Under the pieces are notes generated by a model, which saw only the letters and a list, made by a program, of their open reading frames with translations, ran no database searches and was not told the DNA's origin. DNA of 64,000 bases, taken from NCBI GenBank assembly GCA_964019135.1, contig OZ025264.1:36541994-36605993 (forward strand), read 5' to 3'. Made by a program: the position numbers and the translations under genes. This document shows positions 1 to 64,000 of this stretch, one piece after another. Each line of letters begins with the position of its first letter. Positions within the stretch are counted from its first letter, which is position 1. This stretch comes from Arenicola marina (lineage: Eukaryota > Annelida > Polychaeta > Arenicolidae).

Positions 1-1000
1 TTATGGCACAACTCGGGACACTGGCACCAACGGCTTATGGCACAACACGGGACACTGGCACCAACTGCTTATGGCACAACTCGGGACACTGGCACCAACT
101 GCTTATGGCACAGTTCGGGACACTGGCACCAACTGCTTATGGCACAGTTCGGGACACTGGCACCAACTGCTTATGGCACAATTCGGGACACTGGCACCAG
201 CTGCTTATGGCACAACACGGGACACTGGCACCAACTGCTTATGGCACAACTCGGGACACTGGCACCAACTGCTTATGGCACAGTTCGGGACACTGGCACC
301 AACTGCTTATGGCAAAATTCGGGACACTGGCACCAGCTGCTTATGGCACAACTCGGGACACTGGCACCAGCTGCTTATGGCACAACTCGGGACACTGGCA
401 CCAACTGCTTATGGCACAACTCGGGACACTGGCACCAACTGCTTATGGCACAACTCGGGACACTGGCACCAACTGCTTATGGCACAGTTCGGGACACTGG
501 CACCAACTGCTTATGGCACAGTTCGGGACACTGGCACCAGCTGCTTATGTCACAACTCGGGACACTGGCACCAACTGCTTATGGCACAACTCGGGACACT
601 GGCACCAGCTGCTTATGGCACAACTCGGGACACTGGCACCAACTGCTTATGGCACAACACGGGACACTGGCACCAACTGCTTATGGCACAACTCGGGACA
701 CTGGCACCAACTGCTTATGGCACAACTCGGGACACTGGCACCAACTGCTTATGGCACAACTCGGGACACTGGCACCAGCTGCTTATGGCACAACTCGGGA
801 CACTGGCACCAACTGCTTATGGCACAACTCGGGACACTGGCACCAGCTGCTTATGGCACAACACGGGACACTGGCACCAACTGCTTATGGCACAACTCGG
901 GACACTGGCACCAACTGCTTATGGCACAACTCGGGACACTGGCACCAACTGCTTATGGCACAACTCGGGACACTGGCACCAACTGCTTATGGCACAACTT
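1..1000. repeat. 34-bp minisatellite (intron 3 of gene A)
   Basis: About 29 head-to-tail copies of a 34-bp unit with core GGGACACTGGCACCAACTGC; variants differ by single substitutions (CAACTC/CAACAC/CAGTTC, CAACTGC/CAGCTGC). It starts at or before the window edge. On the minus strand it lies about 70 bp downstream of the 5' splice site of exon 3 at 1,068, so it is intronic. The long open frames across it exist because the unit lacks stops in several frames; nothing suggests it is coding. Confidence 0.93.
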
Positions 1001-1068
1001 GTGCATGTACTGTACAGGATCTTCATGCCGATCGTGCAACCGGTCCCGTCCATGTTCAAACTACTCAC

Positions 1069-1228
1069 CTGTACTTTATGAGGCCGAAACGGTTTTTATC
1101 GGGACCGACTTCAAAAGATGCCACGATGTCCTTGACGAACTGTTTGATCTTGTCGAAATCCTTTTTGCCGATGGAGCCCGAGTCATCGAGAACGAAGACG
1201 ATGTCCGCTCCCGCCGACTGCGTGCAAC
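1069..1228 (-). CDS. Gene A exon 3: start of a von Willebrand factor A (VWA) domain
   Basis: This 160-bp exon encodes CTQSAGADIVFVLDDSGSIG and continues to ...DKNRFGLIKY. Strand beta-1 (DIVFVLD) is followed by the metal-ion-dependent adhesion site motif DxSxS (DDSGS), the hallmark of VWA ligand-binding domains in extracellular matrix and adhesion proteins. The acceptor is CTGTCCCCACCAG before GTTGCACG and the donor is TACAG before GTGAGTAG. Phase agrees with exon 2: that exon ends on the first base of a Gly codon, which GT completes here. The exon ends in phase 2, and the rest of the VWA domain lies beyond the left edge, past the 34-bp array. The acceptor is embedded in the last unit of the adjoining 58-bp array, so tens of near-identical acceptor copies lie immediately upstream. 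Domain recognition is firm; the wider protein family is inferred. Confidence 0.87.
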
Positions 1229-3467
1229 CTGGTGGGGACAGAACATGTGATACACTGGTCCCCGGCCATCGCGAGCCAAAGCCAACCTGGTGGGGACAGA
1301 ACATGTGTTACACCGGTCCCCGGCCATCGCCAGCTAAAGCCAACCTGGTGGGGACAGAACGTGTGAGACACTGGTCCCCGGCCATCGCCAGCCAAAGCCA
1401 ACCTGGTGGGGACAGAACGTGTGATACACCGGTCCCCGGCCATCGCGAGCCAAAGCCAACCTGGTGGGGACAGAACATGTGTTACACCGGTCCCCGGCCA
1501 TCGCGAGCCAAAGCCAACCTGGTGCGGACAGAACATGTGATACACTGGTCCCCGGCCATCGCCAGCCAAAGCCAACCTGGTGGGGACAGAACATGTGATA
1601 CACTGGTCCCCGGCCATCGCCAGCCAAAGCCAACCTGGTGGGGACAGAACATGTGATACACTGGTCCCCGGCCATCGCCAGCTAAAGCCAACCTGGTGGG
1701 GACAGAACGTGTGAGACACTGGTCCCCGGCCATCGCCAGCCAAAGCCAACCTGGTGGGGACAGAACATGTGTTACACCGGTCCCCGGCCATCGCCAGCCA
1801 AAGCCAACCTGGTGGGGACAGAACATGTGATACACTGGTCCCCGGCCATCGCCAGCCAAAGCCAACCTGGTGGGGACAGAACATGTGATACACTGGTCCC
1901 CGGCCATCGCCAGCCAAAGCCAACCTGGTGGGGACAGAACATGTGATACACTGGTCCCCGGCCATCGCCAGCCAAAGCCAACCTGGTGGGGACAGAACAT
2001 GTGTTACACCGGTCCCCGGCCATCGCCAGCCAAAGCCAACCTGGTGGGGACAGAACATGTGATACACTGGTCCCCGGCCATCGCCAGCCAAAGCCAACCT
2101 GGTGGGGACAGAACATGTGATACACTGGTCCCCGGCCATCGCCAGCCAAAGCCAACCTGGTGGGGACAGAACATGTGAGACACTGGTCCCCGGCCATCGC
2201 CAGCCAAAGCCAACCTGGTGGGGACAGAACATGTGAGACACTGGTCCCCGGCCATCGCCAGCCAAAGCCAACCTGGTGGGGACAGAACATCTGAGACACT
2301 GGTCCCCGGCCATCGCCAGCCAAAGCCAACCTGGTGGGGACAGAACGTGTGAGACACTGGTCCCCGGCCATCGCCAGCCAAAGCCAACCTGGTGGGGACA
2401 GAACATGTGAAACACTGGTCCCCGGCCATCGCCAGCCAAAGCCAACCTGGTGGGGACAGAACGTGTGAGACACTGGTCCCCGGCCATCGCCAGCCAAAGC
2501 CAACCTGGTGGGGACAGAACGTGTGAGACACTGGTCCCCGGCCATCGCCAGCCAAAGCCAACCTGGTGGGGACAGAACATGTGTTACACCGGTCCCCGGC
2601 CATCGCCAGCCAAAGCCAACCTGGTGGGGACAGAACATGTGATACACTGGTCCCCGGCCATCGCCAGCCAAAGCCAACCTGGTGGGGACAGAACATGTGA
2701 TACACTGGTCCCCGGCCATCGCCAGGCAAAGCCAACCTGGTGGGGACAGAACATGTGATACACTGGTCCCCGGCCATCGCCAGCCAAAGCCAACCTGGTG
2801 GGGACAGAACATGTGTTACACCGGTCCCCGGCCATCGCCAGCCAAAGCCAACCTGGTGGGGACAGAACATGTGATACACTGGTCCCCGGCCATCGCCAGC
2901 CAAAGCCAACCTGGTGGGGACAGAACATGTGATACACTGGTCCCCGGCCATCGCCAGCCAAAGCCAACCTGGTGGGGACAGAACATGTGAGACACTGGTC
3001 CCCGGCCATCGCCAGCCAAAGCCAACCTGGTGGGGACAGAACATGTGAGACACTGGTCCCCGGCCATCGCCAGCCAAAGCCAACCTGGTGGGGACAGAAC
3101 ATCTGAGACACTGGTCCCCGGCCATCGCCAGCCAAAGCCAACCTGGTGGGGACAGAACGTGTGAGACACTGGTCCCCGGCCATCGCCAGCCAAAGCCAAC
3201 CTGGTGGGGACAGAACATGTGAAACACTGGTCCCCGGCCATCGCCAGCCAAAGCCAACCTGGTGGGGACAGAACGTGTGAGACACTGGTCCCCGGCCATC
3301 GCCAGCCAAAGCCAACCTGGTGGGGACAGAACGTGTGAGACACTGGTCCCCGGCCATCGCCAGCCAAAGCCAACCTGGTGGGGACAGAACATGTGTTACA
3401 CCGGTCCCCGGCCATCGCCAGCCAAAGCCAACCTGGTGGGGACAGAACATGTGATACACTGGTCCCC
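1229..3467. repeat. 58-bp minisatellite carrying a repeated 3' splice site (intron 2 of gene A)
   Basis: About 38.6 copies of a 58-bp unit. On the minus strand every unit contains TTCTGTCCCCACCAG followed by GTTGG, the same polypyrimidine-AG acceptor used by exon 3 (acceptor then GTTGC). The array touches the exon with no gap. Variants (GTGATACAC, GTGTTACACC, GTGAGACAC, ATCTGAGACAC, GTGAAACAC) recur with an 812-bp period, i.e. 14 units. All three minus-strand frames are largely open, an artefact of the unit. It is intronic. Confidence 0.94.
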
Positions 3468-3812
3468 TGTTAAGTTAACGTTGGCATGCTGTCTGGCATA
3501 GCAACTCCCGCTTAGCATTACATAACATAGCATTCCATTGCATTGAGGATATTATATCTGCAAATAACAGTAGATTCGTAGATTCGAATGTACGCTCCGC
3601 ATGGTGCCGCCACCTACGCATCAAGGACAAACCATCAGAATCAGTGAAATGCACAATAAATTCACAATAAACAGTACCGTAATGGGTGAATGGGTTAAAC
3701 ACATATATCATTAGATAGTTATTGTTATATTATGACATCCATTGCTATTTTCTTCCGCGGTTCCCTCTGTTATGTAAATACTGATATGTTAAGATGAAGT
3801 CCTCTATCTCAC
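3468..3812 (-). other. Non-repetitive 5' part of gene A intron 2
   Basis: The 345 bases directly downstream (minus strand) of the exon 2 donor GTGAGATAG are AT-rich, contain no tandem repeat and no ORF with recognisable similarity. I see no RNA gene or other element here. Confidence 0.6.
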
Positions 3813-4110
3813 CATCGTGGAGTTGGTTGCAGTCTGCGATGAAGACATTCGGATCACCATCTGGTCGATAGTGCTTGATCCAGAACTCTGCCTGGTCTGC
3901 GATGGCCCTGGGGATGCCGCCCTGGTCCCGCCTGGCGGACCACTGGAGGTACATCCTGGCCGCCAGGCCGGATACTAAGGGCTTCCGGAGCTCCTCCCAG
4001 GGCAGCGAGGGCCAGTCCACGCCGAACGTGTCCTGTATGTCCTTGATGTAGTGGAACAGGGTGAACCGGGCGCTACTGGTCTGGGTCTCCGCCAGCATCT
4101 CCCCGTCGAC
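3813..4110 (-). CDS. Gene A exon 2: conserved region N-terminal to the VWA domain
   Basis: This 298-bp exon begins VDGEMLAETQ and includes DIQDTFGVDWPSLPWEELRK, SGLAARMYLQ, QAEFWIKHYRPDGDPNVF and CNQLHDG. It is flanked by a good acceptor (CCTTGTGTGCAG) and donor (GTGAGATAG). Joined in phase 0 to exon 1 it gives the continuous string GGIWQVDGE, and in phase 1 to exon 3. From memory, a segment of this kind (GYHGGIWQVD, then FGVDW, then SGLAAR) precedes VWA domains in predicted secreted proteins of amphioxus, molluscs and cnidarians; I know no experimentally defined function. There are no stops or frameshifts, so the exon looks functional. An ATG inside the exon is not a likely start, because the frame extends upstream through the splice junction. 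Confidence 0.85.
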
Positions 4111-4268
4111 CTGCACACAAGGAATGACTCGTCATAGCGTGTGTCAAGCTGCTTGGTGGTACTACTTTACCAAAGGCTGGTTGTTTGTATATTCAAGACG
4201 CTTTAACCACTTTTGGTCATATTGCGTCAATGGGAGAAGGGAGGGAGAAAGGAGCCATATCCCCGGGG
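4111..4268 (-). other. 3' end of gene A intron 1
   Basis: Unique intron sequence between the exon 2 acceptor (minus-strand TTGTGTGCAG) and the target-site duplication of the L1-like insertion. It includes a purine-rich stretch, GGGAGAAGGGAGGGAGAAAG. No gene is visible. Confidence 0.6.
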
Positions 4269-4281
4269 GTAACCCCTACTC
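4269..4281. repeat. Target-site duplication, left copy, of the intron-1 LINE
   Basis: GTAACCCCTACTC here is identical to 9,602-9,614. The A-rich 3' end of the LINE (T-run on the plus strand from 4,282) begins immediately after it, as expected of target-primed reverse transcription. Confidence 0.93.
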
Positions 4282-4366
4282 TTTTTTTTATTTCGTTGAA
4301 ATGATAGTCATACAATATTGTTCCAATACATACACCATTTACTTGAGCTTGATAAATAAAATTAAA

Positions 4367-7300
4367 TTAGGACTCAGATGAAGGAGGCTGAAAAAAGACG
4401 CCCCATCTTTCTTGAAATATATTTGCCTGCCCTCTCATTAGTAGGATGTGTTTCTCCATAAGAATATGGTACTGCAAGATTACCTTAAACCCAGGGAAGC
4501 TGATTGGTTGGGTCTTGCATTTCTGTGTATGAATAAAATGTTTTCCAAGCAACAAGCAGTTCTCATCACCTAGAATTATTCGTTTTTCCGACAGATCGAT
4601 CCTGTCCTTAATTATATTTTCTCACCAGTGCACAAAACAATTCCAGAAACGTTTTACCACAGGGCATTGCACAAATCTGTGTGCTATGGTGTCGATTTCC
4701 GAGCAATAGTCACAGATGTTGCTGTCTACCAATCCCATTTTATGCAGCCGGCTCTTATATGGTACAAACCTATATAGTACAGAGAATTGAAACGACTGTA
4801 ATTTGGTCTCAAAACTATTTTTAAAAGGTAATAAACAGTAATTAGACCATTTCATTTTCTGAAAAACTAAACACTTCCATCCATTTATTGCGCTGTATAA
4901 TAGTTATTGGTTTCGGAGTGAGTTTCCAATAAATACTTCTACATGTGTATTCTGTTTCACAATTCAGATTTATCGAGCCTATTCTTTCTCCACCTTGGAG
5001 GGTTATCTTCCAACTGCGGGGTATAGCTGACCTCAGGCCATAGTATTCTAAAAAGTGAAAATGTACTCCATATCTCAACCTTAACTGGTCATCTGTGAGC
5101 AGCAAATTATCACCGCCAATGATGTTATGTATAGTCTTGACGCGTTTGCTGTACCAATGCTCATAAAACACTATATTGCCATTTATTTTAATAAACGGAT
5201 TAAACCATAGCGACTCGGATAAAATTTCGCTTTTTGTAACAGGAGCCTTCTTTGACTTTAACTCAGCCCAGAAGAGAACAAGTTCTTTATAAAACATTGG
5301 TAAATCATTTAAAAACGAGGCAGGAACCGCGCATCTGGTGTTAAATAAATCATTCATTAGTATATATGGAAAGAAAGTCTGTGCGCAGTCCTTCAATGCT
5401 TTCTTTTCATCATTGCAAATTCTCTTAATAAAACTTAATCTGAGTGATTTAACTTGGTTAATATAGATAGGAGCTTTCAAGCCTCCTTCATTTATTGGCT
5501 GAGCCATAACTTGTAATTTAACTTTAGGTGTTGAGTTTTTCCACAGGAACGAATTTATTACACTCTGAATTTCATTTATTGTTTGGGTTGGTAGATACAT
5601 GTTCGTTGCTATATATGTTAGCTTCGACAGTGCCAGGGATTTCAAGACTAAGATTCGACCTATTAGAGTTAATTCACGCATTTTCCAGAGGTTAAGACAC
5701 TTTTTGAGAGACTCAAGCTTTGAGCCTAAATTTAAAGTTGCCATCTCATATTCGTCTAAAGTGAAAACTATTCCTAATGTAGAGAAACACTGAGTTTTAC
5801 ACCATTTGACTTTTAAAGTTCTGGGACAGTTGCTTGCATTAGATCCAATCCAGATGGCTTCTGTTTTCTCTAAATTGCACTTTAAACCTGATATTTTGGA
5901 AAAATCATTGATTTTTTTCAAAAGATTTTCTGCGGATTTTTCATCAGCCAGGAACGATGAGGTGTCGTCCGCTAACTGTGATAGTTTTACTAGTCTTTCG
6001 TCTACTTTAATACCTTTAATGCTGTCATCTCGTCGGACCGCAATAGCCAGGAGTTCTACTGTTAAGACAAACAAGAAAGGCGCTAATGGGCACCCCTGCC
6101 TCACACTCCGTTGTAAGCGGAACCATTCAGTTGTGTAACCATTATTCATCACGCAACTTAGGCTTCCCCCGTAAAGGGTTTTCACAGCGTTCCTAAATCT
6201 ATGGCCAAAATTAAAAGATGCAAGAGTCTCGTCAATATATGCCCATTCAACAGAGTCAAAGGCTTTTTCAAAATCTATTAGGAGAATTAATCCTGGTATG
6301 TTCCTTGCGCTTGAGATTCTTAGAACATCTGAGATGAGTCTAATCTAAGCCAGTTTGGTCCGAGTGGATTAATTTAGTTAGTAGAGGTTGAATTCTCTTA
6401 GCTAGGGCCTTTGTAGCAATTTTGTAATCGACATTTAACGGTGATATAGGCCTCCAATTTTTCAAACGTGCCCTATCTTTGTCTTTTTTAGGAATTAATG
6501 ATATGAGGCCTCTTTTTGATCCATAGACAAATGTCCATGATCTAGAGCATAATTCAAGCTCTCTGTCACTAACTCTGATAACTGTTTCCAAAAGAATTTA
6601 TAATATTCGACTGTCAACCCATCAGTGCCTGGAGTTTTATTATTTTTAGAGTCTTTTATAGCTCTACCCAGTTCCTCCACTGAAAAATTTAATTCGCATA
6701 GCTCCTGCTCTGCTTCGCTTAACTGTGGAATATCTGGATTAGTAAAAAACGTTTCATTTAGAGCTTGATAACTCGTTTTTGGTAAAGGTTCCCTTTTGGA
6801 TGAGTAGAGATTTTTTATAAAACATAAATTCTTCCTTTAGTATTTCAGCCGGAGCTGCAGTTGTATTGGTGTCATAAAGCTTCAGTTTTAGTATACAGTT
6901 GTTTTTATAATTCCTCTTTCCCAGTCCAAGGAAATACTTTGTCAACCGTTCACCCTGCTCAGCCCAAGTGGCTCTGGAACGTATTATAGCTCCTTTGGTT
7001 TTAACATTTGATATCTCTTCTAATTCAGTTTTCAGTGAGGTCAAAAGGTTATCTTTGATACATTTATCTGACATATGTTCCAAAGCATATAGGCGTTCTA
7101 AAAGTTCCTTTTCCCTGTCTCTAGCTTGATTTGCTTTAAATTTAGAAAATGATATAGTAAACTCCCTTAGTTCGCATTTGATAACATCCCATTTTAAACC
7201 TTTGTTTTCCATATATGCGTATTTAACTTTAGCTGTGTTGAGAAGTTCATTCATATTAGTTATATATTCGTTATCACCTAGTAAACTGGCATTAAACTTC

Positions 7301-8060
7301 CAGACCCCTGGACCTCTTGGTTGAAAAAGACGTCCTTGAAGATGTAAATAAATGGCTTTGTGATCAGATTTAAATGAAACATCAATACGTGCAGATTTAT
7401 CCTGGGGTCTTAAAAAATCAGACACTAGATAGAAATCTAGTCTACTTTTACTTCTTCCATCTACCGACTCCCATGTATATTGTTTCACACCTGGGTTATT
7501 TGTCCTCCAGATCTCACACAATTCTTGATCATCTATAAATTCCTTCAGTTTTGTTCGGTATTTGGAGCCTTTCTCAACACTGCCTCTTTTGTCTAATTTA
7601 GGATCAAGAGTAATATTGAAATCGCCTTCTATTACAATATTATCTCCTGCGACATTTCTTGTCTGCTCCCATAGGGTTTCTAAAAAGGCACATTGTAAAT
7701 TATTGTGATCCTTAGTTGGAGCGTAGATATTTGCTATAGTTATTTCAGTTTCATTTAGCCACAATTTAACAAGCAATATCCGGCCATCTTTGTCTGTGTA
7801 GGTGTCTTTTACCGTATAATCAACACTGGGAGGAAACAGTATGCATACACCTCTACTGTCTTCGGCAAAGTGATTGAGTTCAATATCCCCTCCCCATTCT
7901 CTTTTCCACCTAACCTCGTCTGTCACCACACTGTGAGTTTCTTGTAAAAACACTACACAGTTTGTATAAAATTTATGAAATATCTAAATAACGATAATCG
8001 TTTTAAATTCTGCCTTATTCCCCGCACGTTCACACATATAATCTCAATATTGAAAGTCAT
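4367..8060 (-). pseudogene. LINE ORF2: endonuclease and reverse transcriptase, frameshifted
   Basis: The probable start is the ATG at 8,060, followed by an endonuclease N-terminus (CVNVRGIRQNLKR). After a frameshift near 7,955 comes FLQETH, then YAPTKD, EGDFNITLDP, SRLDFYLVS and SDHKAIYL: the APE-type endonuclease blocks with catalytic Glu, Asp/Asn and the terminal SDH. The RT follows in pieces: PGTDGLTVEYYK (near 6,600), LIPKKDKD and LKNWRPISPLN (near 6,480), RQGCPLAPFLF and LADDTSSFL (near 6,000). The catalytic box reads LADD rather than YADD, which I believe is common in this lineage. A C-terminal Cys/His cluster (CDYCSEID...HRFVQC) is near 4,700. At least four frame changes break it. Confidence 0.9.
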
Positions 8061-8627
8061 GTGTAACAGACATAACCTCTATCACTGTGACGTTAACCAT
8101 GTACATTGCATAATACAGACATTTCACTGCAGTACTGTTTAACAAAACTTCACAAAACATTAGATGCAGTATCAAATCAACGAAATATTTAGTTATAGCC
8201 TTAGTCTTCAGACTTAAACTACCTCTAGCTTAGCGAGTTAAACGAAGAAAACGAAAAGAATGAGGCTTACCAGCCTATATACTATAGTACTTACGATACA
8301 ACTTGTAGCACTTATTAGGCTTAATAAAGTTAAGCTACGTACTGTACGCAGGCTTGGCACACCATATATATACGAAACACCTTGTCATGTCTGAGCGGTA
8401 GATATGTTCGTCAACATGATGGGTCATGTCTCAAATATCCCTTCAAAACAGACACTTTCCAACCACAAACGCCTCTGCATGTCATCCAGCAGTTTCACCG
8501 CTTGTGGACAAATGCACCCAGAGTCGTAAACCCTGTGTCGTCACAGCTGTTGTGAGTTAATCCATGAGTTGTACTTCAGCTTTTCCACTCGTCCGCGTCA
8601 GTGCATCGGGGTGATTTCAAAAACTAC
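8061..8627 (-). other. Spacer between LINE ORF1 and ORF2
   Basis: AT-rich stretch between the stop of ORF1 and the ATG of ORF2 within the L1-like element. No conserved coding similarity seen. Confidence 0.6.
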
Positions 8628-9522
8628 CTACGGGGAATCTTTCGGGTCGATGTTTTCCAACCAGCTCTGCGGCAAGGAAGACCGTGTATCCCATTTGTAG
8701 CTTTTATCATCAACGATAAGTTTGTTCTGAACCAGGTTAGCACGTTTACCATCTTTTCTCGCCGCCTTCATGATAGGCAGGAGCTTGCGCCGTTCCATTT
8801 GCATGGCTTTGGGTAGGTCGTCGTTGAGGTAGATATTCCCTCCTTTCAGTTGTTTCTTTTTATCCCAGACTCGTTTGCGATCCTGGTATAACACAAAGCG
8901 CGCAATGATGGGCCTGGGGGTCTGTCTGGCTGTCGTGTCGGACGGGGGTCGACCCATTCGGTGACACCGTTGGATTTGTATATCCCCGGCATCGTCGATC
9001 GATAACTTCTCACGTAGAAGTTTTCTAATGACATCCGTGCAGTCAGGTTGGGCTGCAGAAGACTCTTCTATTCCGTGAAAGAGTATGTTCTCTCGCCGGC
9101 TATACGCTTCCATGTCGACCAGATCGCTCTTCATTTGCTCGTTATCTTTCTTGATTTGGTGGACGACGCTGGCAGGGTCGCTCTTTTCGAGTTCCTTGAT
9201 CCTCTTGAGAAGGCTTGCGTTTTCCTTCTCCAACGTGTCCACTCTCTTCGATTGGTATTCCGAAGCCTCTTTCAGGTGTTCAATGTCCGTGAGATATAAG
9301 GACATCTTTGATCTCGGGGAGACATGCGACATTGTGCCTTATTTCCTCCATTATGGCCCGCAGATCGTCTGGCAGAGCGATCCGAGGATCAGATTCTCCG
9401 CTTGATTCTGCCATATGCGCCGAATCTTCGTAATATGCAGGTATAGTTTTCTGTTTCTTATCCGCCGACTTTGATGGAGTGCACTTTTTTATGGCTATAT
9501 CTTTGATGGAGTGCGGTGACAA
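8628..9522 (-). pseudogene. LINE ORF1 protein (L1 ORF1p-like), one frameshift
   Basis: The N-terminal ~70 residues (starting MSPHSIKDIAIKKCTPSKSA) lie in one frame up to about 9,310; the remaining ~220 residues lie in another frame, with no long gap. The second part has a heptad-like coiled coil (HLKEASEYQSKRVDTLEKEN, KRIKELEK), then the RRM-like signature YSRRENILFHGI and a C-terminal domain with RPIIARFVLYQDRKRVW, IYLNDDLPK and MKAARKDGKRANL. That order matches L1 ORF1p, a trimeric single-strand nucleic-acid-binding protein that coats LINE RNA. The frame break makes it a pseudogene. Confidence 0.88.
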
Positions 9523-9601
9523 AACCGCCTCGTGGTGGCTAACCTCGTCAAGCCAAAATGAAAACCTCCAGAAATGTCGCCAATTCCTGACACAATAGCT
9601 T

Positions 9602-9614
9602 GTAACCCCTACTC
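9602..9614. repeat. Target-site duplication, right copy, of the intron-1 LINE
   Basis: GTAACCCCTACTC, identical to 4,269-4,281, sits directly upstream (minus strand) of the LINE 5' end. Confidence 0.93.
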
Positions 9615-9768
9615 ACTGCGAAGGAGGACATGGGATCTTTATCCTGCGACCACACAGACATCCACAGCGGGGCTCGAACCACCGATCCACGTGCCGTTAA
9701 ACTCTCAGGTGGCCATAGCACTCAAAGAAAACGCTATAGCCCACTGAGCTGTCGCCCGGCCCCGGCTT
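9615..9768 (-). mobile_element. tRNA-derived SINE-like sequence
   Basis: Read on the minus strand, an A-box-like CAGCTCAGTGGG (9,740-9,751) is followed about 70 bases on by a good B box, GGTTCGAGCCC (9,670-9,680): an RNA polymerase III promoter layout with an extended middle. No complementary acceptor stem closes the structure and the sequence continues past the tRNA-like part, so it reads as a SINE head rather than a working tRNA gene. The LINE may have landed in its tail, since the right duplication directly abuts it. Confidence 0.55.
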
Positions 9769-9851
9769 TACCAAAAGACATTATGGCAAGGTTTTATGCT
9801 GACTCAGCGTCAAGGTGTTAGTGACTTCATCAATTTATCAATGAATCATGG

Positions 9852-12800
9852 CAACCTCTCTAAATTGACCGATCACCGATCACCGCTCACTGTGTGATAT
9901 AGACAACCTCCCTTAATGGACCGATCACCGCTCACTGTGTGATATAGACAACCTCCCTTAATGGACCGATCACCGCTCACTGTGTGATATAGACAACCTC
10001 CCTTAATGGACCGATCACCGCTCACTGTGTGATATAGCCAACCTCCCTTAATGGACCGATCACCGCTCACTGTGTGATATAGCCAACCTCCCTTAATGGA
10101 CCGATCACCGCTCACTGTGTGATATAGACAACCTCCCTTAATGGACCGATCACCGCTCACTGTGTGATATAGACAACCTCCCTTAATGGACCGATCACCG
10201 CTCACTGTGTGATATAGCCAACCTCCCTTAATGGACCGATCACCGCTCACTGTGTGATATAGACAACCTCCCTTAATGGACCGATCACCGCTCACTGTGT
10301 GATATAGACAACCTCCCTTAATGGACCGATCACCGCTCACTGTGTGATATAGACAACCTCCCTTAATGGACCGATCACCGCTCACTGTGTGATATAGCCA
10401 ACCTCCCTTAATGGACCGATCACCGCTCACTGTGTGATATAGCCCAACCTCCCTTAATGGACCGATCACCGCTCTCTGTGTGATATAGACAACCTCCCTT
10501 AATGGACCGATCACCGCTCACTGTGTGATATAGCCCACCTCCCTTAATGGACCGATCACCGCTCACTGTGTGATATAGCCCAACTCCCTTAATGGACCGA
10601 TCACCGCTCTCTGTGTGATATAGACAACCTCCCTTAATGGACCGATCACCGCTCTCTGTGTGATATAGCCCAACTCCCTTAATGGACCGATCACCGCTCA
10701 CTGTGTGATATAGCCCAACTCCCTTAATGGACCGATCACCGCTCTCTGTGTGATATAGACAACCTCCCTTAATGGACCGATCACCGCTCACTGTGTGATA
10801 TAGACAACCTCCCTTAATGGACCGATCACCGCTCACTGTGTGATATAGCCAACCTCCCTTAATGGACCGATCACCGCTCACTGTGTGATATAGCCCAACC
10901 TCCCTTAATGGACCGATCACCGCTCACTGTGTGATATAGCCAACCTCCCTTAATGGACCGATCACCGCTCTCTGTGTGATATAGCCAACCTCCCTTAATG
11001 GACCGATCACCGCTCTCTGTGTGATATAGACAACCTCCCTTAATGGACCGATCACCGCTCACTGTGTGATATAGCCAACCTCCCTTAATGGACCGATCAC
11101 CGCTCACTGTGTGATATAGCCCAACTCCCTTAATGGACCGATCACCGCTCACTCTGTGATATAGCCAACGTTCCTTAATGGACCGATCACCGATCACTGT
11201 GTGATATAGCCAACGTCCCTTAATGGACCGATCACCGCTCAATGTGTGATATAGCCAGCGTCCGTTAATGGACCGATCACCGCTCACTGTGTGACATAGA
11301 CAACGTCCCTTAATGGACCAATCACCGATCACTGTGTGATATAGCCAACGTCCCTTAATGGACCGATCACCGATCACTGTGTGATATAGCCAACGTCCCT
11401 TAATGGACCAATCACCGATCACTGTGTGATATAGCCAACGTTCCTTAATGGACCGATCACCGCTCACTGTGTGATATAGCCCAACTCCCTTAATGGACCG
11501 ATCACCGATCACTGTGTGATATAGCCAACGTCCCTTAATGGACCGACCACCGCTCACTGTGTGATATAGCCCACCTCCCTTAATGGACCGATCACCGCTC
11601 ACTGTGTGATATAGCCCAACTCCCTTAATGGACCGATCACCGATCACTGTGTGACATAGCCAACCTCCCTTAATGGGCCGATCACCGCTCACTGTGTGAT
11701 ATAGCCAACGTCCCTTAATGGACCGATCACCGATCACTGTGTGATATAGCCAACGTCCCTTAATGGACCGATCACCGCTCACTGTGTGATATAGCCCACC
11801 TCCTTTAATGGACCGATCACCGCTCACTGTGTGATATAGCCCAACTCCCTTAATGGACCGATCACCGATCACTGTGTGATATAGCCAACCTCCCTTAATG
11901 GGCCGATCACCGCTCACTGTGTGATATAGCCAACCTCCCTTAATGGGCCGATCACCGCTCACTGTGTGATATAGCCAACGTCCCTTAATGGACCGATCAC
12001 CGCTCACTGTGTGATATAGCCAACGTCCCTTAATGGACCGATCACCAATCACTGTGTGTTATAGCCAACCTTCCTTAATGGACCGATCACCGATCACTGT
12101 GTGATATAGCCAACGTACCTTAATGGACCGATCACCGCTCACTGTGTGATATAGCCAACCTCCCTTAATGGACCGATCACCGCTCACTGTGTGATATAGC
12201 CAACGTCCCTTAATGGACCGATCACCGCTTACTGTGTGATATAGCCCAACTCCCTTAATGGACCGATCACCGATCACTGTGTGATATAACCAACGTCCCT
12301 TAATGGACCGATCACCGCTCACTGTGTGATATAGCCCACCTCCCTTAATGGACCGATCACCGCTCACTGTGTGATATAGCCCAACTCCCTTAATGGACCG
12401 ATCACCGATCACTGTGTAATATAGCCAACCTCCCTTAATGAGCCAATCACCGCTCACTGTGTGATATAGCCAACCTCCCTTAATGGACCGATCACCGCTC
12501 ACTGTGTGATATAGCCAACGTCCCTTAATGGACCGATCACCGCTCACTGTGTGATATAGCCAACGTCCCTTAATGGACCGATCACCGCTCACTGTGTGAT
12601 ATAGCCAACCTCCCTTAATGGGCCAATCACCGCTCACTGTGTGATATAGCCAACCTCCCTTAATGGACCGATCACCGCTCACTGTGTGATATAGCCAACG
12701 TCCCTTAATGGACCGATCACCGCTCACTGTGTGACATAGCCAACGTCCCTTAATGGGCCGATCACCGATCACTGTGTGATATAGCCAACGTCCCTTAATG

Positions 12801-13206
12801 GACCGATCACCGCTCACTATGTGACATAGCCAACGTCCCTTAATAGACCGATCACCGATCACTGTGTGATATAGCCAACGTCCCTTAATGGACCGATCAC
12901 CGCTCACTGTGTGATATAGCCAATCTCCCTTAATGGACCGATCAACGATCACTGTGTGATATAGCCAACCTCCCTTAGTGGACCGATCACCGATCACTGT
13001 GTGATATAGCCAACCTCCCTTAGTGGACCGATCACCGATCACTGTGTGATATAGCCAACCTCCCTTAGTGGACCGATCACCGCTCACTGTGTGATATAGC
13101 CCACATCCCTTAATGGACCGATCACCGCTCACTGTGTGACATAGCCAACCTCCCTTAATGGACCGATCACCGCTCACTGTGTGACATAGCCAACCTCCCT
13201 TAATGG
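9852..13206. repeat. 45-bp minisatellite (intron 1 of gene A)
   Basis: About 75 copies of a 45-bp unit; the core is CCCTTAATGGACCGATCACC followed by GCTCACTGTGTGATATAG. As 45 is divisible by 3 and the unit lacks stops in one minus-strand frame, hundreds of codons are open (15-residue period GDRSIKGGWLYHTVS). That frame even runs through the exon 1 donor into exon 1, but the GTAAGT donor marks the array as intron. The left third (to about 11,130) is more uniform than the right part, where ACGTCCC and GATCACTG variants are common. It ends next to four GGTCT pentamers (13,206-13,227), 28 bp from the donor. Confidence 0.94.
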
Positions 13207-13255
13207 TCTGGTCTGGTCTGGTCTGGACTGGGTGGAGTGACCCTGACCCACTTAC

Positions 13256-13519
13256 CTGCCAGATCCCGCCATGGTAACCCTCCCGGTAGGTGTCGCTGTC
13301 GGCGCCGTCCCTGGACTCCACGTAGGCCAGTCTCCGGAGCAGCAGCTTGTCCTCTGGGAAGATGCAGGACGCCTGGATCCGCTCCACCACGGACTCCACC
13401 AGACTCCCGCCAGACCCGCCAGGGGTCAGCGCGTCATCGTGACCGGACGCCAGCGTGGACAACATTACCATGGCAACCACAGTTTTTACCATGGCAACGG
13501 ACAGGCGCCGTGGCAGCAT
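13256..13519 (-). CDS. Gene A exon 1: signal peptide and N-terminus
   Basis: An 88-codon exon read from an ATG at 13,519. A second ATG ten codons on would also give a secretion signal (MVKTVVAMVMLSTLASG); I keep the first because its frame is open and its basic start (MLPRRLSVA) suits an n-region. After the signal come a Gly/Ser-rich link (LTPGGSGG), LVESVVERIQASCIFPEDK, LLRRLAYVESRDGADSDTYR and EGYHGGIWQ, ending exactly at GGCAG before GTAAGTGGG. Phase 0 joining to exon 2 restores GGIWQVDGE. The product is predicted to be secreted; with the VWA exon downstream it is probably an extracellular matrix or adhesion protein. The ends of the gene (5' UTR and 3' half) were not determined. Confidence 0.82.
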
Positions 13520-15189
13520 CTTTGCGACGCGCGGCCCTATTTGCCTCGCAGGGGGTGGGGGGGGGGGAGTTTCCGTGCTCGATGATCCGGCACCTCAAGG
13601 AAAGCAATCCTAGTGGGTGATAACTCACGATGTCCTCAATACGTTCCCGTTGACTGCCGCGAGAACTACACCGGAATGAAGGAGCTTGTACCGAGCCAAG
13701 GATCTTATATGGAATAATTCGCCCACGAAATTCGTTTTTCTGACCCCTCCACCCCTTCCACTTGTCTCATTGTTGCCTCTTCTGGTGTCTATTCTTCCGA
13801 CGTTGTTGTGAAGTCCGTCAACGCCTACTGAACAGATAGAGGCGAGATAGCTGTCCCAGAGTGAAGGAGGACCGGTGTGGGTCACCCCTCACCTGGGGCT
13901 GCTGATCACTGATGGCCCAGGCCCCCTGATCAACCACTCGGCATACCCTAAGCAATTAACACCGCGGAGACAACGCCCACTACACCCTGTCCACCCTGTA
14001 CACCAGACAACCTCTATCGATCACATATCACTTTACTATTATACCACTACGGTCGTACCCCCCCCCCCCCTCTCCTTGCATGCTGAACACCCATGGCCTG
14101 GTCCCTCGATTTCTCGCACAAAAGTGGGCCCCATAATTGTGCGACAAAATAGCAACACCACAAAGAAAAGTTTCCAGCCTACCATTTTGGTAGGAACATG
14201 TCCAATTCCCAATAAAATCCCTATCGGTTCACTTGTCTTGTGTTGTCCGTCTCTACTAAATCACAGACTTGGCGCCATTACAGGGCGGGTCCAGGAGGTG
14301 GTTGGCCGTGGGTGGGATGAGAGGTCACCCCTCCAGAGAAACTGCCCATGGGAACGGGCAGGGGGAGGGGGCCCTGGACATGACAACGTGGATGTCAAAA
14401 CACCAACAAAATAATTTACTTAATGCCGACAACAAGTTTGAAGCTCTAAAACTCCAAATGCCAAGTTTGCCAAGTTCGAACAAACAGTTCACTTGTTCAT
14501 GCAACGATGATAATCATTTCAACCTATGTCGAACTTAACTGGTGTACTACAATGAACCTTAATAATACACTGCAATGATATATATGTATTTAGGAGCCAG
14601 AAGCCTATGCTTGTCCCACATGGACTATTAAAGTTGTCCGTCGCCCCTTGCTGCCTGATAGAAAGTACGTGGAGCATACTCCAGACTTGTGTCAAGTTGA
14701 CCGAGATGACGTGAAGACGATGCAGCGCGGAGAAAACTAGCAGCCAGTGTGGGCGCCGGGGGTGGGCGCTGGGGGTGGGCGCCAGGGGTGGGCACTGTGG
14801 GTGGGTGGGGCCACTTGATGGTGTCCCCGGAGGTCCGTGGCGGTCTATATATGTGTTAATTACCTGGTATAGCCTAATCCCTCACTGCTACTCTCCAGGG
14901 TTGTTAACAGGGAGGTCTGGATAGATTAGACGCCATTAATAACGCCCACACAAGAGTTCATCAAGGACAAGGGCGTTGTTGAGTCGTCTTGTGCTGGAGG
15001 GCCATCGTCTTCAACACAGATAAGGGAATGCCTGTACCTGCCCCCTACCACCCCCCACCCCCCCACCTCCACTGCTTGATCACTGCTCGGTCACCTGGCG
15101 ATAGGCAAACTGCCGGTGCCGTCAAGTTGTCACTGACTGCACCATCCGACGCTAATTATACGACTCACTTCCAAATCATCAATTCAACG
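13520..15189. other. Sequence upstream of gene A, no gene recognised
   Basis: Non-coding by inspection. It contains a C13 run near 14,060 and a small G-rich tandem of a ~14-bp unit (GGGGGTGGGCGCT, about four copies, 14,757-14,812), and otherwise looks unique. Open frames here have no recognisable similarity. The promoter of gene A should lie near its right-hand exon, but I cannot point to a specific motif. Confidence 0.6.
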
Positions 15190-17112
15190 GCTTGGTCCCC
15201 CTGTAGTGTCTCCGGGGTGCCCCCCCCCCCCGCCTCCCCTAGCCCCACACACTGCCCTAGGGCGGCTGTGGTCCCTCTGTGGTGTCCCTGGGGTGCCCCC
15301 CCCTAGGCCCACACACTACCCTAGGGCGGCTGTGGTCCCTCTGTGGTGTCCCTGGGGTGCCCCCCCTAGCCCCACACACTGCCCTAGGATGGCTGTGGTC
15401 CCTCTGGTGTCCCCAGGGTGCCCCCCCCCCCTAGCCCCACACACTGCCCTAGGATGGCTGTGGTCCCTCTGTGGTGTCCCCAGGGTGCCCCCCCCCTAGC
15501 CCCACACACTGCCCTAGGGCGGCTGTGGTCCCTCTGTGGTGCCCACTGGGTGCCCCCCCTCTAGCCCGACACACTGCCCTAGGGCGGCTGTGGTCCCTCT
15601 GTGATGTCCCCGGGGTGCCCCCCCCCCCTAGCCCCACACACTGCCCTAGGGCGGCTGTGGTCCCTCTGTGGTGCCCAATGGGTGCCCCCCCTCTAGCCCG
15701 ACACACTGCCCCAGGGCGGCTGTGGTCCCTCTGTGATGTCCCCGGGGTGCCCCCCCCCCTAGCCCCACACACTGCCCTAGGGCGGCTGTGGTCCCTCTGT
15801 GGTGCCCAATGGGTGGCCCCCCTCTAGCCCGACACACTGCCCTAGGGCGGCTGTGGTCCCTCTGTGATGTCCCCGGGGTGCCCCCCCCCCCCTAGCCCCA
15901 CACACTGCCCTAGGGCGGCTGTGGTCCCTCTGTGGTGCCCAATGGGTGCCCCCCCTCTAGCCCGACACACTGCCCTAGGGCGGCTGTGGTCCCTCTGTGA
16001 TGTCCCCGGGGTGCCCCCCCCCTAGCCCCACACACTGCCCTAGGGCGGCTGTGGTCCCTCTGTGATGTCCCCGGGGTGTCCCCCCCCTAGCCCCACACAC
16101 TGCCCTAGGGCGGCTGTGGTCCCCCTGTGGTGTCCCCGGGGTGTCCCCCCCCTAGCCCCACACACTGCCCTAGGGCGGCTGTGGTCCCTCTGTGGTGCCC
16201 AATGGGTGCCCCCCCTCTAGCCCGACACACTGCCCTAGGGCGGCTGTGGTCCCTCTGTGATGTCCCCGGGGTGTCCCCCCCCCTAGCCCCACACACTGCC
16301 CTAGGGCGGCTGTGGTCCCCCTGTGGTGTCCCCGGGGTGTCCCCCCTCTAGCCCGACACACTGCCCTAGGGCGGCTGTGGTCCCTCTGTGATGTCCCCGG
16401 GGTGCCCCCCCCCCCTAGCCCCACACACTGCCCTAGGGCGGCTGTGGTCCCTCTGTGATGTCCCCGGGGTGTCCCCCCCCTAGCCCCACACACTGCCCTA
16501 GGGCGGCTGTGGTCCCCCTGTGGTGTCCCCGGGGTGTCCCCCCCTAGCCCCACACACTGCCCTAGGGCGGCTGTGGTCCCTCTGTGGTGCCCAATGGGTG
16601 CCCCCCCTCTAGCCCGACACACTGCCCTAGGGCGGCTGTGGTCCCTCTGTGATGTCCCCGGGGTGTCCCCCCCCTAGCCCCACACACTGCCCTAGGGCGG
16701 CTGTGGTCCCCCTGTGGTGTCCCCGGGGTGTCCCCCCTCTAGCCCGACACACTGCCCTAGGGCGGCTGTGGTCCCTCTGTGATGTCCCCGGGGTGTCCCC
16801 CCCCCTAGCCCCACACACTGCCCTAGGGCGGCTGTGGTCCCTCTGTGATGTCCCCGGGGTGTCCCCCCCTAGCCCCACACACTGCCCTAGGGCGGCTGTG
16901 GTCCCCCTGTGGTGTCCCCGGGGTGCCCCCCCCCTAGCCCCACACACTGCCCTAGGTCCCCCTGTAGTGTCCCCGGTGTGCCCCCCCCCCCCTCTTGCCC
17001 CACACACTGCACTATGACGGATGTGGTCCCCCTGTGTTGTCACCGGTGTGCTCCCCCACCCCCACTAGCCCCAAACACTGCCCTAGGATGGATGTTGTTC
17101 CCCTGTGATGTC
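15190..17112. repeat. ~62-bp C-rich minisatellite, left part
   Basis: About 31 copies with core CCACACACTGCCCTAGGGCG then GCTGTGGTCCCTCTGTGRTG and a C-run of 6 to 12 whose length varies between copies. The unit contains CCTAGG and CCCCGGGG palindromes. The array stops inside a unit at GATGTC where the CR1-like block begins, and resumes in register at 37,409. Confidence 0.93.
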
Positions 17113-17484
17113 AGGATTCAGGATTCATTTTATTTTTTTTAACTAATACATGACATAGAATATACAGATAAATGACTGGAAGCTATAATCGTATAGGTTG
17201 GGAAATCCAGGCTAAGACCAGAGGTCGCTGCGCCTGGACCACCTGAGGATCAGAAATGAGCATGACATAATTACAAGAGGCGGAACATACGCTTGGAATA
17301 AACGAAATGATATCAGGCTCGAAACAAGATAAAGACTTACAGTTTAACACAAACTCCCACTCAAAAATAAAGACATGAAACAACATAACACAACCGTATT
17401 TTTTTCTCTTTTTTTTTACACCCCCACCCACATTTATATGCTAAACAAGTGCTATAGGAGGTATGTCAATGTTTCATATATTCC
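17113..17484 (-). other. 3' UTR of the host CR1-like LINE
   Basis: Non-coding sequence between the end of the RT frame (17,485) and the minisatellite, ending in a T-rich stretch and two copies of an AGGATTC repeat at 17,113-17,127. Confidence 0.7.
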
Positions 17485-18965
17485 TCAGTTAAGACAAGTG
17501 TAACAATTAACTACGGTGCATACATATGTAAATGTCTCCAATATCGAAGATTTTAGGTAGTTGGAGAAGCCAAGAATGCTATGTGATACATTTTTCTCGA
17601 GAGTGGTTGAAGGCTCATTATTAATCAAATAAACAATAGTATGGCGAATACAATGAAGCGCGAATGAATGTTGGACTCTGCTAGTAAAGACATGAAACTT
17701 GACATGAAAATGACAGGTATCATAGTGATGAACATCTCTTCGTTGGAAAAGCGGCATGCTGAGAAAATATTTCGGTAGAGTGTCTTTCTTCAGTTTGTAG
17801 TACAATTTCATTACTTGAATTTTGTGAATGTCAGGGAGTTTAAGCCATCTTAATTGCTTAAATAGGGCTTCCGAATGTGCGTTGTATTTACTGAGTGTAA
17901 TGATTCTCATTGCCTTTTTCTGAAGGTTAAAGAGGCGGGCATTGTCATATCCCCAGACCATGATCCCATATGTGATGTGCGGTAAGATAAGCGTGTTGTA
18001 CAACGTTAACAGTGTATGCTGAGGAAGCGTGTATTTTAACCGTTTATGACCCCAATCGCCCTTGTAACTGTTGCAATTTTCTGACTCTGAGTATGCCACT
18101 TCATGTGTTTGTTCAAGGTGATACCCAGTAGGTTAAAATTGTCTACACATTCTATTTGTTGATTATTAATCTCAATAATAGGGGGTGTAATTTTTCTTTG
18201 AGGAGTGTGAAAGACCATCAATTCAGACTCTTGCACATTAAGGACAAGTCTGTTGGCGTCTAACCAGTGGCTGATTTTGCGAAGTTCTAAGTTTATTTTA
18301 GAAGACGACAAGCCCGTTGTAAGGGGGCTTATTGAGAAAAAAAGTGTCGTATCATCAGCATAAATTATATATTTAAAGAAATCACTAGCAGATAGTAGGT
18401 CGGTGATCTGAGTGATCAATAGAAGAGGGCCAAGAATGGACCTTTCCTGAATCCCCCATGTTACAAAGGTTTGAGGCAGTGCCATCGATATCCACATATT
18501 GTTTGCGATCCGAAAGATGTTTTTTGAACAAGTCTAGTGCCACCCCTTGTATACCATGTAGTGTTTTTGACAATATACCATGATCTATTGTATCGAAGGC
18601 CTTGGAAAGATCAAGATAGATGTTAATGTGGCATTCATTTTTGCCCATCGCCATAAGGGACGATCCACTATTTCCAAGACGGCCGTATCAGTTGAATGTT
18701 TGGGGCGAAACGCGTATTGACTACTTACAAATAAGCTGTTTTCATAAACAAATGTATGCATTTGGTTTGCCATAATTCTTTCTATCACCTTTGAAAGAGC
18801 AGGTAGAATGGATATAGGACTATAATTAATGATGTTATCTTTGTCTTCTTTTTTAAAAACCGGTACGACCTTCGCTATTTTCAATTTAGTGGGAAGTATA
18901 CTCTGTAGTAAGTGATTGGTTCACCACCAGAGTGAGGGCCTCAACGATTGCATCCTTAATTGACT
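17485..18965 (-). pseudogene. Host CR1-like LINE: reverse transcriptase, main part
   Basis: Read on the minus strand in three overlapping frames: LKIAKVVPVFKKEDKDNI (18,880), ALSKVIERI and FRPKHSTDTAVLEIVD, then NIYLDLSKAFDTIDHGIL (18,620), LGPLLL, KYIIYADDTTLFF (18,350, catalytic YADD), LRKISHWLDANRLVLN and the C-terminal region LPHITYGIMVWGYD / LYYKLKKDTLPKYF. These are blocks 1 to 7 of a CR1/Jockey-group reverse transcriptase. Frame breaks near 18,885, 18,430 and 18,070 inactivate it. The upstream codons (IKDAIVEALTLVVNQSL) continue the fingers region begun at 20,240. Confidence 0.88.
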
Positions 18966-18970
18966 GGATA
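18966..18970. repeat. Target-site duplication GGATA, left copy
   Basis: GGATA at 18,966-18,970 matches 20,235-20,239 and flanks the younger CR1-like insertion. Removing one copy and the insert restores an open host frame across the junction. Confidence 0.8.
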
Positions 18971-20234
18971 GTTCAGTTCAGTTCAGTATTCATTTATTCA
19001 ACCAAGTGAGTCATTTACACGTAAAAAACAAAACAGAACATCTTGCTCTCTGACATACACTTGGTTAGGAGACTCCAGTTAAGGCCAGCTGGCCGCTGTC
19101 ACTAGAGCTACCTGTATTGGTTGAGCTTGTCATAAACGGATTATATTAGGATTATATTGGACGCTATGATAGTGAGTGAACAATAACACAACTTTTAACC
19201 CGAAACAAAGCAACAGCAAATAAACGAAAAGAAAAAAAATTAACTCAATAAACATGTAGGTCTACCGTCACACATAACTGTTATGTTCATTATGGTCACT
19301 GATAGTGGTTACAAAAATAGCACCGTTCAATATTGCATGTGTCTGAATACATATTAATGATATCACGCTTTTCATAATTAGAAAAACCAAATAAATCATG
19401 GGTGTATATTTTATCTAATATGCGTTGGGCTTCCGAGTTTAATTGCTGTACAATGCTGTATCTGACAGATCTAGTGTTTTTTTGAAGGCGTGCTCGCGTT
19501 GTGAAGGAATAATGTTTATGTCTAGTGTCATAATCGTGAATATCGCAGTGCTGTATGATAGGTAAAGAGGCGAAATAATTTGGCAGGCAGCCGTTCCTAA
19601 GTTTATGATCAAATTTTAGCAATTGCAATCTGTGTATATCTTGCACCTTTAAGGTATGCAGACGTTTAAATAGCGGTTCTGTGTGTGCATTGTATCTACT
19701 ATTTGCGATGGCTCGTATGGCTTTTTTCTGCAGTTTAGAGATTCTTTCGGAATCGTAACCCCATATCAGAATACCATAATGCAAATGCGGCAGTATAAGT
19801 GAATTATAGACTATTTGGAGAACATAACCAGGTAGAACAGTTTTCAACTTCTGTAGTACACCGTTGGTTTTGGAGATCTTGTTAGAGATCCTCGTTATGT
19901 GTTTGTCCCATCGCAGGTGTTTATCAATGGTAATACCTAAAATTGTGAAATCATCGACGCATTCTAAACGTGCATTGTTGATAAAAAGATCTAGGTTGGC
20001 AATTTGTTTCTGATAGTTTCGGAATATCATATATTTGCACTTTTTGACATTTAGTGCTAATTCGTTCACTGATAACCAATTTGAGATATTTGACAACTCT
20101 GTATTAATACAGTTTGCAAGATCTCCTGAGTTCATCATTTTCATACTAACTGCAGCGAATAGAGTCGTGTCATCGGCATATATAATAAAGTTAAAATATT
20201 TGCTCGTGTTAACAATATCGTTTATATAGATAAT
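18971..20234 (-). mobile_element. 5'-truncated CR1-like LINE inserted in the host LINE
   Basis: A 1.26-kb insertion on the minus strand with a GGATA duplication. It starts inside the RT just before the catalytic box and ends in a 3' UTR with a TGAAC pentamer repeated three times (plus strand GTTCA at 18,971 onward), comparable in position to the 3' repeats of the host element. 5' truncation is usual for LINE insertions. It belongs to the same broad family as the host: both share the HTEPLF/HSEALF and WGYD motifs in the C-terminal region. Confidence 0.87.
19296..20234 (-). pseudogene. Truncated CR1-like reverse transcriptase (open 3' part)
   Basis: About 312 codons with no stop: IIYINDIVNTSKYFNFIIYADD (motif with YADD near 20,180), then ELSNISNWLSVNELALNVKK, GITIDKHLRWDKHI, LPHLHYGILIWGYDSERI and the thumb/C-terminal part to CNIERCYFCNHYQ. 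The lack of frameshifts, against at least three in the host RT, fits a younger insertion. It has no start of its own and lacks the endonuclease and RT fingers, so it is dead on arrival. Confidence 0.87.
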
Positions 20235-20660
20235 GGATAAGCTTCACTGAGAAGAAATCTATACCTTTGTTGTTTTTGGGCTTTAGACTATTAAGGTCTT
20301 TGAGGTGACGAGACGAAATTTGAATATAGTAGTCGGTTTAGACTTTAAATATTCATTAAATCGATGGGGGGGGGGGATTGGAAGAGACTGTTTTCATAAG
20401 GTCCGGGCCAACCTGCGCGAAGAATGTATTAAACTTGTTGGATATAGTCAAACGGGCAGATATTTTATTGTCACCTATTCGACTATGCCCGGGGAAGGTC
20501 CTTTTATCTTTTGAGAGATTAAGCACATCTTTCAGGGTACTCCATGTGCGTTTTATATTATTTCTACAGCTCATGAATCGATCATGGTAATATCGACGTT
20601 TAGTAAGATAAATACTTCGTTTAAGAATGCGATTATAAATTCTGAGGTTGATTTTAAGCG
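20235..20660 (-). pseudogene. Host LINE: end of interdomain linker and start of RT
   Basis: From the array edge the minus frame reads INLRIYNRILKRSIYLTKRR, then NNIKRTWSTLKDVLN, FNTFFAQVGPDLMK: the endonuclease-RT linker typical of CR1/Jockey elements. After a frame break at an 11-G homopolymer (20,366-20,376) it continues FNEYLKSK and KDLNSLKPKNNKGIDFF, the first RT block, up to the GGATA insertion site. Confidence 0.85.
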
Positions 20661-23600
20661 TCTCATACCTTGGGCTCAGCGTTGGGGTTCCCTTAAACGT
20701 CTCATACATTGGGCTCAGCTGTGGGGTTCCCTTAAACGTCTCATACATTGGGCTCAGCTGTGGGGTTCCATTAAATGTCTCATACATTGGGCTCAGCTGT
20801 GGGGTTCCCTTAAACGTCTCATACATTGGGCTCAACTGTGGGGTTCCCTTAAACGTCTCATACATTGAGCTCAGCCGTGGGGTTCCCTTAAACGTCTCAT
20901 ACATTGGGCTCAGCTGTGGGGTGTCCTTGAACGTCTCATACATTGGGCTCAGCTGTGGGGTTCCCTTAAACGTCTCATACATTGGGCTCAGCTGTGGGGT
21001 TCCGTTAAACGTCTCATACATTGGGCTCAACTGTGGGGTTCCCTTAAACGTCTCATACATTGGGCTCAACTGTGGGGTTCCCTTAAACGTCTCATACATT
21101 GGGCTCAGCTGTTGGGTTCCCTTAAACGTCTCATACATTGGGCTCAACTGTGGGGTGTCCTTGAACGTCTCATACATTGGGCTCAGCTGTGGGGTGTCCT
21201 TGAACGTCTCATACATTGGGCTCAGCGGTGGGGTTCCCTTAAACGTCTCATACATTGGGCTCAGCTGTGGGGTTCCCTTAAACGTCTCATACATTGGGCT
21301 CAGCTGTGGGGTTCCCTTAAACGTCTCATACATTGGGCTCAGCTGTGGGGTTCCCTTAAGCGTCTCATACATTGGGCTCAGCTGTGGGGTGTCCTTGAAC
21401 GTCTCATACACTGGGCTCAGCTGTGGGGTTCCCTTAAACGTCTCATACATAGGGCTCAGCCGTGGGGTTCCCTTAAGCGTCTCATACATTGGGCTCAGCT
21501 GTGGGGTTCCCTTAAGCGTCTCATACATTGGGCTCAGCTGTGGAGTGTCCTTGAACGTCTTATACATTGGGCTCAGCTGTGGGGTTCCCTTAAACGTCTC
21601 ATACATTGGGCTCAGCTGTGGGGTTCCCATAAGCGTCTCATACATTGGGCTCAGCCGTGGGGTTCCCTTAAGCGTCTCATTCATTGGGCTCAGCTGTGGG
21701 GTTCCCTTAAACGTCTCATACATTGGGCTCAACTGTGGGGTTCCCTTAAACGTCTCGTACATTGGGCTCAGCTGTGGGGTTCCCTTAAACGTCTCATACA
21801 TTGGGCTCAACTGTGGGGTTCCCTTAAACGTCTCATACATTGGGCTCAACTGTGGGGTTCCCTTAAGCGTCTCATACATTGGGCTCAGCTGTGGGGTTCC
21901 CTTAAACGTCTCATACATTGGGCTCAACTGTGGGGTTCCCTTAAACGTCTCATACATTGGGCTCAGCTGTGGGGTTCCCTTAAGCGTCTCATACATTGGG
22001 CTCAGCTGTGGGGTTCCCTTAAGCGTCCCATAAATTGGGCTCAACTGTGGGGTTCCCTTAAACGTCTCGTACATTGGGCTCAGCTGTGGGGTTTCCTTAA
22101 ACGTCTCATACATTGGGCTCAACTGTGGGGTTCCCTTAAACGTCTCATACATTGGGCTCAGCTGTGGGGTTCCCTTAAACGTCTCATACATTGGGCTCAA
22201 CTGTGGGGTTCCTCTAAGCGTCTCATACATAGGGCTCAGCCGTGGGGTTCCCTTAAGCGTCTCATACATTGGGCTCAGCTGTGGGGTTCCCTTAAGCGTC
22301 TCATACATTGGGCTCAGATGTGGGGTGTCCTTGAACGTCTTATACATTGGGCTCAGCTGTGGGGTTCCCTTAAACGTCTCATACATTGGGCTCAGCTGTG
22401 GGGTTCCCTTGAGCGTCTCATACATTGGGCTCAGCCGTGGGGTTCCCTTAAGCGTCTCATACTTTGGGCTCAGCTGTGGGGTTTCCTTAAACGTCTCATA
22501 CATTGGGCTCAACTGTGGGGTTCCCTTAAACGTCTCGTACATTGGGCTCAGCTGTGGGGTTCCCTTAAACGTCTCATACATTGGGCTCAACTGTGGGGTT
22601 CCCTTAAACGTCTCATACATTGGGCTCAGCTGTGGGGTTCCCTTAAGCGTCTCATACATTGGGCTCAGCTGTGGGGTTCCCTTAAACGTCTCATACATTG
22701 GGCTCAACTGTGGGGTTCCCTTAAACGTCTCATACATTGGGCTCAGCTGTGGGGTTCCCTTAAGCGTCTCATACATTGGGCTCAGCTGTGGGGTTCCCTT
22801 AAGCGTCTCATAAATTGGGCTCAACTGTGGGGTTCCCTTAAACGTCTCGTACATTGGGCTCAGCTGTGGGGCTTCCTTAAACGTCTCATACATTGGGCTC
22901 AACTGTGGGGTTCCCTTAAACGTCTCATACATTGGGCTCAGCTGTGGGGTTCCCTTAAACGTCTCATACGTTGGGCTCAACTGTGGGGTTCCCTTAAGCG
23001 TCTCATACATCGGGCTCAGCTGTGGGGTGTCCTTAAACGTCTCATACATTGGGCTCAGCTGTGGGGTTCCCTTAAGCGTCGCATACATTGGGCTCAGCTG
23101 TGGGGTTCTCTTAAGCGTCTCATACATTGGGCTCAGCTGTGGGGTGTCCTTGAACGTATCATACATTGGGCTCAGCTGTGGGGTTCCCTTAAACGTCTCA
23201 TACATTGGGCTCAGCCGTGGGATCCCCTTAAACGTCTCATACATTGGGCTCAACTGTGGGGTTCCCTTAAACGTCTCATACACTGGGCTCAGCTGTGGGG
23301 TTCCCTTAAACGTCTCATATATTGGGCTCAGCCGTGGGGTTCCCTTAAGCGTCTCACACATTGGGCCCAGATGTTGGGTTCCGTTAAACGTCTCATACAT
23401 TGGGCTCAGCTGTGGGGTTCCCTTAAGCGTCTTATACATTGGGCTCAGCTGTGGGATTCCCCTAAACGTCTCATACACTGGGCTCAGCTGTAGGGTTCCC
23501 TTAAACGTCTGATACATTGGGCTCAGCTGTGGGATGTCCTTGAACGTCTCAGACATTGGGCTCAGCTGTGGGGTTCCCTTAAACGGCTCATACATTGGGC

Positions 23601-26600
23601 TCAGCTGTGGGGTTCCGTTAAACATCTCATACATTGGGCTCAGCTGTGGGGTTCCCTTAAGCGTCTTATACATTGGGCTCAGCTGTGGGGTTCCCCTAAA
23701 CGTCTCATACACTGGGCTCAGCTGTGGGGTTCCCTTAAACGTCTCATACATTGGGCTCAGCTGTGGGGTTCCCTTAAACGTCTGATACATTGGGCTCAGC
23801 TGTGGGGTGTCCTTGAACGTCTCATACATTGGGCTCAGCTATGGGGTTCCCTTAAGCGTCTCATACATTGGGCTCAGCTGTGGGGTTTCCTTAAGCGACT
23901 CATACATTGGGCTCAGCTGTGGGATTCCGTTAAACGTCTTATACATTGGGCTCAACTGTGGGGTTCCCTTAAGCGTCTCGTACATTTGGCTCAGCGGTGG
24001 GGTGTCCTTGAACGTCGCATACATTGGGCTCAGCTGTGGGGTTCCCTTAAGCGTCTCATACATTGGGCTCAGCTGTGGGGTTCCCTTAAGCGTCTCATAC
24101 ATTGGGCTCAGCTGTGGGGTGTCCTTGAACGTCTCATACATTGGGCTCAGCTGTGGGGTTTCTTTAAGCATCTCATACATTGGGCTCAGCTGTGGGGTTC
24201 CCTTAAGCGTCTCATACATTGGGCTCAGCTGTGGGGTTCCCTTAAACGTCTCATACATTGGGCTCAGCTGTGGGGTTCCCTTAAGCGGCTCATACATTGG
24301 GCTCAACTGTGGGGTTCCCTTAAACGTCTCGTACATTGGGCTCAGCTGTGGGGTGTCCTTGAACGTCTCATACATTGGGCTCAGCTGTGGGGTTCCCTTA
24401 AGCGTCTCATACATTGGGCTCAGCTGTGGGGTTCCCTTAAACGTCTCATACATTGGGCTCAGCTGTGGGGTTCCCTTAAGCGGCTCATACATTGGGCTCA
24501 ACTGTGGGGTTCCCTTAAACATCTCATACATTGGGCTCAGCTGTATGGTTCCCTTAAACGTCTCATACATTGGGCTCAGCTGTGGGGTTCCCTTAAACGT
24601 CTCATACACTGGGCTCAGCTGTAGGGTTCCCTTAAACGTCTCTTACATTGGGCTCAGCTGTGGGGTTCCCTTAAACGTCTCATACATTGGGCTCAGATGT
24701 GGGGTTCCCTTAAACGTCTCGTACATTGGGCTCAGCTGTGGGGTTCCCTTAAACGTCTCATACATTGGGCTCAGCAGTGGGGTTCCCGTAAACGTCTCAT
24801 ACATTGGGCTCAGCTGTGGGGTTTCCTTAAACGTCTCATACATTGGGCTCAGCTGTGGGGTGTCCTTAAACGTCTCATACATTGGGCTCAGCTGTGGGGT
24901 TCCCCTAAGCGTCTCATACATTGGGCTCAGCTGTGGGGTTCCCTTAAACGTCTCATACATTGGGCTCAGCTGTGGGGTTCCCTGAAACGTCTCATACATT
25001 GGGCTCAGCTGTGGGGTTCCCTTAAGCGTCTCATACATTGGGCTCAGCTGTGGGGTTCCCTTAAACGTCTCATACATTGGGCTCAGCTGTGGGGTTACCT
25101 TAAACGTCTCATACATTGGGCTCAGCTGTGGGGTTCACTTAAGCGTCTCATACATTGGGCTCAGCTGTGGGGTTCCCTTAAACGTCTCATACATTGGGCT
25201 CAGCTGTGGGGTTCCCTTAAACGTCTCATACATTGGGCTCAGCTGTGGGGTTCCCTTAAACGTCTCATACATTGGGCTCAGCTGTGGGGTTCCCTTAAAC
25301 GTCTCATACACTGGGCTCAGCTGTGGGGTGTCCTTAAACGTCTCATACATTGGGCTCAGCTGTGGGGTTCCCTTAAGCGTCTCATACATTGGGCTCAGCT
25401 GTGGGGTTCCCTTAAACGTCTCATACATTGGGCTCAGCTGTGGGGTGTCCTTGAACGTCTCATACATTGGGCTCAGCTGTGGGGTTCCCTTAAACGTCTC
25501 ATACATTGGGCTCAGCTGTGGGGTTCCCCTAAACGTCTCATACATTGGGCTCAGCTGTGGGGTTCCCTGAAACGTCTTATACATTGGGCTCAGCTGTGGG
25601 GTTCCCTTAAACGTCTCATACATTGGGCTCAACTGTGGGGTTCCCTTAAACGTCTCATACATTGGGCTCAGCTGTGGGGTTCCCTTAAACGTCTCATACC
25701 TTGGGCTCAGTTGTGGGGTTCCCTTAAACGTCTCATACATTGGGCTCAACTGTGGGGTTCCCTTAAGCGTCTCATACATTGGGCTCAGCTGTAGGGTTCC
25801 CTTAAGCGTCTCATACATTGGGCTCCGCTGTTAGGTGTCCTTGAACGTCTCATACATTGGGCTCAGCTGTGGGGTGTCCTTGAACGTCTCATACATTGGG
25901 CTCAGCTGTGGGGTTCCCTTAAGCGTCTCATACATTGGGCTCAGCTGTGGGATGTCCTTGAACGTCTCATACATTGGGCTCAGCTGTGGGGTTCCCTTAA
26001 GCATCTCATACATTGGGCTCAGCTGTGGGGTTCCCTTAAGCGTCTTATACATTGGGCTCAGCTGTGGGGTTCCCTTAAGCGTCTAATACATTGGGCTCAG
26101 CTGTGAGGTTCCGATAAACGTCTTATACATTGGGCTCAGCTGTGGGGTGTCCTTGAACGTCTCATACATTGGGCTCAGCTGTGGGGTTCCCTTAAGCGTC
26201 TCATACATTGGGCTCAGCTGTGGGGTTCCCCTAAGCGTCTCATACATTGGGCCCAGCTGTGGGGTTCCCTTAAACGTCTCATACATTGGGCTCAGCTGTG
26301 GGGTTCCCTTAAGCATCTCATACATTGGGCTCAGCTGTGGGGTTCCCTTAAGCGTCTCATACATTGGGCTCAGCTGTGGGGTTCCTTTAAACGTCTCATA
26401 CATTGGGCTCAGCTGTGGGGTGTCCTTGAACGTCTCATACATTGGGCTCAGCTGTGGGGTTCCCTTAAACGTCTTATACATTGAGCTCAGCTGTGGGGTT
26501 CCCTTAAGCTTCTCATACATTGGGCTCAGCTGTGGGGTGTCCTTGAACGTCTCATACATTGGGCTCAGCTGTGGGGTTCCCTTAAACGTCTCATACATTG

Positions 26601-29600
26601 GGCTGAGCTGTGGGGTGTCCTTGAACGTCTCATACATTGGGCTCAGCTGTGGGGTTCCCTTAAGCATCTCATACATTGGGCTCAGCTGTGGGGTTCCCTT
26701 AAGCGTCTCATACATTGGGCTCAACTGTGGGGTGTCCTTGAACGTCTCATACATTGGGCTCAGCTGTGGGGTTCCCTTAAGCGTCTCATACATTGGGCTC
26801 AGCTGTGGGGTTCCCTTAAGCATCTCATACATTGGGCTCAGCTGTGGGGTTCCTTTAAACGTCTCATACATTGGGCTCAGCTGTGGGGTGTCCTTGAACG
26901 TCTCATACATTGGGCTCAGCTGTGGGGTTCCCTTAAACGTCTCATACATTGGGCTGAGCTGTGGGGTTTCCTTGAACGTCTCATACATTGGGCTCAGCTG
27001 TGGGGTTCCCTTAAGCATCTCATACATTGGGCTCAGCTGTGGGGTTCCCTTAAGCGTCTCATACATTGGGCCCAGCTGTGGGGTGTCCTTGAACGTCTTA
27101 TACATTGGGCTCAGCTGTGGGGTTCCCTTAAGCATCTCATACATTGGGCTCAGCTGTGGGGTTCCCTTAAACGTCTCATACATTGGGCTCAGCTGTGGGG
27201 TGTCCTTGAACGTCTCATACATTGGGCTCAGCTGTGGGGTTCCCTTAAGCGTCTCATACATTGGGCTCAGCTGTGGGGTTCCCTTAAGCGTCTCATACAT
27301 TGGGCTCAGCTGTGGGGTTCCCTTAAACGTTTCATACATTGGGCTCAGCTGTGGGGTTCCCTTAAGCGTCTCATACATTGGGCTCAGCTGTGGGATGTCC
27401 TTGAACGTCTCATACATTGGGCTCAGCTGTGGGGTTCCCTTAAGCGTCTCATACATTGGGCTCAGCTGTGGGGTTCCCTTAAACGTCTCATACATTGGGC
27501 TCAGCTGTGGGATGTCCTTGAACGTCTCATACATTGGGCTCAGCTGTGGGGTTCCCTTAAGCGTCTCATACATTGGGCTCAGCTGTTGGGTTCCCTTAAG
27601 CGTCTCATACATTGGGCTCAGCTGTGGGATGTCCTTGAACGTCTCATACATTGGGCTCAGCTGTGGGGTTCCCTTAAGCGTCTCATACATTGGGCTCAGC
27701 TGTGGGGTTCCCTTAAACGTCTCATACATTGGGCTCAGCTGTGGGATGTCCTTGAACGTCTCATACATTGGGCTCAGTTGTGGGGTTCCCTTAAGCGTCT
27801 CATACATTGGGCTCCGCTGTGGGGTTCCCTTAAGCGTCTCATACATTGGGCCCAGCTGTGGGGTGTCCTTGAACGTCTCATACATTGGGCTCAGCTGTGG
27901 GGTTCCCTTAAGCGTCTCATACATTGGGCTCAGCTGTGGGGTTCCCTTAAGCGTCTCATACATTGGGCTCAGCAGTGGGGTTCCCTTAAGCGTCTCATAC
28001 ATTGGGCCCAGCTGTGGGGTGTCCTTGAACGTCTCATACATTGGCCTCAGCTGTGGGGTTCCCTTAAGCGTCTCATACATTGGGCTCAGCTGTGGGGTTC
28101 CCTTAAACGTCTCATACATTGGGCTCAGCTGTGGGATGTCCTTGAACGTCTCATACATTGGGCTCAGCTGTGGGGTTCCCTTAAGCGTCTCATATATTGG
28201 GATCAGCTGTGGGGTTCCCTTAAGCGTCTCATACATTGGGCTCAGCAGTGGGGTTCCCTTAAACGTCTCATACATTGGGCTCAGCTGTGGGGTTCCCTTA
28301 AACGTCTCATACATTGGGCTCAGCTGTGGGGTTCCGTTAAACGTCTTATACATTGGGCTCAGCTGTGGGGTTCCCTTAAACGTCTCATACATTGGGCTCA
28401 ACTGTGGGGTTCCCTTAAACGTCTCGTACATTGGGCTCAGCTGTGGGGTTCCCTTAAACGTCTCATACCTTGGGCTCAGTTGTGGGGTTCCCTTAAACGT
28501 CTCATACATTGGGCTCAACTGTGGGGTTCCCTAAAGCGTCTCATACATTGGGCTCAGCTGTGGGGTTCCCTTAAGCGTCTCATACATTGGGCTCCGCTGT
28601 GGGGTGTCCTTGAACGTCTCATACATTGAGCTCAACTGTGGGGTTCCCTTAAGCGTCTCATACATTGGGCTCAGCTGTGGGATTCCCTTAAGCGTCTCAT
28701 ACATTGGGCTCAACTGTGGGGTTCCCTTAAACGTCTCGTACATTGGGCTCAGCTGTGGGGTTCCCTTAAACGTCTCATACATTGGGCTCAGCTGTGGGAT
28801 GTCCTTGAACGTCTCGTACATTGGGCTCAGCTGTGGGGTTCCCTTAAACGTCTCATACCTTGGGCTCAGTTGTGGGGTTCCCTTAAACGTCTCATACATT
28901 GGGCTCAGCTGTGGGGTTCCCTTAAGCATCTCATACATTGGGCTCAGCTGTGGGGTTCCCTTAAGCGTCTTATACATTGGGCTCAGCTGTGGGGTTCCCT
29001 TAAGCGTCTCATACATTGGGCTCAGTTGTGGGATGTCCTTGAACGTCTCATACATTGGGCTCAGCTGTGGGGTTCCCTTAAGCGTCTCATACATTGGGCT
29101 CAGCTGTGGGGTTCCCTTAAACGTCTCATACATTGGGCTCAGCTATGGGGTGTCCTTGAACGTCTCATACATTGGGCTCAGCTGTGGGGTTCCCTTAAGC
29201 GTCTCATACATTGGGCTCAGCTGTGGGATGTCCTTGAACGTCTCATACATTGGGCTCAGCTGTGGGGTTCCCTTAAGCGTCTCATACATTGGGCTCAGCT
29301 GTGGGGTTCCCTTAAACGTCTCATACATTGGGCTCAGCTGTGGGATGTCCTTGAACGTCTCATACATTGGGCTCAGCTGTGGGGTTCCCTTAAGCTTCTC
29401 ATACATTGGGCTCAGCAGTGGGGTTCCCTTAAGCGTCTCATACATTGGGCCCAGCTGTGGGGTGTCCTTGAACGTCTCATACATTGGGCTCAGCTGTGGG
29501 GTTCCCTTAAGCGTCTCATACATTGGGCTCAGCCGTGGGGTTCCCTTAAGCGTCTCATACATTGGGCTCAGCTGTGGGATGTCCTTGAACGTCTCATACA

Positions 29601-30800
29601 TTGGGCTCAGCTGTGGGGTTCCCTTAAGCGTCTCATACATTGGGCTCAGCTGTGGGGTTCCCTTAAACGTCTCATACATTGGGCTCAGCTGTGGGATGTC
29701 CTTGAACGTCTCATACATTGGGCTCAGCTGTGGGGTTCCCTTAAGCGTCTCATACATTGGGCTCAGCAGTGGGGTTCCCTTAAGCGTCTCATACATTGGG
29801 CCCAGCTGTGGGGTGTCCTTGAACGTCTCATACATTGGGCTCAGCTGTGGGGTTCCCTTAAGCGTCTCATACATTGGGCTCAGCAGTGGGGTTCCCTTAA
29901 ACGTCTCATACATTGGGCTCAGCAGTGGGATGTCCTTGAACGTCTCATACATTGGGCTCAGCTGTGGGGTTCCCTTAAGCGTCTCATACATTGGGCTCAG
30001 CTGTGGGGTGTTCTTGAACGTCTCATACATTGGCCTCAGCTGTGGGGTGTCCTTGAACGTATCATACATTGGGCTCAGCAGTGGGGTTCCCTTAAGCGTC
30101 TCATACATTGGGCTCAGCAGTGGGATGTCCTTGAACGTCTCATACATTGGGCTCAGCTGTGGGGTTCCCTTAAACGTCTCATACATTGGACTCAGCTGTG
30201 GGATGTCCTTGAACGTCTCATACATTGGGCTCAGCTGTGGGGTTCCCTTAAGCGTCTCATACATTGGGCTCAGCTGTGGGGTTCCCTTAAGCGTCTCATA
30301 CATTGGGCTCAGCTGTGGGGTGTCCTTGAACGTCTCATACATTGGCCTCAGCTGTGGGGTTCCCTTAAGCGTCTCATACATTGGGCTCAGCTGTGGGGTT
30401 CCCTTAAACGTCTCATACATTGGGCTCAGCTGTGGGATGTCCTTGAACGTCTCATACATTGGCCTCAGCTGTGGGGTTCCCTTAAGCGTCTCATACATTG
30501 GGCTCAGCAGTGGGATGTCCTTGAACGTCTCATACATTGGGCTCAGCTGTGGGGTTCCCTTAAGCGTCTCATACATTGGGCTCAGCAGTGGGATGTCCTT
30601 GAACGTCTCATACATTGGGCTCAGCTGTGGGGTTCCCTTAAACGTCTCATACATTGGACTCAGCTGTGGGATGTCCTTGAACGTCTCATACATTGGGCTC
30701 AGCTGTGGGGTTCCCTTAAGCGTCTCATACATTGGGCTCAGCTGTGGGGTTCCCTTAAACGTCTCATACATTGGGCTCAGCTGTAAGGTTCCCTTAGACG
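20661..30800. repeat. 39-bp minisatellite grown inside the host LINE ORF2
   Basis: About 260 copies of a 39-bp unit (13 codons, minus strand GTPQLSPMYETFK). The flanking LINE codons read MNKTSKGTLQLSP on the 5' side and YETLKINLRIYNRIL on the 3' side, so the founding unit is the LINE's own linker between endonuclease and RT. All eight open segments (high ends 23,829; 24,609; 25,116; 25,818; 26,052; 28,518; 29,133; 30,810) are in one frame: no frame-changing indel is retained in 10 kb. They are separated by seven point stops. Mixed FKGTP/LKGTP/FKDIP units form three- to four-unit higher-order patterns, clearest at 27.3-30.7 kb. Opposite-strand frames (SYIGLSCGVPL...) are open by accident. Confidence 0.93.
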
Positions 30801-30971
30801 TTTTATTCATTTTGTCTCGAAGCTTAATAGATTTGATGATGCCACGATTTATCCACGGGTTGGAGAGGCTTCAAGAATGTCATAGCTCTCATTTGGATTA
30901 TTGGCAATATCTGTGTTCAATAGAGTATGAATTTCGATTCGTATGCTATATATCACGAACAAAATGGTAAA
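30801..30971 (-). pseudogene. Host LINE: linker between endonuclease and minisatellite
   Basis: The minus strand reads NPWINRGIIKSIKLRDKMNK, a standard CR1/Jockey post-endonuclease segment (PW-I-G-KSI), directly in frame with the 39-bp array. Upstream, after a frameshift near 30,870, TILFVIYSIR and NTDIANNPNESYDILE lead back to the L1-like insertion point at 30,971. Confidence 0.83.
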
Positions 30972-31052
30972 TCGTTCACTTTTCTTGGGAAAAAGCAAAT
31001 ATTTTCTCAATACACTGGAATATCGCCCACATAAGGCCAAGCAAAGCAAGAA

Positions 31053-31914
31053 ATGAGCGTGAGGAGAAGGTCACAGGCCTTTTCTTCAACGTCCTCAGAC
31101 GAACACTTTGAAACTAAGAAAGCGTGCTTCGCCAAGGATAACCCCGAGACTAAGAACGATACTAACGATATACAAGAAGAAAGCGCGAACATGTCAGCGG
31201 AAGATATACAGAACCTGTTCACAAGATTGGAGAAGACTTTGGACGAAAAGCTAAGTACCATAGAATCAAATATACGTGAAGAGGTGACTGGTTTAAAGGC
31301 GTATATTACAAATCTTGACGAACATCTTGGCACGAAGGTTCTGGTGTTAGAGCAAGAAAATGCCCAGTTGAGAAACGAAGTGCAAAACTTAAAGGACGCA
31401 GAGAAGGACTTCAGCATATGAATCGAAATTTTTGAAAAAGACATGTTGGGTATCCGAAGGCATACCATAGGAAACGAACAATACTCCAGGAGGAAGAATA
31501 TTCGAGTGTTTGGTCTCGCAACCTCACAGACTCAGAGTGACGAAAACTGCAAAGCTACAGTGGCCCGGTTGATTAAAGAGAAACTCTCATACAATATACA
31601 TGAGAAACAAATCAGCTGCGCCTATCGGCTGCCAGGAAAAAACGTCGTGAAGCCGATAATCGTCGAGTTTGACTCCCATCACAACAAAGGACGACATCAT
31701 GAGGCGCCGACGTGCTTTAAAGGATTCCGGCACAACCATCGCCGATGACCTCTGTGACGACTTGCAGCGACTGGTCAACCGGTTGATCAGACACGATTTC
31801 ATCGCTCAAAGCTGGACCTGGCATGGTAAGTGCTTTATCAAAGACAAGCCCGGTCGGGTGGCAAAGCTGAGGTGGGGTCAATCTGTTGTGGAGGCTTTGC
31901 AAACGGTTAACTGA
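31053..31914 (+). pseudogene. LINE ORF1 protein (L1 ORF1p-like), broken
   Basis: Starts MSVRRRSQAFSSTSSDEHFE; a coiled-coil part follows (LFTRLEKTLDEKLSTIESN, LVLEQENAQLRNEVQNLKD) to a stop at 31,419. After a break it resumes with YSRRKNIRVFG and LIKEKLSYNIHEKQISCAYR, then after a frameshift near 31,680 with RRRRALKDSGTTIADDLCDD and SWTWHGKCFIKDKPGR. The order (coiled coil, RRM-like, C-terminal domain) is that of L1 ORF1p. Two frame interruptions make it a pseudogene. Confidence 0.86.
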
Positions 31915-32475
31915 AATAAGTGGTGGCGAGACGGGCCAGTTATAATATATGCATTACGCATTTTTGTTTACCTTTTCTCCTGTTGCGCTGTTCTGTTGAG
32001 GTATTGTATGTTACTTCCTATTTACCAAGAATGTATTAAGTGTATTATTCGATTTGCGTGGCCTAATGTGTGAGCACGGCGCTTTTGGCAGACTTGGGTG
32101 CCCTAAGTGGTCTTGAAACATACATGGTGGACCTCGTGGAGTAAATCTGGGGCGATGACGCCCCCAACGAAGTCTTTGACACTGTATCTAGCTAGGCAGT
32201 TCAGGCCGTCACTCAGGCCAGCTCCATATGCTGCGACACAAGATGATGTGTTTCAGGGTTGTAACTCACCTGTTTATCCCACCTAGGGACAACTCTTGGC
32301 ATCAAGTGTCAAATGAAAATGTATATTGTGTGCTTCTCACGTCTCCTTACAACAGAGAAGCAATGTTTGAGCGGTCTCTTGGAGTGACAGACAATTGTTT
32401 GGCTCTCTCTTACGAATGCGTGGGGTGTTACATTACTAAGGAAGAACTGTACGTATACGACACGTTATTTAGCAA
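31915..32475 (+). other. Spacer between ORF1 and ORF2 of the plus-strand LINE
   Basis: No conserved coding similarity; an 89-codon open frame at 32,228-32,497 resembles nothing I know. Confidence 0.55.
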
Positions 32476-35400
32476 ATGGGTGTCATTGAAACCATAACTG
32501 TAATCTCATTAAACACGCGTGGAATGCAAAATAATCTGAAAAGATTTTTCACTGGTTGCGAGAGGAAAAGAAAGCTGATGTGATTATGTTACAAGAAACA
32601 CACGGCACGACAAACGGTGAACAAAGGTGGTTAAAGGAATGGGAAGGCGATATACTTTTCGCCCATGGTGAAAGCAATGCAAGGGGAGTTTGTATTCTGT
32701 TCGCTAAACGACTCACCCAGGAAGTACACGGATCCATCGTCGATCCCAGGGGCAGATATTTAATATTAGATGTAACCATAAACGAATTGCGAATGACAGT
32801 GGTCAACCTATATGGCCCAAATGAAGACAACCCGGAATTCTTCCAAAATGTATTTGAAATGTTAGACACGAATGATTTACCAGGCCATAAAGTTATGGGC
32901 GGAGATTTTAATTGCATACTTAAAGTACTGCTATGACGTCATTCCATTGTCTAAACTGTACATTATTTTTCACGAATGTACTGTTTTAGCGAGCTGATAG
33001 ATTGCGATTGACTCAAGGAGACCAAACAATTTTTCTGTTGAACAATCGTCCTTCTGTTACGAAATCGACCATCGCAGTCAATGCCAATCATGAGCAATAA
33101 GTGAATCTAGACAAAAAGGGTGGCCTCGCAGATCACTCAAATACTAAAAGTAGAGCAGCTCTTCTAAGTTTTATGGAGGCCCACGATTTAATTGATGTCT
33201 GGCGAGCTCAACATGAAGATAAAACAGAATTTACTTATTATACAAAATATCCCACTTCAGTTTTTACCAGACTAGACTTTTTTCTCGTTACTTCTAATTT
33301 GGTAAACATGACACAAAAATCATATATTTTACCTCGATTCTTATCGGATCACTACACAATAAAGATGAGACTCTGTACAGCTTTAGCAGTCAGGGGAAAG
33401 GGTTACTGAAAATTCAATTGCTCGCTTTTGAAAAGCAACGAATACGTTGCCATGGTGAAAGAAACTACACAGGCGACAGTGATTAGAGAATCATGGGCGG
33501 ATAGCATGTTGCTTTGGGACACAGTAAAGAATAATGTAAAAGTTAATTCTATTATCTTTTCCTCGCAGAAAAAAAATCCGAGCACAATATTCTCTCTGCG
33601 CGGGAAAAAACTTAAGCGATTAGAACAGGCACAAATAGAAGGCGAAAATCCGGCACTTTTGCAGGATATTACTCTAGTCAAAGAAAATATGGACGAAATA
33701 TTAACGAACAGAACAAACGGTGCTATTGTAAGAAGTAAAATAGCGTGGTTTGAAGAGGGTGAAAAGTGCACAAGCTACTTTTTAAGTCTGGAACAACGCA
33801 ATTATAATAGGAAAGTTATGCTAACCGAGGGTAAGGTTATTCAAGACCAGAACGACCTCCTTAATGAACTAAGGGCCTTTTATTGAGACTTATACATCGA
33901 AAAAACTAATACCATATAGGAACGCATTGATTTTTTTCCAAAGGAACACCCCGCTCTGTCTGCACACGAGCAAGAGGAATTAGGCGGAAAATTCACAGAA
34001 AAAGAAATTGGAGAAACTTTATTCTCGTGTTCGAACAATAAATCGCCCGGTCCAGACGGCCTGCCAGCGAAATTTTATAAAAAAAAATTGGCCAGATTTA
34101 AAACTCCTCTTTTTCAAACGCTGCGATGCAGTGTATGTAAATCAGATACTTTCTATCAGTCAAAGACAAGGCCTGATATCTCTTGCAGGGAAAGGACACA
34201 GTCTATCTGAAAAAATCTGAAAAATTATCCGAACAGAATTAAGTCAAAACTACCTAAGGTGATACACAAAGATCAGACGGGTTTCATTAAAGGACGGTAC
34301 ATAGATGAAAACATTTTTAAACTCTTAAGTATCATTGAAAAGGTTCAAGAAGAGGACATGGAGGCCCTTTATCTCTCTATTGATTTCGAAAAGGCTTTTG
34401 ACCGGGTGAAATGGAAATATCTGCATGAGTGTTTAAATTATTTTAATTTTGGAAGCTCCATTTCGCGATGGATAAAATTGTTTTACAATAAAATAAACAG
34501 TAGCGTTATGAACAATGGCTGGACGACAAGTAGTTTTGAACTGTCAAGAGGATTGCGACAAGGCTGTTCACTTTCACCTTATTTATTTATTTTATCGGCA
34601 GAAATATTTGAAATTAATATTAGACAAGACCCAGATGTTAGAGGCATCGTGTGTAACGATAGAGAATTTAAGATTATCCTTTACGCGGATGACTTCGGTT
34701 TGATATTGATTTACTCAAAAAAAGTTTTCCTCAAAGTGCTTGATAAGTTTGAAACATTTTATAAACTTTCAGGACTTTTATGATTTTTAATTATGATAAG
34801 ACAGCTATCTTACCAATAGGGACTTCTAACCTCATTTCTCTACCACACCAAATCAAAATACAATGGGTTACCAGTAATGTGACGACCCTCGGTCTTAAGG
34901 TATATACTGATATAAACCGCACAATACGAGAAAATTATGAATGTATTTATAAGAAAATTGCTTCTATTTTAAAAGTGTGGAGAGGTCGAAGGTTAACACT
35001 GTTTGGAAACGTGATTATTGTACAAACGTTCGCGGTGTCACAGCTGGTGTACCTCATGTACGTATTACCCACGCCAGAACGATCAATTGTCACTAAGATC
35101 CAATTAGAACTATTTAAGTATATATGGGATGGAAAGCCAGATAAAATAAAGCGAAATGTATTATATAATAGTAAGAATGTCGGTGGCGCTAACTTACCGA
35201 ACATCGAGACGAAGGACAAAGTTTTAAAGACAATATGGGTGAAGCGCTTTATGGATATAGGCTCTTGTGGTGTATTTGTTCACCATTATTTTGGTGCATT
35301 AGGTGTTACTTTTTGGCAGTGTAATTTATCGGAAAAAGATTTAATTTCCCTACCGTTTTATAGATCAATTAAGTTGTTTTTTGTGAGACAAGTTATATTA

Positions 35401-36137
35401 GCGTGGTGTCAATGTCATTTCCGCGAGCACACCGAGATTCTCATGAATCTCTCTGTAACAAATTTAACTTAAAACTGAATGTGCTGCATTATTATGGCAT
35501 CATAGCAAGTTTACCACCTCGATGGAAAGCCGTTCTGAAAACAAACGAAGAACCATCACTATTCGCTCTATATTTAGATAACGCAAAAACGTGTAAATTT
35601 GTCTACAACGGTCTGATTGAAACGATTGCCACAAAACGAAGTACACCTTTTAAAGGATGGAAAGCTGATTTAAAGGGTAATTTAACTGAAGAAGAATTTT
35701 ATTGTGCTTTTTCAAGGTTGTACTGTACTACCAGATATGTGAAACTTCAAGAGTTCCAATATAGACTTTTACATCGTATTTTGGCAACGAATGAAAAATT
35801 ATACGCATGGGGATTACGAGATAAGGATTTATGTGACCTTTGTTGTGAAGAAATCGACACAGTATTACATATATATTTTGAATGTGAAGCGTTTAAAGGT
35901 TTCTGGCAACTTGTATTAGACTGGATTGGTAACATGTTTCAAAAACGTCTGACTTGTGACGTAAAATTAGTATTGTTCGGAGGTGAAGACCGCATTATTG
36001 ACTTAGCTCTGCTAATAGCAAAGGAATATTTATATTTTTGTAAATGTAACTGTATTTTCCCCTCAATATTCCAATATGTTTCTCTCAATAGAAAGCACGT
36101 TGCTCTGGAAGAAGGGACAGCAATACTTCCAATATAG
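32476..36137 (+). pseudogene. LINE ORF2: endonuclease and reverse transcriptase, broken
   Basis: The likely start is the ATG at 32,476 (TVISLNTRGMQNNLKRFF). After a frame change near 32,555 the endonuclease blocks are VIMLQETHG, RGRYLILDV, NLYGPNEDN and GGDFNCIL; a ~175-bp foreign stretch intervenes (32,926-33,101), then LDKKGGLADH, TRLDFFLVTS and SDHYTIKM. RT blocks: SIDFEKAFDRVKWKYL (34,380), LRQGCSLSPYLFILSAE (34,550), LYADDFGLI (34,680, catalytic YADD). The C-terminal Cys/His motif CDLCCEEIDTVLHIYFEC is near 35,850. Stops or frameshifts occur near 33,410, 33,890, 34,220, 34,780 and 35,470. Confidence 0.88.
32926..33101. other. Short foreign segment inside the LINE endonuclease
   Basis: Endonuclease homology stops after GGDFNCIL and resumes at NLDKKGG, leaving about 175 bases unrelated to the ORF. 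TAA is present at both edges (32,922-32,924 and 33,098-33,100), which could be a target duplication of a small DNA transposon, but I see no convincing terminal inverted repeats. Confidence 0.4.
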
Positions 36138-36345
36138 CCAATTACAAGCTGAAGAAATTCATACAGTTGTGTAGTTTGGGTTAGATTGTGTTTACAAGCT
36201 CATACTCTATAATATATGTAAAATGTTCGACACCTGTTTTTTACTGCTTCTACTCTTAAGTTTGTTGATTTACCTTGTACCCACCCATTCTGTATGAGAT
36301 GAGCCAATGGAAAATAAAATAATAAAAAAATAAAAAAATAAAAAT

Positions 36346-37201
36346 AAAATACGGCAGGTGGTCTGACATGGGTTTCACTAGAATACCCGCTAAAGATTAT
36401 ATTAATACATTGCTCACGTTGCTTATCAATCAGTGAAGCCCGTGTTTCCGACAATCTAGTTGGCAAAGCAATTTTCGGGGAAAAAACGTTTGCTAACCTT
36501 GCGTCAAAAAATGCCGCGATGCTCGGTTTTTCATTGATTCTTAATAGGTCTATGTTAAAATCCCTAGACAAAACAACCAGCTTATTTACTTCTCTTAGAT
36601 GTGACAACGTATGAATTAGTTCCTCAGTGAAGATCGTGTAACTTTCCACAAGGTCATTCGGCGGTCTGTAGATATTCCAAGAACAATGCGTTTTTCCATC
36701 GAGTCATTTTTTACTTCAATAAATTGGGCCTCTCAACCAGTTTTCTCGCCCGGGATTAACAAACATTCAAACTCTAATTGGGTGGTCAGGTAAGTACTTA
36801 AGCCACCGTGTCCACTACAGCTCTTCCCTTGAGACACAATATAGTACCCGTCTCTATGGAAGCTGGCAACATCATCGTCATCGGATAGCCAGCTCTCTGT
36901 ATGCATAAGACGTATAACGTTTTTTTTTTGTTCTTAAATCATCAATGAAGATCTTTAGCTCATCTAATTTCGCAGACAATGAGCAAATATTAAAGCTTAA
37001 GATATTCAAGTGGCTCCTCACATCCAAGGTACCTTCGACTGAATCGGTTTCAAAGTATGGAGAGTGCTTGAGTAAACATGGCTCGGAGTCATCTACTTCC
37101 GTGTTGTCAGAATCATTTGAATAATCGAGCCTTTCTGTTAAGGAGTTTGAGCTCACACCTCCGTATTGCTTTAAAATACACTCATCTAGTAGGCTAGCCA
37201 T
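36346..37201 (-). pseudogene. Host CR1-like LINE: endonuclease domain
   Basis: Starts at an ATG at 37,201 (MASLLDECILKQYGGVSSNS). The APE-type endonuclease opens with HLNILSFNICSLSAKLDELK and continues after a frameshift near 36,930 (ESWLSDDD, GYYIVSQGKSCSGHGGLS), then LVVLSRDFNIDLLR (36,560, GDFN block with R replacing G) and LPTRLSETRASLID. Another frame change near 36,385 leads to SDHLPYF, the catalytic SDH block, cut right afterwards by the plus-strand LINE. Broken and inactive. Confidence 0.86.
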
Positions 37202-37408
37202 GGCTGTATGACATTAATGTTACTGCTATAACAGTGAAGCGAGATATGCCAGCAGCGTCTTACTGTTGGCGTATTTGCATTCCTCCACAATCGTAAAAAG
37301 ACACTGACTTTCCTTGATATTTACCTCTAGCACAATTACAATATAACCGGGAGTCAAACGAATTGCAGAAAACACCTGAGCAGTGAAACATAAACTGAGA
37401 ACAATAAC
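37202..37408 (-). other. 5' UTR of the host CR1-like LINE
   Basis: Non-coding stretch between the ORF2 start and the in-register restart of the ~62-bp minisatellite at 37,409. Confidence 0.65.
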
Positions 37409-37605
37409 GTCCCCGGGGTGTCCCCCCACCCTAGCCCCACACACTGCCCTAGGATGGCTGTGGTCCTCCCTGTTGTGTCCCCGGGGTGTCTCCCCGCCCC
37501 CCCCGCTAACCCCACACACTGCCCTAGGTTCCTCTGTGGTGTTCCCGTGGTGTCCCCCACCCCTAGCTTCCCCGCGCCCCCTTCCCTACCACGGCTGTGG
37601 ACGCC
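37409..37605. repeat. ~62-bp C-rich minisatellite, right part
   Basis: About three diverged copies of the unit at 15,190-17,112 (CCCCACACACTGCCCTAGG, CCCCGGGGTGTCCCC). Its first base continues the unit interrupted at 17,112, so it is the displaced end of the same array, 20.3 kb away. Confidence 0.9.
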
Positions 37606-37806
37606 CGGACATGCATGGCTACCTTATCTATTAATTATGCACCTCGGTGTCTCCACGTTGTCTCGGCGCGTGTACGCACCTCACCGAGTGCGTTGTATGT
37701 TACGCCAACAAGTTCGCATGGTTAAAACGTTCTCTATTTCGGGCTAGGTAACGGTTCAGTCCACAACGCAACAGTGATAATCACCAGGACATTGTGTGGA
37801 CATGTA

Positions 37807-37886
37807 GGGACGGACCGCTAGGACAGGGCGGGATTAGACAGGGATAGGGACGGACCGCTAGGACAGGGCGGGATTAGACAGGGATA
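37807..37886. repeat. 40-bp direct duplication
   Basis: Two adjacent perfect copies of a 40-bp unit starting GGGACGGACCGCTAGGACAG. Function unknown; it is upstream of gene B. Confidence 0.85.
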
Positions 37887-38084
37887 ACAGAGGATGGGTG
37901 GGTTCGGACAGACATCGATACACATGGTTTTATTGTGTGGATATCGCTAGATAACGGGATATATAGCAATGGTACTGCTTCTCCCCTCCGCCTCTCTCTT
38001 TCCAATGTAATATATAGCGATAGATGAAAACAAATTTACAATGAGTTTGCTGCTCCCCTCCACCCCTCTCTCCAATGTAAGCCT

Positions 38085-38492
38085 TCCTTTCTACGTATCC
38101 AGCTCCTCCTTTTACTCATCCCAACCCTCCTTCTCATCCGACCATTCTTTCCTCTCATCCGACAATTCCTTCCCTCATCCGACCATTCCTTCCTTTCATC
38201 CGACCATTCCTTCCTCTCAACCGACCATTTCTTCCTCTCATCCGACCATTCCTTCCTCTCATCAGACAATTCCTTCCCTCATCCGATCATTCCTTCCTCT
38301 CATCCGACCATTCCTTCCTCTCATCCGACAATTCCATCCTCTTATCCGACCATTCCTTCCCTCATCCGACCATTCTTTCCTCTCATCCGACCATTCCTTC
38401 CTCTCATCCGACCATTCCTTCCTCTTATCCGACCATTCCTTCCCTCATCCGACCATTCTTTCCTCTCATCCGACCATTCCTTCCTCTTATCA
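38085..38492. repeat. ~21-bp pyrimidine-rich minisatellite upstream of gene B
   Basis: About 19 copies of TCATCCGACCATTCCTTCC (with CT/TC and single-base variants). One strand is almost entirely C, T and A. It lies 335 bp upstream of the gene B start codon, so it is in the promoter region or 5' UTR. The 152-codon plus frame and its minus-strand shadow are repeat artefacts. Confidence 0.85.
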
Positions 38493-38826
38493 CCAGTGAA
38501 AATCTCCAATAACTGGCAAAGCACTGTCATTTTGTCTACCCCGCAAAAGCAAAACACTATTTTTCCCCCAAGAGTGGCATGAAAATTTGATAAGCTCATT
38601 CGCTGCGTTGTCCGGCGTGCCGCTGCCTGTCGCTCGCACCGTGACACACGCCAACACAACACAACCACGGCGCCTTTCATCCTAACTACTAAATGCTTTA
38701 TAACCAGTGGACCGGCCGACAGCCATCTTTCTTTTAATCGATGTCATTGTCGGGTGTGACTAGACATGTAGCGGATGTGTCCTGTGTAGACGGCCCGCGG
38801 CGGGTGGCGAGGCGGCGACAGCGGAC

Positions 38827-38881
38827 ATGACGGCCCAGTCTTTCTTCTGGATCAGCGTCCTGGCATCTCTCTACACCCAAG
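38827..38881 (+). CDS. Gene B exon 1: signal peptide
   Basis: The start ATG (context GCGGACATGA) opens MTAQSFFWISVLASLYTQ, a hydrophobic secretion signal. The exon ends in phase 1 at CCAAG before GTATGTCAG. The acceptor at 39,734 supplies TG to complete a Val codon, leading into VTSQCADPG of CCP1, so signal cleavage should occur near this junction. Oddly, the last 36 bases plus the donor are repeated ten times in tandem, so ten equivalent donors (38,882 to 39,458, every 64 bp) compete. I chose the first because it gives the shortest normal signal peptide; donors 4, 7 and 10 would also keep frame, adding 64, 128 or 192 residues. Confidence 0.8.
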
Positions 38882-39477
38882 GTATGTCAGTACGCGTCAT
38901 CTCTCGCAGTCTGGATCAGCGTCCTGGCATCTCTCTACACCCAAGGTATGTCAGTACGCGTCATCTCTCGCAGTCTGGATCAACGTCCTGGCATCTCTCT
39001 ACACCCAAGGTATGTCAGTACGCGTCATCTCTCGCAGTCTGGATCAACGTCCTGGCATCTCTCTACACCCAAGGTATGTCAGTACGCGTCATCTCTCGCA
39101 GTCTGGATCAACGTCCTGGCATCTCTCTACACCCAAGGTATGTCAGTACGCGTCATCTCTCGCAGTCTGGATCAACGTCCTGGCATCTCTCTACACCCAA
39201 GGTATGTCAGTACGCGTCATCTCTCGCAGTCTGGATCAGCGTCCTGGCATCTCTCTACACCCAAGGTATGTCAGTACGCGTCATCTCTCGCAGTCTGGAT
39301 CAACGTCCTGGCATCTCTCTACACCCAAGGTATGTCAGTACGCGTCATCTCTCGCAGTCTGGATCAACGTCCTGGCATCTCTCTACACCCAAGGTATGTC
39401 AGTACGCGTCATCTCTCGCAGTCTGGATCAACGTCCTGGCATCTCTCTACAACCAAGGTATGTCAGTACGCGTCATA
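38846..39477. repeat. 64-bp tandem array copying exon 1 tail and donor (gene B intron 1)
   Basis: Ten copies of a 64-bp unit made of 36 bases of exon 1 (TCTGGATCARCGTCCTGG...CACCCAAG), the donor GTATGTCAG, and 28 intron bases ending CATCTCTCGCAG, itself acceptor-like. The first copy is the real exon end. Copies are nearly identical (AGC/AAC in the second codon; the last has ACAACCAAG). As 64 is not a multiple of 3, the array is open in all three frames, giving a continuous 221-codon frame from the exon 1 ATG. Confidence 0.95.
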
Positions 39478-39572
39478 CCAAGTATTCGATAAACCTTTGA
39501 TCTAGTTTGTAACCCAATGCGTCGGAAATGCATTGTAAACATTGTAAACATTATAAAGTCCCGTCGTAAACT

Positions 39573-39603
39573 TATCACTGATAAAACCGGTTTATCGGTG
39601 ATA
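39573..39603. other. 31-base inverted repeat in gene B intron 1
   Basis: TATCACTGATAAA, a short ACCGG centre, then TTTATCGGTGATA: arms complementary at 12 of 13 positions. A further TTTATCAGCGATAA follows at 39,612. It could form a hairpin in the pre-mRNA about 130 bases upstream of the CCP1 acceptor. Function unknown. Confidence 0.7.
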
Positions 39604-39734
39604 TACCTAGTTTATCAGCGATAACGTGTATCGGCTTTATTGCACAAAGAGCTCGCCATAGCCTCCCACATGTCTCCGATCTCCCGCCATAGCTGTTGTC
39701 CGCGGTCGTCACTGGTATGTTGTTTGGCCCACAG

Positions 39735-39932
39735 TGACCTCGCAGTGCGCTGACCCCGGCAGCCCCGGCAATGGGACCCGCCAACTGGACGCCGTCACCG
39801 TGGGCAGCGTGGCCCGCTTCCTATGTAACAACGGCTTCATCGTCGCCAACAGCGTTGACGAGGTGGAGTACGTCATGATCTGCCAGGGCGAACAAGCGCC
39901 CTCATGGAACGGCAGCACTCCGTCATGTACAC
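39735..39932 (+). CDS. Gene B exon 2: CCP (sushi) module 1
   Basis: A 198-bp phase 1-1 exon: acceptor TTGGCCCACAG, donor ACAC before GTGAGTCAG. It encodes one complement control protein module with four cysteines (SQCADPGSPGNG, RFLCNNGF, VMICQGE, TPSC) and the Trp between Cys3 and Cys4 (APSWNGSTPSC). CCP modules are ~60-residue beta-sandwiches that mediate extracellular protein binding, as in complement regulators, selectins and many invertebrate surface receptors. Phase 1-1 exons are the usual way such modules are shuffled and duplicated. Confidence 0.93.
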
Positions 39933-39989
39933 GTGAGTCAGGCGCGTCACACCTGCCCAAGCCTACCACGCCAACACGTAGAATGCTGC

Positions 39990-42900
39990 GGGGTAAAGTA
40001 CTCAAAGTTAAATGGACGATTAAGATAACGTGGTTGAATGGACCACTAAGATAGTGTGGTTAAATCGACCACTAAGATAGCGTGGTTAAATCGACCACTA
40101 AGATAGTGGGGTTAAAGGGACCACTAAGATAGTGTGGTTAAAGGGAACACTAAGATAGTGGGGTTAAATCGACCACTAAGATAGTGGGGTTAAATGGACC
40201 ACTGAGATAGTGTGGTTAAATCGACCACTAAGATAGTAAGATTAAAAGGACCACTAAGATAGTGAGGTTAAAGGGACCACTAAGATAGTGTGGTTAAATC
40301 GACCACTAAGATAGTGTGGTTAAATCGACCACTAAGATAGTGGGGTTAAAGGGACCACTGAGATAGTGTGGTTAAAGGGAACACTAAGATAGTGGGGTTA
40401 AATCGACCACTAAGATAGTGGGGTTAAATCGACCACTAAGATAGTGTGGTTAAATCGACCACTAAGATAGTGATGTTAAAGGGACCACTAAGATAGTGAG
40501 GTTAAAGGGACCACTAAGATAGTGTGGTTAAAGGGACCACTAAGATAGGTGGTTAAAGGGACCACTAAGATAGTGGGGTTAAAGGGACCACTAAGATAGT
40601 GTGGTTAAAGGGACCACTAAGATAGTGGGGTTAAAGGGACCATTAAGATAGTGGAGTTAAAGGGACCACTCAGATAGTGGGGTTAAAGGGACCACTGAGA
40701 TAGTGGGGTTAAAGGGACCACTAAGATAGTGGGGTTAAAGGGACCACAAAGATAGTGGGGTTAAATCGACCACTAAAATAGTGGGGTCAAAGGGACCACT
40801 AAGATAGTGTCGTTAAATCGAACACTAAGATAGTGTAGTTGAATCGAACACTAAGATAGTGGGGTTAAATGGACCACTAAGATAGTGGGGTTAAAGGGAC
40901 CACTAAGATAGTGGGGTTAAAGGGACCAATAAGATAGTGGGGTTAAATCGACCACTAAAATAGTGGGGTCAAAGGGACCACTAAGATAGTGTGGTTAAAT
41001 CGAACACTAAGATAGTGTAGTTGAATCGAACACTAAGATAGTGGGGTTAAATGGACCACTAAGATAGTGGGGTTAAAGGGACCACTAAGATAGTGGGGTT
41101 AAAGGGACCACTAAGATAGTGGGGTTAAAGGGACCACTAAGATAGTGTGGTTAAATCGACCACTAAGATAGTGAGATTAAAAGGACCACTAAGATAGTGA
41201 GGTTAAAGGGCCCACTGGGATAGTGGGGTTAAATGGACCACTAAGATAGTGGGGTTAAGGGGACCACTGAGATAGTGGGGTTAAAGGGACCACTAAGATA
41301 GTGGGGTTAAAGGGGCCACTAAGATAGTGGGGTTAAGGGGACCACTGAGATAGTGGGGTTAAAGGGAACACTAAGATAGTGGGGTTAAAGGGACCACTAA
41401 GATAGTGGGGTAAAATCGACCACTAAAATAGTGGGGTTAAATCGACCAATAAGATAGTGGGGTTAAAGGGACCACTAAGATAGTGGGGTTAAAGGGACCA
41501 CTAAGAAAGTGTGATTAAAGGGACCACTAAGATAGTGGGGTTAAAGGGACCACTGAGATAGTGGGGTTAAAAGGACCACTAAGATAAAATGACCACTGAG
41601 ATAGTGGGGTTCAAAGGACCACTAAGATAATGCGGTTAAATGGACCATTAAGATAGTGTGGTTAAATCGACCACTAAGATAGTGGGGTTAAAGGGTCCAC
41701 TAAGATAGTGGGGTTAAATCGACCACTAAGATAGTGTGGTTAAATCGACCACTAAGATAGTGATGTTAAAGGGACCACTAAGATAGTGTGGTTAAAGGGA
41801 CCACTAAGATAGGGTGGTTAAAGGGACCACTAAGATAGTGGGGTTAAAGGGACCACTAAGATAGTGTGGTTAAAGGGACCACTAAGATAGTGGGGTTAAA
41901 GGGACCATTAAGATAGTGGGGTTAAAGGGACCACTCAGATAGTGGGGTTAAAGGGACCACTGAGATAGTGGGGTTAAAGGGACCACTAAGATAGTGGGGT
42001 TAAAGGGACCACAAAGATAGTGGGGTTAAATCGACCACTAAAATAGTGGGGTTAAAAGGACCACTGAGATAGTTGAGTTAAAGGGACCACTAAGATAGTG
42101 GGGTTAAATCGACCACTAAGATAGTGGGCTTAAATCGACCACTAAGATAGTGTGGTTAAAGGGACCACTAAGATAGTGTGATTGAAGGGACCACTAAGAT
42201 AGTGGGGTTAAAGGGACCACTAAGATAGTGGGGTTAAATCGACCACTAAGATAGTGGGGTTAAATCGACCACTAAGATAGTGGGGTTAAATCGACCACTA
42301 AGATAGTGGGGTTGAAGGGATCACTGAGATAGTGGGGTTAAAGGGACCACTAAGATAGTGGGCTTAAATGGACCACTAAGATAGCGGGGTTAAAGGGACC
42401 ACTAAGATAGTGTGATTAAAGGGACCACTAAGATAGTGGGGTTAAAGGGACCACTAAGATAGTGTGGTTATAGGGACCACTAAGATAGTGGGATTAAATG
42501 GACCACTAAGATAGTGGGGTTAAAGGGATCACTAAGATAGTGGGGTTAAAGGGACCACTAAGATAGTGGGGTTAAAGGGACCGCTGAGATAGTGGGGTTA
42601 AATCGACCACTAAGATAGTGGGGTTAAATCGACCACTAAGATAGTGGGGTTAAGGGGACCACTAAGATAGTGGGGTTGAAGGGATCACTGAGATAGTGGG
42701 GTTAAAGGGACCACTAAGATAGTGGGCTTAAATGGACCACTAAGATAGCGGGGTTAAAGGGACCACTAAGATAGTGTGATTAAAGGGACCACTAAGATAG
42801 TGGGGTTAAAGGGACCACTAAGATAGTGTGGTTATAGGGACCACTAAGATAGTGGGATTAAATGGACCACTAAGATAGTGGGGTTAAAGGGATCACTAAG

Positions 42901-43555
42901 ATAGTGGGGTTAAAGGGACCACTAAGATAGTGGGGTTAAAGGGACCACTAAGATAGTGGGGTTAAAGGGACCACTAAGATAGTGGGATTAAATGGACCAC
43001 TAAGATAGTGGGGTTAAAGGGATCACTAAGATAGTGGGGTTAAAGGGACCACTAAGATAGTGGGGTTAAATGGACCACTAAGATAGTGGGGTTAAAGGGA
43101 CCACTAAGATAGTGTGTTTAAAGGGACCACTAAGATAGTAGCGTTAAAGGGACCACTAAGATAGTGTGGTTAAAGGGACCACTAAGATAGTGTGGTTAAA
43201 GGGACCACTAAGATAGTGGGGTTAAAGGGACCACTAAGATAGTGTGATTAAAGGGACCACTAAGATAGTGGGGTTAAAGGGACCACTAAGATAGTGTGGT
43301 TATAGGGACCACTAAAATAGTGGGATTAAATGGACCACTAAGATAGTGGGCTTAAAGGGACCTCTAAGATAGTGGGGTTAAAGGGACCACTAAGATAGTG
43401 GGGTTAAAGGGACCACTAAGATAGTGGGGTTAAATGGACCACTAAGATAGTGTGGCTAAATGGACCCCTAAGATAGTGTGATTAAATGGACCGCTAAGAT
43501 AGTGTAGCTAAATGGACCTCTAAGATAGTGTGGGTAAGTTGACCACTAAGAAAGC
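39990..43555. repeat. 26-bp minisatellite (gene B intron 2)
   Basis: About 137 copies of GGTTAAAGGGACCACTAAGA followed by TAGTGG. The main alternations are AAAGGGACC/AAATCGACC/AAATGGACC and GGGG/GTGG. A block near 42,300-42,560 recurs at about 42,660-42,920 (TTGAAGGGATCACTGAGAT onward), showing larger duplications. It starts about 60 bp after the CCP1 donor but does not include it. Confidence 0.94.
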
Positions 43556-43577
43556 AGTTTATCTAGAGTCTATAGTA

Positions 43578-45336
43578 TAACTGTCGGTGGTAGGATTATT
43601 ACCACCATGCAGCTGTCGCTTGTAGGTCTCTGCCATCACACGACAGATGTCATTGGTAGGTTTATGCCATCACCAGACATTTTTCGGTGGTAAGTCTGCC
43701 ATCACCAGACATCTGTCGGTGGTAGGTCTGCCATCACCAGACATCTGTCAGTAATAGGGCTGTGCCATCACCAGACAGCTGTCGGTAATAGGACTGCCAT
43801 CACCAGACATCTGTCAGTAATAGGACTGTGCCATCACCAGACAGCTGTCGGTGGAAGGACTGTGCCATCACCAGACAGCTGTCGGTGGTAGGACTGTGCC
43901 ATCACCAGACAGCTGTCGGTGATAGGACTGTGCCATCACCAGACAGCTGTCGGTAATAGGACTGTGCCATCACCAGACAGCTGTCGGTAATAGGACTGCC
44001 ATCACCAGACATCTGTCAGCAATAGGACTGTGCCATCACCAGACAGCTGTCAGTAATAGGACTGTGCCATCACCAGACAGCTGTCAGTAATAGGACTGCC
44101 ATCACCAGACAGCTGTCGGTAATAGGACTGCCATCACCAGACATTTTTCGGTGGTAAGTCTGCCATCACCAGACATCTGTCGGTGGTAGGTCTGCCATCA
44201 CCAGACAGCTGTCAGTAATAGGACTGTGCCATCACCAGACAGCTGTCGGTAATAGGACTGTGCCATCACCAGACATCTATCGGTGGTAGGACTGCCATCA
44301 CCAAACAGCTGTCGGTGGTAGGACTGCCATCACCAGACAGCTGTCGGTGGTAGGTCTGTGCCATCACCAGACAGCTGTCGGTAATAGGACTGACATCACC
44401 AGACAGCTGTCGGTAATAGGACTGCCATCACCAGACAGCTGTCAGTAATAGGACTGCCATCACCAGACAGCTTTCGGTGATAGGACTGCCATCACCAGAC
44501 AGCTGTCGGTAATAGGACTGCCATCACCAGACAGCTGTCGGTAATAGGACTGCCATCACCAGACAGCTGTCGGTAATAGGACTGCCATCACCAGACAGCT
44601 GTCGGTAATAGGACTGTGCCATCACCAGACAGCTGTCGGTATTAGGACTGCCATCACCAGACAGCTGTCGGTGGTAGGTCTGTGCCATCACCAGACAGCT
44701 GTCGGTAATAGGACTGTGCCATCACCAGACAGCTGTCGGTAATAGGACTGTGCCATCACCAGACAGCTGTCGGTAATAGGACTGCCATCACCAGACAGCT
44801 GTCGGTAATAGGACTGCCATCACCAGACAGCTGTCGGTAATAGGACTGTGCCATCACCAGACAGCTGTCGGTGGTAGGTCTGTGCCGTCACCAGACAGCT
44901 GTCGGTAATAGGACTGTGCCATCACCAGACAGCTGTCGGTAATAGGACTGTGCCATCACCAGACAGCTGTCGGTAATAGGACTGCCATCACCAGACATCT
45001 GTCGGTAATAGGACTGTGCCATCACCAGACAGCTGTCGGTGGTAGGTCTGTGCCATCACCAGACAGCTGTCGGTAATAGGACTGTGCCATCACCAGACAG
45101 CTGTCGGTAATAGGACTGTGCCATCACCAGACAGCTGTCGGTAATAGGACTGCCATCACCAAACAGCTGTCGGTAATAGGACTGCCATCACCAAACAGCT
45201 GTCGGTAATAGGACTGCCATCACCAGACAGCTGTCGGTAATAGGACTGTGCCATCACCAGACAGCTGTCGCTAATAGGACTGCCATCACCAGACAGCTGT
45301 CGGTAATAGGACTGCCATTACCAGACAGCTGTCGGT
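43578..45336. repeat. 32/34-bp minisatellite (gene B intron 2)
   Basis: About 53 copies of CATCACCAGACAGCTGTCGG followed by TAATAGGACTG(TG)C; the optional TG makes 32- and 34-bp units that alternate irregularly. It ends about 55 bp before the CCP2 acceptor. It contains the dyad CAGCTG but no copied exon sequence. Confidence 0.93.
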
Positions 45337-45391
45337 GCCCCCACTAACATGCTATTGGTGGTCAATACCATAATACGTGTTTCTCTGTCAG

Positions 45392-45574
45392 CTCGCCCGT
45401 GTCCGAGCCTCTCTGTGGTGGCCAATGCCACCATGACCGGCCAGGGCGGCTTCTACTCGGATGTCGTCACGGTGACATGTGACTCAGGTTATCGCACTTC
45501 TGTGGGCACCGTGGAGACGACCTTGCTGTGTCAGGCAGATGGCCGGTGGTCGGTGGTGCTACCTGTCTGTGACG
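45392..45574 (+). CDS. Gene B exon 3: CCP module 2
   Basis: A 183-bp phase 1-1 exon: acceptor GTTTCTCTGTCAG, donor GACG before GTGGGTACC. CCP signature: RPCPSLSVVAN, VTVTCDSGY, TLLCQADGRW, LPVC, i.e. four cysteines with Trp in DGRW. It has N-linked glycosylation potential at NAT. No breaks. Confidence 0.93.
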
Positions 45575-45911
45575 GTGGGTACCAATCTGATTCTAAGCAA
45601 CGTGAACATTGAGGTTGTCGACGTTAGTAACTGTTAAAAAATAAGAAGATTATGTTAAAGTTAGCGATCTTGAAGTGAGATATCTTGAGTGTTATCTATG
45701 TTGTTAACGTTAACGATGATCAGCATTATTATCGTGATTATGCCGTGATTATGCACAGGTTCTGCAAGTTCTACAAAATCTCCAAAAACTTACATCCAGT
45801 TCCCTGATGCCAGTCGCGTGTGTGGGGAAATGTTTTCCCCCTCCGTCAATTGGCTGTTATTCCCCAGTATGTTGCCATTTGTGACTGGTTGAGCGGTGTG
45901 TTGTTTCACAG
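45575..45911 (+). other. Gene B intron 3, repeat-free
   Basis: A 337-bp AT-rich intron with GTGGGT and TTGTTTCACAG borders. It lacks tandem repeats and so serves as an internal contrast to the neighbouring introns. Confidence 0.8.
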
Positions 45912-46094
45912 GGGTGCAGTGTAGCGACCCGGAGCCTGTGGCTGGGGGTCGCCTGCTGGGTGATAATACAGAGTTCCGGTTCAAGGACACGGCTGAGTAT
46001 GAATGTGACCTTGGCTACCACGTGACCCAGGGTGACAGCACGCTGGTGTGCAACATGTTGGGAACTTGGGACGGCTTGTGGCCAGTGTGTGAAC
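45912..46094 (+). CDS. Gene B exon 4: CCP module 3
   Basis: A 183-bp phase 1-1 exon: acceptor TTGTTTCACAG, donor GAAC before GTAAGCAAT. It encodes VQCSDPEPVAGGRL, AEYECDLGYHVTQG, LVCNMLGTWDG, WPVC: the four CCP cysteines and the conserved Trp. Length and phases match its neighbours. Confidence 0.93.
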
Positions 46095-46549
46095 GTAAGC
46101 AATGTTCTGTTGTTCCTACATGTCGCTTTAAGGTGAAGGTCTGATGGTGACATGTATCCCGGTTGTGAGGCACTGCACCAGTACATGGGCAAATCGCTTT
46201 TTTGTAAACAAAACACTAAACTAAAATCAAGCCACCACAAGACAAATATTTTTTTGACCTCCACCCAAAAATTACACAACCCTCCACCCCCCCCCCCTGA
46301 CTATGAAATGGTCTATGCCTAAAACCAGAGATGCAGCACGTGGTGCGAGTAGACTGCGGCAATGGCACCAATAAGATGGAACCAGCGCACCTCATGGAAA
46401 TTAGCAACTTGATGTATTGGCCACTAACCATGCCGACGATTTTAAATAAGTATCAATTCTTTTCAATTTCAACAGCTTCAGTTATGTAGTTTTTGTTAAC
46501 AAACTATGTACAAACTCCAAATAATATCATGGCATTACACGGAAAATAT
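46095..46549 (+). other. Gene B intron 4, unique 5' part
   Basis: Starts with the donor GTAAGCAAT; contains a C10 run near 46,290 and AT-rich sequence. No gene seen. Confidence 0.6.
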
Positions 46550-47107
46550 ATTAGCTAAATGTTGTCAAGAGACCGACGCCCATAGCCTATATGTAAATAT
46601 TGTCAAGAGACCGACGCCCATAGCCTATATCTAAATATTGTCAAGAGACCGACGCCCATAGCCTATATGTAAATATTGTCAAGAGACCGATGCCCAAAGC
46701 CTATATGTAAATATTGTCAAGAGACCGACGCCCATAGCTTATATGTAAACATTGTCAAGAGACCGACGCCCATAGCCTATATGTAAATATTGTCAAGAGA
46801 CCGACGCCCATAGCCTATATGTAAATATTGTCAAGAGACCGACGCCCATAGCCTATATGTAAATATTGTCAAGAGACCGACGCCCATAGCCTATATGTAA
46901 ATATTGTCAAGAGACCGACGCCCATAGCCTATATGTAAATATTGTCAAGAGACCGACGCCCATAGCCTATATGTCAATATTGTCAAGAGACCGACGCCCA
47001 TAGCCTATATGTAAATATTGTCAAGAGACCGATGGCCATAGCCTATATGTAAACATTGTCAAGAGACCGACGCCCATAGCCTATATGTAAAGAGACCGAC
47101 GCCCATC
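46550..47107. repeat. 38-bp minisatellite (gene B intron 4)
   Basis: About 14.5 copies of a 38-bp unit with core TGTCAAGAGACCGACGCCCA then TAGCCTATATGTAAATAT. It is very homogeneous (few single-base variants), suggesting recent spread. It is central in the intron and not linked to a splice site. Confidence 0.94.
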
Positions 47108-47456
47108 GTGAATCGCAGAATCGTGAAACTGCGAATCGCAATGCTAAGTAACCGTGAATAGGAAAATCGTCAATTCAGTACCATGTATCCGCCCTTCCTT
47201 TTCATGCGGGGAGTTCTCCTTATAATTCATCGTGACCTGGTTCGAATCCCGACAGTTCGGGGTGTGAACTTGGCGTTGACGTCGATTCGGGCCTGGGACC
47301 AGATATACTACACGGCTACAAAACTTGTGCAGCTTGTGTTTATACTGCCGCTAAATTGTTCACTATTGTTTCTGCTGCGTCTACTTGCTGCTACTGCACA
47401 TGAACTCCGGGCTCATTAAACATTGAAGTAACCTCATACAGCTGCCTTTGATTCAG
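47108..47456 (+). other. Gene B intron 4, unique 3' part
   Basis: Contains small diverged GAATCG repeats (47,108-47,170) and a B-box-like GGTTCGAATCC (47,240-47,250), possibly a degraded SINE. It ends at the CCP4 acceptor TTTGATTCAG. Confidence 0.5.
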
Positions 47457-47633
47457 GAATGGACTGTGGGGCTCCGGAACCTCTGGATCACGCCTCGCAG
47501 CTGATGACCGGATCACAGTACGGCGACTGGGTCCGGTACACCTGTCACTCCGGATACATGAGGAACCCGGCAAAGGGAGACCTGCAACGCAACTGCACAG
47601 GATCCTGGACTGGCGACCCCCCGGAGTGTGTGG
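47457..47633 (+). CDS. Gene B exon 5: CCP module 4
   Basis: A 177-bp phase 1-1 exon: acceptor TTTGATTCAG, donor GTGTGG before GTACGTACA. CCP signature: MDCGAPEPLDHASQ, VRYTCHSGYMRN, QRNCTGSWTGDPPEC, with four cysteines and Trp. The 3' end (GAGTGTGTGG then GTACGTACACCCC) is the seed of the 31-bp array that follows at once, so its donor has about 158 imperfect neighbours. Confidence 0.93.
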
Positions 47634-50600
47634 GTACGTACACCCCAGTGTGTGGGTGGGTATAGACCTACACCCCCAGTGTGTGGGTGGGTATAGACGT
47701 ACACTCCCAGTGTGTGGGTGGGTATAGACGTAAACCCCCCGTGTGTGGGTGGGTATAGGCGTACACCCCCCGTGTGTGGGTGGGTATAGGCGTACACCCC
47801 CAGTGTGTGGCTGGGTATAGGCGTACACCCCCAGTGTGTAGGTGGGTATAGGCGTACACCCGCAGTGTGAGGGTGGGTATAGACGTACACCCCCAGTGTG
47901 AGGGTGGGTATAGACGTACACCCCCAGTGTGAGGGTGGGTATAGACGTACACCCCCAGTGTGAGGGTGGGTATAGACGTACACCCCCAGTGTGAGGGTGG
48001 GTATACAAGTACACCCCCAGTGTGCGGGTGGGTATAGACGTACACCTCCCGTGTGTGGCTGGGTATACAAGTACACCCCCAGTGTGTGGCTGGGTATAGG
48101 CGTACACCCCCCGTGTGTGGGTGGGTATAGACGTACACCCCCCGTGTGTAGGTGGGTATAGACGTACACTCCCAGTGTGTGGGTGGGTATAAACGTACAC
48201 TCCCAGTGTGTGGGTGGGTGTAGACGTACACTCCCAGGGTGTGGCTGGGTATAGACGTAAACCCCCCGTGTGTGGGTGGGTATAGACGTACACCCCCCGT
48301 GTGTGGGTGGGTATAGGCGTACACCCCCCGTGTGTAGGTGGGTATAGGCGTACACCCGCAGTGTGAGGCTGGGTATAGACGTACACCCCCATTCTGTGGG
48401 TGGGTATAGGCGTACACCCCTAGTGTGTGGGTGGGTATAAACGTACACCCCCAGTGTGTGGGTGGGTATACAAGTTCACCCACCGTGTGTGGGTGGGTAT
48501 ACAAGTAAACCCCCAGTGTGTGGGTGGGTATAGACGTACACCCCCCGTGTGTGGGTGGGTATAGACGTACACTCCCAGTGTGTGGGTGGGTATAGACGTA
48601 CACCCCCAGTGTGTGGGTGGGTATAGACGTACACCCCCCGTGTGTGGGTGGGTATAGACGTACACCCCCAGTGTGTGTGTGGGTATAGACGTACACCCCC
48701 CGTGTGTGGGTGGGTATAGACGTACACCACCCGTGTGTGGGTGGGTATAGACGTACACCCCCCGTGTGTGGGTGGGTATAGACGTACACCCCCAGTGTGT
48801 GTGTGGGTATAGACGTACACCCCCCGTGTGTGGGTGGGTATAGACGTACACCCCCCGTGTGTGGGTGGGTATAGACGTACACCACCCGTGTGTGGGTGGG
48901 TATAGACGTACACCCCCCGTGTGTGGGTGGGTATAGACGTACACCCCCCGTGTGTGGGTGGGTATAGACGTACACCACCCGTGTGTGGGTGGGTATAGAC
49001 GTACACCACCCGTGTGTGGGTGGGTATAGACGTACACCCCCCGTGTGTGGGTGGGTATAGACGTACACCCCCAGTGTGTGTGTGGGTATAGACGTACACC
49101 CCCCGTGTGTGGGTGGGTATAGACGTACACCCCCCGTGTGTGGGTGGGTATAGACGTACACCACCCGTGTGTGGGTGGGTATAGACGTACACCACCCGTG
49201 TGTGGGTGGGTATAGACGTACACCCCCAGTGTGTGTGTGGGTATAGACGTACACCCCCCGTGTGTGGGTGGGTATAGACGTACACCCCCCGTGTGTGGGT
49301 GGGTATATACGTACACCACCCGTGTGTGGGTGGGTATAGACGTACACCACCCGTGTGTGGGTGGGTATAGACGTACACTCCCAGTGTGCGGGTGGGTATA
49401 GGCGTACACCCCCAGTTTGTGGGTGGGTATAGGCGTAGACCCCCAGTGTGCGGGTGGGTATAGACTTACACCCCCCGTGTGTGGGTGGGTATAGACGTAC
49501 ACCCCCCGTGTGTGGGTGGGTTTAGACGTACACCCCCATTGTGTGGGTGAGTATAGGTGTAGACCCCCAGTGTGTGGGTGGGTATAGGCGTACACCCCCA
49601 GTGTGTGGCTGGGTATAGACTTACACCTCCAGTTTGTGGGTGGGCATACAAGTACACCCCCCGTGTGGGTGGGTATCGACGTACACTCCCCGTGTGTGGG
49701 TGGGTGTAGACGTACACTCCCCGTGTGCGGGTGGGTATACAAGTACACCCCCAGTGTGCGGGTGGGTATAGACGTACACCCCCCGTGTGTGGCTGGGTAT
49801 ACAAGTACACCCCCAGTGTGTGGCTGGGTACAGGCGTACACCCCCCGTGTGTGGGTGGGTGTAGACGTACACCCCCCGTGTGTAGGTGGGTATAGACGTA
49901 CACTCCCAGTGTGTGGGTGGGTATAAACGTACACTCCCCGTGTGTGGGTGGGTATAGGCGTACACCCCCCGTGTGTGGGTGGGTATAGGCGTATACCCCC
50001 AGTGTGTGGGTGGGTATAGACGTAAACCCCCAGTGTGTGGGTGCGTATAGACGTAAACCCCCCGTGTGTGGGTGGGTATAGGCGTACACCCCCCGTGTGT
50101 GGCTGGGTATACAAGTACACCCCCAGTGTGCGGGTGGGTATAGACGTACACCACCAGTGTGTGGGTGCGTATAGACGTAAACCCCCAGTGTGTGGGTGGG
50201 TATAGACCTACACCACCCGTGTGTGGCTGGGTATAGACGTAAACCCCCCGTGTGTGGGTGGGTATAGGCGTACACCCCCCGTGTGTGGGTGGGTATAGGC
50301 GTATACCCCCAGTGTGTGGGTGGGTATAGACGTACACCCCCAGTGTGTGGGTGCGTATAGACGTAAACCCCCCGTGTGTGGGTGGGTATAGGCGTACACC
50401 CCCCGTGTGTGGGTGGGTATAGGCGTATACCCCCAGTGTGTGGGTGGGTATAGACGTAAACCCCCCGTGTGCGGGTGGGTATAGGCGTACACCCCCAGTG
50501 TGTGGCTGGGTATACAAGTACACCCCCAGTGTGTGGGTGCGTATAGACGTAAACCCCCAGTGTGTGGGTGCGTATAGACGTAAACCCCCAGTGTGTGGGT

Positions 50601-52538
50601 GGGTATAGACGTACACCACCCGTGTGTGGGTGGGTATAGACGTACACCCCCCGTGTGCGGGTGGGTATACAACTACATCCCCAGAGTGTGGCTGGGTATA
50701 GGCGTACACCCCCAGTGTGTGGGTGGGTATACAAGTACACCCCCAGTGTGTGGGTGGGTATAGACGTAAACCCCCCGTGTGCGGGTGGATATAGGCGTAC
50801 ACCCCCAGTGTGTGGCTGGGTATACAAGTACACCCCCAGTGTGCGGGTGGGTATAGACGTACACCACCAGTGTGTGGGTGCGTATAGACGTAAACCCCCA
50901 GTGTGTGGGTGGGTATAGACGTACACCACCCGTGTGTGGGTGGGTATAGACGTACACCCCCTGTGTGTGGGTGCGTATAGACGTACACCCCCCGTGTGCG
51001 GGTGGGTATACAAGTACATCCCCAGTGTGTGGGTGGGTATAGGCGTACACCCCCAGTGTGTGGGTGGGTATAGGCGTACACCCCCAGTGTGTGGGTGGGT
51101 ATAGGCGTACACCCCCAGTGTGTGGGTGGGTATAGGCGTACACCCCCAGTGTGTGTGTGGGTATAGGCGTACTCCCCCAGTGTGTAGGTGGGTATAGGCG
51201 TACACCCGCAGTGTGAGGCTGGGTATAGACGTACACCCCCATTCTGTGGCTGGGTATACAAGTACACCCCTAGTGTGTGGGTGGGTATAAACGTACACCC
51301 CCAGTGTGTGGGTGGGTATACAAGTTCACCCACCGTGTGTGGGTGGGTATAAACGTACACTCCCAGTGTGTGGGTGGGTATAGACGTACACCACCCGTGT
51401 GTGGGTGGGTATAGACGTACACTCCCAGTGTGCGGGTGGGTATAGGCGTACACCCCCAGTTTGTGGGTGGGTATAGGCGTAGACCCCCAGTGTGCGGGTG
51501 GGTATAGACTTACACCCCCCGTGTGTGGGTGGGTATAGACGTACACCCCCAGTGTGTGGGTGGGTATAGACGTACACCCCCCGTGTGTGGGTGGGTTTAG
51601 ACGTACACCCCCATTGTGTGGGTGAGTATAGGTGTAGACCCCCAGTGTGTGGGTGGGTATAGGCGTACACCCCCAGTGTGTGGCTGGGTATAGACTTACA
51701 CCTCCAGTGTGTGGGTGGGCATACAAGTACACCCCCCGTGTGGGTGGGTATCGACGTACACTCCCCGTGTGTGGGTGGGTGTAGACGTACACTCCCCGTG
51801 TGTGGGTGGGTATAAACGTACACCCCCCGTGTGCGGGGGGGTATACAAGTACACCCCCCGTGTGTGGGTGGGTGTAGACGTACACTCCCCGTGTGTGGGT
51901 GGGTATAAACGTACACCCCCCGTGTGCGGGGGGGTATACAAGTACACCCCCGTGTGTGGCTGGGTATAGGCGTACACCCCCAGTGTGTGGCTGGGTATAG
52001 ACGTACACCCCCCGTGTGCGGGTGGGTATAGAGGCGTACACCCCCAGTGTGTGGCTGGGTATGGGCGTACACTCCCCGTGTGCGGGTGGGTATAGAGGCG
52101 TACACCCCCAGTGTAAGGGTGTGTATAGGCGTACACCCCCAGTGTGTGGGTGGGTATACCAGTTCACCCCCCATGTGTGGCTGGGTATAGGCGTACACCG
52201 CCAGTGTGAGGGTGGGTAAAGGCGTACACCGCCAGTGTGAGGGTGGGTATAGGCGTACACCGCCAGTGTGTGGGTGGGTATAGACGTACACCCCCAGTGT
52301 GAGGGTGGGTATAGGCGTACACCGCCAGCGTGAGGGTGGGTATAGGCGTACACCCCCAGTGTGAGGGTGGGTATAGGCGTACACCGCCAGTGTGTGGGTG
52401 GGTATAGGCGTACACCCCCAGTGTGAGGGTGGGTATAGGCGTACACCGCCAGTGTGAGGGTGGGTATAGGCGTACACCCCCAGTGTAAGGGTGGGTATAG
52501 GCGTACACCGCCAGTGTGTGGGTGGGTATAGACGTGTA
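47624..52538. repeat. 31-bp minisatellite beginning at the exon 5 donor (gene B intron 5)
   Basis: About 158 copies of AGTGTGTGGGTGGGTATAGA followed by CGTACACCCCC. The first copy is the exon end itself (AGTGTGTGG then GTACGTACACCCC), so each unit repeats ten exon bases and a GT donor-like step (mostly GTGGGTATA). Larger duplications exist: text at 48,421-48,490 recurs at 51,271-51,340, and text at 49,376-49,490 recurs near 51,419-51,530. Three units make 93 bp, giving open minus frames with a 31-residue period; none is a gene. Confidence 0.94.
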
Positions 52539-52573
52539 CCCGACGTGGCGCTGACGTCCCTCCCTCCTTACAG

Positions 52574-52756
52574 GCGTGTTCTGTGATGACCCCGGCGTGC
52601 GGCAGAACAGCTCGCGCACCGCCTCGTCCTTCCGGTATCCGGAGACCGTCAGCTACACGTGCGATCCCGGCTTCCATCCAGACTTCAGCAGCGGAATGAT
52701 GGACGTCACGTGCCAGAGGGACGCCACGTGGGACGTTCAGCCCGCGTCCTGCATCC
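52574..52756 (+). CDS. Gene B exon 6: CCP module 5
   Basis: A 183-bp phase 1-1 exon: acceptor TCCCTCCTTACAG, donor GCATCC before GTGAGTGAA. CCP signature: VFCDDPGVRQNSS, VSYTCDPGFHPD, VTCQRDATWDV, ASC, with four cysteines and Trp; N-glycosylation motif NSS. Its last 13 bases plus the donor were copied into the 22-bp array downstream. Confidence 0.93.
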
Positions 52757-54986
52757 GTGAGTGAAGCGTTCTGTATCTGCCAGTGTAGCGTTCTTTATCT
52801 GTGAGTGTAGCGTTCTGCATCCCTGAGTGTAGCGTTCTGGATCTGTGAGTGTAACGTTCTGTATCTGTCAGTGTAGCGTTCTGGATCTGTGAGTGCAGCA
52901 TTCTGTATCTGTCAGTGTAGCGTTCTGTATCTGTCAGTGTAGCGTTCTGGATCTGTGAGTGCAGCATTCTGTATCCCTGAGTGTAGCGTTCTGGATCTGT
53001 GAGTGTAGCGTTCTGTATCTGAGAGTGTAGCGTTCTGTATCCCTGAGTGTAGCGTTCTGTATCTGTGAGTGTAGCGTTCTGTATCTGAGAGTGTAGCGTT
53101 ATGTATCTGTGAGTGTAGCGTTCTGTATCTGAGAGTGTAGCGTTCTGTATCTGTCAGTGTAGCGTTCTGGATCTGTGAGTGTAGCGTTCTGTATCTGAGA
53201 GTGTAGCGTTCTGTATCTGAGAGTGTAGCGTTCTGTATCTGAGAGTGTATCGTTCTGTATCTGTGAATGTAGCGTTCTGGATCTGTGAGTGTAGCGTTCT
53301 GCATCCCTGAGTGTAGCGTTCTGGATCTGTGAGTGTAACGTTCTGTATCTGTCAGTGTAGCGTTCTGGATCTGTGAGTGCAGCATTCTGTATCTGTCAGT
53401 GTAGCGTTCTGTATCTGTCAGTGTAGCGTTCTGGATTTGTCAGTGTATCATTCTGTATCTGTCAGTGTATCACTCTATATCTGTCAGTGTATCATTCTGT
53501 ATCTGTCAGTGTATCACTCTATATCTGTCAGTGTAGCGTTCTGTATCTGTCAGTGTAGCGTTCTGTATCTGTCAGTGTAGCGTTCTGGATCTGTGAGTGC
53601 AGCATTCTGTATCCCTGAGTGTAGCGTTCTGTATCCGTGAGTGTAGCGTTCTGGATCTGTCAGTGTAGCGTTCTGGATTTGTCAGTGTATCATTCTGTAT
53701 CTGTCAGTGTATCACTCTATATCTGTCAGTGTATCGTTCTGTATCTGTCAGTGTAGCGTTCTGGATCTGTGAGTGTAGCGTTCTGTATCTGTCAGTGTAA
53801 TGTTCTGTATCTGTGAGTGTAGCGTTCTGTATCTGTGAGTGTAGCGTTATGTATCTGTCAGTGTATCGTTCTGTATCTGTCAGTGTGGCGTTCTGTATCT
53901 GTGAATGTAGCGTTCTGGATCTGTGAATGTAGCGTTCTGGATTTGTGAGTGTAGCGTTCTGTATCTGAGAGTGTAGCGTTCTGTATCTGTCAGTGTATCG
54001 TTCTGTATTTGTGAGTGTAGCGTTCTGTATCTGTGAGTGTAGCGTTCTGGATCTGTGAGTGTAGCGTTCTGGATTTGTGAGTGTAGCGTTCTGTATCTGA
54101 GAGTGTAGCGTTCTGTATCTGTCAGTGTATCGTTCTGTATCTGTGAATGTAGCGTTCTGGATCTGTGAGTGTAGCGTTCTGGATTTGTGAGTGTAGCGTT
54201 CTGTATCTGAGAGTGTAGCGTTCTGTATCTGTGAGTGTAGCGTTCTGTATCTGTGAGTGTAGCGTTCTGTATCTGTGAGTGTAGCGTTCTGTATCTGTGA
54301 GTGTAGCGTTCTGTATCTGTGAGTGTAGCGTTCTGTATCTGTGAGTGTAGCGTTCTGTATCTGAGAGTGTAGCGTTCTGTATCTGTGAGTGTAGCGTTCT
54401 GTATCTGTGAGTGTAGCGTTCTGTATCTGTGAGTGTAGCGTTCTGTATCTGTGAGTGTAGCGTTCTGTATCTGTGAGTGTAGCGTTCTGGATCTGTGAGT
54501 GTAGCGTTCTGTATCTGAGAGTGTAGCGTTCTGTATCTGTGAGTGTAGCGTTCTGTATCTGTGAGTGTAGCGTTCTGTATCTGAGAGTGTAGCGTTCTGT
54601 ATCTGTGAGTGTAGCGTTTTGTATCTGTGAGTGTAGCGTTCTGGATCTGTGAGTGTAGCGTTCTGGATCTGTGAGTGTAGCGTTCTGTATCTGTGAATGT
54701 AGCGTTCTGGATCTGTGAGTGTAGCGTTCTGGATCTGTGAGTGTAGCGTTCTGTATCTGAGAGTGTAGCGTTCTGTATCTGTGAATGTAGCGTTCTGGAT
54801 CTGTGAGTGTAGCGTTCTGGATCTGTGAGTGTAGCGTTCTGTATCTGAGAGTGTAGCGTTCTGTATCTGAGAGTGTAGCGTTCTGTATCTGTGAGTGTAG
54901 CGTTCTGTATCTGTGAGTGTAGCGTTCTGTATCTGAGAGTGTAGCGTTCTGTATCTGAGAGTGTAGCGTTCTGTATCTGAGAGTGT
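52744..54986. repeat. 22-bp minisatellite beginning at the exon 6 donor (gene B intron 6)
   Basis: About 102 copies of a 22-bp unit, GCGTTCTGTATCT plus GTGAGTGTA. The founding copy is the exon end GCGTCCTGCATCC plus GTGAGTGAA, so each unit is 13 exon bases plus a consensus donor. Early copies near 52,815 and 52,970 still carry GCATCC. Donor variants GTCAGTGTA and GAGAGTGTA are frequent. The result is a dense field of GTGAGT sites. Confidence 0.95.
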
Positions 54987-55089
54987 GGGGAAGTAATGAT
55001 ATAGTAATGATATATTAATGATAATTGTCTATAGTAATGTAATTATAATATTTGTTCAGATATTACATAAATCACTTGAAATCAGTGTT

Positions 55090-55277
55090 GTTTGCGTGCT
55101 GATGTTAACATTATGCTGTACATACATCAGGCATTGCGTGCTGATGTTAACACTATGCTGTACGTACTTTAGGCATTGCGTGCTGATGTTAACACTATGC
55201 TGTAAACACACCAGGCATTGACTGCGGATGATAACACTATGCTGTACATACTCTAGGTATTGCGTGCAGTGACGTGA
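55090..55277. repeat. 42-bp repeat copying the exon 7 acceptor (gene B intron 6)
   Basis: Just over four copies of a 42-bp unit: GCATTGCGTGCTGATGTTAA, CACTATGCTGTACGTAC, TTTAG. The last copy runs into the real exon (TCTAG before GTATTGCGTGCAGTGACG), so each unit contains an AG acceptor followed by a version of the first ~20 exon bases. Intron 6 thus has junction-derived arrays at both ends. Confidence 0.9.
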
Positions 55278-55433
55278 ACTCCTCTGTGAATGCGGTCACC
55301 TCTTCCGACTCGTTCTTCTTCGGCGACGTGAAGGCCTACACGTGTGTGCCGGGTTACACAGTCACCAGTGGACAGTTACGGAGACCCTGTCTCCACACAG
55401 GGGCGTTTGAAGGCAGCCCACCAGTCTGTGAGC
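55257..55433 (+). CDS. Gene B exon 7: CCP module 6
   Basis: A 177-bp phase 1-1 exon: acceptor CATACTCTAG, donor GAGC before GTCAGTATC (a weaker GTCAGT). It encodes IACSDVNSSVNAV, VKAYTCVPGYTVTSG, RRPCLHTGAFEGSPPVC. All four CCP cysteines are present, but the usual Trp between Cys3 and Cys4 is replaced (GAFEGS), the only module here without it. N-glycosylation motif NSS. The acceptor sits at the end of a short array of copies of itself. Confidence 0.9.
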
Positions 55434-55570
55434 GTCAGTATCACGTCCTGGCCTCACATATAGATTACTGATGTATCGCCAGAAATTTGTCGCGAGCCTA
55501 CATAAATCGTGTGACATCTGATGCCTCCATTGGTGTATCTTTGCTAAGATACTGGGAGCTTTAATCACAG

Positions 55571-57021
55571 GTCGGGAAGGGGGATCACTGTAAAGTCCAA
55601 TGAGATAAACACTTTTACCCACAGTGGCGGGTTGGGAAGAGGGATCACTGTCATGTCCAATGAGATAAACACCTTTACCCACAGTGTCGGGTCGGGAAGA
55701 GAGATCACAGACTGTAAAGCCCAAAGAGATAAACACCTTTACCCACAGTGGCGGGTCGGGAAGAGAGATCACTGTAATGTCCAATGAGATAAACACCTTT
55801 ACCCACAGTGTCGGGTCGGGAAGAGAGATCACTGTAAAGTCCAATGAGATAAACACCTTTACCCACAGTGGCGGGTCGGGAAGAGAGATCACAGACTGTA
55901 AAGCCCAAAGAGATAAACACCTTTACCCACAGTGGCGGGTCGGGAAGAGAGATCACTGTAAAGTCCAATGAGATAAACACTTTTACCCACAGTGGCGGGT
56001 TGGGAAGAGGGATCACTGTAATGTCCAATGAGATTAACACCTTTACCCACAGTGTCGGGTCGGGAAGAGAGATCACAGACTGTAAAGCCCAAAGAGATAA
56101 ACACCTTTACCCACAGTGGCGGGTCGGGAAGAGAGATCACTGTAATGTCCAATGAGATAAACACCTTTACCCACAGTGTCGGGTCGGGAAGAGAGATCAC
56201 TGTAAAGTCCAATGAGATAAACACCTTTACCCACAGTGGCGGGTCGGGAAGAGAGATCACAGACTGTAAAGCCCAAAGAGATAAACACCTTTACCCACAG
56301 TGGCGGGTCGGGAAGAGGGATCACAGAGTGTAAAGTCCAATAAGATAAACATCTTTACTCACAGTGGCGGATCGGAAAGAGGGATCACTGTAAAGCCCAA
56401 CGAGATAAACACCTTTACCCACAGTGGCGGGTCGGAAAGAGGGTTCACTGTAAAGTCCAATGAGATAAACACCTTTACCCACAGTGGCGGGTCGGAAAGA
56501 GGGTTCACTGTAAAGTCCAATGAGATAGACACCTTTACCCACAGTGGCTGGTCGGAAAGAGGGATCACTGTAAAGTCCAATGAGATAAACATTTTTACCC
56601 ACAATGGCGGGTCGGGAAGAGGGTTCACTGTAAAGTCCAATGAGATAAACACCTTTACCCACAGTGGCGGGTCGGAAAGAGGGATCACTGTCAAGCCCAA
56701 TGAGATAAACACCTTTACCCACAGTGGCGGGTCAGGAAGAGAGATCACAGACTGTAAAGCCCAAAGAGATAAACACCTTTACCCACAGTGGCGGGTCGGA
56801 AAGAGGGATCACTGTCAAGCCCAATGAGATAAACACCATTAACCACAGTGGCGGGTCGGGAAGAGGGATCACTGTAAAGTCCAATGAGATAAACACCTTT
56901 ACCCACAGTGGCGGGTCGGGAAGAGAGATCACTGTAAAGTCCAAAGAGATAAACACCTTTACCCACAGTGGCGGGTCGGGAAGAGGGATCACTGTAAAGT
57001 CCAATGAGATAAACACCTTTG
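55571..57021. repeat. 60-bp minisatellite with a 184-bp higher-order unit (gene B intron 7)
   Basis: About 24 copies of a 60-bp unit with core GAGATAAACACCTTTACCCA then CAGTGGCGGGTCGGGAAGAG. Between about 55,684 and 56,330, every third unit has four extra bases (ATCACAGACTGTAAAG), making a 184-bp higher-order repeat present about four times. Many copies are open in both strands as 60 is a multiple of 3. No copied splice junction seen. Confidence 0.93.
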
Positions 57022-57445
57022 ATCAGGCGTCTTCGTAATTTTGTATGCTACAAAATCGGTCCAATGTAGCAAATTATTTAAACAATTATGGATCATTTTT
57101 ATTTAATTAAATAGAAAGACACAACCGTAGTGGACATAAGTCACTAAACGTCACAACTGAATGTAGGTGTATAACGTTAGTATCATATTAATTCCATTAA
57201 TTGACTAGATTAATGTCTACGACACGCACATACAATCGGGTTGGCTATGTAACACAGTAACACAGAGCAATAGAAATACCGCCAATGTATTAATTTCGTG
57301 TATACACCAAAAAATCTACAAACTACGAGTAGTACCGCAGGGCGTTCGCTAGGTAGCAGGTACGTTGAACCATTGTGAAGCAGGGCAGTGAAGCCTTTAA
57401 ATATGTTGTCGTTGACCTTGTTTTGTCCGGTCGCTACGCCTTCAG
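57022..57445 (+). other. Gene B intron 7, unique 3' part
   Basis: AT-rich non-repetitive sequence up to the acceptor TACGCCTTCAG; nothing recognised. Confidence 0.6.
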
Positions 57446-57634
57446 GAGTGTCGTGTGGCAACCCAGGGGACGTCTCCAACAGCGTGAGAGAAGGTCAAGG
57501 TCATCACTTCAGGGACATGGTGAAGTACACGTGTGATATTGGTTATGAGATTGTTGGTCAACCAAACATTGCAAGCCGTTCCTTGACCTGTCAGTTTGAC
57601 GGTAACTGGAGTCTCCCGATGCCCGAGTGTCACA
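57446..57634 (+). CDS. Gene B exon 8: CCP module 7
   Basis: A 189-bp phase 1-1 exon: acceptor TACGCCTTCAG, donor CACA before GTAAGTACA. CCP signature: VSCGNPGDVSNSV, VKYTCDIGYEIVG, LTCQFDGNWSLP, PEC, with four cysteines and Trp (DGNW). Followed by an intron without tandem repeats. Confidence 0.93.
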
Positions 57635-58075
57635 GTAAGTACACCACCTCGGATCTAACGCTAAGAGCGATTCAATATGACAAAGCTTCTATGTATTAAA
57701 GTCATTGCATTAATTAGTTGATGCAAACATCCTGACCTCTTGGCAATAACGACTAGGACATATCACAGTCTGATTGGATTCTATTCTCTTCCTTCCGCGG
57801 GGGCCTCCCTGGTGTAGTGGTTAGCGCACTAGACCGCAGATCAATAGGTCCTTGGCCCAATTTAGCCTGTATGTGCACAAAAGTGGCCTAAAACACCAAC
57901 ATTCCATTCCTCTTCCTTCCGCCATATTTGTTTTCCGGCACTGGCGCACACTGATGAGTAATGCTCATTTGTGTGATGTTTTTTTTGGAACCCCGCTACG
58001 TTGTCAGGGGCACAAAAGTATCTGCAATGAGCAAACCAATTCCGTCGTCTTGCACGGGTCAACCTCTCGTTACAG
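57635..58075 (+). other. Gene B intron 8, with a tRNA-like SINE remnant
   Basis: No minisatellite. At 57,797-57,860 the sequence CCTGGTGTAGTGGTTAGCGC then ACTAGACCGCAGATCAATAGGTCC resembles a tRNA D-arm and anticodon arm with a good A box (TGGTGTAGTGG); the B box (TCCTTGGCCCAA) is degenerate. It is more likely a SINE remnant than a tRNA gene. Confidence 0.5.
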
Positions 58076-58255
58076 GAGTGACGTGTGGAGGCATCATTCT
58101 GACCTCGAATGTGGTGGTGGCGTCCGAAGATGGCGTTCACTATGGCGACTCGGTCACGCTCGAGTGTCAGACGGGCTACCTCTACAACAGTGGCTCCCTT
58201 ATGCGGCACTGCCGAGAGGACAAGCGTTGGAATGGAACCTCCCCAACGTGCACTC
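58076..58255 (+). CDS. Gene B exon 9: CCP module 8
   Basis: A 180-bp phase 1-1 exon: acceptor CTCTCGTTACAG, donor ACTC before GTACGTAGT. CCP signature: VTCGGIILTSNV, VTLECQTGYLYNSG, RHCREDKRWNG, PTC, with four cysteines and Trp; N-glycosylation motif NGT. Followed by a plain 404-bp intron. Confidence 0.93.
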
Positions 58256-58659
58256 GTACGTAGTTAGCTTTATTTACAAGGAAATCAGCATTCATCCTTT
58301 AACTAAAGTTAAAATTATTCACATAACAATCTTTTTTTCTCACAGAAAACTGTTGAATTCTTTTGCATGGCCATGACGCATTTATGTCCTTGGTGTACAA
58401 TGACACATATATTGTATGCAATAAACAAGAGGGCATGTCATTTAGCCACTTCTGCTGGTGCAGCTTGTCGAGGGCAGCGTAGCTTCTTGTGTATCACACT
58501 TTTCTGCTGTATACATTTTAACATACGACAGCAATTCACAGTCAGACAACATAACCACGAGGGTAGAAATAGCCAAGCCCTTTCGCCATTTGCAATACTA
58601 GTTTCTTTTTTGGAAACTTATACAACATAAGGTTTTTTTCTTTGATTATCCTTTTTCAG
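58256..58659 (+). other. Gene B intron 9, repeat-free
   Basis: A 404-bp intron, GTACGTAG to CCTTTTTCAG, with no tandem repeats and nothing recognised. Confidence 0.75.
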
Positions 58660-58854
58660 CTGTGAAGTGCGGAGCCCCACCTTCCGCCCCCGACGTTAAG
58701 GTGGCAGGAGATCGATTCTACTTCCCCTTCAGTGTCTTCTACAGCTGCGAGACCGGGTACGAAGTGGTGCCGTCCGACTCGCCCAGCACCTCAAATGGGT
58801 TGACATGTTCCAAGGACGGGAACTGGGAGGGCGCCGGACTGCCCGCCTGTCAGA
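58660..58854 (+). CDS. Gene B exon 10: CCP module 9
   Basis: A 195-bp phase 1-1 exon: acceptor ATCCTTTTTCAG, donor CAGA before GTGAGTGGT. CCP signature: VKCGAPPSAPDV, VFYSCETGYEVV, LTCSKDGNWEG, LPAC, with four cysteines and Trp. Its last ~30 bases and the donor are copied as the 69-bp array that follows. Reading through the donor meets a stop within 9 codons, so use of a downstream decoy donor would truncate the protein. Confidence 0.93.
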
Positions 58855-59519
58855 GTGAGTGGTACTGGTTGACGTGGTGAGAGGCCGGGGTCTTGGAAGG
58901 CGCCGGACTGCCCGCCTGTCAGAGTGAGTGGTACGGGTTGACGTGGTGGGAGGCCGGGGTCTGGGAGGGCGCCGGACTGCCCGCCTGTCAGAGTGACTGA
59001 TACGGGTTGACGCGGTGGGAGTCCGGGGTCTGGGAGGGCGCAGGACTGCCCGCCTGTCAGAGTGAGTGATACGGGTTGTCGTGAAGGGAGTCCGGGGTCT
59101 CGGAGGGCGCCGGACTGCCCGCCTGTCAGAGTGACTGATACGGGTTGACGTGGTGGGAGGCCGGGGTCTGGGAGGGCGCCGGACTGCCCGCCTGTCAGAG
59201 TGAGTGATACAGGTTGACGCGGTGGGAGGCCGGGGTCTGGGAGGGCGCCGGACTGCCCGTCTGTCAGATTGAGTGATACGGGTTGACGTGGTGGGAGTCC
59301 GGGTTCTGGGAGGGCGCCGGACTGCCCGCCTGTCAGAGTGAGTGATACAGGTTGACGCGGTGGGAGGCCGGGGTCTTGGGGGGGGGCGCCGGAGTGCCCG
59401 CCTGTCAGAGTGAGTGGTACGGGTTGACGTGGTGGAAGGCCGGGGTCTGGGAGGGCGCCGGACTGCCCGCCTGTCAGAGTGAGTGATACGGGTTGACGTG
59501 GTGGGAGTCCGGGTTCTGG
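58825..59519. repeat. 69-bp array copying exon 10 tail and donor (gene B intron 10)
   Basis: Ten copies of a 69-bp unit: about 30 exon bases (GGAGGGCGCCGGACTGCCCG then CCTGTCAGA), the donor GTGAGTGAT, and 30 intron bases (GGGTTGACGTGGTGGGAGG...). The first copy is the real exon end. Exon-derived and intron-derived halves are equally conserved between copies, so there is no sign that only the exon half is under constraint. Confidence 0.95.
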
Positions 59520-59687
59520 TCTGAATCTTATGCGCCTCCTTTTCTTTTGCGAAATCATCGGCGTCCAAAGCCAGTCGGAAATAGCATACATGTCGCATCG
59601 CATTCTTTATTAGGATTACAAAAGTTCCACACCGGTTAAGTGTTGATCATTATCAGTATATTTGGCTACTTTCCATGACGGTTTCAG

Positions 59688-59885
59688 AGGTGGCGTGCAA
59701 ACCCCCCCAGCGCATCAGAAGCGCTTCCCTGGTGTCCCCTGCGCCTGGGGACGGCGTCTACCTTTTCGGCGACTCCGTAACGTACGCCTGCGATGTGGGG
59801 CACCGCTGGAACCCCGCGTCAGGGGCCCTGGCGCGCAACTGTACGGGCACCAAGTCCTGGAGCGGCGACCCCCCGGCCTGCGAGC
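59688..59885 (+). CDS. Gene B exon 11: CCP module 10
   Basis: A 198-bp phase 1-1 exon: acceptor GACGGTTTCAG, donor GAGC before GTAAGTACC. CCP signature: VACKPPQRIRSA, VTYACDVGHRWNPA, ARNCTGTKSWSGDPPAC, with four cysteines and Trp. This Cys3-Cys4 segment is very like module 4 (NCTGSWTGDPPEC). The gene continues past the window. The terminal 34 bases and donor seed the array filling the rest of the window. Confidence 0.93.
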
Positions 59886-62800
59886 GTAAGTACCAAGTCC
59901 TGGAGCGGCCACCCCCCGGCCTGCCATCGTAAGTACCTAGTCCTGGAGCGGCCATCCCCCAGCCTGCCATCGTAAGTACCAAGTCCTGGAGCGGCCACCC
60001 CCCGGCCTGCCATCGTAAGTACCAAGTCCTGGAGCGACCACGCCCCGGCCTACCATCGTAAGTACCAAGTCCTGGAGCGGCCATCCCCCAGCCTGCCATC
60101 GTAAATACCAAGTCCTGGAGCGGCCACCCCCCGGCCTGCCATCGTAAGTACCAAGTCCTGGAGCGGCCACTCCCCGGCCTGCCATCGTAAGTACCAAGTC
60201 CTGGAGCGGCCACCCCCCGGCCTGCCATCGTAAGTACCAAGTCCTGGAGCGGCCACCCCCTGGCCTGCCATCGTAAGTACCAAGTCCTGGAGCGGCGACC
60301 CCCCGGCCTGCCATTGTAAGTACCAAGTCCTGGAGCGGCCATCCCCCAGCCTGCCATCGTAAGCACCAAGTCCTGGAGCGGCCACCCCCCGGCCTGCCAT
60401 TGTAAGTACCAAGTCCTAGAGCGGCCACCCCCCGGCCTGCCATCGTAAGTACCAAGTCCTGGAACGGATATCCCCCAGCCTGCTATCGTAAGTACCAAGT
60501 CCTGGAGCGGCGCCCCCCCCCCCCCGGCCTGCCATCGTAAGTACCTAGTCCTCGAGCGGCGCCCCCCGGCCTGCCATCGTAAGTACCTAGTCCTCGAGCG
60601 GCCACCCCCCGGCCTACCATCGTAAATACCAAGTCCTGGAGCGGCCATCCCCCAGCCTGCCATCGTAAGTACCAAGTCCTGGAGCGGCCATCCCCCAGCC
60701 TGCCATCGTAAGTACCTAGTCCTGGAGCGGCCATCCCCCAGCCTGCCATCGTAAGTACCAAGTCCTGGAGCGGCCATCCCCCAGCCTGCCATCGTAAGTA
60801 CCTAGTCCTGGAACGGCCATCCCCCAGCCTGCCATCGTAAGTACCTAGTCCTGGAGCGGCCACCCCCCGGCCTACCATCGTAAGTACCAAGTCCTGGAGC
60901 GGCCATCCCCCAGCCTGCCATCGTAAGTACCAAGTCCTGGAGCGGCCACCCCCCGGCCTGCCATCGTAAGTACCAAGTCCTAGAGCGGCCATCCCCCTGT
61001 CTGCCATCGTAAGTACCAAGTCCTGGAGCGGCCATCCCCCAGCCTGCCATCGTAAGTACCAAGTCCTGGAGCGGCCATCCCCCAGCCTGCCATCGTAAGT
61101 ACCTAGTCCTGGAGCGGCCATCCCCCAGCCTGCCATCGTAAGTACCTAGTCCTGGAGCGGCCACCCCCCGGCCTACCATCGTAAGTACCAAGTCCTGGAG
61201 CGGCCATCCCCCAGCCTGCCATCGTAAGTACCAAGTCCTAGAGCGGCCAACCCCCGGCCTGCCATCGTAAGTACCAAGTCCTGGAGCGGCCATCCCCCAG
61301 CCTGCCATCGTAAGTACCAAGTCCTGGAGCGGCCACCCCCCGGCCTGCCATCGTAAGTACCAAGTCCTAGAGCGGCCATCCCCCTGTCTGCCATCGTAAG
61401 TACCAGGTCCTGGAGCGGCCACCCCCCGGCCTGCCATCGTAAGTACCAAGTCCTGGAGCGGCCATTCCCCAGCCTGCCATCGTAAGTACCTAGTCTTGGA
61501 GCGGCCACCCCCCCGGCCTGCCATCGTAAGTACCAAGTCCTAGAGCGGCCATCCCCCTGCCTGCCATCGTAAGTACCAGGTCCTGGAGCGGCCACCCCCC
61601 GGCCTGCCATCGTAAGTACCAAGTCCTGGAGCGGCCATCCCCCAGCCTGCCATCGTAAGTACCAAGTCCTGGAGCGGCGCCCCCCCCCCCCGGCCTGCCA
61701 TCGTAAGTACCAAGTCCTGGAGCGGCCATCCCCCTGCCTGCCATCGTAAGTACCAGGTCCTGGAGCGGCCACCCCCCGGCCTGCCATCGTAAGTACCAAG
61801 TCCTGGAACGGCCATCCCCCAGCCTGCCATCGTAAGTACCCAAGTTCTGGAGCGGCGCCCCCCCCCCCCCGGCCTGCCATCGTAAGTACCAAGTCCTGGA
61901 GCGGCCACCCCCCGGCCTGCCATCGTAAGTACCAAGTCCTGGAGCGGCCACCCCCCGGCCTGCCATCGTAAGTACCAAGTCCTGGAGCGGCCATCCCCCA
62001 GCCTGCGAGCGTAAGTACCTAGTCCTGGAGCGGCCACCCCCCGGCCTGCCATCGTAAGTACCAAGTCCTAGAGCGGCCAACCCCCGGCCTGCCATCGTAA
62101 GTACCAAGTCCTGGAGCGGCCATCCCCCAGCCTGCCATCGTAAGTACCTAGTCCTGGAGCGGCCACCCCCCGGCCTGCCATCGTAAGTACCAAGTCCTGG
62201 AGCGGCCACCCCCCGGCCTGCCATCGTAAGTACCAAGTCCTGGAGCGGCCATCCCCCAGCCTGCCATCGTAAGTACCAAGTCCTGGAGCGGCCACCCCCC
62301 GGCCTGCCATCGTAAGTACCAAGTCCTAGAGCGGCCATCCCCCTGTCTGCCATCGTAAGTACCAGGTCCTGGAGCGGCCACCCCCCGGCCTGCCATCGTA
62401 AGTACCAAGTCCTGGAGCGGCCATTCCCCAGCCTGCCATCGTAAGTACCTAGTCCTGGAGCGGCCACCCCCCCGGCCTGCCATCGTAAGTACCAAGTCCT
62501 AGAGCGGCCATCCCCCTGCCTGCCATCGTAAGTACCAGGTCCTGGAGCGGCCACCCCCCGGCCTGCCATCGTAAGTACCAAGTCCTGGAGCGGCCATCCC
62601 CCAGCCTGCCATCGTAAGTACCAAGTCCTGGAGCGGCGCCCCCCCCCCGGCCTGCCATCGTAAGTACCAAGTCCTGGAGCGGCCATCCCCCTGCCTGCCA
62701 TCGTAAGTACCAGGTCCTGGAGCGGCCACCCCCCGGCCTGCCATCGTAAGTACCAAATCCTGGAGCGGCCATCCCCCAGCCTGCCATCGTAAGTACCTAG

Positions 62801-64000
62801 TCCTGGAGCGGCCACCCCCCGGCCTACCATCGTAAGTACCAAGTCCTGGAGCGGCCATCCCCCAGCCTGCCATCGTAAGTACCAAGTCCTAGAGCGGCCA
62901 ACCCCCGGCCTGCCATCGTAAGTACCAAGTCCTGGAGCGGCCATCCCCCAGCCTGCCATCGTAAGTACCAAGTCCTGGAGCGGCCACCCCCCGGCCTGCC
63001 ATCGTAAGTACCAAGTCCTAGAGCGGCCATCCCCCTGTCTGCCATCGTAAGTACCAGGTCCTGGAGCGGCCACCCCCCGGCCTGCCATCGTAAGTACCAA
63101 GTCCTGGAGCGGCCATTCCCCAGCCTGCCATCGTAAGTACCTAGTCCTGGAGCGGCCACCCCCCCGGCCTGCCATCGTAAGTACCAAGTCCTAGAGCGGC
63201 CATCCCCCTGCCTGCCATCGTAAGTACCAGGTCCTGGAGCGGCCACCCCCCGGCCTGCCATCGTAAGTACCAAGTCCTGGAGCGGCCATCCCCCAGCCTG
63301 CCATCGTAAGTACCAAGTCCTGGAGCGGCGCCCCCCCCCCCGGCCTGCCATCGTAAGTACCAAGTCCTGGAGCGGCCATCCCCCTGCCTGCCATCGTAAG
63401 TACCAGGTCCTGGAGCGGCCACCCCCCGGCCTGCCATCGTAAGTACCAAGTCCTGGAACGGCCATCCCCCAGCCTGCCATCGTAAGTACCCAAGTTCTGG
63501 AGCGGCGCCCCCCCCCCCGGCCTGCCATCGTAAGTACCAAGTCCTGGAGCGGCCACCCCCCGGCCTGCCATCGTAAGTACCAAGTCCTAGAGCGGCCACC
63601 CCCCGGCCTGCCATCGTAAGTACCAAGTCCTGGAACGGATATCCCCCAGCCTGCTATCGTAAGTACCAAGTCCTGGAGCGGCGCCCCCCCCCCCGGCCTG
63701 CCATCGTAAGTACCTAGTCCTCGAGCGGCGCCCCCCGGCCTGCCATCGTAAGTACCTAGTCCTCGAGCGGCCACCCCCCGGCCTACCATCGTAAATACCA
63801 AGTCCTGGAGCGGCCATCCCCCAGCCTGCCATCGTAAGTACCAAGTCCTGGAGCGGCCATCCCCCAGCCTGCCATCGTAAGTACCTAGTCCTGGAGCGGC
63901 CATCCCCCAGCCTGCCATCGTAAGTACCAAGTCCTGGAGCGGCCATCCCCCAGCCTGCCATCGTAAGTACCTAGTCCTGGAACGGCCATCCCCCAGCCTG
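59852..64000. repeat. 43-bp array copying exon 11 tail and donor (gene B intron 11)
   Basis: About 96 copies, running off the window, of a 43-bp unit: GTAAGTACC then AAGTCCTGGAGCGGCCACCC and CCCGGCCTGCCATC. This is the last ~34 exon bases (AAGTCCTGGAGCGGCGACCC, CCCGGCCTGCGAGC) plus a near-perfect donor. Most copies have CCATC where the exon has CGAGC, but one at about 61,999-62,016 keeps CTGCGAGCGTAAGTACC and one at about 60,295 keeps GGCGACCCCCC, so exon-like variants are scattered through it. C-runs vary from 6 to 14. Text at 60,461 recurs at 63,632. Confidence 0.95.

Follow-up and report, generated by a model that had tools for sequence, protein, structure and literature searches.

The window analysed here is a stretch of 64,000 bp from contig OZ025264.1 of the lugworm Arenicola marina. 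It contains gene A, which has a VWA exon and lies on the minus strand, and the greater part of the introns of gene B, which codes for a sushi-domain protein on the plus strand. Gene B has 14 exons and 13 introns, rather than the eleven introns counted in the initial annotation; ten introns and the start of the eleventh lie inside the window. Pfam recognised 12 sushi stretches in the whole gene B protein, and the exon borders in the window were set from the sushi exons:

38827..38881, plus strand: exon 1, start codon and signal-like leader (ATG and donor AAG/GTATGT read directly; probably the first coding exon)
39735..39932, plus strand: exon 2, sushi (Pfam)
45392..45574, plus strand: exon 3, sushi
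45912..46094, plus strand: exon 4, sushi
47457..47633, plus strand: exon 5, sushi
52574..52756, plus strand: exon 6, sushi
55257..55433, plus strand: exon 7, sushi
57446..57634, plus strand: exon 8, sushi (borders and match to public protein)
58076..58255, plus strand: exon 9, sushi (borders and match to public protein)
58660..58854, plus strand: exon 10, sushi (borders and match to public protein)
59688..59885, plus strand: exon 11, sushi (borders and match to public protein)

Within the window, all ten internal exons of gene B have lengths divisible by three, as do all 17 exons of a neighbouring EGF gene. Our own splicing of gene B exons 8 to 14 was identical to the C-terminal 479 residues of a public protein from A. 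marina, a match that ruled out amphioxus as the source of the DNA. In the model of this protein, exons 10 and 11 are each connected from the first copy of their donor to the exon that follows. As its start is an ATG located within intron 7, the protein looks like a prediction and is no proof of splicing.

The initial annotation had described minisatellites straddling exon-intron borders, with unit lengths of 64, 31, 22, 69, 43, and 42 bp in gene B and 58 bp in gene A. TRF recovered all of these arrays. In gene B they lie at the donors of exons 1, 5, 6, 10, and 11 and at the acceptor of exon 7, the case of exon 5 being probable:

1225..3467, minus strand: 58-bp array with the acceptor of the VWA exon of gene A (TRF; border by eye, VWA by Pfam)
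38846..39476, plus strand: 64-bp array over the exon 1 donor (TRF; 36 exon bp per unit, 9.9 copies, GT in 8 of 8 further copies)
47625..52535, plus strand: 31-bp array probably over the exon 5 donor, ~158 copies (TRF 47636-52535; exon overlap by eye)
52744..54986, plus strand: 22-bp array over the exon 6 donor (TRF; 13 exon bp, 102 copies)
55092..55267, plus strand: 42-bp array over the exon 7 acceptor (TRF; 11 exon bp, 4.2 copies, AG in 3 of 3 further copies)
58823..59519, plus strand: 69-bp array over the exon 10 donor (TRF; 32 exon bp, 10 copies, GT in 8 of 9 further copies)
59849..64000, continuing to 69731, plus strand: 43-bp array over the exon 11 donor (TRF; 37 exon bp, 228 copies in total)

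Intron 6 thus ends, as proposed earlier, in an array that carries its 3′ splice site and the start of exon 7. At exon 5, direct reading showed that the exon tail AGTGTGTGG followed by GT recurs in the unit; the first unit, however, is 8 bp short, and the array called by TRF begins 2 bp inside the intron, so that TRF borders alone do not recover the crossing and the case is probable rather than clean. The acceptor of gene A does lie within the repeat unit, but only about four exon bases, read by eye, are included. Intron 1 of gene A starts with a 45-bp array located ~50 bp inside the intron, the border being uncrossed.

Comparison of TRF arrays with exon borders also placed four arrays of gene B away from the borders, in agreement with the initial annotation:

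40007..43551, plus strand: 26-bp intronic array, starting 75 bp past the exon 2 donor (TRF)
43603..45336, plus strand: 33/34-bp intronic array (TRF)
46556..47091, plus strand: 38-bp intronic array (TRF)
55570..57020, plus strand: 60/184-bp intronic array (TRF)

Of the 17 donors and 17 acceptors in the EGF gene, arrays cross four and two, respectively. Taken together, the two genes have nine crossed donors (exon 5 of gene B by direct reading) and three crossed acceptors (one by an array of two copies only); 13 arrays cross a border, including one at a stop codon, and 21 do not, two of these touching a border. Further acceptor crossings were found at a sushi exon (L074) and at an exon of a CCT chaperonin (L115). 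The CCT exons served as a housekeeping control, planned on 46/49 matches; in the six exons covered by the counts, none of the donors and one of the acceptors was crossed. Stop codons are crossed as well, that of gene B by a 67-bp array (92723-93767) and that of an aminotransferase gene by a 40-bp array (144343-144707), two cases that were noticed in passing and have no denominator. Crossed donors of a KH gene and of the aminotransferase gene, found by eye, were excluded from all rates. Minisatellites made up ~46% of 40 kb drawn from eight contigs, and the longest arrays reach 26 kb.

Most copies in these arrays retain an intact splice dinucleotide, and up to ~245 copies occur at a single border. 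When copies with less than 80% identity were omitted, GT was present in 153 of 154, 101 of 101, 232 of 244, and, at exon 11 (226 copies walked), 195 of 196 copies, and AG in 52 of 52; the EGF exon 7 acceptor array has 53 copies. At exon 6, GT was kept in 74 of 97 copies (100 walked). Overall, GT or AG was found in most copies of 10 of the 11 splice-border arrays walked, the register slipping in the exon 5 array, so that its 0 of 154 is no usable count; EGF exon 10, with its array of two copies, lay outside this walk. Mean identity of the copies to their consensus is between 90% and 99.6% depending on the array, and copies carry private differences. With regard to concerted evolution sparing the unit at the gene edge, the picture is mixed: the edge unit is less consensus-like than the remaining copies at exon 6 (0.82 versus 0.94), exon 7 (0.86 versus 0.93), and EGF exon 17 (0.87 versus 0.97), whereas no such drop is seen at EGF exons 3 and 13 and at exon 11 of gene B.

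For an estimate that did not depend on the arrays, we sampled 80 sushi exons regardless of their presence. From 524 candidates 150 were scored, of which 86 were chosen and 64 dropped on visual inspection (domains in a multi-domain stretch on C2 that lacks introns, gene B, and places taken for near-identical paralogues on the basis of score rather than alignment); 80 of the 86 were analysed, and 77 donors and 63 acceptors could be placed. Likely paralogous pairs left in the sample are L061/L065, L084/L101, L044/L053, and L038/L039. A border was counted as crossed when a 16-bp window over it recurred at a cut-off of 13 of 16 bp. By this measure 13 of 77 donors, but only 2 of 63 acceptors were crossed (Fisher p 0.008; 0.019 minus two donor paralogues). 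None of 160 exon midpoints and none of 400 shuffles had a recurring 16-bp window, which supports the earlier claim that arrays and borders are associated above chance. In three of the 13 crossed donors (L079, L084, L101) the overlap with the exon is only slight.

The asymmetry persisted when the expected borders of all 80 exons were used, with splice sites unchosen (13 versus 2, p 0.0025), but was weaker with a stricter window placed mostly within the exon (6 of 80 donors versus 1 of 80 acceptors, p 0.058). Pooling of all sets gave 22 of 113 donors versus 6 of 99 acceptors (p 0.003; 0.025 once three weaker acceptor cases with 12 of 16 bp were counted), and omission of gene B, where the effect was first noticed, gave 17 of 100 versus 5 of 86 (p 0.015). 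The contrast was not significant in gene B alone (p 0.08) or in the EGF gene alone (p 0.33). A bias arising from the 17 unplaced acceptors (compared to 3 donors) was rejected, as in none of them did a repeat passing the cut-off of 13 of 16 bp run over the exon start. At one of these acceptors (L059), a repeat is present in the adjoining intron.

The arrays appear to have arisen independently with one shared geometry, as had been suggested: only 6 of 1225 pairs among 50 units were alike. A shared mobile unit was rejected on these grounds; border arrays contribute a single alike pair, from EGF exons 8 and 17, the units of which share homologous exon tails. Selection for whole codons was likewise rejected, as only 4 of 14 unit lengths are multiples of three. 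The GC content was 0.50 for units of non-crossing arrays compared to 0.41 for unique intron sequence and 0.58 to 0.60 for exons. With the arrays of the two genes collapsed to one unit and placed uniformly, 2.4 donors and 2.4 acceptors are expected to be crossed, compared to the nine and three observed. We replaced this as sole null by a GC-weighted one, which weakens the border excess: it raises the expectation to 4.1 donors and 3.5 acceptors (P for at least nine donors 0.014; for at least 12 borders 0.047). Much of the excess therefore needs no mechanism specific to junctions and would follow from GC-biased array birth in short introns, which covers a large part of what the initial annotation had ascribed to the junctions themselves; the excess of donors over acceptors remains and needs more than GC-biased birth.

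Arrays of this kind have been described in amphioxus. The initial annotation pointed to junction-copying minisatellites at the amphioxus Adh locus, and PMC3087553 bears this out. According to this source and PMC3902484, such "mirages" occur in Adh3, TnC, the globins BflGb6 and BflGb9, and PGBD5, with units of 10 to 72 bp in Adh3, 150 to 160 bp in the globins, and 60 and 108 bp in PGBD5, and they are considered possibly general in cephalochordates. In these genes, the repeat unit spans the exon-intron border, many units contain AG or GT, and both 5′ and 3′ borders are affected. The lugworm arrays likewise span borders, carry the splice signal in their copies, affect 5′ and 3′ borders, and have units of comparable length. 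The kind is thus already known, whereas the occurrence in an annelid, and hence in another phylum, and the scale are unusual: ~245 copies at one border compare with the 6 and 3 units reported for the two BflGb6 haplotypes. To these cases the lugworm adds a rate per border, the preference for donors over acceptors, and the crossing of stop codons.

In the Rogers model, exemplified by potato RdRp (PMC4974935), introns are gained when an exon segment containing AGGT is tandemly duplicated in the genome. Splice-competent sequence is copied by tandem duplication there as well; in the lugworm, in contrast, existing introns are expanded. In the two genes we found no new intron inside a former exon, the arrays sitting between complete sushi or EGF exons. 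Another annelid, the earthworm, has long tandem arrays with a mean unit of ~180 bp inside intron 1 of metallothionein, but the passages on them in PMC12783039 that were consulted do not describe placement at splice borders. Among the matches listed in openly licensed literature, there was no report of border-crossing arrays in annelids.

We consider it probable that the lugworm border arrays are mirages in this sense, filtered by the order in which a gene is read ("first signal wins"). Local tandem duplication of a segment of 20 to 100 bp that happens to cover an exon border would found a minisatellite; in the sampled stretches such births are frequent and favour GC-rich DNA. Since introns are short without their arrays and exon edges are GC-rich, exon edges would be hit often. 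Where the duplicated segment spans a donor or stop codon, the genuine copy would remain 5′-most, and downstream copies could be ignored, the first donor presumably being bound and committed while the exon is transcribed. Duplication over an acceptor would place complete decoy acceptors before the genuine one and would more often be harmful, so that purifying selection may keep such arrays rarer. The array would then grow and homogenise inside the intron or 3′ untranslated region with its decoy splice sites intact. The higher frequency of arrays where the real signal comes first suggests that the gene can probably ignore the copies; acceptor crossings occur and are sometimes large, which indicates that the filter is leaky.

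Donors could instead be mutational hotspots, where R-loops, nicking, or a paused polymerase at the 5′ splice site set off the duplications, with tolerance playing a minor role. In agreement with this, donor crossings exceed even the GC-weighted expectation, and among the sampled sushi exons the first array edge fell on the exonic side of the donor in 13 cases and within the first 60 intron bases in 5 (P 0.048; 0.105 minus two paralogues). Against it, the exon bases per unit range from ~9 to 85, so that the units keep no constant register relative to the GT. The G-rich sense strand of an R-loop origin is missing too, as the mean GC skew was 0.065 for the 13 crossing and −0.003 for the 21 other arrays (single units −0.81 to 0.6), and we rejected this origin. 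Moreover, stop codons are crossed too, and non-crossing arrays outnumber crossing ones in the two genes. We regard hotspots as an unlikely main cause, and the donor bias fits the tolerance proposed in the initial annotation better than its R-loops, although the donor excess over the GC-weighted null means that some donor-directed birth may also act. Somewhat less likely still is pure chance, that is, arrays born evenly in all non-coding DNA, with short introns and many arrays producing the overlaps. The acceptors match this expectation (three observed, 2.4 to 3.5 expected), and the total of 12 crossings is only marginally above the GC-weighted ~7.5, but donors exceed both nulls and the pooled contrast between donors and acceptors holds with and without gene B.

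An artefact of assembly or annotation, with collapsed or inflated repeats or misplaced exon borders, is very improbable. Arrays in the assembly are as long as 26 kb, and copy numbers may be wrong even if the arrays are real; nevertheless, exon frames are uniform, copies differ privately, and crossed borders on several contigs are anchored by unique coding sequence. The lancelet PGBD5 repeats, according to PMC3902484, were confirmed by re-examined Sanger and new Illumina data. We give even less credence to a function of the decoys, for example in the kinetics of splicing or in a regulated extension of exons. Several arrays have kept their splice dinucleotides nearly complete, but compared with the remainder of the unit these positions show no consistent gain in conservation (0.994/1.000 versus a unit mean of 0.972 at EGF exon 3, 0.951/1.000 versus 0.980 at EGF exon 13), most unit lengths are not multiples of three, and units are unrelated between introns.

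These genes offer natural introns with up to hundreds of near-identical splice sites competing in series, which bears on the choice of the correct 5′ splice site from equal copies and on whether duplication is tolerated better at donors than at acceptors. Tentatively, and with less confidence than for the filter itself, we propose that about half of the A. marina genome may be minisatellite and about one donor in six an array with as many as hundreds of intact decoy 5′ splice sites, that donors and stop codons are multiplied while acceptors and, putatively, start codons rarely are, that the first-transcribed 5′ splice site wins over equal copies in the mRNA, and that distant phyla with such a repeat load would converge on this arrangement. 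If true, the lugworm would represent a natural genome-wide experiment on the first 5′ splice site winning. That border-copying arrays are common in an annelid suggests that heavy minisatellite birth generally gives rise to them. The introns of gene B consist to 91% of arrays, the removal of which shortens the gene from 54 kb to 7.8 kb, and the truncated public protein model suggests that gene prediction may break on such introns.

Gene B, the sushi-domain gene, lies on a 38-Mb contig of the 867-Mb assembly. It starts at window position 38827 and has 14 coding exons, whose product of 865 residues contains 12 sushi stretches (Pfam). It has one domain per exon, in contrast to the locus G000:C2:51736749-51745013, whose two open frames (2041 and 630 codons) are densely filled with sushi domains. 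P0001, a public protein recorded as 'complement receptor-like protein [Arenicola marina]', has 494 residues, of which the last 479 match gene B exons 8-14 as spliced here without a difference. The 15 residues ahead of this stretch are encoded by sequence running from intron 7 into the beginning of exon 8. The underlying gene model lacks exons 1-7. Because it begins inside intron 7, P0001 looks like a gene prediction and does not count as RNA evidence; the large array-filled introns may have broken this prediction.

Arrays account for 46,840 of the 51,373 bases summed over the 13 introns of gene B (91%). Five of its 13 donors (exons 1, 5, 6, 10, and 11; exon 5 a probable case, by direct reading) and one of its 13 acceptors (exon 7) share an array unit with exon sequence. 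All donor arrays listed for introns 1, 5, 6, 10, and 11 in the initial annotation, and its acceptor array in intron 6, were located. The EGF gene upstream, on the minus strand, has 17 EGF exons located by pattern. With at least 5 exon bases in the array, 4 of 17 donors and 2 of 17 acceptors were crossed, one acceptor array consisting of two copies only; two further donors were marginal (4 and 0 exon bases). One array of this gene spans 23 kb with ~245 copies of a 95-bp unit holding 85 bp of a 111-bp exon. Farther downstream, arrays include one donor of a KH-domain gene and one of an aminotransferase gene (by eye). Two arrays beyond the window end cross stop codons and correspond, in the 3' UTR, to the donor arrays (positions from the window start):

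92723-93767, gene B, 67-bp unit
144343-144707, aminotransferase gene, 40-bp unit, read by eye

To assess border preference in gene B and the EGF gene, each array was collapsed to one unit and placed randomly, none wholly within exons. Uniform placement predicts 2.4 donor and 2.4 acceptor crossings, against 9 and 3 observed. Units of the 21 arrays crossing no border had a mean GC content of 0.50, compared with 0.41 in array-free intron and 0.58-0.60 in exons, and GC-weighted placement predicts 4.1 and 3.5 crossings. Donors still exceed the GC-weighted null (P 0.014), acceptors do not; the proposal that splice junctions favour array birth is only partly supported. As the pattern was first noticed in gene B, P values including this gene are optimistic.

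We sampled sushi exons without regard to arrays. Exons were located by HMM and 80 were taken with 180 bp on each side, in which 77 donors and 63 acceptors could be placed. A border was scored as crossed when the 16 bp spanning it recurred, with at least 13 of the 16 matching, in the adjoining 170 bp of intron-side sequence. This applied to 13 of 77 donors and 2 of 63 acceptors, whereas recurrence was seen in 0 of 160 exon-midpoint controls and in 0 of 400 and 1 of 395 shuffled-flank controls. Scoring all 80 exons at the border predicted for each, with no choice of splice site, again gave 13 donors and 2 acceptors (p 0.0025); a comparison window mainly inside the exon gave 6 and 1 (p 0.058). 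Coming from the exon, the first array edge fell before the donor in 13 cases and within the initial 60 bases of the intron in 5 (P 0.048; 0.105 with two paralogues removed); these 13 exons differ from the 13 crossed donors by the addition of L036 and L053 and the loss of L084 and L101. Pooled crossings were 17 of 100 donors and 5 of 86 acceptors without gene B (p 0.015), and 22 of 113 and 6 of 99 with it (p 0.003). Among six CCT chaperonin exons no donor was crossed, and one acceptor was:

G000:C17:26069034-26069552, CCT chaperonin exon (L115) with a 68-bp acceptor-crossing array

Core genes are therefore not exempt, and this housekeeping gene seems to tolerate decoy acceptors.

What is to be explained is a donor-over-acceptor bias added to a general GC-favouring array birth. 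A hotspot directed at donors may start the duplications; however, the units show no mean GC skew on the sense strand, the duplications are not in fixed register with the splice site, and arrays cross stop codons as well. After tandem duplication at a donor or stop codon, the genuine signal is the first copy met 5' to 3', and at an acceptor the last. It is this shared first-copy position of donors and stop codons that leads us to propose that reading order may filter which duplications persist. Such a filter agrees with the intact decoys: most arrays show little sign of removal of copies downstream of the real donor, retention being weakest in the exon 6 array (74 of 97 copies).

The initial annotation pointed to junction-copying minisatellites in amphioxus, and this was borne out: tandem repeats spanning intron-exon borders are called mirages there and are reported not to disturb splicing (PMC3087553, PMC3902484). 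The structural features given there are present in the A. marina arrays, known here from DNA; these arrays belong to the same kind, in a new phylum (annelids) and at larger scale. We found no annelid report of border-crossing arrays in the literature searched, and no description of stop-codon crossings or per-border rates in the literature consulted.

Arrays made up 66% of the 264 kb around the window (G000:C19:36441994-36705993; TRF), their units mostly unrelated to one another, and 18,462 of 40,000 bases (46%; TRF, periods of at least 10) in a small sample of eight random 5-kb stretches from eight other contigs (L022-L029), with shares ranging from 2 to 100%. Minisatellites may inflate genome size. 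Other elements in the window are:

20654-30801, minus strand, ~10-kb array of a 39-bp (13-codon) unit, open in frame
4842-7983, minus strand, broken open frame
17485-20243, minus strand, broken open frame
32535-36137, plus strand, broken open frame

The broken frames resemble non-LTR retrotransposon endonuclease/reverse transcriptase. The flanks of the 39-bp array resemble parts of a retrotransposon ORF, and this array seems to have grown within mobile-element coding sequence.
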